NCBI RefSeq assembly: GCF_964355755.1
Contig: NC_092672.1
Location: 30,376,501-30,440,500, forward strand
Reading direction: 5' to 3'
DNA: 64,000 bases
DNA from: Antedon mediterranea
Taxonomy: Eukaryota > Echinodermata > Crinoidea > Comatulida > Antedonidae
Shown here one piece after another: positions 1 to 64,000 of this stretch; the stretch's first letter is position 1, and each line of letters starts with the position of its first letter. The translations under genes and the position numbers were made by a program. Under the pieces are notes generated by a model. It worked only from the letters and a program-made list of their open reading frames with translations, was not told the DNA's origin and did no database searches.

Positions 1-753
1 GATAACGAAACGTCACTATTCATACTTTTTGCGTCTATTCTTTTATTTTGGTAATGTTTATGTTGTTTATGTTGGCTCTGTGATTCAGATCAACGTAACA
101 TACATTATGAATGTAAAAACAAAGAAGACGAAAATTTGTGAGAGATATTTTTATTCGTGTACGAATTTTGTCGGACTACCTTCCAGCACAAACACACAAT
201 ATCTAAAAGTGAAGCGAGGGAGAAAGATAGAATTAAGTCAAAACCTAAACTATTTTATTATACTACAAATTAACCTTAAATAGTAAGTTCATTTACATTA
301 TTTATTATTATAATTAATTATACACCCTCTAAGTAAAACTACAATGCAATGATGATAAAACGACTGAAAGTTAACAGAGAAATTAAGAATTACACAGTAA
401 TTATGAATTACACATTGCTATAAACGTTGATGTAAATTAATAGTATATTTTTCGGAATGCATAGGCCTGCTTATTTATACAAAATATATACTAATGTAGT
501 TCATATTATACAACATTATTCGCCATCACTACATAAACCTGATAATTGAAAATAAACAACTTCACAGCATTTAAATAAAATGTTTCATTATTAATTAGCG
601 ATTACTCCTTTTGTATTATAATTATTTTATTCATGAGTAATTATTTTTTATTAATAATGTTCAATATGGTTTGAATATAATTGTAGTATTTTATTTAACG
701 ATAAAAGTGTAGGCCTATGTCGTAAGCTTAATAAAGCTTTTTAATCTATATTT
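1..753. other. 3' flank of TRIM copy 1 (part of the duplicated unit)
   Basis: No gene is supported here. The stretch is AT-rich and closely resembles the DNA just downstream of the other TRIM copies (about 9000-10019, 27240-27921 and 48780-49494). Shared landmarks include a block around 510-545 and one around 100-250. It probably includes the 3' UTR of the minus-strand TRIM gene that ends at 754. A TAGGCCTA octamer at 710-717 is absent from the matching position in the paralogous flanks. Confidence 0.6.
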
Positions 754-2913
754 TTAATAATTGAATATTTTCACTGTTTTGTCTCTATTTGCCACTGCTA
801 CTCTACGTGGATTGTGGGATATGATGCATAATCCTCGAGGATCGTTGATTCCATCTTCTGCTTTATCAATCCTTTTAATAAACTTTCCACTATTACTAAA
901 TAGCTGTAGTTTGTGGTGACTTGATATTATGATATTGTCATTATCATCAACTAGTACTCCTCCTGGGCTATTCACCTTGCCATCTTCACCGCCTTCATCA
1001 ACAAGAACTTTAATAAACTTTCCTTCATTATCAAATAGTTTTAAGCAGCTTTGATTAAAGTAAAGTACAAGATTATATCCTTGTCTTGTAAGGGCGACAT
1101 CAATGATACTTACAAAAAAAGAAAAAGACGTATCATATGGTGCTATTTTCTTAATGAGTTTGCCGCTTTCAATGTTAAACATGGCTACATTCTCATCATT
1201 AGCTACATACATGATACGTGATGCTTGATCCACATGGATACCATGTGGACATGTCAACTCATCCTTACCAAATGATTTAACCACTTCACCATTCATAGTG
1301 CATATTGTGATGCATTCATTACCACGATCACTAAATGCTATATTACCAGTGTTCATTGTGAACATTCTGTTGACACGCACACCTGATAGTGTAACCTTAC
1401 CAATGTATTTACCTGATTGCTTGTATTCGCGAATGACATTGTCCCAATATGAAACAAGCAAGCAATCGTCTCCATGTTTAACTACATCACAAACACTAAG
1501 TAACCTGTCCAAGGATATTTGTATGGTTTTTAATAATCCTTCTTTCTCTACCTTAATAGTCATTGGAGACTTCTTAATTGGTTCACCATCAACTCTAACG
1601 TCAACCTTGCAAATTCCTGCACTTTTACATATACCTATCACAGTATAGTCACCATTGACATCCTCTTCTACGTCAGTGATTGTAGTTTCTCCTGTTGGTT
1701 GTGTCAATGTAGCTTTTATGTCATTTAGATGTATTTCACATTCATCAGTTTTGATTATTTTAACATTAATTGTTGGCAATGTCATACTCTCAGCTCCTCT
1801 TAATTCTAAATAGTCCGCCCTTGATTGCGTTACAATTCCAATATCCTTCTGTAATAAATTAATTTGTTGATTGTTTTTAACAAATTTAATCTCAGCATTA
1901 ACATCAGGTTTTGTTTTAGGTACTGCACTGATCCTATCACCCAGTGATGTGATGACGTCATTACCGGATAACATTGCCGTTGCTTCATTGCCCTTCCCTA
2001 GGTGGTGGAGCAAATGGATGTTTGTAGTTATGTACGATATCGTCGTTGTAACATCCTCTATTTCGGCATCAGTCGCCTTCCTTTTGATTTTGTACATAGC
2101 CTCCACCTCACTTTTTAATTTGTCTCCACTTTCTTTAATTCTTGTTACCAATTCCTTGACGTGATTATCAATTCCTCTCAAACTCTTTTCCTTCTTTTCA
2201 TCAAGTTTCTTAACACGACCAGTCATTACTTTAAGATCATCCTTTAATTTATCTGTACATTGTTTTGCCTCTCTCTCCAATCCTGCTGACGTTTGTTTAA
2301 ACGTTTTAAACGCATCTTTTATGCTGATGGTCACGTGTTTGTCTTTTCCCTCCCATTCCTTGTGATCCATGATTGAACAGTGTATACAAATGGCAACTTT
2401 GCATATATTACAAAACACAGTTAAAGGTTCATTGTGGACGGGACAGAGAGGCGGATGCATCGCATTGATTTCACTTACACTCATAGATCGAACATCTTCC
2501 ACTGAATGCAACTTGTGGTTTTTACAAGCTGGAATGTTCTTATGAGCATCACTACAAATATGACACAAATATCGTCTACACTCCTGACAGTAGGTTTTAG
2601 ATCGACCTTCCTTACCACAGATACATTTTGTCTCATCTGTATTTGAAAACTGTTCAATTGTTTCTAACAAATTATTCACAAACGTGTTTGGTAGTAATTT
2701 CTTTAAACCGCCCTCTGGAATCTGATAAGATTTGGAGCAAGTTGGACAGCTTACCTTGATAGTTTTCTTAGACCAGTTGTCAAGACAACTCAGACAGAAG
2801 CTGTGAAGACATGTTAAGGTTCTGGGTTCGTTGAGTCGATTAAAGCATATTTGGCACTCTAGCACCTTCTCATCAATATCTTCTAGAAATTTAGCCAGCT
2901 CACTGGAAGCCAT
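754..2913 (-). CDS. TRIM-NHL E3 ubiquitin ligase-like protein, copy 1 (intact)
   Basis: This is a single uninterrupted coding exon for 719 aa. Domains in order: C3HC4 RING at residues 20-59 (CQIC, CLHSFC, CPTC); first B-box-like zinc site about 97-133; second B-box about 157-193; coiled coil about 205-300; filamin/ABP280-type Ig fold about 380-460; and NHL-like beta-propeller repeats to the C-terminus. Proteins of this layout are typically RING E3 ligases whose propeller binds RNA or protein; the substrate is unknown. The ATG at 2913 is chosen because it is conserved in all copies. An in-frame ATG seven codons upstream spans a 3' splice site (TTTACAG, intron end at 2925), so it is probably intronic. 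It belongs to a seven-copy tandem array and resembles TRIM2/3/56/71-type proteins, but orthology cannot be assigned by eye. Confidence 0.93.
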   Translation of the reverse strand: MASSELAKFLEDIDEKVLECQICFNRLNEPRTLTCLHSFCLSCLDNWSKKTIKVSCPTCSKSYQIPEGGLKKLLPNTFVNNLLETIEQFSNTDETKCICGKEGRSKTYCQECRRYLCHICSDAHKNIPACKNHKLHSVEDVRSMSVSEINAMHPPLCPVHNEPLTVFCNICKVAICIHCSIMDHKEWEGKDKHVTISIKDAFKTFKQTSAGLEREAKQCTDKLKDDLKVMTGRVKKLDEKKEKSLRGIDNHVKELVTRIKESGDKLKSEVEAMYKIKRKATDAEIEDVTTTISYITTNIHLLHHLGKGNEATAMLSGNDVITSLGDRISAVPKTKPDVNAEIKFVKNNQQINLLQKDIGIVTQSRADYLELRGAESMTLPTINVKIIKTDECEIHLNDIKATLTQPTGETTITDVEEDVNGDYTVIGICKSAGICKVDVRVDGEPIKKSPMTIKVEKEGLLKTIQISLDRLLSVCDVVKHGDDCLLVSYWDNVIREYKQSGKYIGKVTLSGVRVNRMFTMNTGNIAFSDRGNECITICTMNGEVVKSFGKDELTCPHGIHVDQASRIMYVANDENVAMFNIESGKLIKKIAPYDTSFSFFVSIIDVALTRQGYNLVLYFNQSCLKLFDNEGKFIKVLVDEGGEDGKVNSPGGVLVDDNDNIIISSHHKLQLFSNSGKFIKRIDKAEDGINDPRGLCIISHNPRRVAVANRDKTVKIFNY

Positions 2914-2924
2914 ATTGGATTGAT

Positions 2925-5900
2925 CTGTAAACAATTAGTAATTTACCTTCAATATGTAAAACAGAATATTGATTCTTTTCTTTTTATTTGAATTGTGTAT
3001 ATTGTGGTAAATTCCCCATTATTACTTTAATAATACAGTGGGATAGACATTGTATATTTTAATATATTTTATTCTATTTTAATTAATTTAAGTAAAAATG
3101 CATTAAGATTCTTTCTGAGAGCTTGAATACGTCTTCAATTTTTAAAATTTATAAATACAGTTAGGAACGTGGATTTGTAAAAATATACGGTAATGAACAT
3201 TCCTAATTCGTAGTTATCACTGAAATAGTCACTAATATTATAGTGATAAATGTTCACTATTTTCGAAAAAAGGTCTGATCTTTGACAGACAGTTTGAGAA
3301 AGACACACTGGTTCTTGTTACGTTGGTGTATAGTATTTCTATTATGCCATCATGATTGGCTTGTTTGGTAAAATAATATGTAGCATTAGAAACGAATAAA
3401 CCATGATATCACACTACTAGCTACAAACGAGTATGATTTACCTCCGTCAAGGAGGTGTACAGTATGTAATCGATCGCGTGTGTTTGTTACTTGGCAAAAC
3501 TTGAAAAATTTATTTTGCCAAGTATAGTATTTACTTTGTTTGTATGTATGTTTGCACGCTAGTGCCTACAGTTTTCAAGTTAAGTCAAGTTCCAAAAAAA
3601 CCCTTGCCTCTTGGACAAAAGAAAAGGGTTATTTTTTTTATCATGTTTAATTTTAAAACATAACCTGATTTAATGTACCAGCTTTTTAATACGATTAGTT
3701 TAAAAAAAAACCTATTTCTTTTAAAATCCACCCGCTTGTTTTTCGCGTTGCTGTTCCATTGTTAGTCAAATGAGACTATTGTTAGTTGTTAATTTTTTTT
3801 TCATTCTGTGCATAGGTATATACTTACTGTCAGAACATGCCTATTGATTTTCAGGAATATTGATATATTGGTCATGTCACAAAAGCTTATCTTCCATCGA
3901 TATATTAAATAGCACACTCTGTATATTTTTATAACATGGACATATTCTTTGACATGGACCAAAATATTAGTCGACTGGCCGAGCGGTTACGCTTACTACA
4001 TGGGTTAAGGCAGGGGCGCCGCAAATCGGCACAGCTTCAACACACTCCTGATCCTCGATCATTATTCTGGTCAATCTTGATTTTAGAAAGGTCATTATTG
4101 CAATGCCGGGATTGTTTGTATTAAACATTATTTAAACAAATTATTAACCCCAGCAGGATTTTAACTATGTAAAGCTAATACATAGGCCTAAACAAATGTA
4201 TCTTTCAACATGCTCCCTATCAGTGGATATATTTTGCCAAGTAGATCACTTCTGAGTGTGCTTTCATTTTTCTGTTAGCAGGATTACTCAAAAAGTAATT
4301 ACAAGATCTTTACCAAAATGAAAATACAGGTAGACATGTGGAAGAACCACTCCATTATATTTTGTCCCAATTCCGTCGAGGTATATGTATAATCGATCAC
4401 GTGTGTTTGTCTGTTTGTTTGTTTGTTAGCAGAATTACTCAAAAAATAATTACCAAAATAGAAATACAGATAGATATGTGGTGAAGACGTACTACTCCAT
4501 TTTGGAGGCAATCCGGACCCAATCCTGGAATGCTTGTTATAGACCGCGCCATCGGGTGAAGAAAAAAAGCCACCGGAAAACACTTTTCGCTCCGACCTCT
4601 GGGAAATAAAAAGTGTTGGCCTAGATCAATCTAATAACATGTTCTATTAATATGAACAGTTTGACAAAAATATCGTATCATACGCACTTTACCTCGATTA
4701 AACTGTATCGCTAGGCCGCAATATCATGAACATCTCATCGATGTATACAGACAGAAAGCGTGGCAAAGTACAGTGTCAGTTGTACGTTGTTACGTCGCGA
4801 CAATTCAAGTCAAACCGCGTCAGTACAAGTTAAATCGCGTCATTTGAAGTAAAATGTTGATATTTACTTATCTCGATACATTATTTTTTTTATTCATTGA
4901 ATGTCACAATCAATGTAATAAAAAGCAAAATGTATTTGATTACAGTTTAAACAGAAATAAATGCTAATAAATAAATAATACTAAATAATAAGTAATATTA
5001 GATGTTAAATTAAAGGAAACAGCATGAAACATAAACAATCTTGATATAGTATATTTTGAAACATTTATTTTTTTCTTGCATTGGCTGACTTCATACAGAG
5101 GCAGATTAGTTACCATTTGGTATAAATAAAGACTAGCCATTTGACATTTACTGTATTTATGTTATACTGTACCATATTTGGTACAGTATATTAATAGTTA
5201 TTTATATATAAGTAATAGTTATATAAAGTATTTTATTCAACTGAGTAATAATTTGATGAATCAATAACATTTTGAAAAGGTCATGGGTCAACACGAGTAA
5301 AAAGGAATTGAAACTACGGACATTTAAATGTAATTTTCTCTTTATAGGTCACGTTTTTTATGTCAAACTTTGTGTTATTACTTATAAAATATTATTAAAT
5401 TAATTACTATAAAATGTTTTCTTATTACCCAAACATCGGAACGGGATTGAACGATAGGATTTTCACCCGATGGCCTATTAGCATTATTTTCAAACCTGAC
5501 AGAATGTTCAAAGGCCGGCGAGCACTAAAGAAACAAGTAAACTGAAATTGCATTTTCTCAATAACTTTGTCCAAAAAACTTCATTTGTGTACAAGAGGCA
5601 AGAGTTATAGTTTGTGATTTGTAATTTTAAAACATAATTTGATTTAACTTACAGGTGTTTTGATACGAGTAGTTTAAAAAAACAATACTTCTTTTCAAAT
5701 TCACCCGTTTGTTTTTGGCGTTGCTGTTCTAATGTTAGTCAATTGAAACTATTGTTACATAACCATTACACCAAATTCACATACACATGGTTGCAGTGAA
5801 ATTAGCCTAAATCACACACAGCAGCATTTTGTTTCTGGTGAAATCTTATATAGGAGAATGCTATAGTAGGCGGAGGTATGCACTCTCGGAGTGTCGTTCT

Positions 5901-6465
5901 AGTTGTATTAAGCTCCCGAGGCCAACATCAAAGGGACAATTATGTGCATGGCCTAGCCTTCGCTAACATTCGAATCTAGATGGAAGCAGATGATTATTTA
6001 AGTTAAAGTTAACTTAGGAACAGCACTGTACTAGGCGTGTTAACTAATGAATGTATTGCATTCGTTGAATCGTGAGAACATATCCATTAGTTGTGATCAA
6101 CGTTGAATAGGACAATGAGGCATTCGACCCATGGACAATTATTATGTACGTATATAATAAATAATATAAAATGTATTTTAACCCACTCTCCTGGGAGGGA
6201 AAGTGTTGACAAAGAGCAAGACAGTAGTAAAAGAGCCTTACCTTGTTTGTTCTTTCCTTCCAAGGTCCAAGATCCAATCTTTGCGAGGGTTAACTCACGA
6301 CTGTTTTCTACCTCATTCCCTAAGCATCAAATAAGATTTGGTTAAAAAGCACAACTAAGCTTATCTATCCTGTATTAGGGAGTTACTTGCCGTTGGATGT
6401 GCAAACAAGATTAAACAAATAAAACCTCTGAACAGAATGGCTGAAGAACTTTTATTCTAACTTAC
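2925..6465 (-). other. Predicted 5'-UTR intron of TRIM copy 1
   Basis: The acceptor TTTACAG ends at 2925, 11 nt before the ATG. The donor GTAAGTTAG begins at 6465, so the untranslated first exon ends at 6466. The same pair is found at the same relative places in the other TRIM copies, including the pseudogenes. Apart from the dispersed repeat at 3440-5892, no gene is seen inside. The first-exon start (TSS) is not determined. Confidence 0.6.
3440..5892. repeat. Dispersed repeat element in the TRIM 1 intron
   Basis: It begins with a CACCTCCGTCAAGGAGG-like end, has copies of a block containing ATCGATC(A/G)CGTGTGTTTGT and GCAGGATTACT, and ends with GCACTCTCGGAGTG then TCTAG. The same ends and inner blocks recur in the intron of TRIM copy 3 (24705-25819) at the same relative insertion point, so the insertion predates the gene duplication. 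An inner block of about 200 bp occurs twice here (about 3580-3790 and 5570-5770). No credible protein is encoded. I recognise the end motifs as a widespread invertebrate repeat but cannot name the family. Confidence 0.55.
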
Positions 6466-6660
6466 GTTTTTGTGTGTCAATTGATTAGTCTTTGATTTTG
6501 TAGACTGGCACAAATGCTCTCATATGTAAGTTGAAACAAAATGGTTCCGATATGAATTACTAATGTCCTTTGACGTTTTATTATAGCATATTGATTCGTC
6601 TATATACTGTAGTCTATTAACAGAATGTTTCCGAGCGGAAACGTTAAGAATCATATAGAC
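6466..6660 (-). promoter_or_regulatory. Untranslated first exon and promoter-proximal region of TRIM copy 1
   Basis: The exon edge at 6466 is followed on the minus strand by GTAAGTTAG. The region is nearly identical to 12945-13140 (copy 2) and recognisably similar to 26364-26560 (copy 3). It holds the 16-bp palindromic motif GTTTCCGAGCGGAAAC at 6627-6642, which is kept exactly in copy 2. No TATA box is obvious. The upper boundary is approximate. Confidence 0.45.
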
Positions 6661-7099
6661 CTACGAAAGACACCACAATGATTATAATAAAGGGTTAATC
6701 AGTTATGTTTACCCTACTCTCAAAGAGGGCTCATACTATGACTTTGTTTTTCTGTAGGTTTAATATGTTTAAAGTATTAACATAATAAACTACCACAATA
6801 AACACATATTCCAAAGAAATGACAATATCGTACTTGTTATAATTTGTAAGTATAATAACTACGATTAAATGCAGAATAATCCTCATGTACAGTAACGTGA
6901 AATCACGTTGTAGACTTGTGACGTTTTTTGATATGTATTCTCTGTTCTTGTTTGGTTATTGTATTTTTGGTATGTGGACGTAAATTATTAAACAGTGTGC
7001 ATGATTTTTGAAACTTGGTAATTTTTCGGAAAACTGAAATGCATTTTGTGTCATCGTTTTTTGCTAAATTCAATTCAAGCATATCGCAATGATTTACGA

Positions 7100-7470
7100 C
7101 ATTACTACCATCGGCCTATACAATCAACCATTTCAAGTTTGTATGCAAATAGATTTATTTCATAAAGACTATGACGTCAACAGGAAACTTTATTGTATTC
7201 TGACAGTCGGTCCTTTTCGATGTGTTTCAGTATAAACCCACTTATTTTTGAATTATTTAAAACACATTTTGTCTTTCCAAATGTGCTGTGGTGCCTAATG
7301 ATATTTAAAATATTTGTTATTTGTTCTTCAAAGTCAGAGTGGTAGGTAGGGAGTAACGGTGTAGCTTTCTCATTCTTATTCAGTATTACATTAGTAGCAG
7401 AGTCTCATTCCGATGATAAAAACGATGTAGCTTCTTCATTATCATGGCTCGCTTGACTATCGTCTGCTAA
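7100..7470 (-). pseudogene. Decayed fragment of a KY-like gene (relic A)
   Basis: The sequence aligns by eye to the last coding exon of the KY-like gene around 41430-41830. Shared blocks include CCATCGGCCTATA, CGATGTGTTTCAG followed by TATAAACC, and GGAGTAACGGTGTAGCTTTC with the following TTATTCAGTAT. It is broken by many small indels and stops and has no usable frame. It sits upstream of TRIM copy 1 in the array and matches relic B (13590-14030) more closely than the intact gene. Confidence 0.7.
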
Positions 7471-7509
7471 CCTTAATGGTGCTAACGTAACAGTAATGTT
7501 TCTGTCTGT

Positions 7510-7860
7510 ATTCTTTATTATTAATATTGTTTGTTATAATCTGTAATATTGTTTGAAATAATCTTGTTTACGAACCTCAGATTAATCGATTATTAACGAG
7601 TATCTCCATTTTTAACATTTAAATCATTTATATTACGACATACTTTGGTCATACTAATAACTGTTTATAAAAAGTTACCTAATGATGTACACTTAACTCC
7701 ATGGTGATTTGTTTTGCTCTCACCTCTGCCTTGTCTATTTCCTGCTATTATTCAAAATAATTAAATATAATAAAAATAATCCATTAAGCACTTGTACTGT
7801 GGTTATACTATTGTTTGGCTGGGTGCTTTTTTGTAGTTTGAATCTAGTTAACATAATACA
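7510..7860. repeat. Segmental duplication shared with 53540-53860
   Basis: About 310 bp run in parallel with 53540-53860 at high similarity, for example ATTTTTAACATTTAAATCAT, then TGGTCATACTAATAACTG and CCATTAAGCACTTGTAC. It marks the distal boundary of the duplicated TRIM-KY unit. No gene is seen in it. Confidence 0.7.
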
Positions 7861-7919
7861 TAAAAACACATAATTATGCGGACACTTGACTTCTTCGTTT
7901 GCTTCATGTTTACTGTATA

Positions 7920-10019
7920 AAATATCTGGTGATACCTTAATGAATCATTTAACAATAACAACCACATCAATTATCTCAATATTCGGAAGTTTCTATAAAT
8001 ATTCTTTCAAATATTCAGAATGCACAATTTTTCGAATTGTTTACTGCGCGTTTACAAGAGCCTAATCTCCTTACCTAACAATGGTACCGATTTCTCTTAT
8101 TGTACGGAAGAAATCCGATAATATATGTATTGGTTGTTCTATTCATGTCACCGGGGAGTTTTAAATCCCATTCCTCCATTATTCATCAACATGTTTGTAT
8201 TTATTTAAATCAATTGGATCACCGTTCAATGTATGTAAACAAATTAACTGGACTTAAGAACAAATAAAAAAGAAAAGTTAGTTTTACATCCCTTTTTTAT
8301 CTATTATTGTGGAGCCGAAATAATGTTATTTTTAGTTATTTTTTCATAAATAAAAAACCGTGTTTATTCGAGTAAACAACCCGCTTTGAATAAACGCCTT
8401 CCTCGAATAAACTCCGCCATAGAACAGCTCCTTGGGCCTTTATTTATTTCCTCGAATAAACAACCCGTCACATGCATACTATATACATTTCTATTTGTAA
8501 CACTTCATTGATTGACATTTTGATACCATTTTTACTGTATATTATCACTTTTTGATATTAAATGTGTTACCATATTACAACCAAAAAAATAAATGCATCC
8601 CCCGAATAAACGAAAACGAGCGTTTATTCGAATAATCGTTCAAATTATTGTATGATCTCGAGTGTGTTCCGAGGTATGTAAACGTTAATTAAACATTTTT
8701 TACCGTATATAAAATAATCGGGAATAAAACTGGAATAATCGTGTATTCAATGCCATGACCGTGATCTTTAAGTGTTCCAATGTGTGTAAACGTTAAATGA
8801 ACATTTTAAACTAACCGTAATGCAAATATTTTTTTTTTTTTGGCCTAACGTTTACTATGTAACATAAAGAAAGAATTATAATCTTAAGTAATCTTAACAA
8901 ATTATTATAATGTAGGCTACTGAAACATCTAAATAATGTTTACATTGTTGATGTACTTTTATATAAACATTGTGATTCGGATCAACGTAAAATATACATA
9001 TAATATGAATGACGACAATTTATGAGAGAGATTTTATTTTTGTATGAAAACCAACACACAGTATCTAAAACTGAAGTAATGGAGAAAATTAAGTGAAAAC
9101 CTGACCTATTTTATTTTTTTTCTCTTTTGTGGCGTTAACCACTAATTTTATTCATTTCATTTTCAAATGATCAATAAAATGATTTTATACATCTTCCTAA
9201 TTTATATTATTCTAAAGTTGTTTTTACCAATTATTTTCTTATATTTTCTCCTATTTTTTTATACGATTTGATAAAAAATAATTCGATCACTATAGTATGT
9301 TCGTAAAAGTTCTATATAGTTATATGTCTCGCATTATCCATCTTTTTTCATAATTTTCATTTATTTTGCTACTTGCTCTACATCTAAAACTTAAATATTT
9401 AAATGTACTAAAAAAAACAGTTTCTATTTCAATGTATCTTAATTATTTTTCACAGTTTCCTTGTTTTATATTTATCCCTATTTTATTGTACCCACAAATT
9501 AACCTTAAATAGTAAGTTCATTTAAATAATGTATTATCAATTAATGATAGGTCCTTATTCCTAATAAAAAAATAAAATAAAACTACAATGCAATGATGAT
9601 AAATGACGGGAAGGTACCTAAAGTAATTATGAATTACAAAGTAATTATGAATTACACAGTAATTATGAATTACACATTGCTATAAACGTTAATGTATTTT
9701 AATAGTATATTTTTACAGAATGCATAGGCCTTTTTATTTATAAAACATATATACTAATGCAGTTAATATTATACAGCATTATTCGCCATCACTGCATAAA
9801 CCTGATAATTGAATATAAACAGTTTCACAGCATTCAAATAAAATTTTGTATTATTAAATAGCGATTACGCCTTTTTTCTATATTTATTTTGTTCACACGT
9901 TATTCTTTTTTATTAATAATTGATAATGTTCACTATGATTTGAATATGATTTTAGTGTTTTAATTAACCATAAAAGTGTATGTCGTAAGCTTACTGAAGC
10001 GTAGCTTATTAATCATTAT
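7920..10019. repeat. 3' flank of TRIM copy 2, part of the duplicated unit
   Basis: The stretch 7920-9020 parallels 48120-48840, and part of it parallels 30350-30500. The stretch 9480-10019 parallels the 3' flanks of copies 1, 4 and 6. Within it, 8350-8640 is rich in TTTATTCGA/TCGAATAAA inverted pairs, which suggests an old foldback insertion; this also occurs at 48540-48670. About 9110-9480 is AT-rich and specific to this copy. No gene is supported. Confidence 0.6.
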
Positions 10020-12156
10020 TTAATAATTGAATATTTTCACTGTTTTGTCTCCATTTACCACTGCTACTCTACGTGGATTGTGTGATATGATGCATAATCC
10101 ATATGTAATGCTGATTCCATCTTCTTTTTTATCAATTCTTTTAATAAACTTTCCACTTTTACTAAAAAGCTGTAGTTTGTGGTCACTTGATATTATGATG
10201 TTGTCATTATCATCAACTACTACTCTTTTTGGGTACATCACCTTACCATCTTCATCGCCCTCATCGACAAGAACTTTAATACCTTCATTATCAAATAGTT
10301 TTAAGCAGCTTTGGTCACAGTAAAGTATAAGAATATATCCTTGTATGTGAGATCAATGATATTTACATATTGAAAGCCAGTAGTATCACATATTCTCTTA
10401 ATTAGTTTGCCACTTTCAATGTTAAACATGGCTACACATCCATATTTAGCTACATACATTACACGTGATGCTTCATCCACATGAATACCATGATGATTTG
10501 TCAACTGTCCCTTACCAAATGATTTAACCACCTTACCATTCATAGTGCATAATGTGATGCATTTATTTCCACGATCACTGAATGCTATGTTACCATTGTT
10601 CATTAACAACATTCTGTAGACACTCACACCTTCTGATAGTGTAACCTTACCGATGTATTTACCTGTTTGCTTATATTTGTAAACACCATTGTCCAAACAT
10701 GAAACAAGCAAGCAATCGTCTCCATATTTAACTACATCATAAACATCTTTATCTATTTTGATATTGTTTAATAATCCTTTTTTCTCTACCATAATAGTCA
10801 TTGGTGACTTCTTAATATGTTCACCATTAACTCTAACATCAACCTTGCAAATCCATGCACTTGTACATATACCTATCACAGTATAGTCACCATTGTCATC
10901 TTCTTTTACTTCAGTGATGATAGTTTCTCCCGTTGGTTGTGTCAATGTAGCTTTTAAGTCATTTGCATGTATTTCACATTCGTCAGTTTTATTATTTTAA
11001 CAGGAATTGGTTGACCAGTTGTCATACTCTCAGCTCCTCTCAATTCCAAACAGTCTGCTGCCCTCAACGTTGTAATCATTCAAATGTCATTCTGAAATGA
11101 AGCCATTTTTTGATGGTTTCTCACAAAGTTAATCTCAGCATTAAAATCATGTTTTGTTTTAGGTACTGCCTTGATTCTATCATCCAGTGCTGTGATGACG
11201 TCATTACCGGATAACATTGCCGTTGCTTCATTGCCCTTCCCTAGGTGGTGGAGCAAATTGATATTTGTATTTATATACGATATCGTCTTTGTCACATCCT
11301 CTATATCGGCATCAGTTGTCTTCCTCTTGATTTTGTATATTGCCTCCACCTCACTTTTTAATTTGTCCTCACTTTCTTTTATTCTTGTTACCAATTCCAT
11401 CACGTGATTTTCAATTCCTCTCAAACTCTTTTCTCTGTTTTCATCTAGTTTCTTAACACAATCAGTCATTACTTTAAGATCATCCTTTAATTTAGCTGTA
11501 CATCTTTTTGCCTCTCTTTCCAATCCTGCTGACGTCTGTTTAAACGTTTTAAACACATCTTTTATGCTGATGGTCAAGTGTTTGTCTTTTCCTTCCCATT
11601 CCTTGTGATCCATGATCGAACAGTGTATACAAATGGCAACATTGCATATTTTACAAAACACAGTTAAAGGTTCATTGTGGACAGAACACAGAGGCGGGTG
11701 CATGGCATTGATTTCATTTACACTCATAGATCGAACATCTTCCACTGAATGCAACTTGTGGTTTTTACAAGCTGGAATATTCTTATGAGCATCATTACAA
11801 ATGTGACACAAATATCTTCTGCACTCCCGACAGTAGGTTTTAGATCGACCTTCCTTACCACAAATATATTTTGTCTCATCTGTATTTGAAAACTGTTAAA
11901 CTGTTTCTAACAAATTATTTAGAAACGTGTTTGGTGGTAATTTCCTTAGACCGCCCTCTGGAATCTGATAAGATTTTGAGCAAGTTGGACAGCTTACTTT
12001 GTTAGTTTTCTTCAACCAGTTGTCAAGACAACGCAGACAAAAGCTGTGAAGACATGTTAAGGTTCTGGGTTCGTTGAGTCGATTAAAGCATATTTGGCAC
12101 TCTAGAACCTTCTCATCAATATCTTCTAGAAATTTAGCCAGGTCACTGGTAGCCAT
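10020..12156 (-). pseudogene. TRIM-NHL pseudogene, copy 2
   Basis: It is full-length in layout (RING, B-boxes, coiled coil, filamin, NHL) but disabled several times. Seen against the paralogues: GAA to TAA nonsense between RING and B-box 1 (near 11897); a Cys-to-Tyr change in the first B-box (CICGKEG becomes YICGKEG); GGA to TGA after the coiled coil (near 11080); a 1-nt deletion near 10990 in the filamin part; and a deletion of about 7 nt near 10345 in the propeller. The ATG at 12156 and the splice acceptor (TTCATAG, ending at 12168) are still present. It is a relic of an originally functional gene. Confidence 0.93.
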
Positions 12157-12167
12157 ATTGGATAGAT

Positions 12168-12944
12168 CTATGAACAATAAAAAATATACCTTTAATGTGT
12201 AAAACAAAATGCATATTTGTTATTTTCTTTTTATTTTAATTGATGTGCGTATTGTGGTTAAACGCATTCCCCAAATACAATAGGAACGGGGATTTGTAAT
12301 ATATTTACAGTATGTACTATTCGGTAAATGATTTTAATGAACATTCCTAATTAATATTTATCACTGAAATAGTCACTAATACTATAGTAACTATTCACTA
12401 TTTTTAGGGAAAAAACGATATATTGCGACACAGTTAAAAAAACCCAAATCGGAGGGATAATTGTGTGCATGCCCTATTATTCGATTCAAGATGGAAGCAG
12501 ATGATTATTTGAATTGAAGTTTACTTATAAATAGTAGGTGTGTTAACTAGTGAATGTATTACATTCGCTGATTTGTGAGAATATTTAGTTGAACAATTGA
12601 ATGTTCAACGAGTTGAATAGGACAGCCAGACATTTAACCCATGAACATTTATTATTTATATAATAAATAAAATAAAGTTTGTTTTAACCCATTTTTCTGA
12701 AAGAGCAAAGCAGTAGCTTGTTGGTTAACGTTCTTGCCTACCAAGGTCCAATCTTTGCGAGGGTTAACCCACGACTAGACTGTTTTCTACCTCACTCCCT
12801 AAGCCTCAAATAAGATTTGGTTAATAAAAACAACATAGCTTATCTATCCTGTTTTAGTGAGTTACTTGCCGTTGGATGTGCAAACACAATTAAACAAATA
12901 AAACCTCTGAACAGAATGGTTGAAGAACTTTTATACTAACTTAC
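12168..12944 (-). other. Predicted 5'-UTR intron of TRIM copy 2
   Basis: The acceptor CATAG ends at 12168 and the donor GTAAGTTAG begins at 12944. It is only about 0.78 kb, much shorter than in copies 1 and 3, because the dispersed repeat found there at 3440-5892 and 24705-25819 is missing. It corresponds to the same flanking sequence otherwise. Confidence 0.55.
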
Positions 12945-13140
12945 GTTTTTGTTTGTCAATTAATTAGTCTTTGATTTTGTAGACAGGCACAAATGCTCTC
13001 ATATGTAAGTTGAAACAAAATGGTTCCGATATGAATTACTAATGTAGTCATGCTTCCTGTGAGGTTTTATTATAGCATATTGATTCGTCTATATACAGTA
13101 GTCTATTGGCAGAATGTTTCCGAGCGGAAACGTTAAGAAT
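12945..13140 (-). promoter_or_regulatory. Untranslated first exon and promoter-proximal region of TRIM copy 2
   Basis: Nearly identical to 6466-6660. The palindrome GTTTCCGAGCGGAAAC is at 13116-13131. The splice donor is intact although the coding part is dead. Confidence 0.4.
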
Positions 13141-13589
13141 CATATAGGCCTGCGAAAGGCACCACAATTATTATAATAAAGGGTTAATAAGTTATTTTTA
13201 CGCGGCTACACTCAAAGAGGGCTCATACTATGGCTCTGTTTTTGTCTGTAGGTTTAACATGTTTAAATTAATTACATTGATAAACTACCACAATAATTAC
13301 ATACTCCAAAGAAATGACAATATCGTACTTGTCATAATTTGTACTTTATTAACTACGATTAAATACAGAATCATCCTCGTGTAACGTGAAGTCACGTTGT
13401 AGACTTGTGATGTTTTTTTTATATGTATTCTCTGTTCTAGTTTGGTTATTGTATTTTTCGCATGCGGACGTAAATGATTAAATAGTGTGCATGAGTGTTG
13501 AAACTTGTTAATTTTTTGGAAAACTGAAATGCAGTTTGTATCACCGTTTTTTGCTAAATGCAATTCAAGCATATCGCAATGATTTACGA

Positions 13590-14030
13590 CATTACAACCA
13601 TCGGCCTATACAGTCCACCATTTCAAGTTTGTATGCAAATAGATTTCATAAAGACTATGACGTCAACACACCTTGACACGAAACGAAATTTTGTTCTGAC
13701 AGTCGGTCCATGTCGATGTGTTTCAGTAGAAATCCACTTATTTTTTAATTGTTTCATTATGTCTTTCAAAATGTGCTGTGGTGCCTAATGATATTTAAAT
13801 ATTTGTTATTTGTCCTTCAAAGTTAGAGTGGAAGGTAGGGGAGTAACGGTGTAGCTTTCTCATTCTTATTCAGTATAAAATTTGTAGCAGCAGTCTCATA
13901 CCGATTTCTAGACAATATCAACGAATGACAGGTAGAAGAATAACGATGTAGCTTCTTTATTATTAACAGTAAATTAGTAGCATTGGTATCGTAATTAAGA
14001 TCCTCATATTTTGTTTTCATTTGTAACATA
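13590..14030 (-). pseudogene. Decayed fragment of a KY-like gene (relic B)
   Basis: Read on the minus strand, one frame gives NRYETAATNFILNKNEKATP followed by LLPYLPL. The last exon of the intact KY-like gene has NRYETGATYLILNKKMKTTT followed by LLPYLPF (about 41755-41835), so homology is clear. Other matching blocks are CCATCGGCCTATA and CGATGTGTTTCAG. Several stops and frame shifts separate the pieces. It lies upstream of TRIM copy 2, as the intact KY gene lies upstream of copies 5 and 5b. Confidence 0.8.
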
Positions 14031-14726
14031 TACGGTTAAACTAGAATACACATGCAATTTTTTGTTATTTTTTTTATTTATTTTTTCTTTTTGTTTTCTC
14101 TATTTGTAATAAAATGTAAAGTATTTTTACATGACATGTTTAGGCTTCCTCAAACCAACTTATATCAACTCATCTTTAACCCGACCATCTAAACACAGCA
14201 GCTATTAAAACAAATGAAATAAATATATATTTGTTTTCAATTCATTTCAAATCAAGCAAAATACGATGAAAAATTAAATGTTAATGTAATTAATAATAAG
14301 GTACGTATTATTTGTCATCTAAGATTAATGCCTAACATTTGCATAACATTTATATTAAATTTATTTGAACAATTTATTTGTATGTAATTAATTATGTTTA
14401 ACATTTAAAAAGATTAATATTTAGAGTATTAAAAATACAATACAATGATGGAAGAAGTAATGTTACCTAGAGTAATTAGAAATATATATTTGACAATTGC
14501 TACTGTATAAACATTAATGTAAATTGAAATTGCATTTTCACATGTAAAATGATATGTAGAACTGGTACTATATTAAAAAAAATAGCAATCTCACATTTTT
14601 AATATAACAACAGTTTTTTTTTGTTACAAATTAATTTATGCTTCAATATGACCAAAACTTTCAGCAGTATTTCATTAAAACATAAATAATTCTGTCGTAC
14701 CTTTAATGATAATGTGCTAGCATTGT
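14031..14726. other. AT-rich spacer, 3' flank of TRIM copy 3
   Basis: No gene is seen. It is AT-rich and more diverged from the other 3' flanks than they are from each other. Confidence 0.4.
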
Positions 14727-16880
14727 TTAATAATTTAATATTTTTACATTTCTGTTTCCATAATTTGCCACTGCTAGTCTACGTGGATGGTAAGATATGA
14801 TGAATAATCCATAAGGAAAGGTGATTTCATCTTCTTTTTTATCAATTCTTTTAATAAACTTTCCACTATTACTAAATAGCTGTACTTTGTGGTGACTTGA
14901 TATTATGATGTTGTCATTATCATCAACTAGTACTCCTCCTGGGTTCTTGACTTTGCCATCTTTATCGCCCTCATCGACAAGAACTTTCATCAACTTTGCC
15001 TCATGATTGAATAGTTTTAAGCAGCTTTGTTCACAGAACAGTACAATAATATATCCCTCTCTTGTAAGGGTGACATCAAATATATTTATATATTTTAACC
15101 CTGTTGTGTCACATTGTGCTATTTTCTTAATCAGTTTGCCGCTTTCAATGTTAAACATGGCTACATTATCGTGATTAGCTACATACATGACACGTGATGC
15201 TTCATCCACATGAATACCCCGTGGATTTGTCAACTCTCAATTACCAAATGATTTAACCACCTCACCATTCATAGTGCATAATGTGATGCATTTATTACCC
15301 CAATCACAAAATGATATATTACCATTGTTCATTAAGAACATTCTGTTGACTTCGACATCTTCTGATAGTGTAACCTTACCAATGTATTTACCTGATTGTT
15401 TGTATTTGTAAATGGAATTGTCACAACATGAAGCAAGCAAACAATCGTCTCTATAATTTACTACGTCCCAAATACATTTATTTATTTTGATTGTGTTTGA
15501 TATTCCTTCTTTCTCTACTTTAATAGTCATTGGTGACTTCTTAATGTGTTCACCATCAACTCTAACATCAACCGTGCAAATCCCTGCACTTGTACATCTA
15601 CCTATCACAGTATAGTCACCATTGTCATCTTCTTCAACTTCAGTGATGGTAGTTTCTCCTGTTGGTTGTGTCAGTGCAGCTTTTAAGTCATTTGCATGTA
15701 TTTCACATTCATCAGTTTTTATTATTTTAACATTAATTGTTGGCAATGTCATGCTCTCAGCTCCTCTTAATTCTAAATAGCCTGCCCTTGCTTGTGTTAC
15801 AATTCCGATATCCTTCTGTAATGAATCAATTTGTTGATTGTTTTTAACGAATTTAATCTCAGCATTAAGATCAAGTTTTGTTTTTGGTACTGCCTTGATC
15901 CGAACGCCTAGGGCCGTTATGACGTCATTACCGGATAACATTGCCGTTGCTTCATTACCCTTCTCTAGGTGGTGGAGCAAACTGATGTTTGTAGTTATAT
16001 ACGATATCGTCGTTGTAATATCCTCTATATCGGCATCAGTCGCCTTCCTCTTGATTTTGTACATAGTCTCCACATCACTTTTTAATTTTTCCCCACTTTC
16101 TTTAATTCTTGTTACCAATTCCTTGACATGATAATCAATTCCTCTCAAACTATTTTCTCTGTTTTCATCAAGTTTCTTAACGCGATAAGTCATTAATTTA
16201 AGATCATCCTTTAATTTAGCGGTAGATATTTTTGCCTCTCTCTCTAATCCTGTTGATGTTTGTTTAAACGTTTTAAACGCATCTTTTATGCTGATAGTCA
16301 CGTGTTTGTCTTTTCCCTCCCATTCCTTGTGATCCATGATTGAACAGTGTATACAAATGGCAACTCTGCATATTTTACAAAACACAGTTAAAGGTTCATT
16401 GTGGACAGAACACAGAGGCGGGTGCATGGCATTGATTTCACTTACACTCATAGATCGAACATCTTCCACTGAATGCAACTTGTGGTTTTTACAAGCTGGA
16501 ATGTTCTTATGTGCATCACTACAAATGTGGCACAAATACCGTCTGCACTCTTGACAGTAGGTTTTAGATCGACCTTCCTTACCACAAATACATTTTGTCT
16601 CATCTGTATTTGAAAACTGTTCAATAGTTTCTAACAAATTATTCAGAAACGTGTTGGGTGGTAATTTCTTTAGACCGCCCTCTGGAATCTGGTAAGATTT
16701 GGAGCACGTTGGACAGCTTACTTTGTTAGTTTTCTTAAACCAGTTGTCAAGACAACTCAGACAGAAGCTGTGAAGACATGTTAAGGTTCTGGGTTCATTG
16801 AGTCGATTAAAGCATATTTGGCACTCTAGAACCTTCTCATCAATATCTTCTAGAAATTTAGCCAGCTCACTGGTAGCCAT
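14727..16880 (-). pseudogene. TRIM-NHL copy 3, one premature TGA (recent pseudogene or truncated protein)
   Basis: The frame runs for 717 sense or stop-interrupted codons with one lesion, TGA at 15237-15239 (codon 548), where paralogues have GGA in the motif FGKGELT. The adjacent Lys is changed to Asn. As it stands the gene encodes 547 aa: complete RING (C3HC4), both B-boxes, coiled coil, filamin domain and the first part of the NHL propeller. The remaining blades follow in the same frame (14727-15236). The ATG at 16880 is the conserved one; the acceptor GCTTACAG ends at 16892. A propeller lacking blades would probably not fold, but the ubiquitin-ligase half would be intact. Sequencing error or allelic variation cannot be excluded. 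Confidence 0.88.
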
Positions 16881-17486
16881 CTTGGATTGATCTGTAAGCA
16901 ATTAGTAATTTAACTTCAATGTGTAAAAAAAACTGATATTGTTTCTTTTCTTTTCATTTTCATTTTTTAAAAATTATATTCCCCATTATTACTTTAATAA
17001 TACAGTGGGATAGACATTTTATATTTTAATATTATTTTATTTTATTTTAATTAATATAATTAAAAAGTACATTAAAAATGCGTTTCTTTCTGAGAGCTTG
17101 AATACGTTTTAAATTATTAAAATCTATAAATTCAGTAAGAATGTGGATTTTTAAGAATATACGGTAATGAGCCATTTTGGACTTAATAATAACCAACCTA
17201 AGTAAATACTACAACCATCCTGTGATACAATCACCAATTGGTCTGAGCGACCAAAATGTTGTTGATTGGTTGTTTACAACACATAGAAACTTGAAAAAGA
17301 CCAATCGTTTGATGCCCGCCGCCCATGCAATCCAGCAATTTGGTGAATGGATTACCCAGTACCCATGGACCGAAGTTGTTAACATGTCTAGTCTTCAAGA
17401 GAAAGAAAATGCTTTTTATAGTAGCCTATCTTAGATGTAAAAATGTGTTTCCATTGAAATCATTTAAACTTCACTCAAGCGACAAG

Positions 17487-20104
17487 TAGTCCATGGGATT
17501 TAGACTTTTAACTCACACAAATTGCAAGAAAAGGTTTTTTTGATGAAATGTGTTCTTTAGACCATACTGAACACATTTATCAACGTTAGGACATTTTTCG
17601 ACAACAGGAAGTAGCCTAATTTGCATAATTAAAAATGGCCGCCATTTTTAATAACGTACTCTGTATCTTGGAAACCGCAAGTCACAGATACTTAATTATG
17701 GTGTCAAAATTGTTAGAATATATGTTTTTATATTCACTTTATTGAAAAAGTTTGTCCAAAAATGAATGGAAGTGCTATTTCTAACATTATTGACCTTTGA
17801 CCTTGAATTCTCATATCTCAGCAACCACTAATCGGAGATATACAAATTAGGGCTTAAATTGTTCAGAAACTACACATTTATATCCAGTCTAATGGCATGT
17901 TTTTGCAAAAAATGGCGGATTCTAACATTATTGACCTTTGACCTTGATTTATCATATCTTAGCAACCACTAATCTGAGAGACACACAATATGGCTCAAAC
18001 TGTTTAGAAACTACATATTTATATTTAGTCTAATGGCATGTTTTTGCAAAAAATTGCCGATTCTAACATTATTGACCTTTGAACTTTGCACTACATAAAA
18101 TCGCATAACTTTGAAAATATTTTACATATGAAATTATTTTTAGTGTCAAATTATTCAGAACATACATGTTTCTATAGAGTCCAATGACACATTATGTCCA
18201 ATAATGACCTATTGTATGGTTATTAACATTTGAACTATATTTGAAAAGGATTTTTAAACCCGGAATCTTCTTCATGTAGGCATTCATTAGAACATGTGAT
18301 TTGGCTCTACTTGTTTAGAATATGGTGGTAATTTAAAGTGCATGTAACCAGTTGATTTAAATTAAATTTAAAAACTGAAATATTCACTTAAAAAAAAAAA
18401 TATTAGACTATGTATACATACATTATAGGTTTGGATTATTAATAAATTTTTAATTAGGTCTTACATCTTACTCAGGAGAAAGTTGGTGTTGACACTATTA
18501 ACAGAGCCAACAAAAATGTAGTTTTTTTTATGATATATTGTTACATTGTACATACTTTAAATAGGCCATGCCATTTTGCAGGTTTATTAACGTTTTTTTC
18601 AAGTTAGTAATTTATATTTTGATCAAATTAAATTGCCATTAAATGGCATATTCAAAAAACAAATTTCTAAAGATTATTTAGTTTATATTTTGCTAAGGAT
18701 AGCATCACTCTTGAGGGCATTCTTTTAGGTTGAAACATAGTCTTATTAAGAAGGCATTTTCTACTAATAGACGCATTGTTGACAACTGGAATTTTAAAAG
18801 ATCGATATTAATGCAACATATTTAGTTTAGTTTAATTAATTGGCTATCGAGACTCATAATTAGGCTGACCACCACTTGCAATATTTTCGCCGTATACAGT
18901 AAAAACCTCAGTTTCTTATGGAATTTATTTATTTATTTCAATAACCATATACAGTACGACTACTAGTCGTGTATAGTTTTTAACCTTTTATTACTTGTTT
19001 TTGTACTTTTTTTACGTGAATGTATTGTGTATGTACCATGTTTCTATGTGGTTTAATTTTTACCATTTTTTAACCATCAATTTTAATGCTTTTAATATAA
19101 ATATATTGTAATTCAGCTTCAGCTGCGAAAACGATAAGAAATAAAATAAACAAACGTGTAAACTTGTAGGCAGTTTATGGATGAATGCAATAGTTTATGC
19201 TTATAAATTTAGTGTACCATGGCCTACTTTAAACTAAACATAATAAGTCAACATTGCAACTCTTACATTTTAGAGTGCCAAATCACATGTTCTAATGGAT
19301 GTCCACATGAAGAAGATTCCGGGTTTAAAGGCTTTTCAAATATAGTTCAAATGTTAATAACCATACAATAGGCCATTATTGGACATAATGTGTCATTGGA
19401 CTCTATAGAAACATGTATGTTCTGAATAATTTGACACTAAAAATAATTTCATATGTACAATATTTTCAAAGTTATGCGATTTTATGTAGTGCAAAGTTCA
19501 AAGGTCAATAATGTTAGAATCGGCCATTTTTTGCAAAAACATGCCATTAGACTAAATATAAATATGTAGTTTTTGAACAGTTTGAGCCATATTGTGTGTC
19601 TCTCAGATTAGTGGTTGCTAAGATATGATAAATCAAGGTCAAAGGTCAATAATGTTAGAATCCGCCATTTTTTTGCAAAAACATGCCATTAGACTGGATA
19701 TAAATGTGTAGTTTCTGAACAATTTAAGCCCTAATTTGTATATCTCCGATTAGTGGTTGCTGAGATATGAGAATTCAAGGTCAAAGGTCAATAATGTTAG
19801 AAATAGCACTTCCATTCATTTTTGGACAAACTTTTTCAATAAAGTGAATATAAAAACATATATTCTAACAATTTTGACACCATAATTAAGTATCTGTGAC
19901 TAGCGGTTTTCAAGATACAGAGTACGTTATCAAAAATGGCGGCCATTTTTAATTATGCAAATTAGGCTACTTCCCGTTTTCGAAAAATGTCCTAACGTTG
20001 ATAAATATGTTCAGTAGGGTCTAAAGAACACATTTCATCAAAAAAACCTTTTCTTGCAATTTGTGTGAGAAAAGGGTCATTTTTTAGCTAAATCCCATGG
20101 ACTA
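17487..20104. mobile_element. Long-terminal-inverted-repeat (foldback) DNA element, 2.6 kb
   Basis: The ends are TAGTCCATGGGATTTAG and its exact reverse complement. Two arms of roughly 850 bp (about 17487-18345 and 19270-20104) are inverted copies of each other. It is flanked by AAG at 17484-17486 and 20105-20107. Removing the element plus one AAG restores the LINE reading frame as LHSSDKPWMNRVV, which confirms the boundaries. Each arm contains a tandem repeat of about 141 bp with the motif TGACCTTTGACCT. The middle (about 18345-19270) shows no transposase, so it is probably non-autonomous. A 3-bp duplication would fit CACTA- or Harbinger-like superfamilies, but the termini do not identify one. 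Confidence 0.85.
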
Positions 20105-20528
20105 AAGCCCTGGATGAATAGGGTGGTGAAAGACCTTAAATATCTTAAAACGATAAAAATGTTTTGCTAATGAGGGAAAGTCTAATCAATGGAAACTCTA
20201 TCGAAACCGTGTCCAACTTGAAATTAATCGTGCAAAGTCTAGCTTCTAGGCCTATAATGAAAGATTTAAAAGCCTCAAATCAACAAACCCAGTGAAATGG
20301 CATCACGGTATCCAGCTTATGGCTAATAAACTAAAAAACCCACCTATTATTCAAATACCCAACATTGCCCCTAACAATGATCTTGCTATAGCTCAATATA
20401 TCAATTTTTCTTTCTCCAAGGTCTCGCAAAGTAAGAAACCTTTGGTGCGTGATAGTCTTCCAAGTTTCTTACCAGCTGAAAATCCACCCCAACTGGAGGA
20501 ATGGGAAATGTTCTACCACTTAAAAAAA

Positions 20529-22694
20529 TCTTGAAAGAATTTCATTTAGCTTCGATTTTGTATAGATGACAAATTTCGTTTTTGTAAAAGCACAAGTTAA
20601 CGGAGTACTTACTCGAACGTTTCGATCTCTATCAGAGATCCTTCTCAACTGACTGCGGAGTGTTAATGCAGCTTGGTCATTCTTGACGTCATCTGTTGAT
20701 GACGTCGTACGCCTCCGGTTGTAGGTTGGAGGTTGTGCGGGGCTCGGCCAGGTGATGTGTCTATCAAATCATTGTACAAATGCGAGAGTTCGTGGGCTCC
20801 AGTGTCCCGGTTCATGGTCTTCTCCTTATTTCTCCTTATATGTAATGATTCTTTAATCTGTCTGTCTTTGCGTTTAGGCTCTTTGGTTAAGATGGTAGCC
20901 TCCCAGTTTGGTACATGATTGTGTTTTATGACATGTTCTGTAATGGCAGATTTGTGTATGATCGAAGATGTGGATGTTCTGGAGGCCCTAGTCATTACTC
21001 CCCCCGTGTTTGTTGTAACATATTTTTTGTGATCATTAATTCGTGTTTGTAATGCCCTCCCTGTTTCCCCAATGTAAACTTGTGGACAGTTGCGGCAGGT
21101 GACTTCGTAGATTACTCCACATGTATCCATCTTCTCGATTTTATCTTTTGGGTGGACGAGGCTATTCTTGATTTTATTTTGGGGTAGGAAATAGGTTCCG
21201 ACATTGTGATAGGAGAGAGTGCGTCGTATTCTTTCTGCCATTCCTTTTACGTAGGGGATTCCTATGCTACCTCGCATCTTGATTATTTCCTTCTGTGGTT
21301 CGTGTCCTTTGTTCTTTTTTCTTTTTCGGTTTTCCATAACTCTCTGGAAGGACCACTCTGGATACTGGCAGTTGTGTAACGCTTTCTTGATGTTATCCAT
21401 CTCAACTTTCCTCAAATCCATATCTCCCACTACCTTCTCAGCTCTGTCCACAAGCGTGTTTATAAGCCCCAGTTTGGGTTCGAGTGGATGATGTGAGTTG
21501 AAATGTAAATATTGGTCTGTGTGAGTGGACTTCCGATAAACTGAGGTGGTAACTGTTACATTGTCATTGAGTGTGATGAGCATGTCCAGGAAAGGTATTG
21601 TGTTGTTTGTCATCGATTCTGTGGTGAACTTGATATTGTCAGTTATATCGATGTTATTAAGATGTGTGTTAAATGTATGTACTGTACCTATGGGGATGAT
21701 AGCTAATACATCATCAACGTATCGTTTCCAATACACGGGCTTGATGTTAGTGGGTGCCGTGTTTATGGCTTGATGTTCGAGCCCTTCTAGATACAAGTTC
21801 GCCAATATAGGACTTATTGGGCTTCCCATAGCAATGCCTTGTATTTGCCTATAAATGTTACCATTGAACGAGAAATAGGTTTTGTTCACAATTAAACCGA
21901 GGAGCTCCATTATGTCTGTCACATGTAGTTTAGTTCTATCCAGAAGTGTCGGATCTGTTGTTAGGCGATTTTCGAAAACTTTGAGGGCCTCTTCTACTGG
22001 TGTTTTTGTAAACAGAGATACTACGTCAAACGAGACAAATGTTTCACTTGGTTTGACTATTATTTCTTTTAGTTCACTCGCCAACTCTCCTGAGTAAGTT
22101 ACATGATGTTCTGTGTTTCCGACAAGTGGACCCAGGATTTTGGTGAGGAATTGTGCAACGGTGTAAAAAACGGTGTTGATGTTATCTACTATAGGTCTTA
22201 ATGGCCAATTTGGTTTATGTATCTTCGGAAGACAATACAACCTAGGTACAATTTCAGCCGTGGGAAACAGCCTCCAGAACATCCACATCTTCGATCATAC
22301 ACAAATCTGCCATTACAGAACATGTCATAAAACACAATCATGTACCAAACTGGGAGGCTACCATCTTAACCAAAGAGCCTAAACGCAAAGACAGACAGAT
22401 TAGAGAATCATTACATATAAGGAGAAATAAGGAGAAGACCATGAACCGGGACACTGGAGCCCACAAACTCTCGCATTTGTACAATGATTTGATAGACACA
22501 TCACCTGGCCGAGCCCCGCACAACCTCCAACCTACAACCGGAGGCGTACGACGTCATCAACAGATGACGTCAAGAATGACCAAGCTGCATTAACACTCCG
22601 CAGTCAGTTGAGAAGGATCTCTGATAGAGATCGAAACGTTCGAGTAAGTACTCCGTTAACTTGTGCTTTTACAAAAACGAAATTTGTCATCTAC
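20529..22694 (-). mobile_element. Penelope-like retroelement with a head-to-head inverted partial copy
   Basis: Exact 12-bp direct repeats CACTTAAAAAAA flank it (20517-20528 and 22695-22706). A 5'-truncated minus-strand copy (about 22269 down to 20529) is joined head-to-head to a plus-strand copy of its 3' part (22270-22694). The minus copy carries 34 extra nucleotides at its outer end (20529-20562) that the plus copy lacks. A 34-bp extension is a known oddity of Penelope insertions in Drosophila. The 3' region has a hairpin GATCTCT/AGAGATC followed by CGAAACG, reminiscent of the hammerhead motifs reported in this class, but the CUGAUGA core is not intact. Confidence 0.88.
20663..22270 (-). 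CDS. Penelope-like reverse transcriptase with GIY-YIG endonuclease (5'-truncated)
   Basis: About 535 codons are open. The frame starts inside the RT with EIVPRLYCLPKIHKPNWPLR, continues through FVSFDVVSLFT, MGSPISPILANLYLE and the catalytic YVDD (KRYVDDVLAI), then IPFLDMLITL. The C-terminal GIY-YIG nuclease reads GVIYEVTCRNC and VYIGETGRALQTRINDH. RT primes reverse transcription at the nick made by the GIY-YIG domain. The N-terminal part is lost; the apparent first residues (MWMFW) come from the inverted partner copy. Because no in-frame stop is seen, the insertion is young, but it cannot be autonomous. Confidence 0.92.
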   Translation of the reverse strand: MFPTAEIVPRLYCLPKIHKPNWPLRPIVDNINTVFYTVAQFLTKILGPLVGNTEHHVTYSGELASELKEIIVKPSETFVSFDVVSLFTKTPVEEALKVFENRLTTDPTLLDRTKLHVTDIMELLGLIVNKTYFSFNGNIYRQIQGIAMGSPISPILANLYLEGLEHQAINTAPTNIKPVYWKRYVDDVLAIIPIGTVHTFNTHLNNIDITDNIKFTTESMTNNTIPFLDMLITLNDNVTVTTSVYRKSTHTDQYLHFNSHHPLEPKLGLINTLVDRAEKVVGDMDLRKVEMDNIKKALHNCQYPEWSFQRVMENRKRKKNKGHEPQKEIIKMRGSIGIPYVKGMAERIRRTLSYHNVGTYFLPQNKIKNSLVHPKDKIEKMDTCGVIYEVTCRNCPQVYIGETGRALQTRINDHKKYVTTNTGGVMTRASRTSTSSIIHKSAITEHVIKHNHVPNWEATILTKEPKRKDRQIKESLHIRRNKEKTMNRDTGAHELSHLYNDLIDTSPGRAPHNLQPTTGGVRRHQQMTSRMTKLH

Positions 22695-24704
22695 ACTTAA
22701 AAAAAGTTTCAAAATCTGCTGGACTTGATAATGTGCCCAACAAGATTATCAAAATGTTTGCATGCAAATTGAGTTTCCCATTAACAAACATTGTAAATGC
22801 TTCTTTTAGGTAATCTTGTGTACCTCGGCAGTGGAAAGACGCCATAGTGTGTCCTATTCCAAAAGAGTACCCGATTAAACATGATAAATACCAGTTTCTT
22901 TGACTTCACAATTTGCTAAAGTAGCAGAAGGAATTGTATACAACCTTAAAAGATATTGGACCGAATATGGACACTAGTCAGTATGGGTGTATGAACGGAT
23001 GCTTTACATCCCATTATCTGATTGACATGCTCAACTTTCTTTATAAAGGAACTGGCAAGCCGCGCAAAATAGAACGCTTGGTTATAACAGATTTCGCTAA
23101 AGCATTTCGACCACCATACAGTTGCAGCAAGTAATCTCATTGTACTTGGTGCCAAATCCTAGATTGTTGATTGGATATGTAACTTTTCTCTGGAAGGCGC
23201 CAAAGATTCAAGTACCAATCGACTTTGTCAGACTAGAAAACCTTATCCTGTGGTGTGCTACAAGGTACTAAACTTGGAGAAATTGTGTTCCGTGCCCCCA
23301 TCAACGATGCTGTGAAAAAAAGCAATCTGTGAAAAGTGGAAGTTCGTTGATGATTTTTCACTTGGTGAGGTAGTTAACTATAATGCCACGTCTACTCTAC
23401 AACACAATGTTGATAATTTAGTCGAATGGGCAACCATGAACAAATTCCAATTGAACCCAGCAAAATGCAAACAACTCGAATTCTGTTTTATGAAGTCGCC
23501 ACCCTATATGACACATCAACATAAATGGCCGTGAATTAGAAACAGTTAACTATGAAAAAATACTTGGTGTTTTCATTCAGGTTGATTTGAAATTTGATGT
23601 CCAGGTTGACCATAATTATCCTTAGTAATAATGGAAAACGTCTACACATGCTTAGCCTTTTAAAACAGTTTGGGATTCCTTTTGAAGATCTTGCCCAACT
23701 TTACACCACATTATGTTAGACCAATTTTTGAGTATGCAATACCAGTATGGCACTCTAGTCTTACTGTTACGCAGACAAATGTCATAGAGTCCACGCAAAA
23801 ACGTGCATGTAAGATAATGTTGGGTAAAGATTACCAAGACTACAACACTTCCCTTAACATTTTGAATATTAAACGACTAGATGAACGCTCCGAAACTATA
23901 TGTCGTACATTTGCTTCTGATTAGATTCTACATCTAATAAATTCAAGGATTGGTTTATTAGAAACCCTGAGCTTTCTGTTAGAGCAGAATTTGTTGAGCC
24001 CCTATGTAAAACAAACCGACACTATAATAGCCCTATGCTCTATCTTACACGCCTCCTTAATGAGAAATAGATTTTAATTCAGTAAAACTAAAAAAATGTT
24101 GTGAATATGTATAAATAAATTAAACATAATATGTGAATAATGTACAAATAAATATAATCTTACTGTCACTCACTCCATAATTTTCACTTTTCCTAATTAT
24201 ATTAAATTTTATAATCTTGTAAATAAATTTTCAGTTTCCTTATTTCCCTTACTTATTTTATTGAATTTTTAAATTTTTAAATTTGTAGATAAATTGTAGC
24301 TAAATTTGTATTTTCATATATGTTTTCAGTGCAATTTGTTTGACTGCCCTTTTATTTGTTCGTGCACTTTATAAACTGTTTCATGCCTGTTTTAAATGTT
24401 TTTATATTAGCCTTTGGCTGCGATTTTGATAAGGAATAATATGAAACGAAATGAAATGAAATGAACATTTCTAATTGGTATTTAGCACTGAAATATTCAT
24501 TAATATTATATTGATAAATGTTCACTATTTTCGAAAAAGCTCCGATGTTTTGTGACATTTTGAGAAAGACCCAATGGTTCGTGTTACGTAGTGTATAGTA
24601 TTTCTATTATGCCATCATGATTGCCTTGTTTGGTAAAATAATATGTAGCATTAAAAACGAATAAACCATGATATCACACTACTATCTACAAACGAGTATT
24701 ATTC

Positions 24705-25819
24705 ACCTCCGCCAAGGAGATATATGTAATCGATCGCGTGTGTTTGTTTTTGTCTGTTAGCAGGATTACTGAAAAAGTAATTGCAATATCTTTACCAAAA
24801 TGGAAAGGTAGACATGTGGTCAAGGACAACTTATTAAATGTTGGAGGCAATCCGGACCACGGTCCTAATTCCGTCAAGGAGGTATTTGTAATCGATCACG
24901 TGTGTTTGTCTGTTTGTTTGTTTGCAGGATTATTAAAAAAAAGAATTACAAGATCTTTACCAAAATGGAAATACAGATAGATATGTGGCCAAGAAAAAAC
25001 TCCATTTTTGGAGGCAATCTGGACCACGGTCCTAATTCCGTCAAGGAGGTACAATGTAATCGATCGCGTGTGTTTGTTGTTGTCTGTTAGCAGGATTACT
25101 GAAAAAGTAAATTTACTCGATCTTTCCTCAAATGGAAATACAGATAGATATGTTGTCAAGAACAACTCCATTATTATTTTGAAGGCATTCCGGACCACGG
25201 TCCCAATTCTGTCAAGGAGGTATATGTAATCGATCGATCGCGTATGTTTGTTTGTCTGTTAGCAGGATTACTAAGTATTTACAAAATCTTTACCAAAATG
25301 GAAATACAGAAAGGACATTTTGGAGGCAATCCGGAACACAATCCCAATCCCGTAACACTTTTTAGTATAATTTTCAAACCTGCTAGTGTTAAAAGATAGG
25401 ACAGAATTTTTTTTTTTTTTTTGACCTGCGGGCACTAAAGGAACAAGTAAACTGAAGTTGCATTTTCTCAATAACTACTTGTCCAAAAAACTTCATTTTT
25501 GTACCAGAGGCAAATAGTTTGTGATTTGTAATTTTAAAACATAATTAGATTTATAAGTGTTTTGATATGAGTAGTTTTAAAAAAAACCTATTTCTTTTCA
25601 AATTCACCCGTTTGTTTTTGACGTTGCTGTTCTAGTCAATTGAAACTATTGTTAGTTGAAAGGCGGGTTACATAACCATCACACCAAACTCGCATACATA
25701 TGCTTGTAGTGAAATTAGCCTAAATCGCATTCAGCATTAAGCTTGTTTTTTCCGGTGAAATCTTGTGTAGGATTAATTTATAGTAGGCGGAGGCATGCAC
25801 TCTCGGAGTGTCGTTCTAG
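24705..25819. repeat. Dispersed repeat with internal tandem units in the TRIM 3 intron
   Basis: Same ends as 3440-5892 (ACCTCCGCCAAGGAG at left, GCACTCTCGGAGTG and TCTAG at right). Its left part is a tandem array of about 162-171 bp units starting near 24709, 24871, 25038 and 25209. Each has ATCGATC(G/A)CG, GCAGGATTACT and TTGGAGGCAATCCGGACCAC. Short open frames through the units (for example RITEKVIAISLPKW) are probably incidental. Confidence 0.65.
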
Positions 25820-26363
25820 TTTGTGTCACACCTTGATTAGTATTTGCAGCTCTGCTCCCGCGGCCAAAATCAAAGGGACAATTACGTGCATGGCCTAGCC
25901 TTCGCTAACATTCGAGTCTAGATGGAAGCAGATGATTATTTAAGTTAAAGTTAACTTAGGAACAGCACTGTACTAGGCGTCTTAACTAATGGATGCATTC
26001 GTTGAATCGTGAGAACATTCGCGCGCGCGATCATCCAATTGAATAGGACAATGACGCATTCGACCCATGGACAATTATTATGTATATAATAAATAATGTA
26101 AAGTGTATTTTAACCCACTCTTTTTAGAGGAAAAGTATTGACAAGAGCAAATCAGTAGCTTGTAAAATTACCTTGTTTGTAACCTTCTTGCCTTCCAAGG
26201 GTTAACTCACGACTGTTTTCTTCTTCACTTCCTAAGCCTCAAATAATTACAGTAAAGCTTATATCCTTCCGTGGACTACTTGCTGTTGGATGTGCATACA
26301 GAATGAAACAAATTACTATACACCTCTGTACAGAATGTCCGAAGAAACGTTTTACTAGCTTAC

Positions 26364-26560
26364 GTTTTATTGTTTCTCAATAAATTATTGTTTGATTGCT
26401 CTCAAGTGCTCTAAGTTTAAATACAATGGTTCCTTTATGCATTGATAATGTAGTCATGCTTCCTTCCTGTGACGTTTTTTTTTGTAGACTAGCATATTGA
26501 TTCGTCTATGTACTGTAGTCTATTGACAGAATGTGCTGTGCCAGCGGAAATATAGGCCGG
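26364..26560 (-). promoter_or_regulatory. Untranslated first exon and promoter-proximal region of TRIM copy 3
   Basis: It aligns to 6466-6660 and 12945-13140. The donor GTAAGC is at the same place, but the palindromic motif present in copies 1 and 2 is degraded here (CCAGCGGAAA remains). Confidence 0.4.
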
Positions 26561-26839
26561 CAAAAGACACCACAATGATTATAATAAAAGGTTAGTCGGT
26601 TATTTTTACCCTACTCTCAAAGAGGGCTTATACTATGGCTTTGTTTGTCTGTAAATTTAACATGATTAAAGTATTTACATTGATAAATTACCACAATAAA
26701 CACTACTCCAAAGTAATAACAATATCGTATTTGTTATAATTTATACTTAATAAAATTAACTTTGATTACTGTAAATGCACAAGAGTGTTCTTATGCAATT
26801 ACCACACCAACGTGAAACCACTTTGTAGACGTGTTTTTA

Positions 26840-27240
26840 TCCAGCTATGAGTTTACTCATGAAATTTCAATTGACAAGTGTGTGCCTTTCCTTGATATTA
26901 TGTTATCTATTGATAAACCAGTACTTTATACGTACACCCGTTCATTACAATGATACTGACGGGCATATTTAGCTAAATTACATTTCATCGCATTCTCCAG
27001 CTTTCAAGAAATCTAAACAGTATTTACAACTTGTTGACTTCGACGCTTATATATTGATGATGATTGACTTTAACACAACAGCGTATGAGATGATCAACTT
27101 TTGTTAATACACACGAATATCCATCGGACATAATATTATAGTAATATTACCGTGAAGACTCTAAGAATAGTATTCCAGTTTACACACAAGGACACATTAA
27201 AACCTACACATAAAACAATTAATGCCTGTGAACGCATGAA
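26840..27240 (+). mobile_element. Decayed reverse transcriptase fragment (Penelope-like or related)
   Basis: Plus-strand peptides across frames read CVPFLDIMLSIDKPVLYTYT, then LNYISSHSPAFKKSK, DFNTTAYEMINFC and HEYPSDII. Their order and spacing are those of the RT thumb region after a YxDD motif (PFLD, YxSxHP, YP). Stops and frame shifts interrupt it. It lies where a KY relic would be expected in this unit. Confidence 0.6.
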
Positions 27241-27921
27241 TGTAAAAAGCAGACGACAATTTGTTACAGAGGTCTTTATTTCTGGACGAATTTTGTTGGG
27301 ATACCTTCCAACACAAACACAAAATATCTAAAACTGAAGCATTGTAGAACAAATGATGAGTTTTGTTTAACATTAAATAACAACAAAAACTATTTTATTG
27401 TACCACAAATTAACCTTAAATAGTAAGTTCATTTAAACTATTTATTATCATTAATGATAGACCCTCTATTTCTAACTAAAAATAAATTAAAAGTAAAACT
27501 ACAATGCAATGATGATAAAAGACTGAAAGTTACCTAGAGAAATTAAGAATTACACATCAATTATGAATTACACATTTCTATAAACGTTGATGTAAATTAA
27601 TAGTATATTTTTGCAGAATGCATAGACCTGCTTATTTATACAAAATAGATACTAATGCAGTTAATATTATACAACATTATTCGCCATCACTACATAAACC
27701 TGATAATTGAAAATAAACAACTTCACAGCATTCAAATAAAATGTTGTATTATTAAATAGCGATTTAGCCTTTTTTTATTATAATTATTTTGTTCACAAGT
27801 TATTATTTTAATTAATAATTAATAATGTTCACTATGGGTTGAATATTATTTTAGTATTTTATTTAACCATACAAGTGTAATTCGTAAGCTTAATGAAGCT
27901 AAGCTTATTAATCATTATTTA
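27241..27921. repeat. 3' flank of TRIM copy 4, duplicated unit
   Basis: Close match to 100-753, 9480-10019 and 48835-49494. It probably contains the old 3' UTR. No gene is seen. Confidence 0.6.
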
Positions 27922-29947
27922 TTAATTGAATATTTTCACTGTTTTGTCTCCATTTGCCACTGCTACTCTACGTGGATTGTGAGATATGATGCATAATCCT
28001 CGAGGATAGTTGATTCCATCGTTTGCTTTATCAATCCTTTTAATGAATTTTCCACTATTACTAAATAGCTGTAGTTTGGGGTCACTTGATATTATGATAT
28101 TGTCATTATCATCAACTACTACTCCTGTTGAGTACTTTACCTTACCATCTTTATCACCCTTATCAATCAATCAAAGTAACATTTATTTCTCTTGTCTTTC
28201 ATAGAAAATAAAAATTAACAGTAAAAATTATTAAAATAAGAGGGGCAACATTCCTAAAAAGCAAAGCTTGTATAAGGCACTTTAATAAACTTGCCTTCAT
28301 TATCAAATAGTTTTAAGCAGCTTGGTTTACAGTAAAGTACAAGAATATATCCTTGTCTTGTAAGGGCAACATCAATTATATTTACATAAAACCAGCCTGT
28401 AGTATCACATAGTGCTATTTTCTTAACTAGGTTGCCGCTTTCAATGTTAAACATGGCTACATTATCATCATAAGCTACATACATTACACGTGATGCTTCA
28501 TCCACATGAATACCACATGGATTTGACTTCTCTCCCTTACCAAATGATTTAACCACCTCACCATTCATAGTGCATAATGTGATGCATTTATTACCATGAT
28601 CACTGAATGCTATATTACAATTGTTCATCAAGAACATTCTGTAGACACTCACACCTTTTGATAGTGTAACCTTACCGATGTATTTACCTGATTGCTGGTA
28701 TTTGTAAACACCATTGTCCAAACGTGAAACAAGCATGCAATCGTCTTCATATTTAACTACATCATAAACATCTTTATCTATTGTTATAGTGTTTAATAAT
28801 CCTTCTTTCTGTACTTCAATAGTTATTGGTGACTTCTTAATGTGTTCACTATCAACTCTAACATCAACCTTGCAAATTCCTACACTTGTACATCTAGCCT
28901 ACCTATCACAGTATAGTTACCATTGCCATCTTCTTCTACTTCCGGGATGATAGTTTCTCCTGTTGGTTGTGTCAATGTAGCTTTTAAGTCATTTGCATGT
29001 ATTTCACATTTGTCAGTTTTTATAATTTTAACATCAATTGTTTGACCAGTTGTCATACTCTCAGCTCCTATTATTTCCAAACAGTCTGCTGCCCTCAGCG
29101 TTGTAATCATTCCAATATCATTCTGAAATGAAGCCGTTTGTTGATGGTTTCTCACAAAGTTAACCTCAGCATTAAAATCATGTTTTGTTTTGGGCACTGT
29201 CTTGATTCTATCATCCAGCGCTGTAATGATGTCATTACCGGATATCATAGCCGCTGATTCATCGCCCTTCTGTAAGAGTTGGAGCAAATTGATGTTTGTA
29301 TTTATATACGATATCGTCGTTGTCACATCCTCTATATCGGCATCAATTGTCTTCCTCTTGATTTTGTACATAGCCTCCACCTCATTGTTTAATTTGTTTT
29401 CATTTTCTTTTATTCTTGTTATCAATTCCTTGACGTGATTATCAATTCCTTTCAAACTCTTTTTTCTGTTTTCATCTAGTTTCTTAACACAATCAGTCAT
29501 TACCCTAAGATCATCATTTAATTTATCTGTACATCTTGTTGCTTCTCTCTCTAATCCTGCTGATGTTTGTTTAAACGTTTTAAACGCATCTGTTATGCTG
29601 ATGGTCACGTATTTGTCTGTTACTTCCCATTCCTTGTGATCCATGATCGAACAGTGAGTATGAGAACAGATGGCAACATTGCATTTTTTACAAAACACAG
29701 TTAAAGGTTCATTGTGAATAGAACACAGAGGCGGGTGCATGGCATTGATTTCACTTACAGTCATAGATCGAACATCTTCCACTGAATGCAACCTGTGTTT
29801 TTTCGCAAGCTGGTATGTTCTTATGAGCATCACTACAATTGTGGCACAAATATTGTCTGCAATCCTGACAGTAGGTTTTAACTTGACCTTCCTTTCCACA
29901 AATACATTTTATCTGATCTGTATTTGAAAACTGTTCAATTGTTCAAT
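27922..29947 (-). pseudogene. TRIM-NHL pseudogene, copy 4 (RING deleted)
   Basis: The splice acceptor TTCACAG (ending at 29948) is joined almost directly to the codons for IEQFSNTDQ, so the ATG, the RING and about 85 codons are gone. Further lesions: a 1-nt insertion in B-box 1 near 29805; a 5-bp GCCTA insertion at 28897-28901 that shifts the filamin frame; and a LINE 3' fragment inserted at about 28169-28281 in the propeller. The last Tyr codon is replaced by a stop. B-box 2 (with altered spacing, ICSHTHCSIMDHKEW), coiled coil and most of the filamin and NHL parts are still readable. Confidence 0.92.
28169..28281 (-). mobile_element. Truncated LINE 3' end inserted in TRIM pseudogene 4
   Basis: About 113 bp interrupt the KLFDNEGKFIKVLVDEG region. 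Read on the minus strand they end with GAGAAATAAATGTTACTTTG followed by GATT repeats, which is the typical 3' terminus of CR1/L2-like elements. No clear target duplication is seen. Confidence 0.65.
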
Positions 29948-29978
29948 CTGTGAACAATTAATAATTTACTTTCCATAG

Positions 29979-31078
29979 TAGGCCTATATACATTTATATT
30001 ATATATATTTTTTTAATAATGTAATTGTGTTATTATGAGAATGGTTATACCAAGATTATAACCGTTTATTTTTCTCGGCTTAAATAAAAAAAAAAAGTTA
30101 ATTTGAAAGAAAAATAATACAGTAAAGATTTTTCAAATTAAAACGTTTCTATTCTTGTAAATAAACAATCATTATAGTTAAAATTTGTTATGGCGATAAA
30201 CTACCTATATTATAGAGACATATCCAATTGCTATGATATTTAAGAAATATAAATATATATATATTTATTTAAAAATTGTGCCGTTTTGAAATTTTGCCAT
30301 GGATTTGTGATTTATTGTGCCAAAAGATCGGGTTCTTTTGTGTGTTTATTGCTCTAATATTCAGAATGTCCAACTTTACACGAGTCTAATCTCGTTACGT
30401 ACAAATGGTTTTGTTGTACGGGGAATATCCGATAACGGAAATTGTGGCTGTCCTATTCATGTCAAAAGTGTTTAATCTTGTTACTTCCTTATTCAATATC
30501 TTTGATAGCTTCAACGAATTTCAGTTTAAATTTGACTTTGATGCAAAAAAATACCTCTACTTAAGGCCAAATTAAAACTCATTATTTTTTTAGCTTCACG
30601 GCTTTTGATATAATATATTATTATTGTTAGCTATTTTTGTTACAAATGGTCATATTTAGACAATGAAATGAAAAAAAAATGTGTATTTATTATAACAGTT
30701 TTTCTCATTATTTTGTAATAAACATTTTAAACTATCATTCTAATGGTACGTCAGACTGGTAATGACACTCATTAAACAATTTCTGTCGAGAAAGTACTAT
30801 TTATTAATTTTTATTTAGCTTAAGGTCGTGTTTCCTCGGTTAATTAGCGGTTGATGTTTTGCTGTGGAAGTATGTAAACACATGGGATGATTATAACCTA
30901 CAAATTTTAATTATCATAAATATACTGAAATATCAAGATAATTCTTACATTGTTGATGTCTATATTTCTCTATTTAGAAAACATTGTCATCCGGATGATG
31001 AATGTAACAGTTTGTAATTTACCCGGGTAAGTTGGTTATATAGGCTAAAGAACCCACAACAATATATTTGGTTGAATA
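29979..31078. other. Upstream region of TRIM pseudogene 4, no gene
   Basis: The stretch 29979-30350 parallels the upstream intron of TRIM copy 5 (34450-34850). After that, 30350-30500 parallels pieces of the 3' flanks at 8020-8200 and 48190-48370. The rest is AT-rich with nothing recognised. Confidence 0.5.
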
Positions 31079-32030
31079 AGATAAGATAAGATAACTTTTA
31101 TTGATCCTCAAAAAGGAAATTCATTGCTCGTCATAATAACAAAGAAAACACTATGAAAACAAATATAGCATAAAACCATTCACATAAAAACATCTAAAAA
31201 ATTAAAGCCATGAACAATATTGCCCCTCGATACATCACCCAACGATTTTCCACTGTTCCGATACACTATATGAGGACTAGGGCTGCTTCCAGGGGAGACT
31301 TGCTGGTACCCAAAGTTAAATTGGAATGTTTCCGGCGCTCTTTTATTTATTCTGCTTGTATTTTATATAATGTATTACCTTCTGTTTTGAAAGAATGTAC
31401 CAATATTAACTCGTTTAAATTTAATTTTAAAAAACACATTTTATCGTAATTGTTTAATTGAATTTTTTTTGGATAATTATTTTTTTATATAATAGTTTTA
31501 AATTTAAATGTATATAGTAGATTCGTATTAGTTAAGTATAGTTTTATATATTTTGTCATTTTCAAGAGGGCCCCTGAATATCAGCTGGCCTGCGGGTTCA
31601 GCTGGAAGGGTTACCCTCTATAAATAAAGTTGAAATAAAAAAAAAAATAAAAAATAAAAAATAAAAAAAATAAAAAAATAAAATTATCTTCTTGACTTCC
31701 TGTTGTACTGGATGATACCGGAGGGAATAAAGGATTTAGCAAATCGATTTGTTTTCACACTGAGGAGCCTCAATCTACCACTTGGATTAAGTTGGTCTAT
31801 GATCACTTTGTGGAGAGGATGAGAGGCATCCGACTCAATGCGTTCGAAATCTTTCTGGAGGTGTTCTAGGTGCACATCGGTAAAGAAAGGCAGTTCCAGC
31901 CCAATCATTTTACCAGCCCGACGGATGAAAGTTTCAAGGCGTCCTTTATTCCCTCCGGTAACATTACCAGCCCAACAGGAGAGGCAATACGTCCAAACAC
32001 TACATATAACGGATCTATGATGAGTTTTAT
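31079..32030 (-). mobile_element. 5'-truncated LINE, 3' end on the left, carrying a nested LINE
   Basis: The C-terminal peptide on the minus strand reads CWAGNVTGG, LETFIRRAGKMIG, SDASHPLHKVI and LRLLSVKTNRFAKSFIPSGI. This is the characteristic tail of Rex/Babar- or L2-type ORF2 proteins (HPLH, TNR, SFIP). The 3' end (31079-31200) has GGATCAATAAAAGTTATC then TTATC repeats. The element is split by the plus-strand LINE at 31201-31681. Confidence 0.75.
31201..31681 (+). mobile_element. LINE 3' fragment with A-rich tail, nested in the element above
   Basis: The open frame gives NNIAPRYITQRFSTVP, YSACILYNVLPSVLKE and SFKFNFKKHILS, the usual C-terminus of many non-LTR ORF2 proteins. It is followed by a 3' UTR with TATAAATAAAGTTG and a long A-rich tail (about 31637-31681). 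ATTA occurs on both sides and may be part of the target duplication. Confidence 0.75.
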
Positions 32031-32248
32031 TTAAAATGAATAATATTCACAACCTAAACTAGGGCCATATTTGATATTTATACCACAAATAAACCAAGCA
32101 TAATACCTGTTTCAATCATAATTAAGTTATTATTTTCATTAACATTAAATTTTCAATATGAACAAACATTACAATTCTAAGCTTTTCAGTATTTTATTTA
32201 ACCATAAATAATATTACTGTCGTAAAAGTGCAAGCTTATTTAATTAAT

Positions 32249-34411
32249 TTAAAATTTGAATATATTTACTGTTTTGCCTCCACAATTTGCCACTGCTAGT
32301 CTACGTGGATTGTGAGATATGATAGATAATCCTTGAGGATTGTTGATTCCATCGTGTGCTTTATCAATCCTTTTAATGAACTTTCCACTATTACTAAATA
32401 GCTGTAGTTTGTCCTCACTTGATATTATGATATTGTCATTATCATCAACTACTAAACATATTGGGTTTTTCACATTACCATCTTCGTCACCGTCATCGAC
32501 AAGTACTTGAATAAACTTTCCCTCATTATCGAATAGTTTTAGGCAGCTTTCCCAATGGTAAAGTACAAGAATGTATCCTTGTCTTGTAAAGGTGACATCA
32601 TAGGTATTTACCTTGAACCTCGTTGTATTACATGGTGCTGTTGTCCTAATAAGCTGGCCACTTTCAATGTTAAACATGGCTACATTGCTATCATTAGCTA
32701 CATATATGACACGTGATGCTTCATCCACATGAATACCCTGTGGACTTGTCAACTCTCCCTCACCAACTGATTTAACCACCTCACCATTCATAGTGCATAA
32801 TCTGATACAGTTATTACATAGATCACTGAATGCTATATTACCATTGTTCATTAGGAACATTCTGCTGACTTCGACATCTTCTGATAGTGTAACCTCACCG
32901 ATGTATTTACCTGAGTGGTGGTATTTGTAAATTGCATTGTCACAACATGAAACAAGCAAGCAATCATCTCCATATTTAACTACATCTGAAACATTATAAA
33001 AACACTCCGAGTCTGTTTTTATAGTTTTTAATAAACCACCATTCTCTACTTTAATAGTCATTGGTGACTTCTTAATGTGTTCACCATCAACTCTAACTTC
33101 AACTTTACAAATCCCTGCACTTGTACATTTACCTTTTACAGTATAGTCACCATTGTCATCTTCTTCTACTTCAGTGATGATAGTTTCTCCTGTTGGTTGT
33201 GTCAATGTAGCTTTTATGTCATTTGTATGTATTTCACATTCATCAGTTGTTATTATTTTAACATCAATTGTTGGAAATGTCATACTATCAATTCCTTTTA
33301 ATTCTAAATAACCTGCCCTTCTTGTCTGTGTAATCACTCCAATATTTCTCTGTAATGAGGCAAATTGATTGTTTTTCAAAAAGTTAATCTCGCATTTCAT
33401 ATTAGGTGTTTTTTCAGACACAGAATTGATCCTAGCATCCAGCACTATAATGGCGTCATTACCGGATAACATTGCCGTTGCTTCATTGCACTTCCCTAGG
33501 TCATGAAGTAAATTGATGTTTGCATTTATATACGATATCATCGTTGTCGCATCCTCTATATCGGCATCAGTTGCCGTCCTCTTGATTTTGTAAATTGACT
33601 CAACCTCACTTTTTAATTTGTCTCCACTTTCTTGTATTCTTTTTACCAATTCCCTGACGTGATTTTCAATTCCTCTTAAACTATTTTCCCTATTTTCATT
33701 TAGTTTTTTAACACCATCAGTCATTACTTTAAGGTCATCGTTTAATTTAGCTATACATTTATTTGCTTCTTTTTCCAATCCTGCTGATGTTTGTTTAAAC
33801 GTTTTAAATGCATCTTTTATGCTGATGGTCACGTGTTTGTCTCTTCCCTCCCATTCCTTATGATCCATGATTGAACAGTGTATACAAATGGCAACATTGC
33901 ATATTGTACAAAACACAGTTAAAGGTTCATTGTGGACAGAACACAGGGGCGGATGCATGGCATTGATTTCACTTACACTCATAGATCTAACATTTTCCAC
34001 TGAATGAAACCTGTGATTTTTGCAAGCTCGAATGATCTTATGATAATCACTACACTCTTGGCACAAATATTGTCTACAATCCTGACAGTAGGTTTTAACT
34101 TGACATTCCTTTCCACAAATACATTTTATCTCATCTGTATTTGAAAACTGTTCAATTGTTTCTAACAAATTATTAAGAAACGTGTTGGGTGGTAATTTCT
34201 TTAGACCACCCTCTGGAATCTGATAAGATTTGGAGCAAGTTGGGCAGTTTACTTTGTTAGGTTTCTTCAACCAATTGTGAAGACAACTCAGACAGAAGCT
34301 GTGAAGACATGTTAAGGTTATGGGTTCGTTGAGTCGATTAAAGCATATTTGGCACTCTAGAACCTTCTCATCAATATCTTCGAGAAATGTAGCCAATTCA
34401 CTTGTAGCCAT
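32249..34411 (-). CDS. TRIM-NHL E3 ubiquitin ligase-like protein, copy 5 (intact)
   Basis: A single 720-aa coding exon. RING C3HC4 at about 20-59, B-box 1 about 97-133 (CICGKECQVKTYCQDC), B-box 2 about 157-193, coiled coil about 205-300, filamin domain about 385-465, and NHL propeller to the end (VNIFKF). The coiled-coil to filamin linker differs most from the other copies. Start: ATG at 34411, with no in-frame ATG before the acceptor TTCACAG (ending at 34423). Its 5' half and upstream region were copied to 36238-38757, so its upstream sequence now exists twice. Likely role: cytosolic RING ligase; substrate unknown. Confidence 0.93.
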   Translation of the reverse strand: MATSELATFLEDIDEKVLECQICFNRLNEPITLTCLHSFCLSCLHNWLKKPNKVNCPTCSKSYQIPEGGLKKLPPNTFLNNLLETIEQFSNTDEIKCICGKECQVKTYCQDCRQYLCQECSDYHKIIRACKNHRFHSVENVRSMSVSEINAMHPPLCSVHNEPLTVFCTICNVAICIHCSIMDHKEWEGRDKHVTISIKDAFKTFKQTSAGLEKEANKCIAKLNDDLKVMTDGVKKLNENRENSLRGIENHVRELVKRIQESGDKLKSEVESIYKIKRTATDADIEDATTMISYINANINLLHDLGKCNEATAMLSGNDAIIVLDARINSVSEKTPNMKCEINFLKNNQFASLQRNIGVITQTRRAGYLELKGIDSMTFPTIDVKIITTDECEIHTNDIKATLTQPTGETIITEVEEDDNGDYTVKGKCTSAGICKVEVRVDGEHIKKSPMTIKVENGGLLKTIKTDSECFYNVSDVVKYGDDCLLVSCCDNAIYKYHHSGKYIGEVTLSEDVEVSRMFLMNNGNIAFSDLCNNCIRLCTMNGEVVKSVGEGELTSPQGIHVDEASRVIYVANDSNVAMFNIESGQLIRTTAPCNTTRFKVNTYDVTFTRQGYILVLYHWESCLKLFDNEGKFIQVLVDDGDEDGNVKNPICLVVDDNDNIIISSEDKLQLFSNSGKFIKRIDKAHDGINNPQGLSIISHNPRRLAVANCGGKTVNIFKF

Positions 34412-34714
34412 CTTAGATTAATCTGTGAACAAGTAATTATTTATATTCGATAGTATATACATTTATATTATATATTTTCTTTTAATAATGTAATTGTGTT
34501 ATTATAGTAATGATTATACTAAGATTATAATCGTTTATTGTTCATTGCTTAAATAAAAAAAAAACCTTAATTTGAAAGAAAAACAATACAGTTCATGATT
34601 TTTTCAAATTAAAACGTTTCTTTTCTTGTAAATAAACAATCATTATGGTTAACAATGTGTTATGGCGAAAAACTACCTATTATTATAGAGACAGATCCAA
34701 TTGCTCTGATATTA

Positions 34715-34717
<3 letters not shown>

Positions 34718-34758
<41 letters not shown>
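34718..34758. repeat. (TA)n microsatellite
   Basis: Uninterrupted TA dinucleotides, 8 bp longer than the copy at 37246-37278 in the duplicated unit. Confidence 0.9.
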
Positions 34759-34760
<2 letters not shown>

Positions 34761-34906
34761 AAAATGGTGCCATTATGAAATTTAGCCACGGAATAGTGAT
34801 TTATTGTGCCAAAAAGATTGGGCTCTTCTGTGTGTTTATTGATATGATCACATAATTAAATGTACCGTAGGCTACCGAATGGACCGATAGTATAGATAGA
34901 GACGTG

Positions 34907-35067
34907 TATAAATCACAGGCAGTGTTCTGAGACCGTGCGTTTGAAGGAAGTTTGTTCTGCTGTGATAACTTCTCATCACTATACTTGTCAAATTGATAAA
35001 CGATTGAGTAAAGAAGACAAGAGACTACCCAGATTTTAATGACTGATCCTGAAGAGCTCGGGAATAG
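34907..35067 (+). promoter_or_regulatory. Candidate plus-strand promoter and first exon (TATA box, ATG, splice donor)
   Basis: TATAAATC lies at 34907-34914. About 125 bp downstream an ATG (35039) opens the frame MTDPEELGNR, which runs to a strong donor AATAG/GTAAGC (exon end 35067). No downstream exon was recognised on the plus strand, so a product cannot be named. It may be an orphan first exon or chance. It is present again at 37427-37587. Confidence 0.25.
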
Positions 35068-35209
35068 GTAAGCCATGGAATTAGTTTGTAAATCGCTCAG
35101 TCATGTGATATATTCAATCATGATATTATTTCGATGACATTAACTACAAGTTAGCTTCAATCTCACCCTTATTTGTCGACTGCTACCATATTACGTCATT
35201 TTTATCATG

Positions 35210-35368
35210 TGCGCATGCGCATGCGCTAGGCCACTGGTACCTCGACTGGTAAATTTGAGCGCTTGTTCAGTGGCATTTTGATTGCTCTCTGACATGAGTA
35301 CCATGTTAACATATGACGTCATAACACTGCAAAAAGTTTACCAAACATCATGGCCGGGAATCTCGCGA
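35210..35368. promoter_or_regulatory. Cluster of core-promoter-type motifs
   Basis: Two overlapping NRF1-type sites (TGCGCATGCGCA at 35210, GCGCATGCGC at 35217), a palindromic CRE TGACGTCA (35314-35321), a CATGGCCGG YY1-like site (about 35350) and TCTCGCGA (35361-35368) lie within 160 bp of otherwise AT-rich DNA. This resembles a TATA-less promoter inside the TRIM 5 intron. It is duplicated at 37730-37888. Confidence 0.4.
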
Positions 35369-36195
35369 TGATTTTCTGAATAGTAAAGTGAATTTCTCTA
35401 AATTTTTTTTTCCAAACTTTGAATTATTGACTTGTATTGGTTATTTTAAATACAGCTTTTAAAAATACAGGTCATGGCCTGGGTTTTATCATTAGGACAC
35501 CAGCCCTTGTTCAGAAAATTAAGGATTTAGGCCAAGCCTAAGCTACACATTTAGCCTGACCCAAGCCCGTGTACTTCCACCGATCCAGCGCGGTGAAATA
35601 GCAATACGGACGAGTGATACCATTCAGATTACAAGTTCAGATCCCAGGGTCATTACGTCATACGTTCACTGGCACGTCACCGTAAATGTCCACTAAATCT
35701 AAACGTTCTTATATCTGTCGACGAGAACAGTCGACTACAACCCATGTGGACGTGACCGTCGTGTGCACGTTCACTCAATATAAAACTGAAGAGATGAATG
35801 ATACTCATGAAAGTATAAATAAATATTCGTGGTCGGAATGAAAATGATCTATTTTATAGAAAATTGAATACGATACTCTAAAAATCGGTGCTAATCTTAA
35901 CCACAAATAGGTCTACTACAGAATAGACCGAAGAACTTACTAACTGACTTACCTGTTTGTGTTTTCAATATATTAGTGGTTGATAGTTGTAGACAGGCGA
36001 GCCGAATTGCTTTCAGATCTAAGTAAAATGGATCCGATATGATTGAATGGTTATATTGAAGTGGTTCTTATAGCATTGGTGTAAATTTATTAGACTAGCA
36101 TGATTGAGTCTTTTATGCACTGTCTATTGATAAAATATCACAATATTGTGCTTTACGCCGAAACGATTGGATATATACTTACTAAGGCACAATGA

Positions 36196-36939
36196 TTATA
36201 GAAAAGAGTTTGTTATTTTTATCCCACTCTCGAACAGAACACCATCAGTCATTACTTTAAGGTCATCGTTTAATTTAGCTATACATTTATTTGCTTCTTT
36301 TTCCAATCCTGCTGATGTTTGTTTAAACGTTTTAAATGCATCTTTTATGCTGATGGTCACGTGTTTGTCTCTTCCCTCCCATTCCTTATGATCCATGATT
36401 GAACAGTGTATACAAATGGCAACATTGCATATTGTACAAAACACAGTTAAAGGTTCATTGTGGACAGAACACAGGGGCGGATGCATGGCATTGATTTCAC
36501 TTACACTCATAGATCTAACATTTTCCACTGAATGAAACCTGTGATTTTTGCAAGCTCGAATGATCTTATGATAATCACTACACTCTTGGCACAAATATTG
36601 TCTACAATCCTGACAGTAGGTTTTAACTTGACATTCCTTTCCACAAATACATTTTATCTCATCTGTATTTGAAAACTGTTCAATTGTTTCTAACAAATTA
36701 TTAAGAAACGTGTTGGGTGGTAATTTCTTTAGACCACCCTCTGGAATCTGATAAGATTTGGAGCAAGTTGGGCAGTTTACTTTGTTAGGTTTCTTCAACC
36801 AATTGTGAAGACAACTCAGACAGAAGCTGTGAAGACATGTTAAGGTTATGGGTTCGTTGAGTCGATTAAAGCATATTTGGCACTCTAGAACCTTCTCATC
36901 AATATCTTCGAGAAATGTAGCCAATTCACTTGTAGCCAT
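36196..36939 (-). CDS. Truncated TRIM copy 5b (RING, B-boxes, partial coiled coil)
   Basis: The 247-aa frame is identical to copy 5 for about 233 residues (RING, B-box 1, B-box 2, start of coiled coil to KVMTDG). It then reads through the duplication junction into 14 novel residues (VLFESGIKITNSFL) before a stop. It keeps the start codon, the splice acceptor (ending at 36951) and the full copied upstream region with first exon (edge 38473), so it could be transcribed. Without filamin and NHL domains it would have lost substrate recognition. It is probably a very young non-functional or dominant-acting fragment. Confidence 0.85.
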   Translation of the reverse strand: MATSELATFLEDIDEKVLECQICFNRLNEPITLTCLHSFCLSCLHNWLKKPNKVNCPTCSKSYQIPEGGLKKLPPNTFLNNLLETIEQFSNTDEIKCICGKECQVKTYCQDCRQYLCQECSDYHKIIRACKNHRFHSVENVRSMSVSEINAMHPPLCSVHNEPLTVFCTICNVAICIHCSIMDHKEWEGRDKHVTISIKDAFKTFKQTSAGLEKEANKCIAKLNDDLKVMTDGVLFESGIKITNSFL

Positions 36940-37242
36940 CTTAGATTAATCTGTGAACAAGTAATTATTTATATTCGATAGTATATACATTTATATTATA
37001 TATTTTCTTTTAATAATGTAATTGTGTTATTATAGTAATGATTATACTAAGATTATAATCGTTTATTGTTCATTGCTTAAATTAAAAAAAAACCTTAATT
37101 TGAAAGAAAAACAATACAGTTCATGATTTTTTCAAATTAAAACGTTTCTTTTCTTGTAAATAAACAATCATTATGGTTAACAATGTGTTATGGCGAAAAA
37201 CTACCTATTATTATAGAGACAGATCCAATTGCTCTGATATTA

Positions 37243-37280
<38 letters not shown>

Positions 37281-38757
37281 AAAATGGTGCCATTATGAAA
37301 TTTAGCCACGGAATAGTGATTTATTGTGCCAAAAAGATTGGGCTCTTCTGTGTGTTTATTGATATGATCACATAATTAAATGTACCGTAGGCTACCGAAT
37401 GGACCGATAGTATAGATAGAGACGTGTATAAATCACAGGCAGTGTTCTGAGACCGTGCGTTTGAAGGAAGTTTGTTCTGCTGTGATAACTTCTCATCACT
37501 ATACTTGTCAAATTGATAAACGATTGAGTAAAGAAGACAAGAGACTACCCAGATTTTAATGACTGATCCTGAAGAGCTCGGGAATAGGTAAGCCATGGAA
37601 TTAGTTTGTAAATCGCTCAGTCATGTGATATATTCAATCATGATATTATTTCGATGACATTAACTACAAGTTAGCTTCAATCTCACCCTTATTTGTCGAC
37701 TGCTACCATATTACGTCATTTTTATCATGTGCGCATGCGCATGCGCTAGGCCACTGGTACCTCGACTGGTAAATTTGAGCGCTTGTTCAGTGGCATTTTG
37801 ATTGCTCTCTGACATGAGTACCATGTTAACATATGACGTCATAACACTGCAAAAAGTTTACCAAACATCATGGCCGGGAATCTCGCGATGATTTTCTGAA
37901 TAGTAAAGTGAATTTCTCTAAATTTTTTTTTCCAAACTTTGAATTATTGACTTGTATTGGTTATTTTAAATACAGCTTTTAAAAATACAGGTCATGGCCT
38001 GGGTTTTATCATTAGGACACCAGCCCTTGTTCAGAAAATTAAGGATTTAGGCCAAGCCTAAGCTACACATTTAGCCTGACCCAAGCCCGTGTACTTCCAC
38101 CGATCCAGCGCGGTGAAATAGCAATACGGACGAGTGATACCATTCAGATTACAAGTTCAGATCCCAGGGTCATTACGTCATACGTTCACTGGCACGTCAC
38201 CGTAAATGTCCACTAAATCTAAACGTTCTTATATCTGTCGACGAGAACAGTCGACTACAACCCATGTGGACGTGACCGTCGTGTGCACGTTCACTCAATA
38301 TAAAACTGAAGAGATGAATGATACTCATGAAAGTATAAATAAATATTCGTGGTCGGAATGAAAATGATCTATTTTATAGAAAATTGAATACGATACTCTA
38401 AAAATCGGTGCTAATCTTAACCACAAATAGGTCTACTACAGAATAGACCGAAGAACTTACTAACTGACTTACCTGTTTGTGTTTTCAATATATTAGTGGT
38501 TGATAGTTGTAGACAGGCGAGCCGAATTGCTTTCAGATCTAAGTAAAATGGATCCGATATGATTGAATGGTTATATTGAAGTGGTTCTTGTACCGTTGGT
38601 GTAAATTTATTAGACTAGCATGATTGAGTCTTTTATGCACTGTCTATTGATAAAATATCACAATATTGTGCTTTACGCCGAAACGATTGGATATATACTT
38701 ACTAAGGCACAATGATTATAGAAAAGAGTTTGTTATTTTTATCCCACTCTCGAACAG

Positions 38758-39303
38758 GGATTAAAGGAAAATAACAACCAGCGTTGAATGTTTAACAGCA
38801 ATAGCAATTAATTTTTTTTATTAACATCAACTAACTGTAATACATTGTAAAAAAATGTAATAAAACAAACACGTTAAAACAGATTATAATATTATAATTA
38901 TCGTTTTATTGAACAGAATCAGCCATATTAATGATTAAAATAAATTCTTGCGCCTTTCTTAAACCATGGAGGAACTATTCCGAATTCCATAGTCGCCAAT
39001 GACAGAAGTAATGGCTGCTATATGTATGTCACATATTGTTTAATCTCATTCTCCACTATTCCACCCGATTCTCGGTATTCTATTTAGATTTATCTAGATA
39101 GGAAAATGTTGTAATACAGTATCGTGATTCACATGTATCGCCTCGTATCAAGACACTATCTAACACTTAACCTATCTTACTTGATACAGATAAAACTATG
39201 TTATGCACATGAGATGCTGTATTACAGAATTTTCCTACATACATGAGAATCGGGTACATTGATCTTGGTGTAAATAAAGTAACGGCAACATTATTAGATA
39301 TTG
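38758..39303. other. AT-rich spacer without recognised genes
   Basis: Nothing supported. A weak inverted pairing exists between about 39055-39115 and 39195-39250 (ATTCTC/GAGAAT, GGAAAATGTTGTAATACAG versus TGTATTACAGAATTTTCC), which suggests an old foldback or MITE. Confidence 0.35.
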
Positions 39304-39833
39304 TTTAAATTTGTATATGGCGGATAAAGAGTATTAGTCGGGTTTGTGGTACACCTTGTGTTGTATATGGCGGATAAACAGTATAGTCGGGTTTGTGGTA
39401 GGCCTACACCTTGTGTTTTATATGGCGGATAAAACAGTATAGTTGGGTTTGTGGTACACATTGTGTTGTATATGGCGGATAAACAGTATAGTCGGGTTTG
39501 TGGTACACCTTGTGTTGTATATGACGGATAAACAGTATAGTCGGGTTTGTGGTAGGCCTACACCTTGTGTTTTATATGGCGGATAAAACAGTATAGTTGG
39601 GTTTGTGGTACACATTGTGTTGTATATGGCGGATAAACAGTATAGTCGGGTTTGTGGTACACCTTGTGTTGTATATGACGGATAAACAGTATAGTCGGGT
39701 TTGTGGTAGGCCTACACCTTGTGTTTTATATGGCGGATAAAACAGTATGGTTGGGTTTGTGGTACACATTGTGTTGTATATGGCGGATAAACAGTATAGT
39801 CAGGTTTGTGGTACACCCTGTGTTCCAAAAAGG
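39304..39833. repeat. Minisatellite with higher-order structure (49/50/55-bp units, 154-bp period)
   Basis: The basic unit contains TATATGGCGGATAAACAG, TATAGTCGGGTTTGTGGTA and CACCTTGTGTT. Three unit types (50, 49 and 55 bp) alternate in order, giving a 154-bp higher-order repeat. The 55-bp type differs from the others by an extra GGCCTA at GGTA/CACC (TAGGCCTA at 39399, 39553 and 39707). Confidence 0.92.
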
Positions 39834-39844
39834 AAATAATGTAC

Positions 39845-39909
39845 AGTTGAGAGTATCTCGACATTTTGGAGTAGAAGCATAACACCGAAACGTCGAGATA
39901 TTCTCAACT
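39845..39909. repeat. Short hairpin with CCGAAACG motif
   Basis: AGTTGAGAGTATCTCGAC (39845-39862) pairs with GTCGAGATATTCTCAACT (39892-39909) around a 29-nt loop that ends CACCGAAAC. The arrangement resembles retroelement 3' ends that carry hammerhead-like folds, but a CUGAUGA core is not visible. Confidence 0.35.
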
Positions 39910-40688
39910 TTCTTTTTTTTCTTTTTTTTAAACTTAAGATGGATTTGCTACTAGCAATCATCATATCCAGTAGCACCATAGATAATTAACAATATTCTAA
40001 GTAATTCTTATATATGAAAAATGCATGTTTATATATTTATTGTAGATCATTATGGGCCTAGTGTAAATATGCCTTTACCCTATAAACAAAGTAAACATTT
40101 CAATACTCTTTGATTATTATGGGCCTTAAATTCACTTAGAAAACATTGCATGACAGTTTGTGAGAGTAAATACACAGTCCTAGATTGACATGTGGCATAT
40201 GTATGTTCAAGTACAGTTTTCTATTTCTCCATCAACGTGGTATGATTCGAGTTTCCCTCTTTGCCTTTAAAATATACATTGTTCCTGAAGAACAGTTATT
40301 TGAAATACATATAGTTATGTGATGGCGCTAGTTAATCTTCGTCATGCATGATTACTTTATAAGAATGATAATGTAATGTACATACATGTAAAAACGACGT
40401 AGCCTAAACTACGTATAGCATAACAGGCTATCGTTGTAGTAAATAAAGTACGAATGTATTTCATTGGTGTCATTACTTTGTACTTGTACGTGAGCATTCT
40501 GGACGGCAGCATAATAGATAGATCAAACTTAATCACAACAAAATCTGATACAATAAGGAAAGTAGCACATGTCAGCCTACCATTAGCTAATGTAAATCAG
40601 GCTATTTATTATAAAATTGTCCATACTAGATTAAAATTGACCATATCATTGCTAATGGACGTTGACATTTTCTTCTTGTACTTGTATC

Positions 40689-43600
40689 TCATATGCAGTG
40701 TACAAGCCAGGCTCCACCATAATTAAATTCACCTTCTTCTTTGTTTCTGATAAATAATCTGAATTTATAATAACCTGTGCGCGCTAATTTAAACGTTAGA
40801 ACTATTTTATTACGATGTGTATCTTCTGTGGAATAAGCAACATCAAACTCGTTTTTGAGATCTTCCGTTTGCTTGTGAAAATTCAATCTTCCAAGAATCT
40901 TTCCATGGGTACCAGATGTTAGAGTCAGTGTTGTGTCCTTGCCTAGAGGAGATGAAATAACGGCTGATTTTGGCTGAATAACAGAAAACCCGTAGTCAAA
41001 AAATATCTGTATAGGGCCCCATGGCTGTCTGTCGTTTGAGGGAAGTTGTAGTGACTGTTTTTTCTTAGCATCAACTAACCAACTACCAATATATTTACCA
41101 CTAAACACGTCAAGACAATAAAACCCATATTCGGGTGGATAAAACTGAAATGTATATAATATTGTGTCATCATTTTGTTGTACAGAATCAGCCACAACAC
41201 AATCATTAAAATCAGTACCGGAGCCATTCTTAAACTTGAAAGTAATTCCTGTTCGTCGTTTAATCGTTGAAGCTATCACTAAACCGGGCTCGTCGTCTTT
41301 TTGATAAATCGTAGAAGAGGTTGGCGATTTAACTTGTAGATTATGAGCAATCATTTCAGATGTACAAGGCCCCCATGCTCCGTCTTTGCTAAATGCAAAC
41401 ACGTTGCCTTCATATGGTTTAATAACATTAACCAGCCATCGGCCTATAGAGTCTTTAGTTGTTGTGTCAGGTTTTCCTGCATATAGTTTGAATTCATAAA
41501 AGCCAATGGCGTCAATACGAAATCGAAATTGTATGTTAACTGTTGATCCTTGTCGATGTGTTTCAGCATAAACCAAATTGTGTACTTCTTCATTGTCCTT
41601 AGTTTTCAAGGAATACAGTATCTGTGTGTTTTTTTCATTATACTGTATTTCAAACTTACTTTCTTTGTTGGTGCATACGATTTCAGAACCTGTTGTGGTG
41701 TCTAATAATATCTTGTGTGTGCCAAACTTTTCATTTGGTCCCCAATTTTGGAATGGCAAGTATGGGAGTAATGTTGTAGTTTTCATTTTCTTATTCAGTA
41801 TCAAATAAGTAGCGCCGGTCTCATATCGATTCGTAGGCACGTCTTCTTTGTTTAATCTGGCGTGCAGTATCAACGAATATTCTCCAATTGTAGGACATCT
41901 TACATTGAATAAAACCATTCCTGGATAAGAATCAGCAAATACGTATTCTGTAAGATCATTACCGTTGTCGTCTCTAAACTTGAATCTGATTGGCTCACAT
42001 CCTGGTCTTTCGATTGTAAATCTAGTGTATCCATTTACTGTTTCAATAATAGGATGTGTTACAGATGATTTAAATCCTCCTTCTATAAAAGCGGGAACTG
42101 ATCCTAGAAAACGTGTAAAGTCTGGAAATAGTTGGGAACCAGTAACACACGTCGCATGCACTATAAACCCCATTAGCCTATTATCCCGACTATCTTTTTT
42201 TGCACGGTCCGACAAACAAACAGGCTCACCGAATAATATGACCTTATAAACTCCAGCATGTGGCAAACGTAGCAATAACGTTGCGGTGTTTTCTTTTTCT
42301 ATCATTGCTATGGAATTTTTAACTATCTGTTGTGTTGCTTCGTCTGTTAATGTATGTCTGTATGTCATCTTGTATTTGCTGCGAAATATCAGCTCTATTC
42401 TATTGGAATCGGTTTTTATATAGCCTTCAGATAACGATGGTTTTACACTTGACACCTAAAAAATATAATAATTTTTCTCTTACTCTATTTTATTCAATTC
42501 AATCGAAACCAACAGCGATGATTACCGCCACTAACAGGAGGTTTGATACAAACAAAGCCAGGACTGTTTAAAGCTCCTTGATTGGTCCTAACATTAATCA
42601 AGGGCTTCTCTCGTCCAGTGCCCAACTTGACCAGAGAAACACAGCAGTTTCAAAGATATAAAATAACTAGGGCGCCACCAAGTCTTTACGCTAGCGTGTG
42701 GCGTAAACAAACGCGATCTAAATTTAACAAACCGCGATTAACTGAACCGTGGAAGAAAACAGAAATTGAAGTCTTTGAAAAACAGCCAATAGGAAAAATT
42801 TAAAAAAATAAAACTGACGATCAAAATTTGAATATTCATTAGATGACTTTTAAACACTTCACAGTTTAAAACATAGCTGTAGCATTAATGTTTGTAGAGA
42901 AAGCGTGGTTTGTTTCGATCGTAATTTATCGGTTTTTCATTATTAAAAAAGTAAGTAATATATTACCATTCATACCTTTGAGTCAGGTAATCACAGAGTC
43001 AAGACTTATACCTGTTTGATGTATACTTTTTAACAAACACATATTGGCAATATTGTCAAGAGTTAACGGTTCAATTTTTAATACAATAGTGATGTTTAGG
43101 CGTCATGGATCGTATTTTCAACACTAGCCTCTCATAGATGTAAATGTAGTACGCGCATGGGCCAATACGTCTGAGGCAGCAATGCTGATTTCAAATTCCT
43201 AATGGGGCCCCCGCTCCATATACAGCACCCGATATTCCCAGATGGTCTCCCATCCAACCAGGCCCAAGCGTTGCCTAACATCGGTGATCGGACGAGAACC
43301 GGTGTTTCAACGTGGTAAAGCCGTATTTATATATACTAGTACAGTATATGGGAGGACACGTGGACAGTCTAACGTATCTAAAGGAACTTTTCTTGCAAAA
43401 ATGTACCTTATAAAAACATCCTGATGGGTATACCCGCGCCTGATTTGTCCATTTATTGCCATCGCTTATCGGATCGGCAACCATTGCCAGTGCACTGTCG
43501 TCTGGTTTGTGAGAATAGCGTAACGTTTCTGGCGGTGTCAAGAAGTAGCCTTCGTTCCAACGGAAAACATATGTATATATGCCATTAACTTTCTCTGTTA

Positions 43601-45682
43601 TAAAAGAAAATATATTAGCAATGATAGTTGTGTATGTACATTACATTTCGCTTTAAGTTTGAGCAATCTAGTTTAGTGGGCGAGAAGTCTACAGTATGTT
43701 AAAAGTTTTGTCTTAAACCTCTAGTCTAGCTTGCCTTCATCATGTGAAACTTCAAGGTATAGTAACATTAACAGTGCTATGACGAAGTCAATTTATGTTT
43801 TAGTTTACTTTAGTTGATCTACCGTTGATCGAAAAAAAAGATATACACTGTTACTTTTTTATAAAGAAAGATTTGATAAAGGCAGTTGAGTGTAAATACC
43901 TGGAGAACCAGATGCCCAAGTGGCATCGCACAAAAACCACTTATTTGATATCTTGACGCGATTCCACGCATGTCTATGTTTTTCTCCATTCACGAAGTCA
44001 TCGCCAATTCTGTATGAACCTCCTTTTGCTATGCCTGAAATTTTCTCACAAGGTAGATCACACAATCTAAAATTAGAAATAGATTTATGTTGTTTAAAAC
44101 GGATCAAGAATATTACATTTTCTCAATCCGATATTAGACGTGATGATGATGATTTTTTTGAGCCACTGTTTTTATTCTTTTTTCAAGAAATGAAATGAAC
44201 TAAATAGTTCTTGGTTTATATATGTAGGCTTACTATGTACTGCTTATGTAGGTTTATAGAAAATTAGTATTAAAGATACTATTGTTTATATTTTTAGATT
44301 ATTTTGAAGGATACCAATTTCTTTATTTTTTGTTTTTCATGTTTTTAACACAACCAAAAGAAATGTTCAAATAGTTTTTTCTGAATGTTTTTCTTACCGA
44401 CACATTTCGAAGACTAGATTTGAAAATCCCGCGCAGACACCAGTGCCTTCGTTTAGCACGTCCTGGGGATCCGATGAGCCGCGTTGACCGGTTGCCAGGA
44501 AGTTAACGTCATACTTTATATTGGTAGCTACCCATCGTATTATAACGCGCGCCTTATCATAGTCGCCTGATGTTGGCTTCATCAAATAGTCCACTAAACC
44601 TTTAATGTTACGTTTCATTGAGTTTGGAGCCTGAAAAAAGCACGTAACATCACATTCAGTGCACATAAAGAAGCCAAACGAATTCATTATAAACGAAGAA
44701 GAATTTTAGTTAAAGAATTGTAGGCATATAGGCGACAAAATCATCACCCTAAAGCAGTAAAGTCATTGTAAACGGGGTAAAGAATGGATTTTGATCTTAT
44801 TTAAACAATTGTATACCCTAACGAACTAATTTGTATGTTAATGTTTGGAAAATTACAGTAGACCTAAAATATAAAAAAATCCTTAAGTTTAATGTTTAGA
44901 GACTGATTTATTAAACTATCGAGTAAAATACAAGTTGAATCACATAAGTTACTGCTAGATCAGGCTGAGCATGAGGAGATGACTTAATAAAAACATCACC
45001 GATAATCAAGAGGGTGTGATTTTTATTCTTGTTTTTGCAAAAACAGTAAATAAAAAAGGAAAAAAGAAAAAGCAGCAAAGGCACAAAAGGGAACTAAATC
45101 AAGTCAAGTCAAGTCAAGTTAAATTAGAAAAAAAGGATCAAAAGTTAATACTTCACGAATTTAGCGATTAGTGTTTTGATATCAACACGTAGGCCTATAG
45201 GACTTCTATGAATGTGAACTACCTACCTTTTCCACATGTTGATCAAGACGATTCGTGGTATCAAAGCCAGGATAGATGGCTTTATGTTCGGGTGTAAAGA
45301 AATGATGTAGATCATACTTGCAGGTCACATTTGAAGGGTTAGGTCTTGGAAAGGCTTGGCAGGCTTCACTATAAAGTGTTAGCTGACCACTATTTCTCGA
45401 GTTTTCTTCATCTTCGTCGTTACCAATGTTATGCTTATCTCGAATATGAAGCGATGACTTCACTACACTCTTCGATATGGGTCGTATATTATTTCTTCCG
45501 TCATCTGTGTCATCAACATCTTCAATTTTAGAACCACTATCAGAAGTAAGCCTAGATTCAATTACATCCTTTTCTATTTTACCCGTTATCTTGTTTTCTA
45601 TAATAGGCCTATCCGGAATATGAGGCGATATTGATTTCACTACACTCGGCGTAGTCCTATTTTTAGAAGACCCACACCCCAT
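40689..45682 (-). CDS. Kyphoscoliosis peptidase-like (transglutaminase-like) protein, five coding exons
   Basis: Coding exons, minus strand: 45682-45227, 44630-44398, 44066-43900, 43594-43407 and 42455-40689. Phases agree at every junction and give 936 aa. The N-terminus MGCGSSKN is a good N-myristoylation signal, followed by a charged, low-complexity region to about 152. The transglutaminase-like core has Cys218 (GTGVCAGFSN), His262 (RHAWNRV) and Asp277 (FLCDATWASG), i.e. a complete Cys-His-Asp triad. The long C-terminal half holds several repeated modules marked by NWGP, AWGP and PWGP. KY and hillarin relatives act in muscle or cytoskeletal integrity as protease or scaffold; whether this one cleaves is unknown. 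The final exon is unusually large (588 codons). Fragments of it are scattered beside other TRIM copies. Confidence 0.9.
43219..43329 (-). pseudogene. 5S rRNA-like sequence in KY intron
   Basis: On the minus strand it reads TACCACGTTGAAACACCGG, TTCTCGTCCGATCACCGATG, TTGGATGGGAGACC and GGGAATATCGGGTGCTGTA, which are clear 5S rRNA segments. About 7 nt (AGTACTT in normal 5S) are missing between GGCCTGGTT and GGATGGG, and the 5' end is altered, so it is a pseudogene or the head of a 5S-derived SINE. It lies in the intron between coding exons 4 and 5, on the KY strand. Confidence 0.85.
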
Positions 45683-45709
45683 AATGTGATAGTTTTGCAA
45701 TCTGCTATT

Positions 45710-46651
45710 CTGAAAAGAATAATAATAATAATAATTATTATTATTATTATTATTAGAAGTTATTTCATTAGTTTACAACATAGAATTACTAACTCTGGTA
45801 AACCGAAGGCATTGCCGCAGAAACTACCTTATTATTTTTAAGGCAGAAGTTCGCAGCGAATTCAATAAATAAATAGGAGAAATGATTCTGTTATTTCATT
45901 ATAATACACTTATCGAAGATCGCAAAAGTTCATAAAAACTAACTCCAAAAGCAGTGTAATAAGATTGTGTTTATGTAGTGCATCTTGTGTATATGTTTGT
46001 CTTGTGGACAGGATTGCCACCCTTTAAAGATGTATTGTCCCAAAAAACATGAAAAATGAAGATTGATTAAATCAGACTTTATGTTATTTTGTAGTTTTAA
46101 TAAAGTGAATCACTTCCGTTGAAAAAAAACCGGAAAAAATATGTTTTCACTTATAAAATAACATGATAAATGGTTAGATTCAACCAAAAATCCATTGGAT
46201 GGCAGCAAATTTGACCATTTTTTGCTTTACATTTTTTTTTCGATCCAATTTTTGGTCAAAGTCAATAACTATTATGTGACTTTAAAATGGAATATTCAAC
46301 AACAAAAAATGTAAAAATGTATTTTTCAGGGGGGCAATACATCTTTAAGGATAGTGAATGGATTCGATTATGGCGGTTATGCTTTGCAATTTACCTAAAT
46401 ATTAAAAACAAAGCAAAACAAAACTACTCTGTATAATATATCTTTCACAAGGGGCTCATATACTTCGTTTGAAGTTTTACATAGGCCTACAATGAAATCA
46501 GTTTAACTATCTGGTTTAACTAGTAAAGTGTGTCAATCGACAATCGTACTGTAGCACTTGAATATCTGGTGTACAAACACCAAATCAAAATAAGTTTAAG
46601 ACTATTGCCTATAACTATGTAATACAATGATTTGCTCAAAATGATACTTAC
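45710..46651 (-). other. 5'-UTR intron of the KY-like gene
   Basis: The donor GTAAGTATC begins at 46651 and the acceptor TTCTTTTCAG ends at 45710, 27 nt before the ATG. The acceptor is preceded by an (AAT)n/(ATT)n microsatellite (45718-45756). The intron contains a MITE (46024-46348). Confidence 0.65.
46024..46348. mobile_element. TTAA-flanked MITE, copy 1
   Basis: Inverted ends AGATGTATTGTCCC and GGGGGCAATACATCT are bordered by TTAA on both sides (46024-46027 and 46345-46348), the target duplication typical of piggyBac-type elements. About 320 bp with no ORF. A diverged copy in opposite orientation is at 61288-61575. Confidence 0.75.
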
Positions 46652-46960
46652 TTAGAAAAGATGAAAGTGTCAGTATTCTTGAGGCCTGAGATCTTACGGT
46701 GGTGGTGTGGATAAGTTGAGTGATGATGGTTGTTAATACGTATTTTAATTCACAATCGATTAGAGTTTTCATTCATGTTAATTGTATAGACTAACCTCAT
46801 TTGCTCTTTATGTTTGCAATGGGCCTATAATAAATAATTTAATAATGTTTGGACTTTACACTGGATAGACAATGTACATATTATTGTAACCGTAGAGATC
46901 TCTATACAAACATGTTTGAAGTTGTTTGCTGCATTGTAGAATTATGACTTCAAGTAGGTC
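46652..46960 (-). promoter_or_regulatory. Untranslated first exon and promoter region of the KY-like gene
   Basis: The exon ends at 46652 before the donor. Further upstream, the block around 46850-46925 (ACTTTACACTGGATA, GACAATGTACAT) is shared with 52395-52480 upstream of TRIM copy 6, which suggests a common ancestral promoter. TSS and TATA are not determined. Confidence 0.4.
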
Positions 46961-48119
46961 TAGAGCAGACAATTTGATACTTATATGTATGCTTTGTATA
47001 CTGCAAGTACTTTTTGAAGTTTGAATTTGCCTCTTCGTGATTTGAATATATCGATATAGTTAGCGGTTTAATTATTAGCAATAATTTTAGATGTACAATG
47101 ACCCCATGCCACCTAACCCTAACCCCCTTTTCTCTCGTGAGGGTATATGTTCCCAACTTATCATCACTGTTTAATCGTTAACCAGTCTTTTTTTTTCTTT
47201 TTAATACATCGTTTAGCAATCACTTTAGACGTACTGTACATTGATCCCGTGTTTGCTAATTTAAACATGATGCTAGACTTTCCCTATAAAGTCTGTAGAT
47301 ATTTTCTTTTTTATGATAGTCCACCAGTCAGCGTTTCGATTGGTTGTCTGGAAACTACTGTATTTTCGAAATCAAATAATATACGTATGAAACGCCATAC
47401 ATGCCAAACTATTTATCTTTTTAACATATTTAGAACTTAGACAAACACGATGCTTTCATTAAGGTAAATGTTTCATTTTCACCTCTAAATTGAATCGGCT
47501 CACCATAATGTGTACACTTGTAGTAGTTGCATGTTTAGAGTAATTGGGTTTTTTTTCAATGTTTCGTAGAACTTTTATTTCGTTCGAAACATTTAGTAGC
47601 ATATATAATTACACATTTTTAAAACATAAAACCTTACTATATACAATACGGTACCTAACAGTTCTTACACTAAATTTGTAAAAAATGACTTTAAAACTTA
47701 TAGCTTTTAAGAAATATAATTTAATAATAATTTTTCTTTCACATTATCCCATTTCTGGTTTTTTTTTGCAACCATTATGATTTTCTTTTAAATGTGTAAG
47801 TTAAACACGGGTCAAGACTCAAAACTGGTTAGTACTGTTTGAATGCTATTTTTCTGTCTTCAGTCAACGTCAGTCCACAATTCATATGATTTTAAACAAT
47901 GGTTTGTTTTGCTTACAATATTGCAGCATTTTAAGTACAGAGTTTAATAATTAGAAAAATATTCAAGTTGGAAATGAATTGTTGATAGTATCGGGTGACA
48001 AAGCAGTCACGGGGTTCATGTACGAGGCCTTGAGGTTCGCGTACGTGGCCGTAGGATCAAGAATAGTCGCGGACATTAATTTTTTTAAATAACAATTAAA
48101 ACCTGCTTCGGGAGAACAC
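46961..48119. other. Intergenic, nothing recognised
   Basis: AT-rich; short open frames only, with no domain and no support. The unit boundary shared with 7920 begins near 48120. Confidence 0.4.
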
Positions 48120-49494
48120 TTGGGAGAGACCTTACTGAGTCATTTAACAATAACGAACACATCAATTATCTCAATATTCGGTCAAATATTCAGAATGCCA
48201 AAGAGAATTGTTTTATTTTTTTCCTGCGCGTTTACAAGAACCTAATCTCCATATTTAGCATTGGTACCGGTGGTCTCTTATTGTACGGAAGAAATCCGAT
48301 AACAGAGGTAGTGGTTGTTCTATTCATGTCGAGGAGTTTTAAATCTCATTCCTCAATTATTCATCAACATTTTTGTATTTATTTATATCAATTGGTTCAA
48401 ACATTCAATATATATCGACTTTGGTGTAAACAAATTACTGTAACTGGAAATTAGAAAAGTTAGTTTTACGTCCACTTCTTTTATATAATATTGTTGGAGC
48501 CAACATAATATTATTTTTAGCTATTTTTTCATAAATAAAATATACCTTGTTTATTCCAGTAAACGGCCCGCGTTAAATAAACGCCTTCCTCGAATAAACT
48601 CTCCATTAAACAGCATTTTGAATAAACTACTCGGGCCTTTATTTATTTCCTAGAATAAACACACATGCATATTATATACATTTCTATTTTAGTAGAATTC
48701 ATTGATTGACAAAATAATACTGTATACTGTTTACAAATCATTTCGATACAATTTTTACTCTATATTATCACTTTTCGATATTAAATGTGTTATGTTGGCT
48801 CTACACATGTGATTCAAATAAGCGTAAAATATAAATTATGAATGTTAAAACAAAAAAGACGAACATTTGTGAGAGATATTTTTATTCGTGTACAAATTTT
48901 ATCGGACTACCTTCCAACACAAACACACAATATCTAAAACTGAAGCAATTTAGAACAAATAATAAGTTTTACTTAAAATTAAATCACAACCAAAATTATT
49001 TTATTGTACCACAAATTAACCTTAAAAATTAAGTTCATTTACATTACTTATTTTTATAATTAATTATAGACCCCCTATTTCTAATAAAAATAAAGTAAAA
49101 CTACAATGCAATGATGATAAAAGACTGAAAGTTACATAGGGAAATTAAGAATTACACAGTAATTATGAATTACACATTTATTGCAGAATGCATAGGCCTG
49201 CTTATTTATACAAAATAGATACTAATGCAGTTAATATTATACAGCATTATTCGCCATCACTACATAAACCTGATAATTGAAAAAAAACAACAGTTTCACA
49301 GCATTCAAATAAAATGTTGCATTATTAAATAGCGATTACGACTTTTTTATTATAATTATATTTGTTTTCACAAGTTGTTATTTTTAATTAATAATTAATA
49401 ATGTTCACTATGGTTTGAATATGATTTTAGTGTTTTATTTAACCATAAAAGTGTATGTCGTAAGCTTAATGAAGCTAAGCTTATTAATGATTAT
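48120..49494. repeat. 3' flank of TRIM copy 6, duplicated unit
   Basis: It parallels 7920-10019 and, from 48780 on, also 1-753 and 27240-27921. It probably contains the 3' UTR. A 64-codon open frame at 48838-49032 is broken in the paralogous flanks and is not taken as a gene. Confidence 0.6.
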
Positions 49495-51666
49495 TTAATA
49501 ATTGAATATTTTCACTGTTTCGTCTCCATTATTTGCCACTGCTACTCTACGTGGATTGTGAGATATGATGCATAATCCTTGAGGATAGTTGATTCCATCG
49601 TCTGCTTTATCAATCCTTTTAATGAACTTTCCACTATTACTAAATAGCTGTAGTTTATGCCTACTTGATATTATGATGTTGTCATTATCATCAACTACTA
49701 CTCCTTCTGGGTACTTCACCTTACCATCTCCACGACCCTTATTCACAAGAACTTTAATAAACGTTCCTTCATTGTCAAATAGTTTTAAGCAGCTTTGGTT
49801 AAAGTAAAGTACAAAAATGTTTCCTTGTCTTGTAAGGGTGACATCACTGATGATAGCAATTGAAAACTCGGGAGGCCTATTACATAGTGCTATTTTCTTA
49901 ATCAGTTTTTCACTTTCAATATTAAACATGGCTACATTATCGTGATTAGCTACATACATGCCACGTGATGCTTCATCTACATGAATACCACGTGCATTTG
50001 TCAACTCTCCCTTACCAAATGATTTAACCACCTCACCATTCAAAGTGCATACTGTGATGCATTTGTTACCACGATCATTGAATGCTATATTACCATTGTT
50101 CATTAGGAACATGCTGTAGACACGCACACCTTCTGATAGTGTAACCTTACCAATGTATTTACCTGATTCTTTGTATTTGTAAATGCCGTTGTCGAAACAT
50201 GAAACAAGCAAGCAATCGTCTCCATATTTAACTACATCATAAACATATTTATCTATTTTCATAGTGTTTAATAATCCTTCTTTCTCTACTTTAATAGTCA
50301 TTGGTGACTTCTTAATGTGTTCACCGTCAACTCTAACATCAACCTTGCAAATCCCTGCATCTGTAAGCCTACATCTACCTATCAGAGTAAAGTCACCATT
50401 GTCATCTTCTTTTACTTCAGGGATAATAGTTTTTCCTGTTGGTTGTGTCAATGTAGCTTTTAAGTCATTTGCATGTATTTTACGTTCATCAGTTTTTATT
50501 ATTTTAACATCAATTGTTGGCAATGTCATACTCTCAGCTCCTCTTAATTCTAAATAGTCTGCTGCCCTCTGTGTTTTAACCATTCCAATATCCTTCTTCA
50601 ATGAAGCGATTTGTTGATTGTTTTTCACAAAGTTAATCTCAGCATTAACATCAGGTTTTGTTTTAGGTATTGCCTTGATCCTATCGTCCAGTGCTGTGAT
50701 GACGTCATTACCGGATAATATTGCCGTTGCTTCATTGCCCTTCCCTAGGTGTTGAAGCAAATTGGTGTTTGTATTTATATACGATATCGTCGTTGTAACA
50801 TCCTCTATATCGGCATCAGTCGCCTTTCTCTTGATTTTGTACATAGTCTCCACCTCACTTTTTAACTTGTCTTCACTTTCTTTTATTCTTCTGACCAAAT
50901 CCTTGACGTGATTTTCAATTCCTCTCAAACTATTTTCTCTGTTTTCATCTAGTTTCTTAACACGATCAGTCATTACTTTAAGATCATCATTTAATTTAGT
51001 TGTACATATTTTTGCCTCTCTCTCTAATCCTGTTGATGTTTGTTTAAACGTTTTAAACGCATCTTTTATGCTGATGGTCACGTGTTTGTCTTTTCCCTCC
51101 CATTCCTTGTGATCCATGATTGAACAGTGTATACAAATGGCAAGTTTACATATTTTACAAAACACAGTTAAAGGTTCATTGTGGACAGAACACAGAGGCG
51201 GATGCATGGCATTGATTTCATTTACACTCATAGATCGAACATCTTCCACTGAATGCAACTTGTGATTTTTGCAAGCTCGAATGTTCTTATGATGGTCACT
51301 ACATTCTTTGCACAAATATTGTCTGCAATCCTGACAGTAGGTTTTACCTTGACCTTCCTTTCCACAAATACAATTTATCTGATCTGTATTTGAAAAATGT
51401 TCAATTGTTTCTAACAAATTATTCAGAAACGTATTGGGTGGTAATTTCTTTAGACCTCCCTCTGGAATCTGATAAGATTTGGAGCAAATTGGACAGCTTA
51501 CTTTGTTAGTTTTCTTCAACCAGTTGTCAAGACAACTCAGACAGAAGCTGTGAAGACATGTTAAGGTTCTGGGTTCGGTGAGTCGATTAAAGCATATTTG
51601 GCACTCTAGAACCTTCTCATCAACATCTTCCAGAAATTTGGCCAAATCACCGCCGCCGCTAGCCAT
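49495..51666 (-). CDS. TRIM-NHL E3 ubiquitin ligase-like protein, copy 6 (intact)
   Basis: A single 723-aa coding exon. The N-terminus MASGGGDLAKFLEDVDEK differs from other copies (MA(S/T)SEL). RING C3HC4 (CQIC, CLHSFC, CPIC), B-box 1 (CICGKEGQGKTYCQDC), B-box 2 (CSVHNEPLTVFCKIC, CIHCSIMDHKEW), coiled coil, filamin domain and NHL propeller are all complete. The filamin domain carries two extra residues (GRCRLTDAGIC against GRCTSAGIC elsewhere), caused by a 6-bp insertion that creates TAAGCCTA at 50364-50371. The ATG at 51666 follows the acceptor TTCACAG (ending at 51679) by 12 nt. Upstream sequence differs from the other TRIM copies and resembles the KY promoter region. Confidence 0.93.
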   Translation of the reverse strand: MASGGGDLAKFLEDVDEKVLECQICFNRLTEPRTLTCLHSFCLSCLDNWLKKTNKVSCPICSKSYQIPEGGLKKLPPNTFLNNLLETIEHFSNTDQINCICGKEGQGKTYCQDCRQYLCKECSDHHKNIRACKNHKLHSVEDVRSMSVNEINAMHPPLCSVHNEPLTVFCKICKLAICIHCSIMDHKEWEGKDKHVTISIKDAFKTFKQTSTGLEREAKICTTKLNDDLKVMTDRVKKLDENRENSLRGIENHVKDLVRRIKESEDKLKSEVETMYKIKRKATDADIEDVTTTISYINTNTNLLQHLGKGNEATAILSGNDVITALDDRIKAIPKTKPDVNAEINFVKNNQQIASLKKDIGMVKTQRAADYLELRGAESMTLPTIDVKIIKTDERKIHANDLKATLTQPTGKTIIPEVKEDDNGDFTLIGRCRLTDAGICKVDVRVDGEHIKKSPMTIKVEKEGLLNTMKIDKYVYDVVKYGDDCLLVSCFDNGIYKYKESGKYIGKVTLSEGVRVYSMFLMNNGNIAFNDRGNKCITVCTLNGEVVKSFGKGELTNARGIHVDEASRGMYVANHDNVAMFNIESEKLIKKIALCNRPPEFSIAIISDVTLTRQGNIFVLYFNQSCLKLFDNEGTFIKVLVNKGRGDGKVKYPEGVVVDDNDNIIISSRHKLQLFSNSGKFIKRIDKADDGINYPQGLCIISHNPRRVAVANNGDETVKIFNY

Positions 51667-51678
51667 CTTGAAAATGAT

Positions 51679-52201
51679 CTGTGAACAATAATTAATAAAT
51701 TACCTTAACAGTATACTGTATATATATTTTTTTTAATGTGCATGTATAGGAACGATATTTTGTTATTTGTACATGTTCTAATTTCTTTACCTTTTTAGAT
51801 AATCGAACCGCCAAAAGAGAGCCAATATATACGACGATTAACGTACACAGTGTCTACTCAAGACGGTTGCGTAACACATTTTTTTTGGTTGAATATTCAT
51901 TAAAACAATGCCAATGTGGCCAACACGGCGTGCCATACATGTGTTTGAGCTGAAATCACATCTAGTTACGAACGTAGCTTTGTGATAAAGTATGATAAAA
52001 AATACAACCTTCCATAAAGCTACAATTTATATTGGAATATATGCAAATGGTGTATCCATATTCGTAGATCGTAAATCATTTAAAATATCGACAGCTCGCT
52101 ATGTTATATATCTTGATTCCTGGAGTATAGTAAGGGAAAAGCTATAAGAACTCTTTGTAATACAATGACTAATACATTATTTAACTTTAAGTAGTACTTA
52201 C
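51679..52201 (-). other. Predicted 5'-UTR intron of TRIM copy 6
   Basis: Donor CAAAG/GTAAGTAC beginning at 52201, acceptor TTCACAG ending at 51679. At 0.52 kb it is the shortest of the series. Confidence 0.6.
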
Positions 52202-52560
52202 CTTTGAATAGTGTTTGATATTTGTTAGATATTAGTGAGAGAGACGTTTCGATGACAGACAGGTTACTGGCTTACACTGTCGACCAAGTTGAGTGGTGTG
52301 AATGATTTCAATAAATCTAAATCTATCGTAGAGTTTGTATTCATGTAACTCGTGTAGATTATAGAGATTCGTTCTTTCTGTACAATCTAACAAGATAACA
52401 TCTGTACTTTACTCTGGATACCAGACAATGTACACATGATTGTTACCATAGGGATATATACGCACAGGTTTGAAGTGTTTACATTGATACGCTGCCACAA
52501 TTAACACACTTTTCCCAAAGACAAAACAGTATCATATTTTTGTTGAGATATTTATTAGAT
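52202..52560 (-). promoter_or_regulatory. Untranslated first exon and promoter region of TRIM copy 6
   Basis: Similar to the KY-gene first-exon region (46652-46960). Its distal part (about 52480-52560) also resembles 13260-13340 upstream of TRIM copy 2, so KY and TRIM promoters seem to descend from one sequence. Confidence 0.4.
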
Positions 52561-52889
52561 GCAGACTTTCATAATCAATGTGTGTACTTTAAATGCTGAT
52601 TGTTGAAACCACAATCCTTATGTAAGCTTGCGTCCCTCTAACATGGCCTAGCAAAACTCCGTTATTAACATAAACAAATCGCCGGTGTTGGTGACCTGGT
52701 GTGTGTAAATTCTGCTAGGCGATATGAAAGGGGTATTCGTCACACCAAGATGGCAATTGATTGTAGACGTGATTGTAGACGTAATTCTAGACGTCCAATT
52801 TGTAAATGTATTACATGTTTTTTGTTTGGTTAAATTGATTTTGTGTATGTGGGTGTCATATAAATAGATCACCCCTCCCCATTATACGA

Positions 52890-53010
52890 ATTACATGTTA
52901 GGAGTAATGGTGCAGCTTTCTAATGCATACTCTGTATCAACCTAAGGAGCACTGGTCTCATATCGACGCGTAGACACGTAGGCGTAATCTGGCAAATAGT
53001 GTACATTTCA
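52890..53010 (-). pseudogene. Decayed fragment of a KY-like gene (relic C)
   Basis: It aligns to the KY last exon near 41764-41880. Shared blocks: GGAGTAATG(G/T)TG(C/T)AG, CTGGTCTCATATCGA followed by CGTAG(A/G)CACGT, and TAATCTGGC. It has no intact frame. Confidence 0.7.
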
Positions 53011-53539
53011 ATTTTCAATATTTTCAATTATTTTCTTATTGATAATCATGAGAGACTCTTCTCAATACAATACCAGGTACGTTTATTATAATGCGAAAGC
53101 TTACATACAAACATGTACTAAAATATTCCAAATATTCATAAAAGCATAATTTATACATATATTTTGGTTATAATGTAATAATGCTATTGAACCTTGTATC
53201 GAACGTCTGTTGAATCAAGTCTAGCGCAACTTTCGGTGAGTTACAGAGGGCGCTGTACACATTTGTAAAAGTGAATACAATAAAGTAGATAAGTTACTTT
53301 ATATAATGCAATGTAAAATGTGATGTTTATAAACACATTTCACATTACATTAGTTTAGCTACTGTCATGGTAAACGTAACTACCCAATGCATACCAAAAT
53401 TAGGTTAATACATTTTTAACTTAATGTCACACCCCATTAAAAAGCTAACTTTGTTTATTTCATTTTGGTAATAGAGTTTAAAGTTAATTGTGTTCCATGA
53501 GAATAGCCCTAGGATTAATATCGTACAACAACACAAATT

Positions 53540-53860
53540 AAGTTTAATATTTCTTATAATGTGTAATAATGTTTGAAATAATCTTGTTGACAAACCTTAG
53601 GAGGTCAATCGATTTTCATTGAGTATTTACATTTTTAACATTTAAATCATTTATGTTATGACATAATTTGGTCATACTAATAACTGTTTATAAAACAGTT
53701 ACCTACTAATGTACACTGATCTCTTTGGTGATTTTGTTTTTCTCTCATCTCTACCTACTCTATTTCCTGCTAATATTCATAATAATTAAATATAATAAAA
53801 ATAATCCATTAAGCACCTGTACCGTGGTTATAGTATTGTAAAATGGTTGTTTGTTAACAG
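53540..53860. repeat. Segmental duplication shared with 7510-7860
   Basis: High similarity to 7510-7860, followed by a short match of CTTGACTTCTTCGTTTGC at 53944 versus 7887. Confidence 0.7.
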
Positions 53861-54291
53861 TTCAAACCTCTTTTATTTGGGTACTATTTTAGTAATTTCG
53901 ATCTAGTTACAATTATACAAAAAAAGCATATTTCGGCGAAAACTTGACTTCTTCGTTTGCTTCATGTTAACGGTATACAATATTCAAATTGAATTGTATA
54001 GACCATATCATTTTGGCATTTCTTCAGTTGACGTCATAAGTTGTACTATAACAACAACCATTATAATTATCCCAGATTTCTTCGATCATGATATTTTACA
54101 ACCTTTAACCCTTTATACGGGTACTTTTGATTTTGGGAAACGTGTATTAGGTCTCCTGTTTGGTTGCCCGTGCATTTAATGTATTTTATGACTTTTCTCT
54201 TCATTTTTGTTTATTCTTCAATTGTTTTGTATTGAACTATACTTTATAACCACGTTATACAAAATTTAAATTCTTCCCACAATCCTTTATA

Positions 54292-57200
54292 CTACCCACA
54301 ATCATCTGTAACTTTGTCGTTGAAAATGTTTGTACCACAGTCATTCTGAAAGAAATACAGTAACCTGTTATTACCGTGGTAGGATAGTTTGGTTAAAGAC
54401 CAAACATCTTGAATCTGACTGACGTAACGTAAATCCATAATAAACACATTGTTTAGGTATAGCCTTTTCACATGCAGGCCTACTGGGTAGATTAGAAAAG
54501 GTCACACTTGATTTTCTTGAATTTCATTTAATAATTTCTTTCCATTACTTGTAGTCTGGAGATAGATGTTCAGTGACTTTTGCCGTGGTGTGTAGTCATT
54601 ATTTGTTTGGTGGAAAATGTATAAACTCTATAAGAATTCTCTAAACAAAAATGTGTTCTGTCTCTGTTTTTCATGTGGAGAAATCGTACTATTTTTATCT
54701 TTTCAAAGCACATTGAGACTTCGGTACAATACGCTGTGTCAACATAAACACATTACGTTGACACAAAGTAGTAACTAGGACGTATAGTGATTAGTATTGT
54801 CCATGTAAAGTGGAGTGAACTCTAGTCTATGGATTACTTTAATGATACATAAATGCAATGTTTACGTTTGTTGTAGCTAAATGTAGTTATATATACATTC
54901 TAATAAATCCAATATGTTTAAAGATTAGTTGTAAGTAAGCTATATTAATAAACTCGTTATTTAAATTAGAGACAGCAGACAGTCAAAACAGCACCTTGTT
55001 ATCTGTACTGTATCTCTAACATTATATGTCAAGTATGATAAACACATTAGTGTAATGTAGTGTCACATGATCATACATCACGTGCGACGCCTGTATAATG
55101 TGAACGTTATGGCTAAGTTAGGCTTCTGGACTAGGGATTTTGATACAGGCGTAACATATGATATATATGAGACATTGTATCACATAAATTGGCATGATAC
55201 TGTACAGATTTTAAATGCAATTTGGAAATCGGCTAAAACGTGTTAAATCAATATACTGTAGTCTGTATGACATTTAACGCTGGTATAAATAAAAATGTAT
55301 CACTGTAAATTTCAATATTAGGCCTACTGTAACTAAATCTGCATCAAACCTGGGAAAAGTCACTACTCTTCCCTGATCAAACACTTTACCTGGTTATAGC
55401 AGTCTCTATCAGCTTCAAAATCTGGTTCACTACCATTCTCAAATCGAACATAACGTCGCATTTGTAATCGCCATTCAGTTCTAAAACAAAGAATAGATTA
55501 GATAACATAAAACAAAAATAGATATATTTATACAGCCATTAAACACATAAACGAGTGAAATAGTACATACAAAAAATAAAGTAGTAATAGACAGTTACCT
55601 TTGTCTGTTGCAAATCACCAACCCAATAATATAGACTAAAAGAACGACCACGAATGATACTGTTATCCACACGGCTACGTAGCTGATAGTTTTGTTCCTC
55701 GATATTAGTACGTTTGTATTCCTCATTGTCTGTTCATTTCTATTTTCTAGTAAAAAGAAGATTTGAGATTATTTGGTGGATTCAAACAAACAAATTCGAC
55801 TATATACAGCTTGTATACACATTGGGCATTAGTTTTTATTTATATTAAATATCATAGGTATCTCTTTGTATTCACTCTAAGTCGAGTATGGCTGAGTTCT
55901 ATTATAATCTTTAGCCTGTAAAAAGGAAACAGAAATGGGTACTTTTTCTGGTTAACCTTTTCGCTACCAAGATGGTTTTCCCAAAGAGCCAGTGCTTTGG
56001 ATATAACATAAATTGAAAATTGTAAACATATCAAAAAGATATCTCTAAGATAGAATATAATATGGTATGTATTATCTAATGAAAAAAGATAAATGAATTT
56101 ATTTAGATATTTCTTCATTGCGATATAATTGTTATATTATTGATGAAATAGTGTTACTTGCATCAAAAGAAGATTTGTTTTAATGAAATGAATTACTATT
56201 TTGGGGTGTTTTTTTTGCTAGGCCTAGTTTTATTTCCTTCTTTATTTTATATAATAGAATTTAAGAGAGCCCTTGAATACCAACATACATTTTGTGTCCT
56301 CAATGGGTTATCAAAAAATTAAAAAATATATTTTTTTTCTCTAAATTAGTTAAAACCTACATTACATTTAACAATATTTAATACTATGATTTATAATAAG
56401 CTGTAATAACATTACCACTAATTCTAGTTTTATCATTATTAATTCCAGCAGTTTTGCTTTTGGTGTCATATATGTGTTGCTGTATCGTACTTTCAGGTTG
56501 TGTTGTTGCTCTGTCAGTTAAAAGTGTTTCCATTGTATTTATAACTTGTAATGTCCTTTCCGTAACTAAACTCATATTTTTCGTACCAACAGAATCGCCA
56601 TTTTGGGAAACCATTGCTTTGTCTGCATAGTCGGGCATTGTAGAAACACTTTTGTTGGTCAACTCTTGAAAATGTTCTGAAATAGCTGTTTTTGCGGTAT
56701 CTAATGTACTCAAAGATTTTGGTCGAACACTTGTTGACTCGGTATCACGTGATTCTGTCCAATTTTCAGTTATAGTCTGCTCAACGATAGATGGCGTAAT
56801 GGTTGACAGATAAGTTTCATTTGTGAATAATTGTACATTTTTTGTAGCTGTTGACAGAAAAGTTTCATTCGTGAGTGTAGATTGTTGTATATTTTCTGTA
56901 GTCTTTTCATAGATATGATCTATTCCAGTGTAATTTTGTATAGCTGTTGACATATAAGTTTCATTCGTGAGTGTAGGTTGTTGTACATTTTCTGTATTAT
57001 TTCCATGGATACGATCTATTCCAGCGTAATTGTTTGTAGCTGTTGACATATAAGTCTCATTCGTGAGTGTAGGTTGTTGTACATTTTTTGTATTATTTCC
57101 ATGGATACGATCTATTCCAGTGTAATTGTTTGTAGCTGTTGACATATAAGTTTCATTCGTGAGTGTAGGTTGTTGTACATTTTCTGTAGTATTTCCATGG

Positions 57201-58031
57201 ATACGATCTATTCCATTGTAACTGTTTGTAGAATTATCAATGTTTGTAACCATCGATTTATTATCTGAAAAGAACGTCCGGCTTTTGGACAGTGTGCTTG
57301 TAGGCATAGTTGTTGGAGTAAAAAAGGTGGCGTTCCCTAACTTGTTACTTTGACGAAAAATCCCTGTAATATTTATTAATTTCTCTTTCTTAAAAACTTC
57401 TGTAACATTCATTATTTCTTCTGAAATGTTTTTTATAACTACACTCAAAGGTATAGAACCAACTTCTGCTGTAAGTGATGCTGGTTCGCTCCATGTTTTA
57501 GACAGTAACTGATTTTCTGTAGCGGACGGTATTGTAGTAGCATTTATGTCATTTACTAGAGTGGAATGCTGTTGAAACTTTTCCGAGATTGTTGATTGAT
57601 TGAAAGGTACAAATTCTTCAAAAGTACCGGTACTGTTAACGCTAATGTCGCTATACTCTTCAGGGATTGTCGTCCATTCAAATGCGAGACGTTCCGTGTT
57701 GTCGGCATTGTCTTGAGTAATAGATGGCGCCCCAGTGGTGACGTTCAGTAAAATGTTAGCTATTATGAAGAAAGAAACATATCGATTGTGTAATTATATA
57801 TAAGAATAGTATAGAATACACTTAAACGGTTTAATAAGGAATATTATAAATTCAATATGAGGTTTACATTATCCTAATTTAGACTAATTTAAACTGTCTA
57901 TGAAAAATATGCAAATAAAAAGGTCAGTGTATGATGCATAATAATACTTTTATATCAAGATTTATTGCTACTTACACACAGACAATACAATATAATAAAG
58001 CATATAAAGGACAAAAGTGAATTGATTGCAT
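54292..58031 (-). CDS. Predicted type I membrane glycoprotein with mucin-like repeats, five exons
   Basis: Proposed coding exons, minus strand: 58031-57980, 57759-56416, 55746-55599, 55480-55390 and 54345-54292. They total 1689 nt (562 aa) with matching phases. Exon 1 gives a hydrophobic signal-like start (MQSIHFCPLYALLYCIV). Exon 2 encodes a Thr/Ser/Asn-rich ectodomain with many N-X-S/T sequons and four-plus 32-residue repeats (GIDRIHGN, VQQPTLTNETYMSTA; about residues 196-340). Exon 3 carries a transmembrane helix (about 486-511; VAVWITVSFVVVLLVYIIGL) ending in a basic stop-transfer. Exons 4-5 give a short tail ending NDCGTNIFNDKVTDDCG. The exon 1 donor must be the first of overlapping GTs (GTGTGTAAGT) to keep frame; the best-consensus GTAAGT would give a stop. 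The family is not recognised; a surface mucin or receptor is an inference. Confidence 0.72.
56842..57226 (-). repeat. 96-bp coding tandem repeat (four units plus a partial)
   Basis: In-frame 96-bp units encode 32 residues around GIDRIHGNNT, then VQQPTLTNETYMSTAT. The first three are nearly identical, the fourth is more diverged (GIDHIYEKTTENIQQSTLTN), and a shortened fifth follows. Such arrays vary in copy number between alleles. Confidence 0.9.
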
Positions 58032-59359
58032 GATTTACTCGTGTCTATTCATAAAAGGAAAATAAATGTTATTTAAATAATTTTAATTTAAAATTGATTA
58101 GTTAGTGTCAGTCGTACTTAATAGTATGACGGTGTACAAGCTACATACCAAATTCGTGCTAATTTTACATACGGAAAAAGCACACTGGTACCTATAACGA
58201 ATGCTATTGTAACATTTTGATTCGAACACGCGAGTATTGGCAACATATTTTTTTTCAACGATACTGTATTGTTGAGAATGAACCGCTTGTCATGCGCAAT
58301 CGACTACCTTTTACAAATTTAGAAATGTGACAAAAAAATCGAACATTACAAACATATATCGATTGAAGTTTTCTAAAACCTTCTCCCACAGACTCGCTCC
58401 GTATTAATAGATTATAATTTCTTAATAAGTCCCACTGTACAACTAAGATTGACAGTTGATTATGGTTATTTGTTCATAACATTCGTCTCTCTATGTTTAC
58501 GTTAGTTATTATTATTATTATATTGTGATGAATTAAATTAAAAATATATGATACGATTTTACGTCTCCATGCTGCAGATAACACGTACATGACAAACAAT
58601 AGGATAACGTTATGCTATTTAACGATGTGATTTTGAGTCATTGGATAACGGCAAACAAAATTATTTCAATTCCAAATATTGTAAAAAATAACCCGGAGTG
58701 GTTGTGAAATCATGGAGATTAAACTAACAATGTTTTTATTTGGCTTGCTATGAATATCATCTTATTAATTATTATTATAATATAAGAATAATAATACTAT
58801 ATAATGATAAGCCTATACTGTCAGTGACACGAAACAAATACAAAGTTCACACGCAAAAGCCGTTATCTGGTTTTTATCATACATCAAACAATTTAACATT
58901 TTTTATGACACATTTGGCCCATCATACCAGCTTTTTAGGCCCAACGTTTCCATACACCTATCGTATTATGCTGAATGTACATTCGCTTACAACAAACGTT
59001 GAGCATGATCTAATGATATTTGATGTACGGTAGTTTTAAAATAACATGTCTATTACCAAATTATTTTCAAGATTGAGGGTATATTATGTTTCTTTTTGCA
59101 TTGTCAGTAGATATAATTCAAATTATATGATTTAATGATTTTTATTAGTTTATATATTACATATTCATTAGGGCAACATAAAGTGTTTCTTTGTTATGTA
59201 TTGTTTACGACATATTCACGAATCGCTGTAAATCAAATACAGTAGATCGAATTCTAGATCGAAATTAGTGAAAAGATAAATATTTTGACACATGGCGTTT
59301 CATACGTATAATACATGAGCTCACATTTTCGTAGTTTTTAGACAAAAATCAAAACGTCC
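58032..59359. other. AT-rich intergenic, nothing recognised
   Basis: It would include the promoter of the membrane protein gene at its left edge. No convincing coding frame, RNA gene or repeat was found. Confidence 0.4.
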
Positions 59360-60078
59360 GGCTGTTGGAATAACATAAGAAAGACAATTACAATAACTAT
59401 ACAGACTAATTCTTGAATGTATCTAAGACCAAAAAAATGGTTGTAGACTTCCGTAAATCACTTAATGTCAAATATCCATTGTTTATTAATGGTATATCAG
59501 TTGAGTTTGGAGAAGAATTTAAATTCTTAGGTATTTATATTTCAAATGATCTGAAGTGGCATATTAACACACGTAACATTATTAGAAAGACCCAAAGAAG
59601 AATCTACTTCCTGCGTAGACTTAGGGCATTTGGTATAAACTCTGAAATAATGTCCTTCTATAGGTCAGTTATAGAGAGTGTCATAACGTATTTTTTAACG
59701 ATATGGTTCGGTAGCGCTACCGAAAATGAAAAGCGTGACCTAAATAGTTAGTTAAGACCGCATCGCGTATAATTGGATCTGCACAATTTCCTTTGGAGAA
59801 CATTTTTTCAGATTGTCTTCTAAAAAAGGCAGTGGCTATCAAAGATGATCAATTTTATCTGGCCTCTAGTATGTTCCACTTAATGCGCAGCAGAAAGTAG
59901 TTTCTTTCCAGGAGCTATTAGAGCCTTAAACATCATGTAGACACTTTTTGTAATGTTTTTGTTTTTTAGTTCGTGTTGTGTCCGTTGGATATTGTGCTCC
60001 CCCCACAGAGCAAAGAGAATTTCAATGTTTTTTTCCCTAAAACAAATGACAATAAATGATACTTGACTTGACTTGACT
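59360..60078 (+). mobile_element. 5'-truncated LINE (Rex/Babar or L2-like) 3' portion
   Basis: The frame 59413-59751 reads LNVSKTKKMVVDFRKS, FKFLGIYISNDLKWH, QRRIYFLRRLRAFGI and SFYRSVIESVITYFL, which is the post-RT region of non-LTR ORF2. Decayed continuation: SRIIGSAQFPLENIFSDCL. The 3' end is GACAATAAATGATA followed by CTTGA repeats. Confidence 0.8.
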
Positions 60079-61287
60079 AATTAAATAAATCTATAATAAT
60101 AAAAGAAATTTGTATTTTAAAATTCTATACTTATACATTAACTTGCGTGTGCCACGCGAGAACGAGCACTTTTATATATAAAATATCACTCAGTGAATGT
60201 TTGTTTGAGAATTTGTCACTTGAATTCCCCTCGAAAAGTAGAACAATCATGGCGAAAATTGCACTGCAATTCTAGTCATATTTTGTCCGTAACTTAGACC
60301 TACATAATGACAGGTTTATTCGACTTTGAGTGTTAAATTATGTTCTGTTAAATGAACTTGAAGATTTCTGAAAGCTATCTCAGCGACTAGAATAGAATTC
60401 AATTTACAGCAACAATGTGGTGCGTTAATCTAACTATACAAACACATACGTCGATGACTTCGAACTCCTTGAATAGATACACGTTTCTACTGCAAAGGTG
60501 ATTGACTGTAATTATACAGTGTTTATTGATTGTCAAGAAATAATTAATTTTATTCTACACTAAGGCGACGGCCTAAGTCAGCTGAAAGCCACTGTGGTTT
60601 GTTTAGAATACTAAGTTAACACGCATATATGATATAGGCCTACAAGATACAAGAAACTGTATTTGTCTTCGTAAAAAACAAAGACAATGTCAGTTTTCGG
60701 TTGTCAGCAAACCCGATACACCCCAATGGAAAGAAAGTGGAAGTTTTGTGGGGATTTTTGGTCAAACTCTAAGCTATTAAACCTATATTGACTTTTTCTA
60801 TCACCTCAGAATTTTTTGAATTTCTCCTATTTTGTGTATTTTTTTTATTCCACTTTCAATATATTTTAATACATTACCAATCTGTTTTTAAAACTATAGG
60901 CCTACTATATTATTTTTGCATAACAAGATTTTATAATCTTTCATTTCATGATTTTCAATTTATTGAATTTATATAAAATGTTAACTCCCATTTCCTGTGC
61001 ATCACTTGTTACAGTAATCAAATGGGCCAAATAATAAATGTTCAATATGGGCTGGTGTACTAAGATAAACACTAAAATGTTTTTTTTTAAATACATGCGT
61101 TATTAAAAGTATCGTCACATTTTGATGATTTCATGCAGCTAGAGCTGAATACGTTATCGCTAGCCACCGATAATCTTATCTATGCCAATCTTATATGTAT
61201 GTAAATAAAATCAATTCAGCTTGTTATAAGTATATTTAGTCTGTCTGGTGCACACAAGTTAAATTTCGTTAATTGTACAACTCAAAC
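60079..61287. other. AT-rich intergenic, nothing recognised
   Basis: Two TAGGCCTA octamers (60635-60642 and 60897-60904) are the only notable signals. A stretch near 60100-60240 looks repetitive in style but no second copy is in the window. Confidence 0.35.
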
Positions 61288-61575
61288 TTAAAGATATATT
61301 GTCCCCAGCCCCGTAAACATTGTTTTTTTTTCAAGTTTTTTTTTAATATGCTATTTTAATGTCACATAATAGTTATTCACTTTGACCAAAAACTGGATCG
61401 AATAAAAAACATTTACCTAAAAATAAATATAATTTTATTGTAAAACACACTTAATTGTCTTTTTTGTTGTTTTTTTTTGTTGTTAAAATTAACTGTTTTG
61501 TTTTTCTTTTTATAAGTGAAATAATTATTTATTAATCTCCATTTGTCATGTTGTTGGGGGAAAATACATCTGTGC
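61288..61575. mobile_element. TTAA-type MITE, copy 2 (inverted relative to copy 1)
   Basis: It starts TTAAAGATATATTGTCCCC and ends GGGGGAAAATACATCT. The inner part (GTCACATAATAGTTATTCAC, then TTTGACCAAAAACTGGATCG) is the reverse complement of the inner part of 46024-46348. The right TTAA is mutated. Confidence 0.65.
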
Positions 61576-61619
61576 ACAGTTTCTACTCGAAAACAAACTT
61601 GTAGTTACGCAAACCTGTG

Positions 61620-62290
61620 TCTACACATTTTGCAAACTTTCCACTTATTTTGATTATTTTCTAAATATTTTGCAATCGTAAACTTTCTATTTATTTTGCT
61701 CATTTTCTATTTATTTTGCACATTTTCTACATATTTGTGCTATTTTCTAAACATTTTGATCATTTTATAATTTATTTTGATCAATTTATACATACATTTT
61801 TTGCAACTAGTATTTATTTTGCTTACTTTCTATATATTTTTTCTAAATATTTTGTAAACTTTCTAATAAATCCCAAAACATAATCCACATGTATTTTAAG
61901 AGGCACTATCTGTCAACAAACTCTCCATGACGGTTGTTACATAATGCTTTGTATTATTTTTTATTGTATTTATATGTTTCATATGGACAGTTTGTCTGAA
62001 ATAAAGTTGAATTGAATTGAATTGAATTGAATTTATTTTGCTCATTTTCTACATATTTTGGCTCATTTTCTACATATTTTGACTTATTTTCTACATATTT
62101 TGGCTCTTTTTCTAAATATTTTTATCATTTTATAATTAATTTTAATCATTTTCTACATACGTTGAAAACTTTCTAATTATTTTGCCTATTTTCCTATTCA
62201 TTTTGCTGATTTTTTTATAATGATTTTAATCAATTTCTGCATATTTTGTAAACATTCTACATATTTTGCTCAGGCCATTTTTTTGCACAT
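61620..62290. repeat. Degenerate minisatellite (CATTTTCTACATATTTTGCT-type units)
   Basis: About 20-22 bp units of the form TTTTCTACATATTTTG(C/A)TCA run through the region with much variation. The array is split by a short retroelement 3' end at about 61885-62031. Confidence 0.75.
61885..62031 (+). mobile_element. Retroelement 3' end with TTGAA-repeat tail inside the minisatellite
   Basis: A non-repetitive segment of about 145 bp ends GTCTGAAATAAAGTTG followed by repeats of AATTG, and the minisatellite units resume immediately after. This is the form of a 5'-truncated LINE or SINE 3' end. Confidence 0.6.
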
Positions 62291-62930
62291 TTTCAACGAT
62301 TCTCTTCTTATTTTTTAAATCGTTTATTCCTATAAACTATTAAATTCACTAAATCCTAATTTTTGAGAAAATAAAACTTGTGAGTAAAAGTTACGACAAC
62401 CTGATCTAGTTGTTATTTCAAGTTCACGCGTGTGCATTCATTCATGCGTAGATTACATTCTGTCATGCTTACACTTGTATATATTCTCAGTAGGATAAAC
62501 ACGAACATCTACAGTTAAAAAACATCGAACTTTATTATAAAACTATCAATCACCAATGCATAGTGTTTATCTCCGATGTTATTTTATATTTAAGCACGTC
62601 TTCTATTAACTACTATTATCGCTTTAATTTTAATTCATTTGGTCAAACGTGATATAAAGTTTCATAGAAATGATTACCTTTTGACACTTTGATTATTGTA
62701 TAACGAGGTATTGTCATGAGAAAAAGACATTGTATATCTCTTTTATGAGCAAGCATGATTATATCTTAGAAATTATAGAAATTCGTTCATAAATCATTTG
62801 GCATAAGAAAATGCCAAAGAGTAACCTGTATGTAATAATTATTATAAGGCGTTTATTCGCTGTATTTGGCTAACAACATTGGGCGCGTACGTATACTTTT
62901 TACTCATATTTGGTTCCTACAGAACACAAC

Positions 62931-63026
62931 GCAAGAACGTAATCGTAACGTAAGTAACAAGCGATGAATTATTCGAACTGATGCTTGTCATTGGTCAACT
63001 CGATTGCGTTGCGTCTACGTCCTTGC
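62931..63026. repeat. Short foldback (MITE-like) sequence
   Basis: GCAAGAACGTAATCGTAACG (62931-62950) pairs imperfectly with the reverse complement of TTGCGTCTACGTCCTTGC (63009-63026). A loop of about 50 bp lies between. No ORF. Confidence 0.45.
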
Positions 63027-63039
63027 ATTGCCCCTCCCT

Positions 63040-64000
63040 AATGGGAACTGTATTTTCAACGATATTTTTGTTGAAGGCATCATTATTGTGCACAAGATGC
63101 TAATTTGAAACGATATCGTATGGATGTGCTGCGTTTCGTCATCAAAAATACAATAAACAGATGCGTTCAAATTACGTTAAAAATGGTAGACAACGGCTTT
63201 TGTACTCGCGCGTCACTTTTGTGTTGTTCTAAATGATTTTAAACACTCTCAGTGTACTAATTATTACCAACAACTGTTTATGATGAGGTATGTTATTAAT
63301 GTTTTCTATATTAACTATGCTAAACAGTAACGGTATGATAAAAGGATAACACGCTTCACGCGCGCGTACTCATTTATCGCCAATTTAAATGATGTGCATC
63401 GTGAAGTCCACTCTCAATTGCGTGCTATGGATTTAAGATGTTGTTGAAAAAGAGGTTGTATTTTTTATGCTATTATGGCCTGGTCAAATTATTAGATATT
63501 ATTATAAATCATTAGAAATGTGTGAATGCCTGAGTGTGTAATGGTTGAAGAACCGCGTTTAACGCCTTCGCTGCATTTATTAAAATACCTTCAATATGTC
63601 TTACGGACGTGATGCTATTAAATTCAACGACTTGACCTATGAAATCGTCATTCATTGACAAAAGTAACACCACGATTTCTCACTCTTGAATCATTGATCT
63701 TTTTTATGTCCAGGTGGTTGTAGCTTGTCAAAATGAATTAACGATAATTTACCGTACTCCTACTTTAATGTGATACGGTGCTAACATTTTATTTTTTTAT
63801 ATTTTCTTTCTATATATACACACACGCTGAACATTATTTAAAATCTATATTTTTCCTCAAGGGTAAATGTTTGAAAGTGTTTCTTAAAATACTATTATTA
63901 TCTTTTCAGGTGCTGTCAATTTGGATGTATGAGGCTTTGTTTTAAATTCAATTTTAATAATCTTTACAAAATATACATATTTTCAGTATTTATAAAGTAC
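63040..64000. other. AT-rich, nothing recognised
   Basis: No coding frame, RNA gene or repeat that I can support. Confidence 0.4.

Follow-up and report, generated by a model that had tools for sequence, protein, structure and literature searches.

In the crinoid Antedon mediterranea the dinucleotide TA has repeatedly been converted into TAGGCCTA by an insertion of six bases, and this octamer is probably a heritable scar left by the excision of a cut-and-paste transposon that targets TA and whose ends begin with GG (probably GGCC). The insertion itself is confirmed and is general far beyond the window in which it was noticed, a stretch of 64,000 nucleotides of contig NC_092672.1. All 14 octamers counted in an earlier, sequence-only reading of this window are present, and its estimate that less than one would be expected by chance agrees with the 0.35 given by a first-order model of the window. 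The assembly around it (354 Mb in 18 contigs) contains 128,871 copies of TAGGCCTA. The reversed word occurs 1,589 times genome-wide and is a weak control because of the CpG inside it, so an order-2 Markov model was used instead. After satellites and arrays had been masked, the model was applied to random 10-kb stretches together with the window, and in these 188.7 kb of single-copy DNA 85 copies were observed where 2.2 were expected, a 39-fold excess which bears out the genome-wide abundance that had been suggested. The phenomenon is unusual in scale and uniformity, and full-text literature searches found the motif TAGGCCTA described nowhere.

In the masked DNA the words of the form TA-N4-TA that follow TAGGCCTA in enrichment under the order-2 model are simple AT repeats or its own one-step decay products, and no other such word comes near it. 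When GGCC is considered with an equal dinucleotide on both sides (NN-GGCC-NN), enrichment is found for TA only. The flanking DNA of 129 distinct sites is unrelated from site to site and almost of background composition, with a mild preference for G/C and a depletion of A in the bases adjoining the scar TAs. In the sampled DNA 0.44% of TAs are filled, and the long satellite stretches of the genome sample contain no TAGGCCTA at all.

Comparison of paralogues within the window proved informative as to how the octamer arises. The site at 710..717 has a plain TA as its counterpart in paralogous flanks at 49454-49455 and 9979-9980, the difference from these empty copies (49295-49611 and 9824-10133) being exactly 6 bp, and the site at 29979..29986 differs by the same six bases from the plain TA in copies 34420-34603 and 36948-37131. 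The octamers of a minisatellite (39399..39406, 39553..39560 and 39707..39714) also reflect an exact 6-bp difference between units, as had been claimed, but they are not independent: the latter two are amplified copies of the event at 39399, one ancestral insertion having been amplified with the tandem unit, and the window therefore holds approximately 12 independent sites. The octamer in LINE coding sequence at 20247..20254 was rightly read as an insertion, since TA stands without the extra bases in four other copies from the genome. The same applies to two variants in TRIM paralogues, namely TAAGCCTA at 50364..50371, a 6-bp TA-duplicating insertion (AGCC) that adds two codons and is absent from five paralogues, and TAGCCTA at 28895..28901, a 5-bp TA-duplicating insertion relative to its paralogues (the GCC variant) that shifts the frame. 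For the other eight sites there is no informative paralogue in the window; none was found for 4183..4190, 45190..45197, 46482..46489, 55319..55326, 56219..56226, 60635..60642 and 60897..60904, and 45604..45611 has only a short partial repeat (45430-45470) with TATGCTTA at the site.

Repeat copies elsewhere in the genome give the same result. In each cleanly alignable pair of empty and filled copies the difference is exactly GGCCTA or its equivalent in phase. Within the genome sample, one filled copy is set against eight empty counterparts at L004:987, against 31 at L038:1450, against 24 copies without the insert at L034:1185, where one substitution adjoins it, and against three copies 6 bp shorter at L040:2275. 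Across repeat families the ratios of empty to filled copies are 31:1, 24:1, 8:1, 4:1 and 2:1, always with 6 bp added. When one filled copy faces many empty ones a gain is the sole economical reading, and the view that these are precise events of gain and not loss is thus upheld, with repeat copies taking the place of outgroups in giving the direction. GGCC and CAG head the classes of TA-duplicating gaps of 3-6 bp between paralogues.

The second of these classes corresponds to another scar at TA. In masked DNA TACAGTA/TACTGTA exceeds expectation 3.4-fold, and TACWGTA occurs 314,802 times genome-wide, some of these inside arrays. Paralogue alignments reveal it to be an insertion of 5 bp that duplicates TA, as at L045 and at 3458..3464 of the window, where TACAGTA (insertion of CAG, a scar of the Sleeping Beauty type) is matched by TATA in a paralogue near 24700. 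The same sequence, C(A/T)GTA, has been published as the footprint that Sleeping Beauty and Frog Prince leave (PMC3878927). Tc1/mariner transposases cut 2 or 3 nt inside the element, leaving 3' overhangs that are sealed by end joining (PMC3878927, PMC7827188). The most enriched of the GC-containing TA-N3-TA classes are CAG, GGC and CCG, all with complementary outer bases, as is expected if short 3-nt overhangs pair before ligation. The presence of a second TA scar with a documented Sleeping Beauty footprint makes excision the best mechanism.

Minor variants of the octamer help to separate the two scars. TAGGCTA and TAGCCTA total 95,779 and are approximately 2.5-fold over expectation in masked DNA. 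Of the 53 copies in the initial 160 kb of contig C1, 30 have a TAGGCCTA within 50 bp, where shifted controls give 1.9, and for TACWGTA the corresponding figures are 6 of 72 against 2.6. In an unbiased sample the top TA-spaced word near TAGGCCTA is GGC/GCC, and the enriched words do not include CAG. It follows from this co-location that GGCC and GGC/GCC come from one agent and CAG from another; TACAGTA/TACTGTA would derive from a different element, Tc1/pogo-like and ending in CAG. No enrichment is seen for TAGGTA or TACCTA in masked DNA, nor genome-wide for GG, CC or GC alone between TAs. The octamer sites are also clustered, with 28 gaps of less than 300 bp compared with 10.8 in simulations, and in places they form scar islands of near-continuous TA with GGCC, GCC, GGC, GC or C (L011:8758-9116, L001 and L004).

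The process is recent. A young transposon family of 24 copies, about 1% from their consensus and with a mean pairwise divergence of 2.2%, has 110 TAs in its core consensus. It contains three private non-tandem insertions, all of them TA scars, with GGCC twice and CTG once (TACTGTA); two private gains of TAGGCCTA in a family so little diverged argue for recent activity. Two events in approximately 2,600 TAs per 1% divergence, set against the filled fraction of 0.44%, amount to about 6% divergence worth of accumulation. The one-substitution neighbours of TAGGCCTA are in excess by 0.61 per intact site, from which a mean age of no more than about 7% divergence is obtained independently. The agreement of the two estimates is suggestive only, because the accumulation estimate rests on two events.

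The excision that we favour would begin with an element inserting at TA and duplicating it. When the element is cut out a few of its terminal nucleotides would stay on each flank, and end joining would seal the break as TA-GGCC-TA, the net gain of GGCCTA per TA being a product that is seen directly in the alignments. Less often one nucleotide would be lost, giving the TAGGCTA and TAGCCTA that are found beside the octamer. Scars would then be inherited, accumulating approximately with divergence and decaying by point mutation, as is observed. New insertions may favour TAs with adjoining G/C and recur in hot spots that include the TAs of earlier scars, and such recurrence could be the cause of the observed clustering into islands. 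It is possible that GGCC represents a self-complementary 4-nt overhang that re-anneals, in place of two non-complementary GG overhangs; GG overhangs would not pair, whereas GGCC would, and this could be why the product is always the same. As each move leaves one scar, a low-copy element can still yield many, and at steady copy number the count of scars would record moves and not copies. If the element has GG(CC) ends, its excision accounts for the way TA is duplicated around a symmetrical core, for the one-nucleotide variants, for inheritance and decay, and for the coexisting canonical footprint. More tentatively, and with considerable doubt, we suggest a low-copy, steadily jumping TA-targeting transposon that leaves via GGCC overhangs, with a chemistry between those of Tc1/mariner and piggyBac, and that has produced more than 100,000 scars.

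A search for TA-flanked inverted repeats in approximately 280 kb of sampled DNA found no TAGG...CCTA element, a search of this size excluding only families of several thousand copies. The GG matches at L006:6629-9566, where both flanks continue ATGCTG, and at L013:3830-7158 are the interior of longer inverted repeats, and the remaining ones are tandem arrays or TAGGCCTA pairs. The 16-mer TAGGCATTTCGTGTTA has 102 matches at no more than one mismatch, but the TA that it carries is internal. No word that begins with TAGGCC, apart from TAGGCCTA, recurs between loci, so a large family with such an end is unlikely. Fusion with TTAGG telomere sequence was dropped, the flanking bases having no T/A bias, and a Tc1-like gene (L055) was rejected as the source, there being no inverted repeats within 1.2-1.3 kb of it. 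The genome has eight matches to the DDE_3 (Tc1-type) domain, none to mariner Transposase_1 in a search run without a positive control, and 47 to DDE_1 (pogo type), three of which are long open frames with near-equal scores. None of the DDE_3 or DDE_1 matches was demonstrated to have TAGG...CCTA ends. Over the 800 bp that follow the DDE_1 domain, two of the pogo-type copies differ by nothing but a 3-base indel. Copies of this family lie at C1:22457502, C11:22016935 and C7:24065651, and they have relatives about 285 bp long. In this recently active pogo-type family TAGGCCTA lies at the 3' side of several copies, and in one of them (C11) it is at the end of the stretch examined. A search with that stretch gave 41 matches, mostly shorter copies, of which some run through TAGGC and others end exactly at the preceding TA; the identity between pogo-type copies reaches the end of the DNA compared. 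Here the octamer is likelier to be an internal scar inherited by a subfamily than an element terminus. The earlier proposal of excision of the Tc1/mariner type is supported in part: the second TA scar and the GGC/GCC variants favour it, but no element flanked by duplicated TAs and ending in GG...CC could be demonstrated, and excision stays an inference. The small number of Tc1-type transposases, the failure to detect mariner Transposase_1 in the uncontrolled search and the lack of a GG...CC element in the approximately 280 kb count against it.

The octamer could have been made without any transposon if the host breaks DNA at TA and adds a fixed filler (GGCC or CAG) during repair. Such direct insertion would fit the failure to find a source element in approximately 280 kb, the single and strikingly uniform product and the clustering of sites in hot spots. 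However, no polymerase or nuclease is known to insert GGCC as a constant filler at TA. Transposon excision predicts the duplication of TA, a CAG scar identical with a footprint already documented (PMC3878927), and variants such as GGC/GCC, and we regard direct insertion as unlikely. A selected palindromic motif, whether protein-binding or like HIP1, that arose by point mutation and was then kept might be expected to be as abundant and locally clustered as this palindrome is, but the octamer originates by a 6-bp insertion and not by substitution, it is present in LINE coding sequence, a minisatellite and young transposable element copies, and its one-off neighbours show decay. Selection of this kind is very improbable.

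That the octamer is a tandem seed of a (GGCCTA)n microsatellite spread by replication slippage is favoured by the 3,605 copies of TAGGCCTAGGCCTA in the assembly, about three times the count expected from independent insertions, some arrays being longer. These doubles are nevertheless few against 128,871 octamers, some 97% of sites hold a single unit, and slippage can neither create a first unit inside unrelated TA sites nor account for private insertions at TAs that had no pre-existing unit; it is a most improbable source. Equally improbable is that the octamer is a conserved end or fragment of one abundant repeat family and was copied along with it. The pogo-type family with TAGGCCTA at its 3' side and the amplified minisatellite site show that this does occur, but the unrelated, near-background flanks of the 129 distinct sites and the exact 6-bp difference inside many unrelated families contradict it as a general explanation, and it is true of amplified copies only.

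Cut-and-paste activity is usually gauged from the copies that remain. If the octamers are scars, this genome holds a countable record of departures far above its visible Tc1-type stock, and a single assembly would reveal the rate and age of the process, its hot spots and its choice of targets. The scars also create frame shifts and stop codons, as in the LINE (20247) and the TRIM copies (28895 and 50364), and constitute dense, precise presence/absence markers. The uniformity of GGCC raises a concrete question about excision chemistry.

For Tc1/mariner elements, 3' overhangs of 2-3 nt and footprints of 2-4 bp have been documented (PMC3878927, PMC7827188, PMC7913693). As in the footprints of Sleeping Beauty and Frog Prince, TA is here duplicated around a few nucleotides of presumed element ends, which is seen in the TA-only enrichment and the exact paralogue gaps, and the heterogeneity of end joining is represented by the rarer, co-located one-nucleotide variants. 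The remnant is a symmetrical GG/CC of 4 nt, compared with the 2-4 nt from the element's two ends in Tc1/mariner. Unlike those footprints it has a GGCC core, is extremely uniform and exceeds 100,000 copies in one genome; its uniformity, which goes far beyond that of the Tc1/mariner footprints known, counts against excision. PiggyBac targets TTAA, and its self-complementary TTAA overhangs re-anneal so that excision is scarless. A self-complementary 4-nt overhang of this kind would explain one uniform product, although the target here is TA and GGCC remains. The ISL2EU (PHIS) elements have a 2-bp target duplication and inverted repeats that usually begin with GG (PMC4482050), features that agree with the TA duplication and the presumed GG ends here, but they duplicate AT within A-AT-T, whereas here TA is duplicated with G/C favoured beside it and A depleted. 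PIF/Harbinger elements differ in duplicating TWA, the duplication here being TA only with a variable flanking base. The HIP1 palindromes of cyanobacteria are, like TAGGCCTA, very abundant palindromic octamers, but the octamer of A. mediterranea is made by insertion at TA, independently of the surrounding sequence.

Units of TA with GGCC, GCC, GGC, GC or C build nearly the whole of islands in three loci sampled from the assembly (L011:8758-9116, L001:1500-1730 and L004:1500-1630), and from their sequence these islands look as if they had been struck repeatedly. The sampled loci and the window also share a probable MITE family of about 320-350 bp with TA-AAGATGTATTGTCCC ends, putative members of which lie at window 46025-46347, L005:3205-3554 and L012:4894-5217, with several copies in the 280 kb covered. 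Large inverted repeats occupy window 17487-20104 and 20563-22693, their arms being nearly identical as judged on sampled words. The word TGACGTCA is found 11 times in the window and, across window and sampled loci, stands 22-fold above the expectation of a Markov model, an excess to which the satellite stretches L007 and L018 contribute much.

A composite repeat of about 2 kb in loci L021-L050 (e.g. L021:1486-3459), which starts near GTATCCGGATATTCA and contains arrays of a GGACAACTACCCCC-like unit, is present in at least 40 copies with a core divergence of only about 1%. A family of pogo type (DDE_1) has been active recently: three of its copies are nearly identical (G000:C1:22457502, C11:22016935 and C7:24065651; L058, L059), and it has many shorter relatives.

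The Sleeping Beauty-type scar TACAGTA/TACTGTA, present at window 3458, occurs 314,802 times genome-wide, an approximately 3.4-fold excess, and outnumbers TAGGCCTA, the octamer under study. An intact Tc1-like transposase gene (340 aa, DDE_3) lies at G000:C5:13043350-13045050 (L055), where no inverted repeats were found within 1.2-1.3 kb around it; a 96% copy at C4:12822067 contains stops. Immediately 3' of the stop codon of the intact gene is a perfect histone-type stem-loop, GGCTCTTTTCAGAGCC, which is present again in a convergent stretch downstream. The closest solved structure to this transposase is that of Sleeping Beauty (5cr4).
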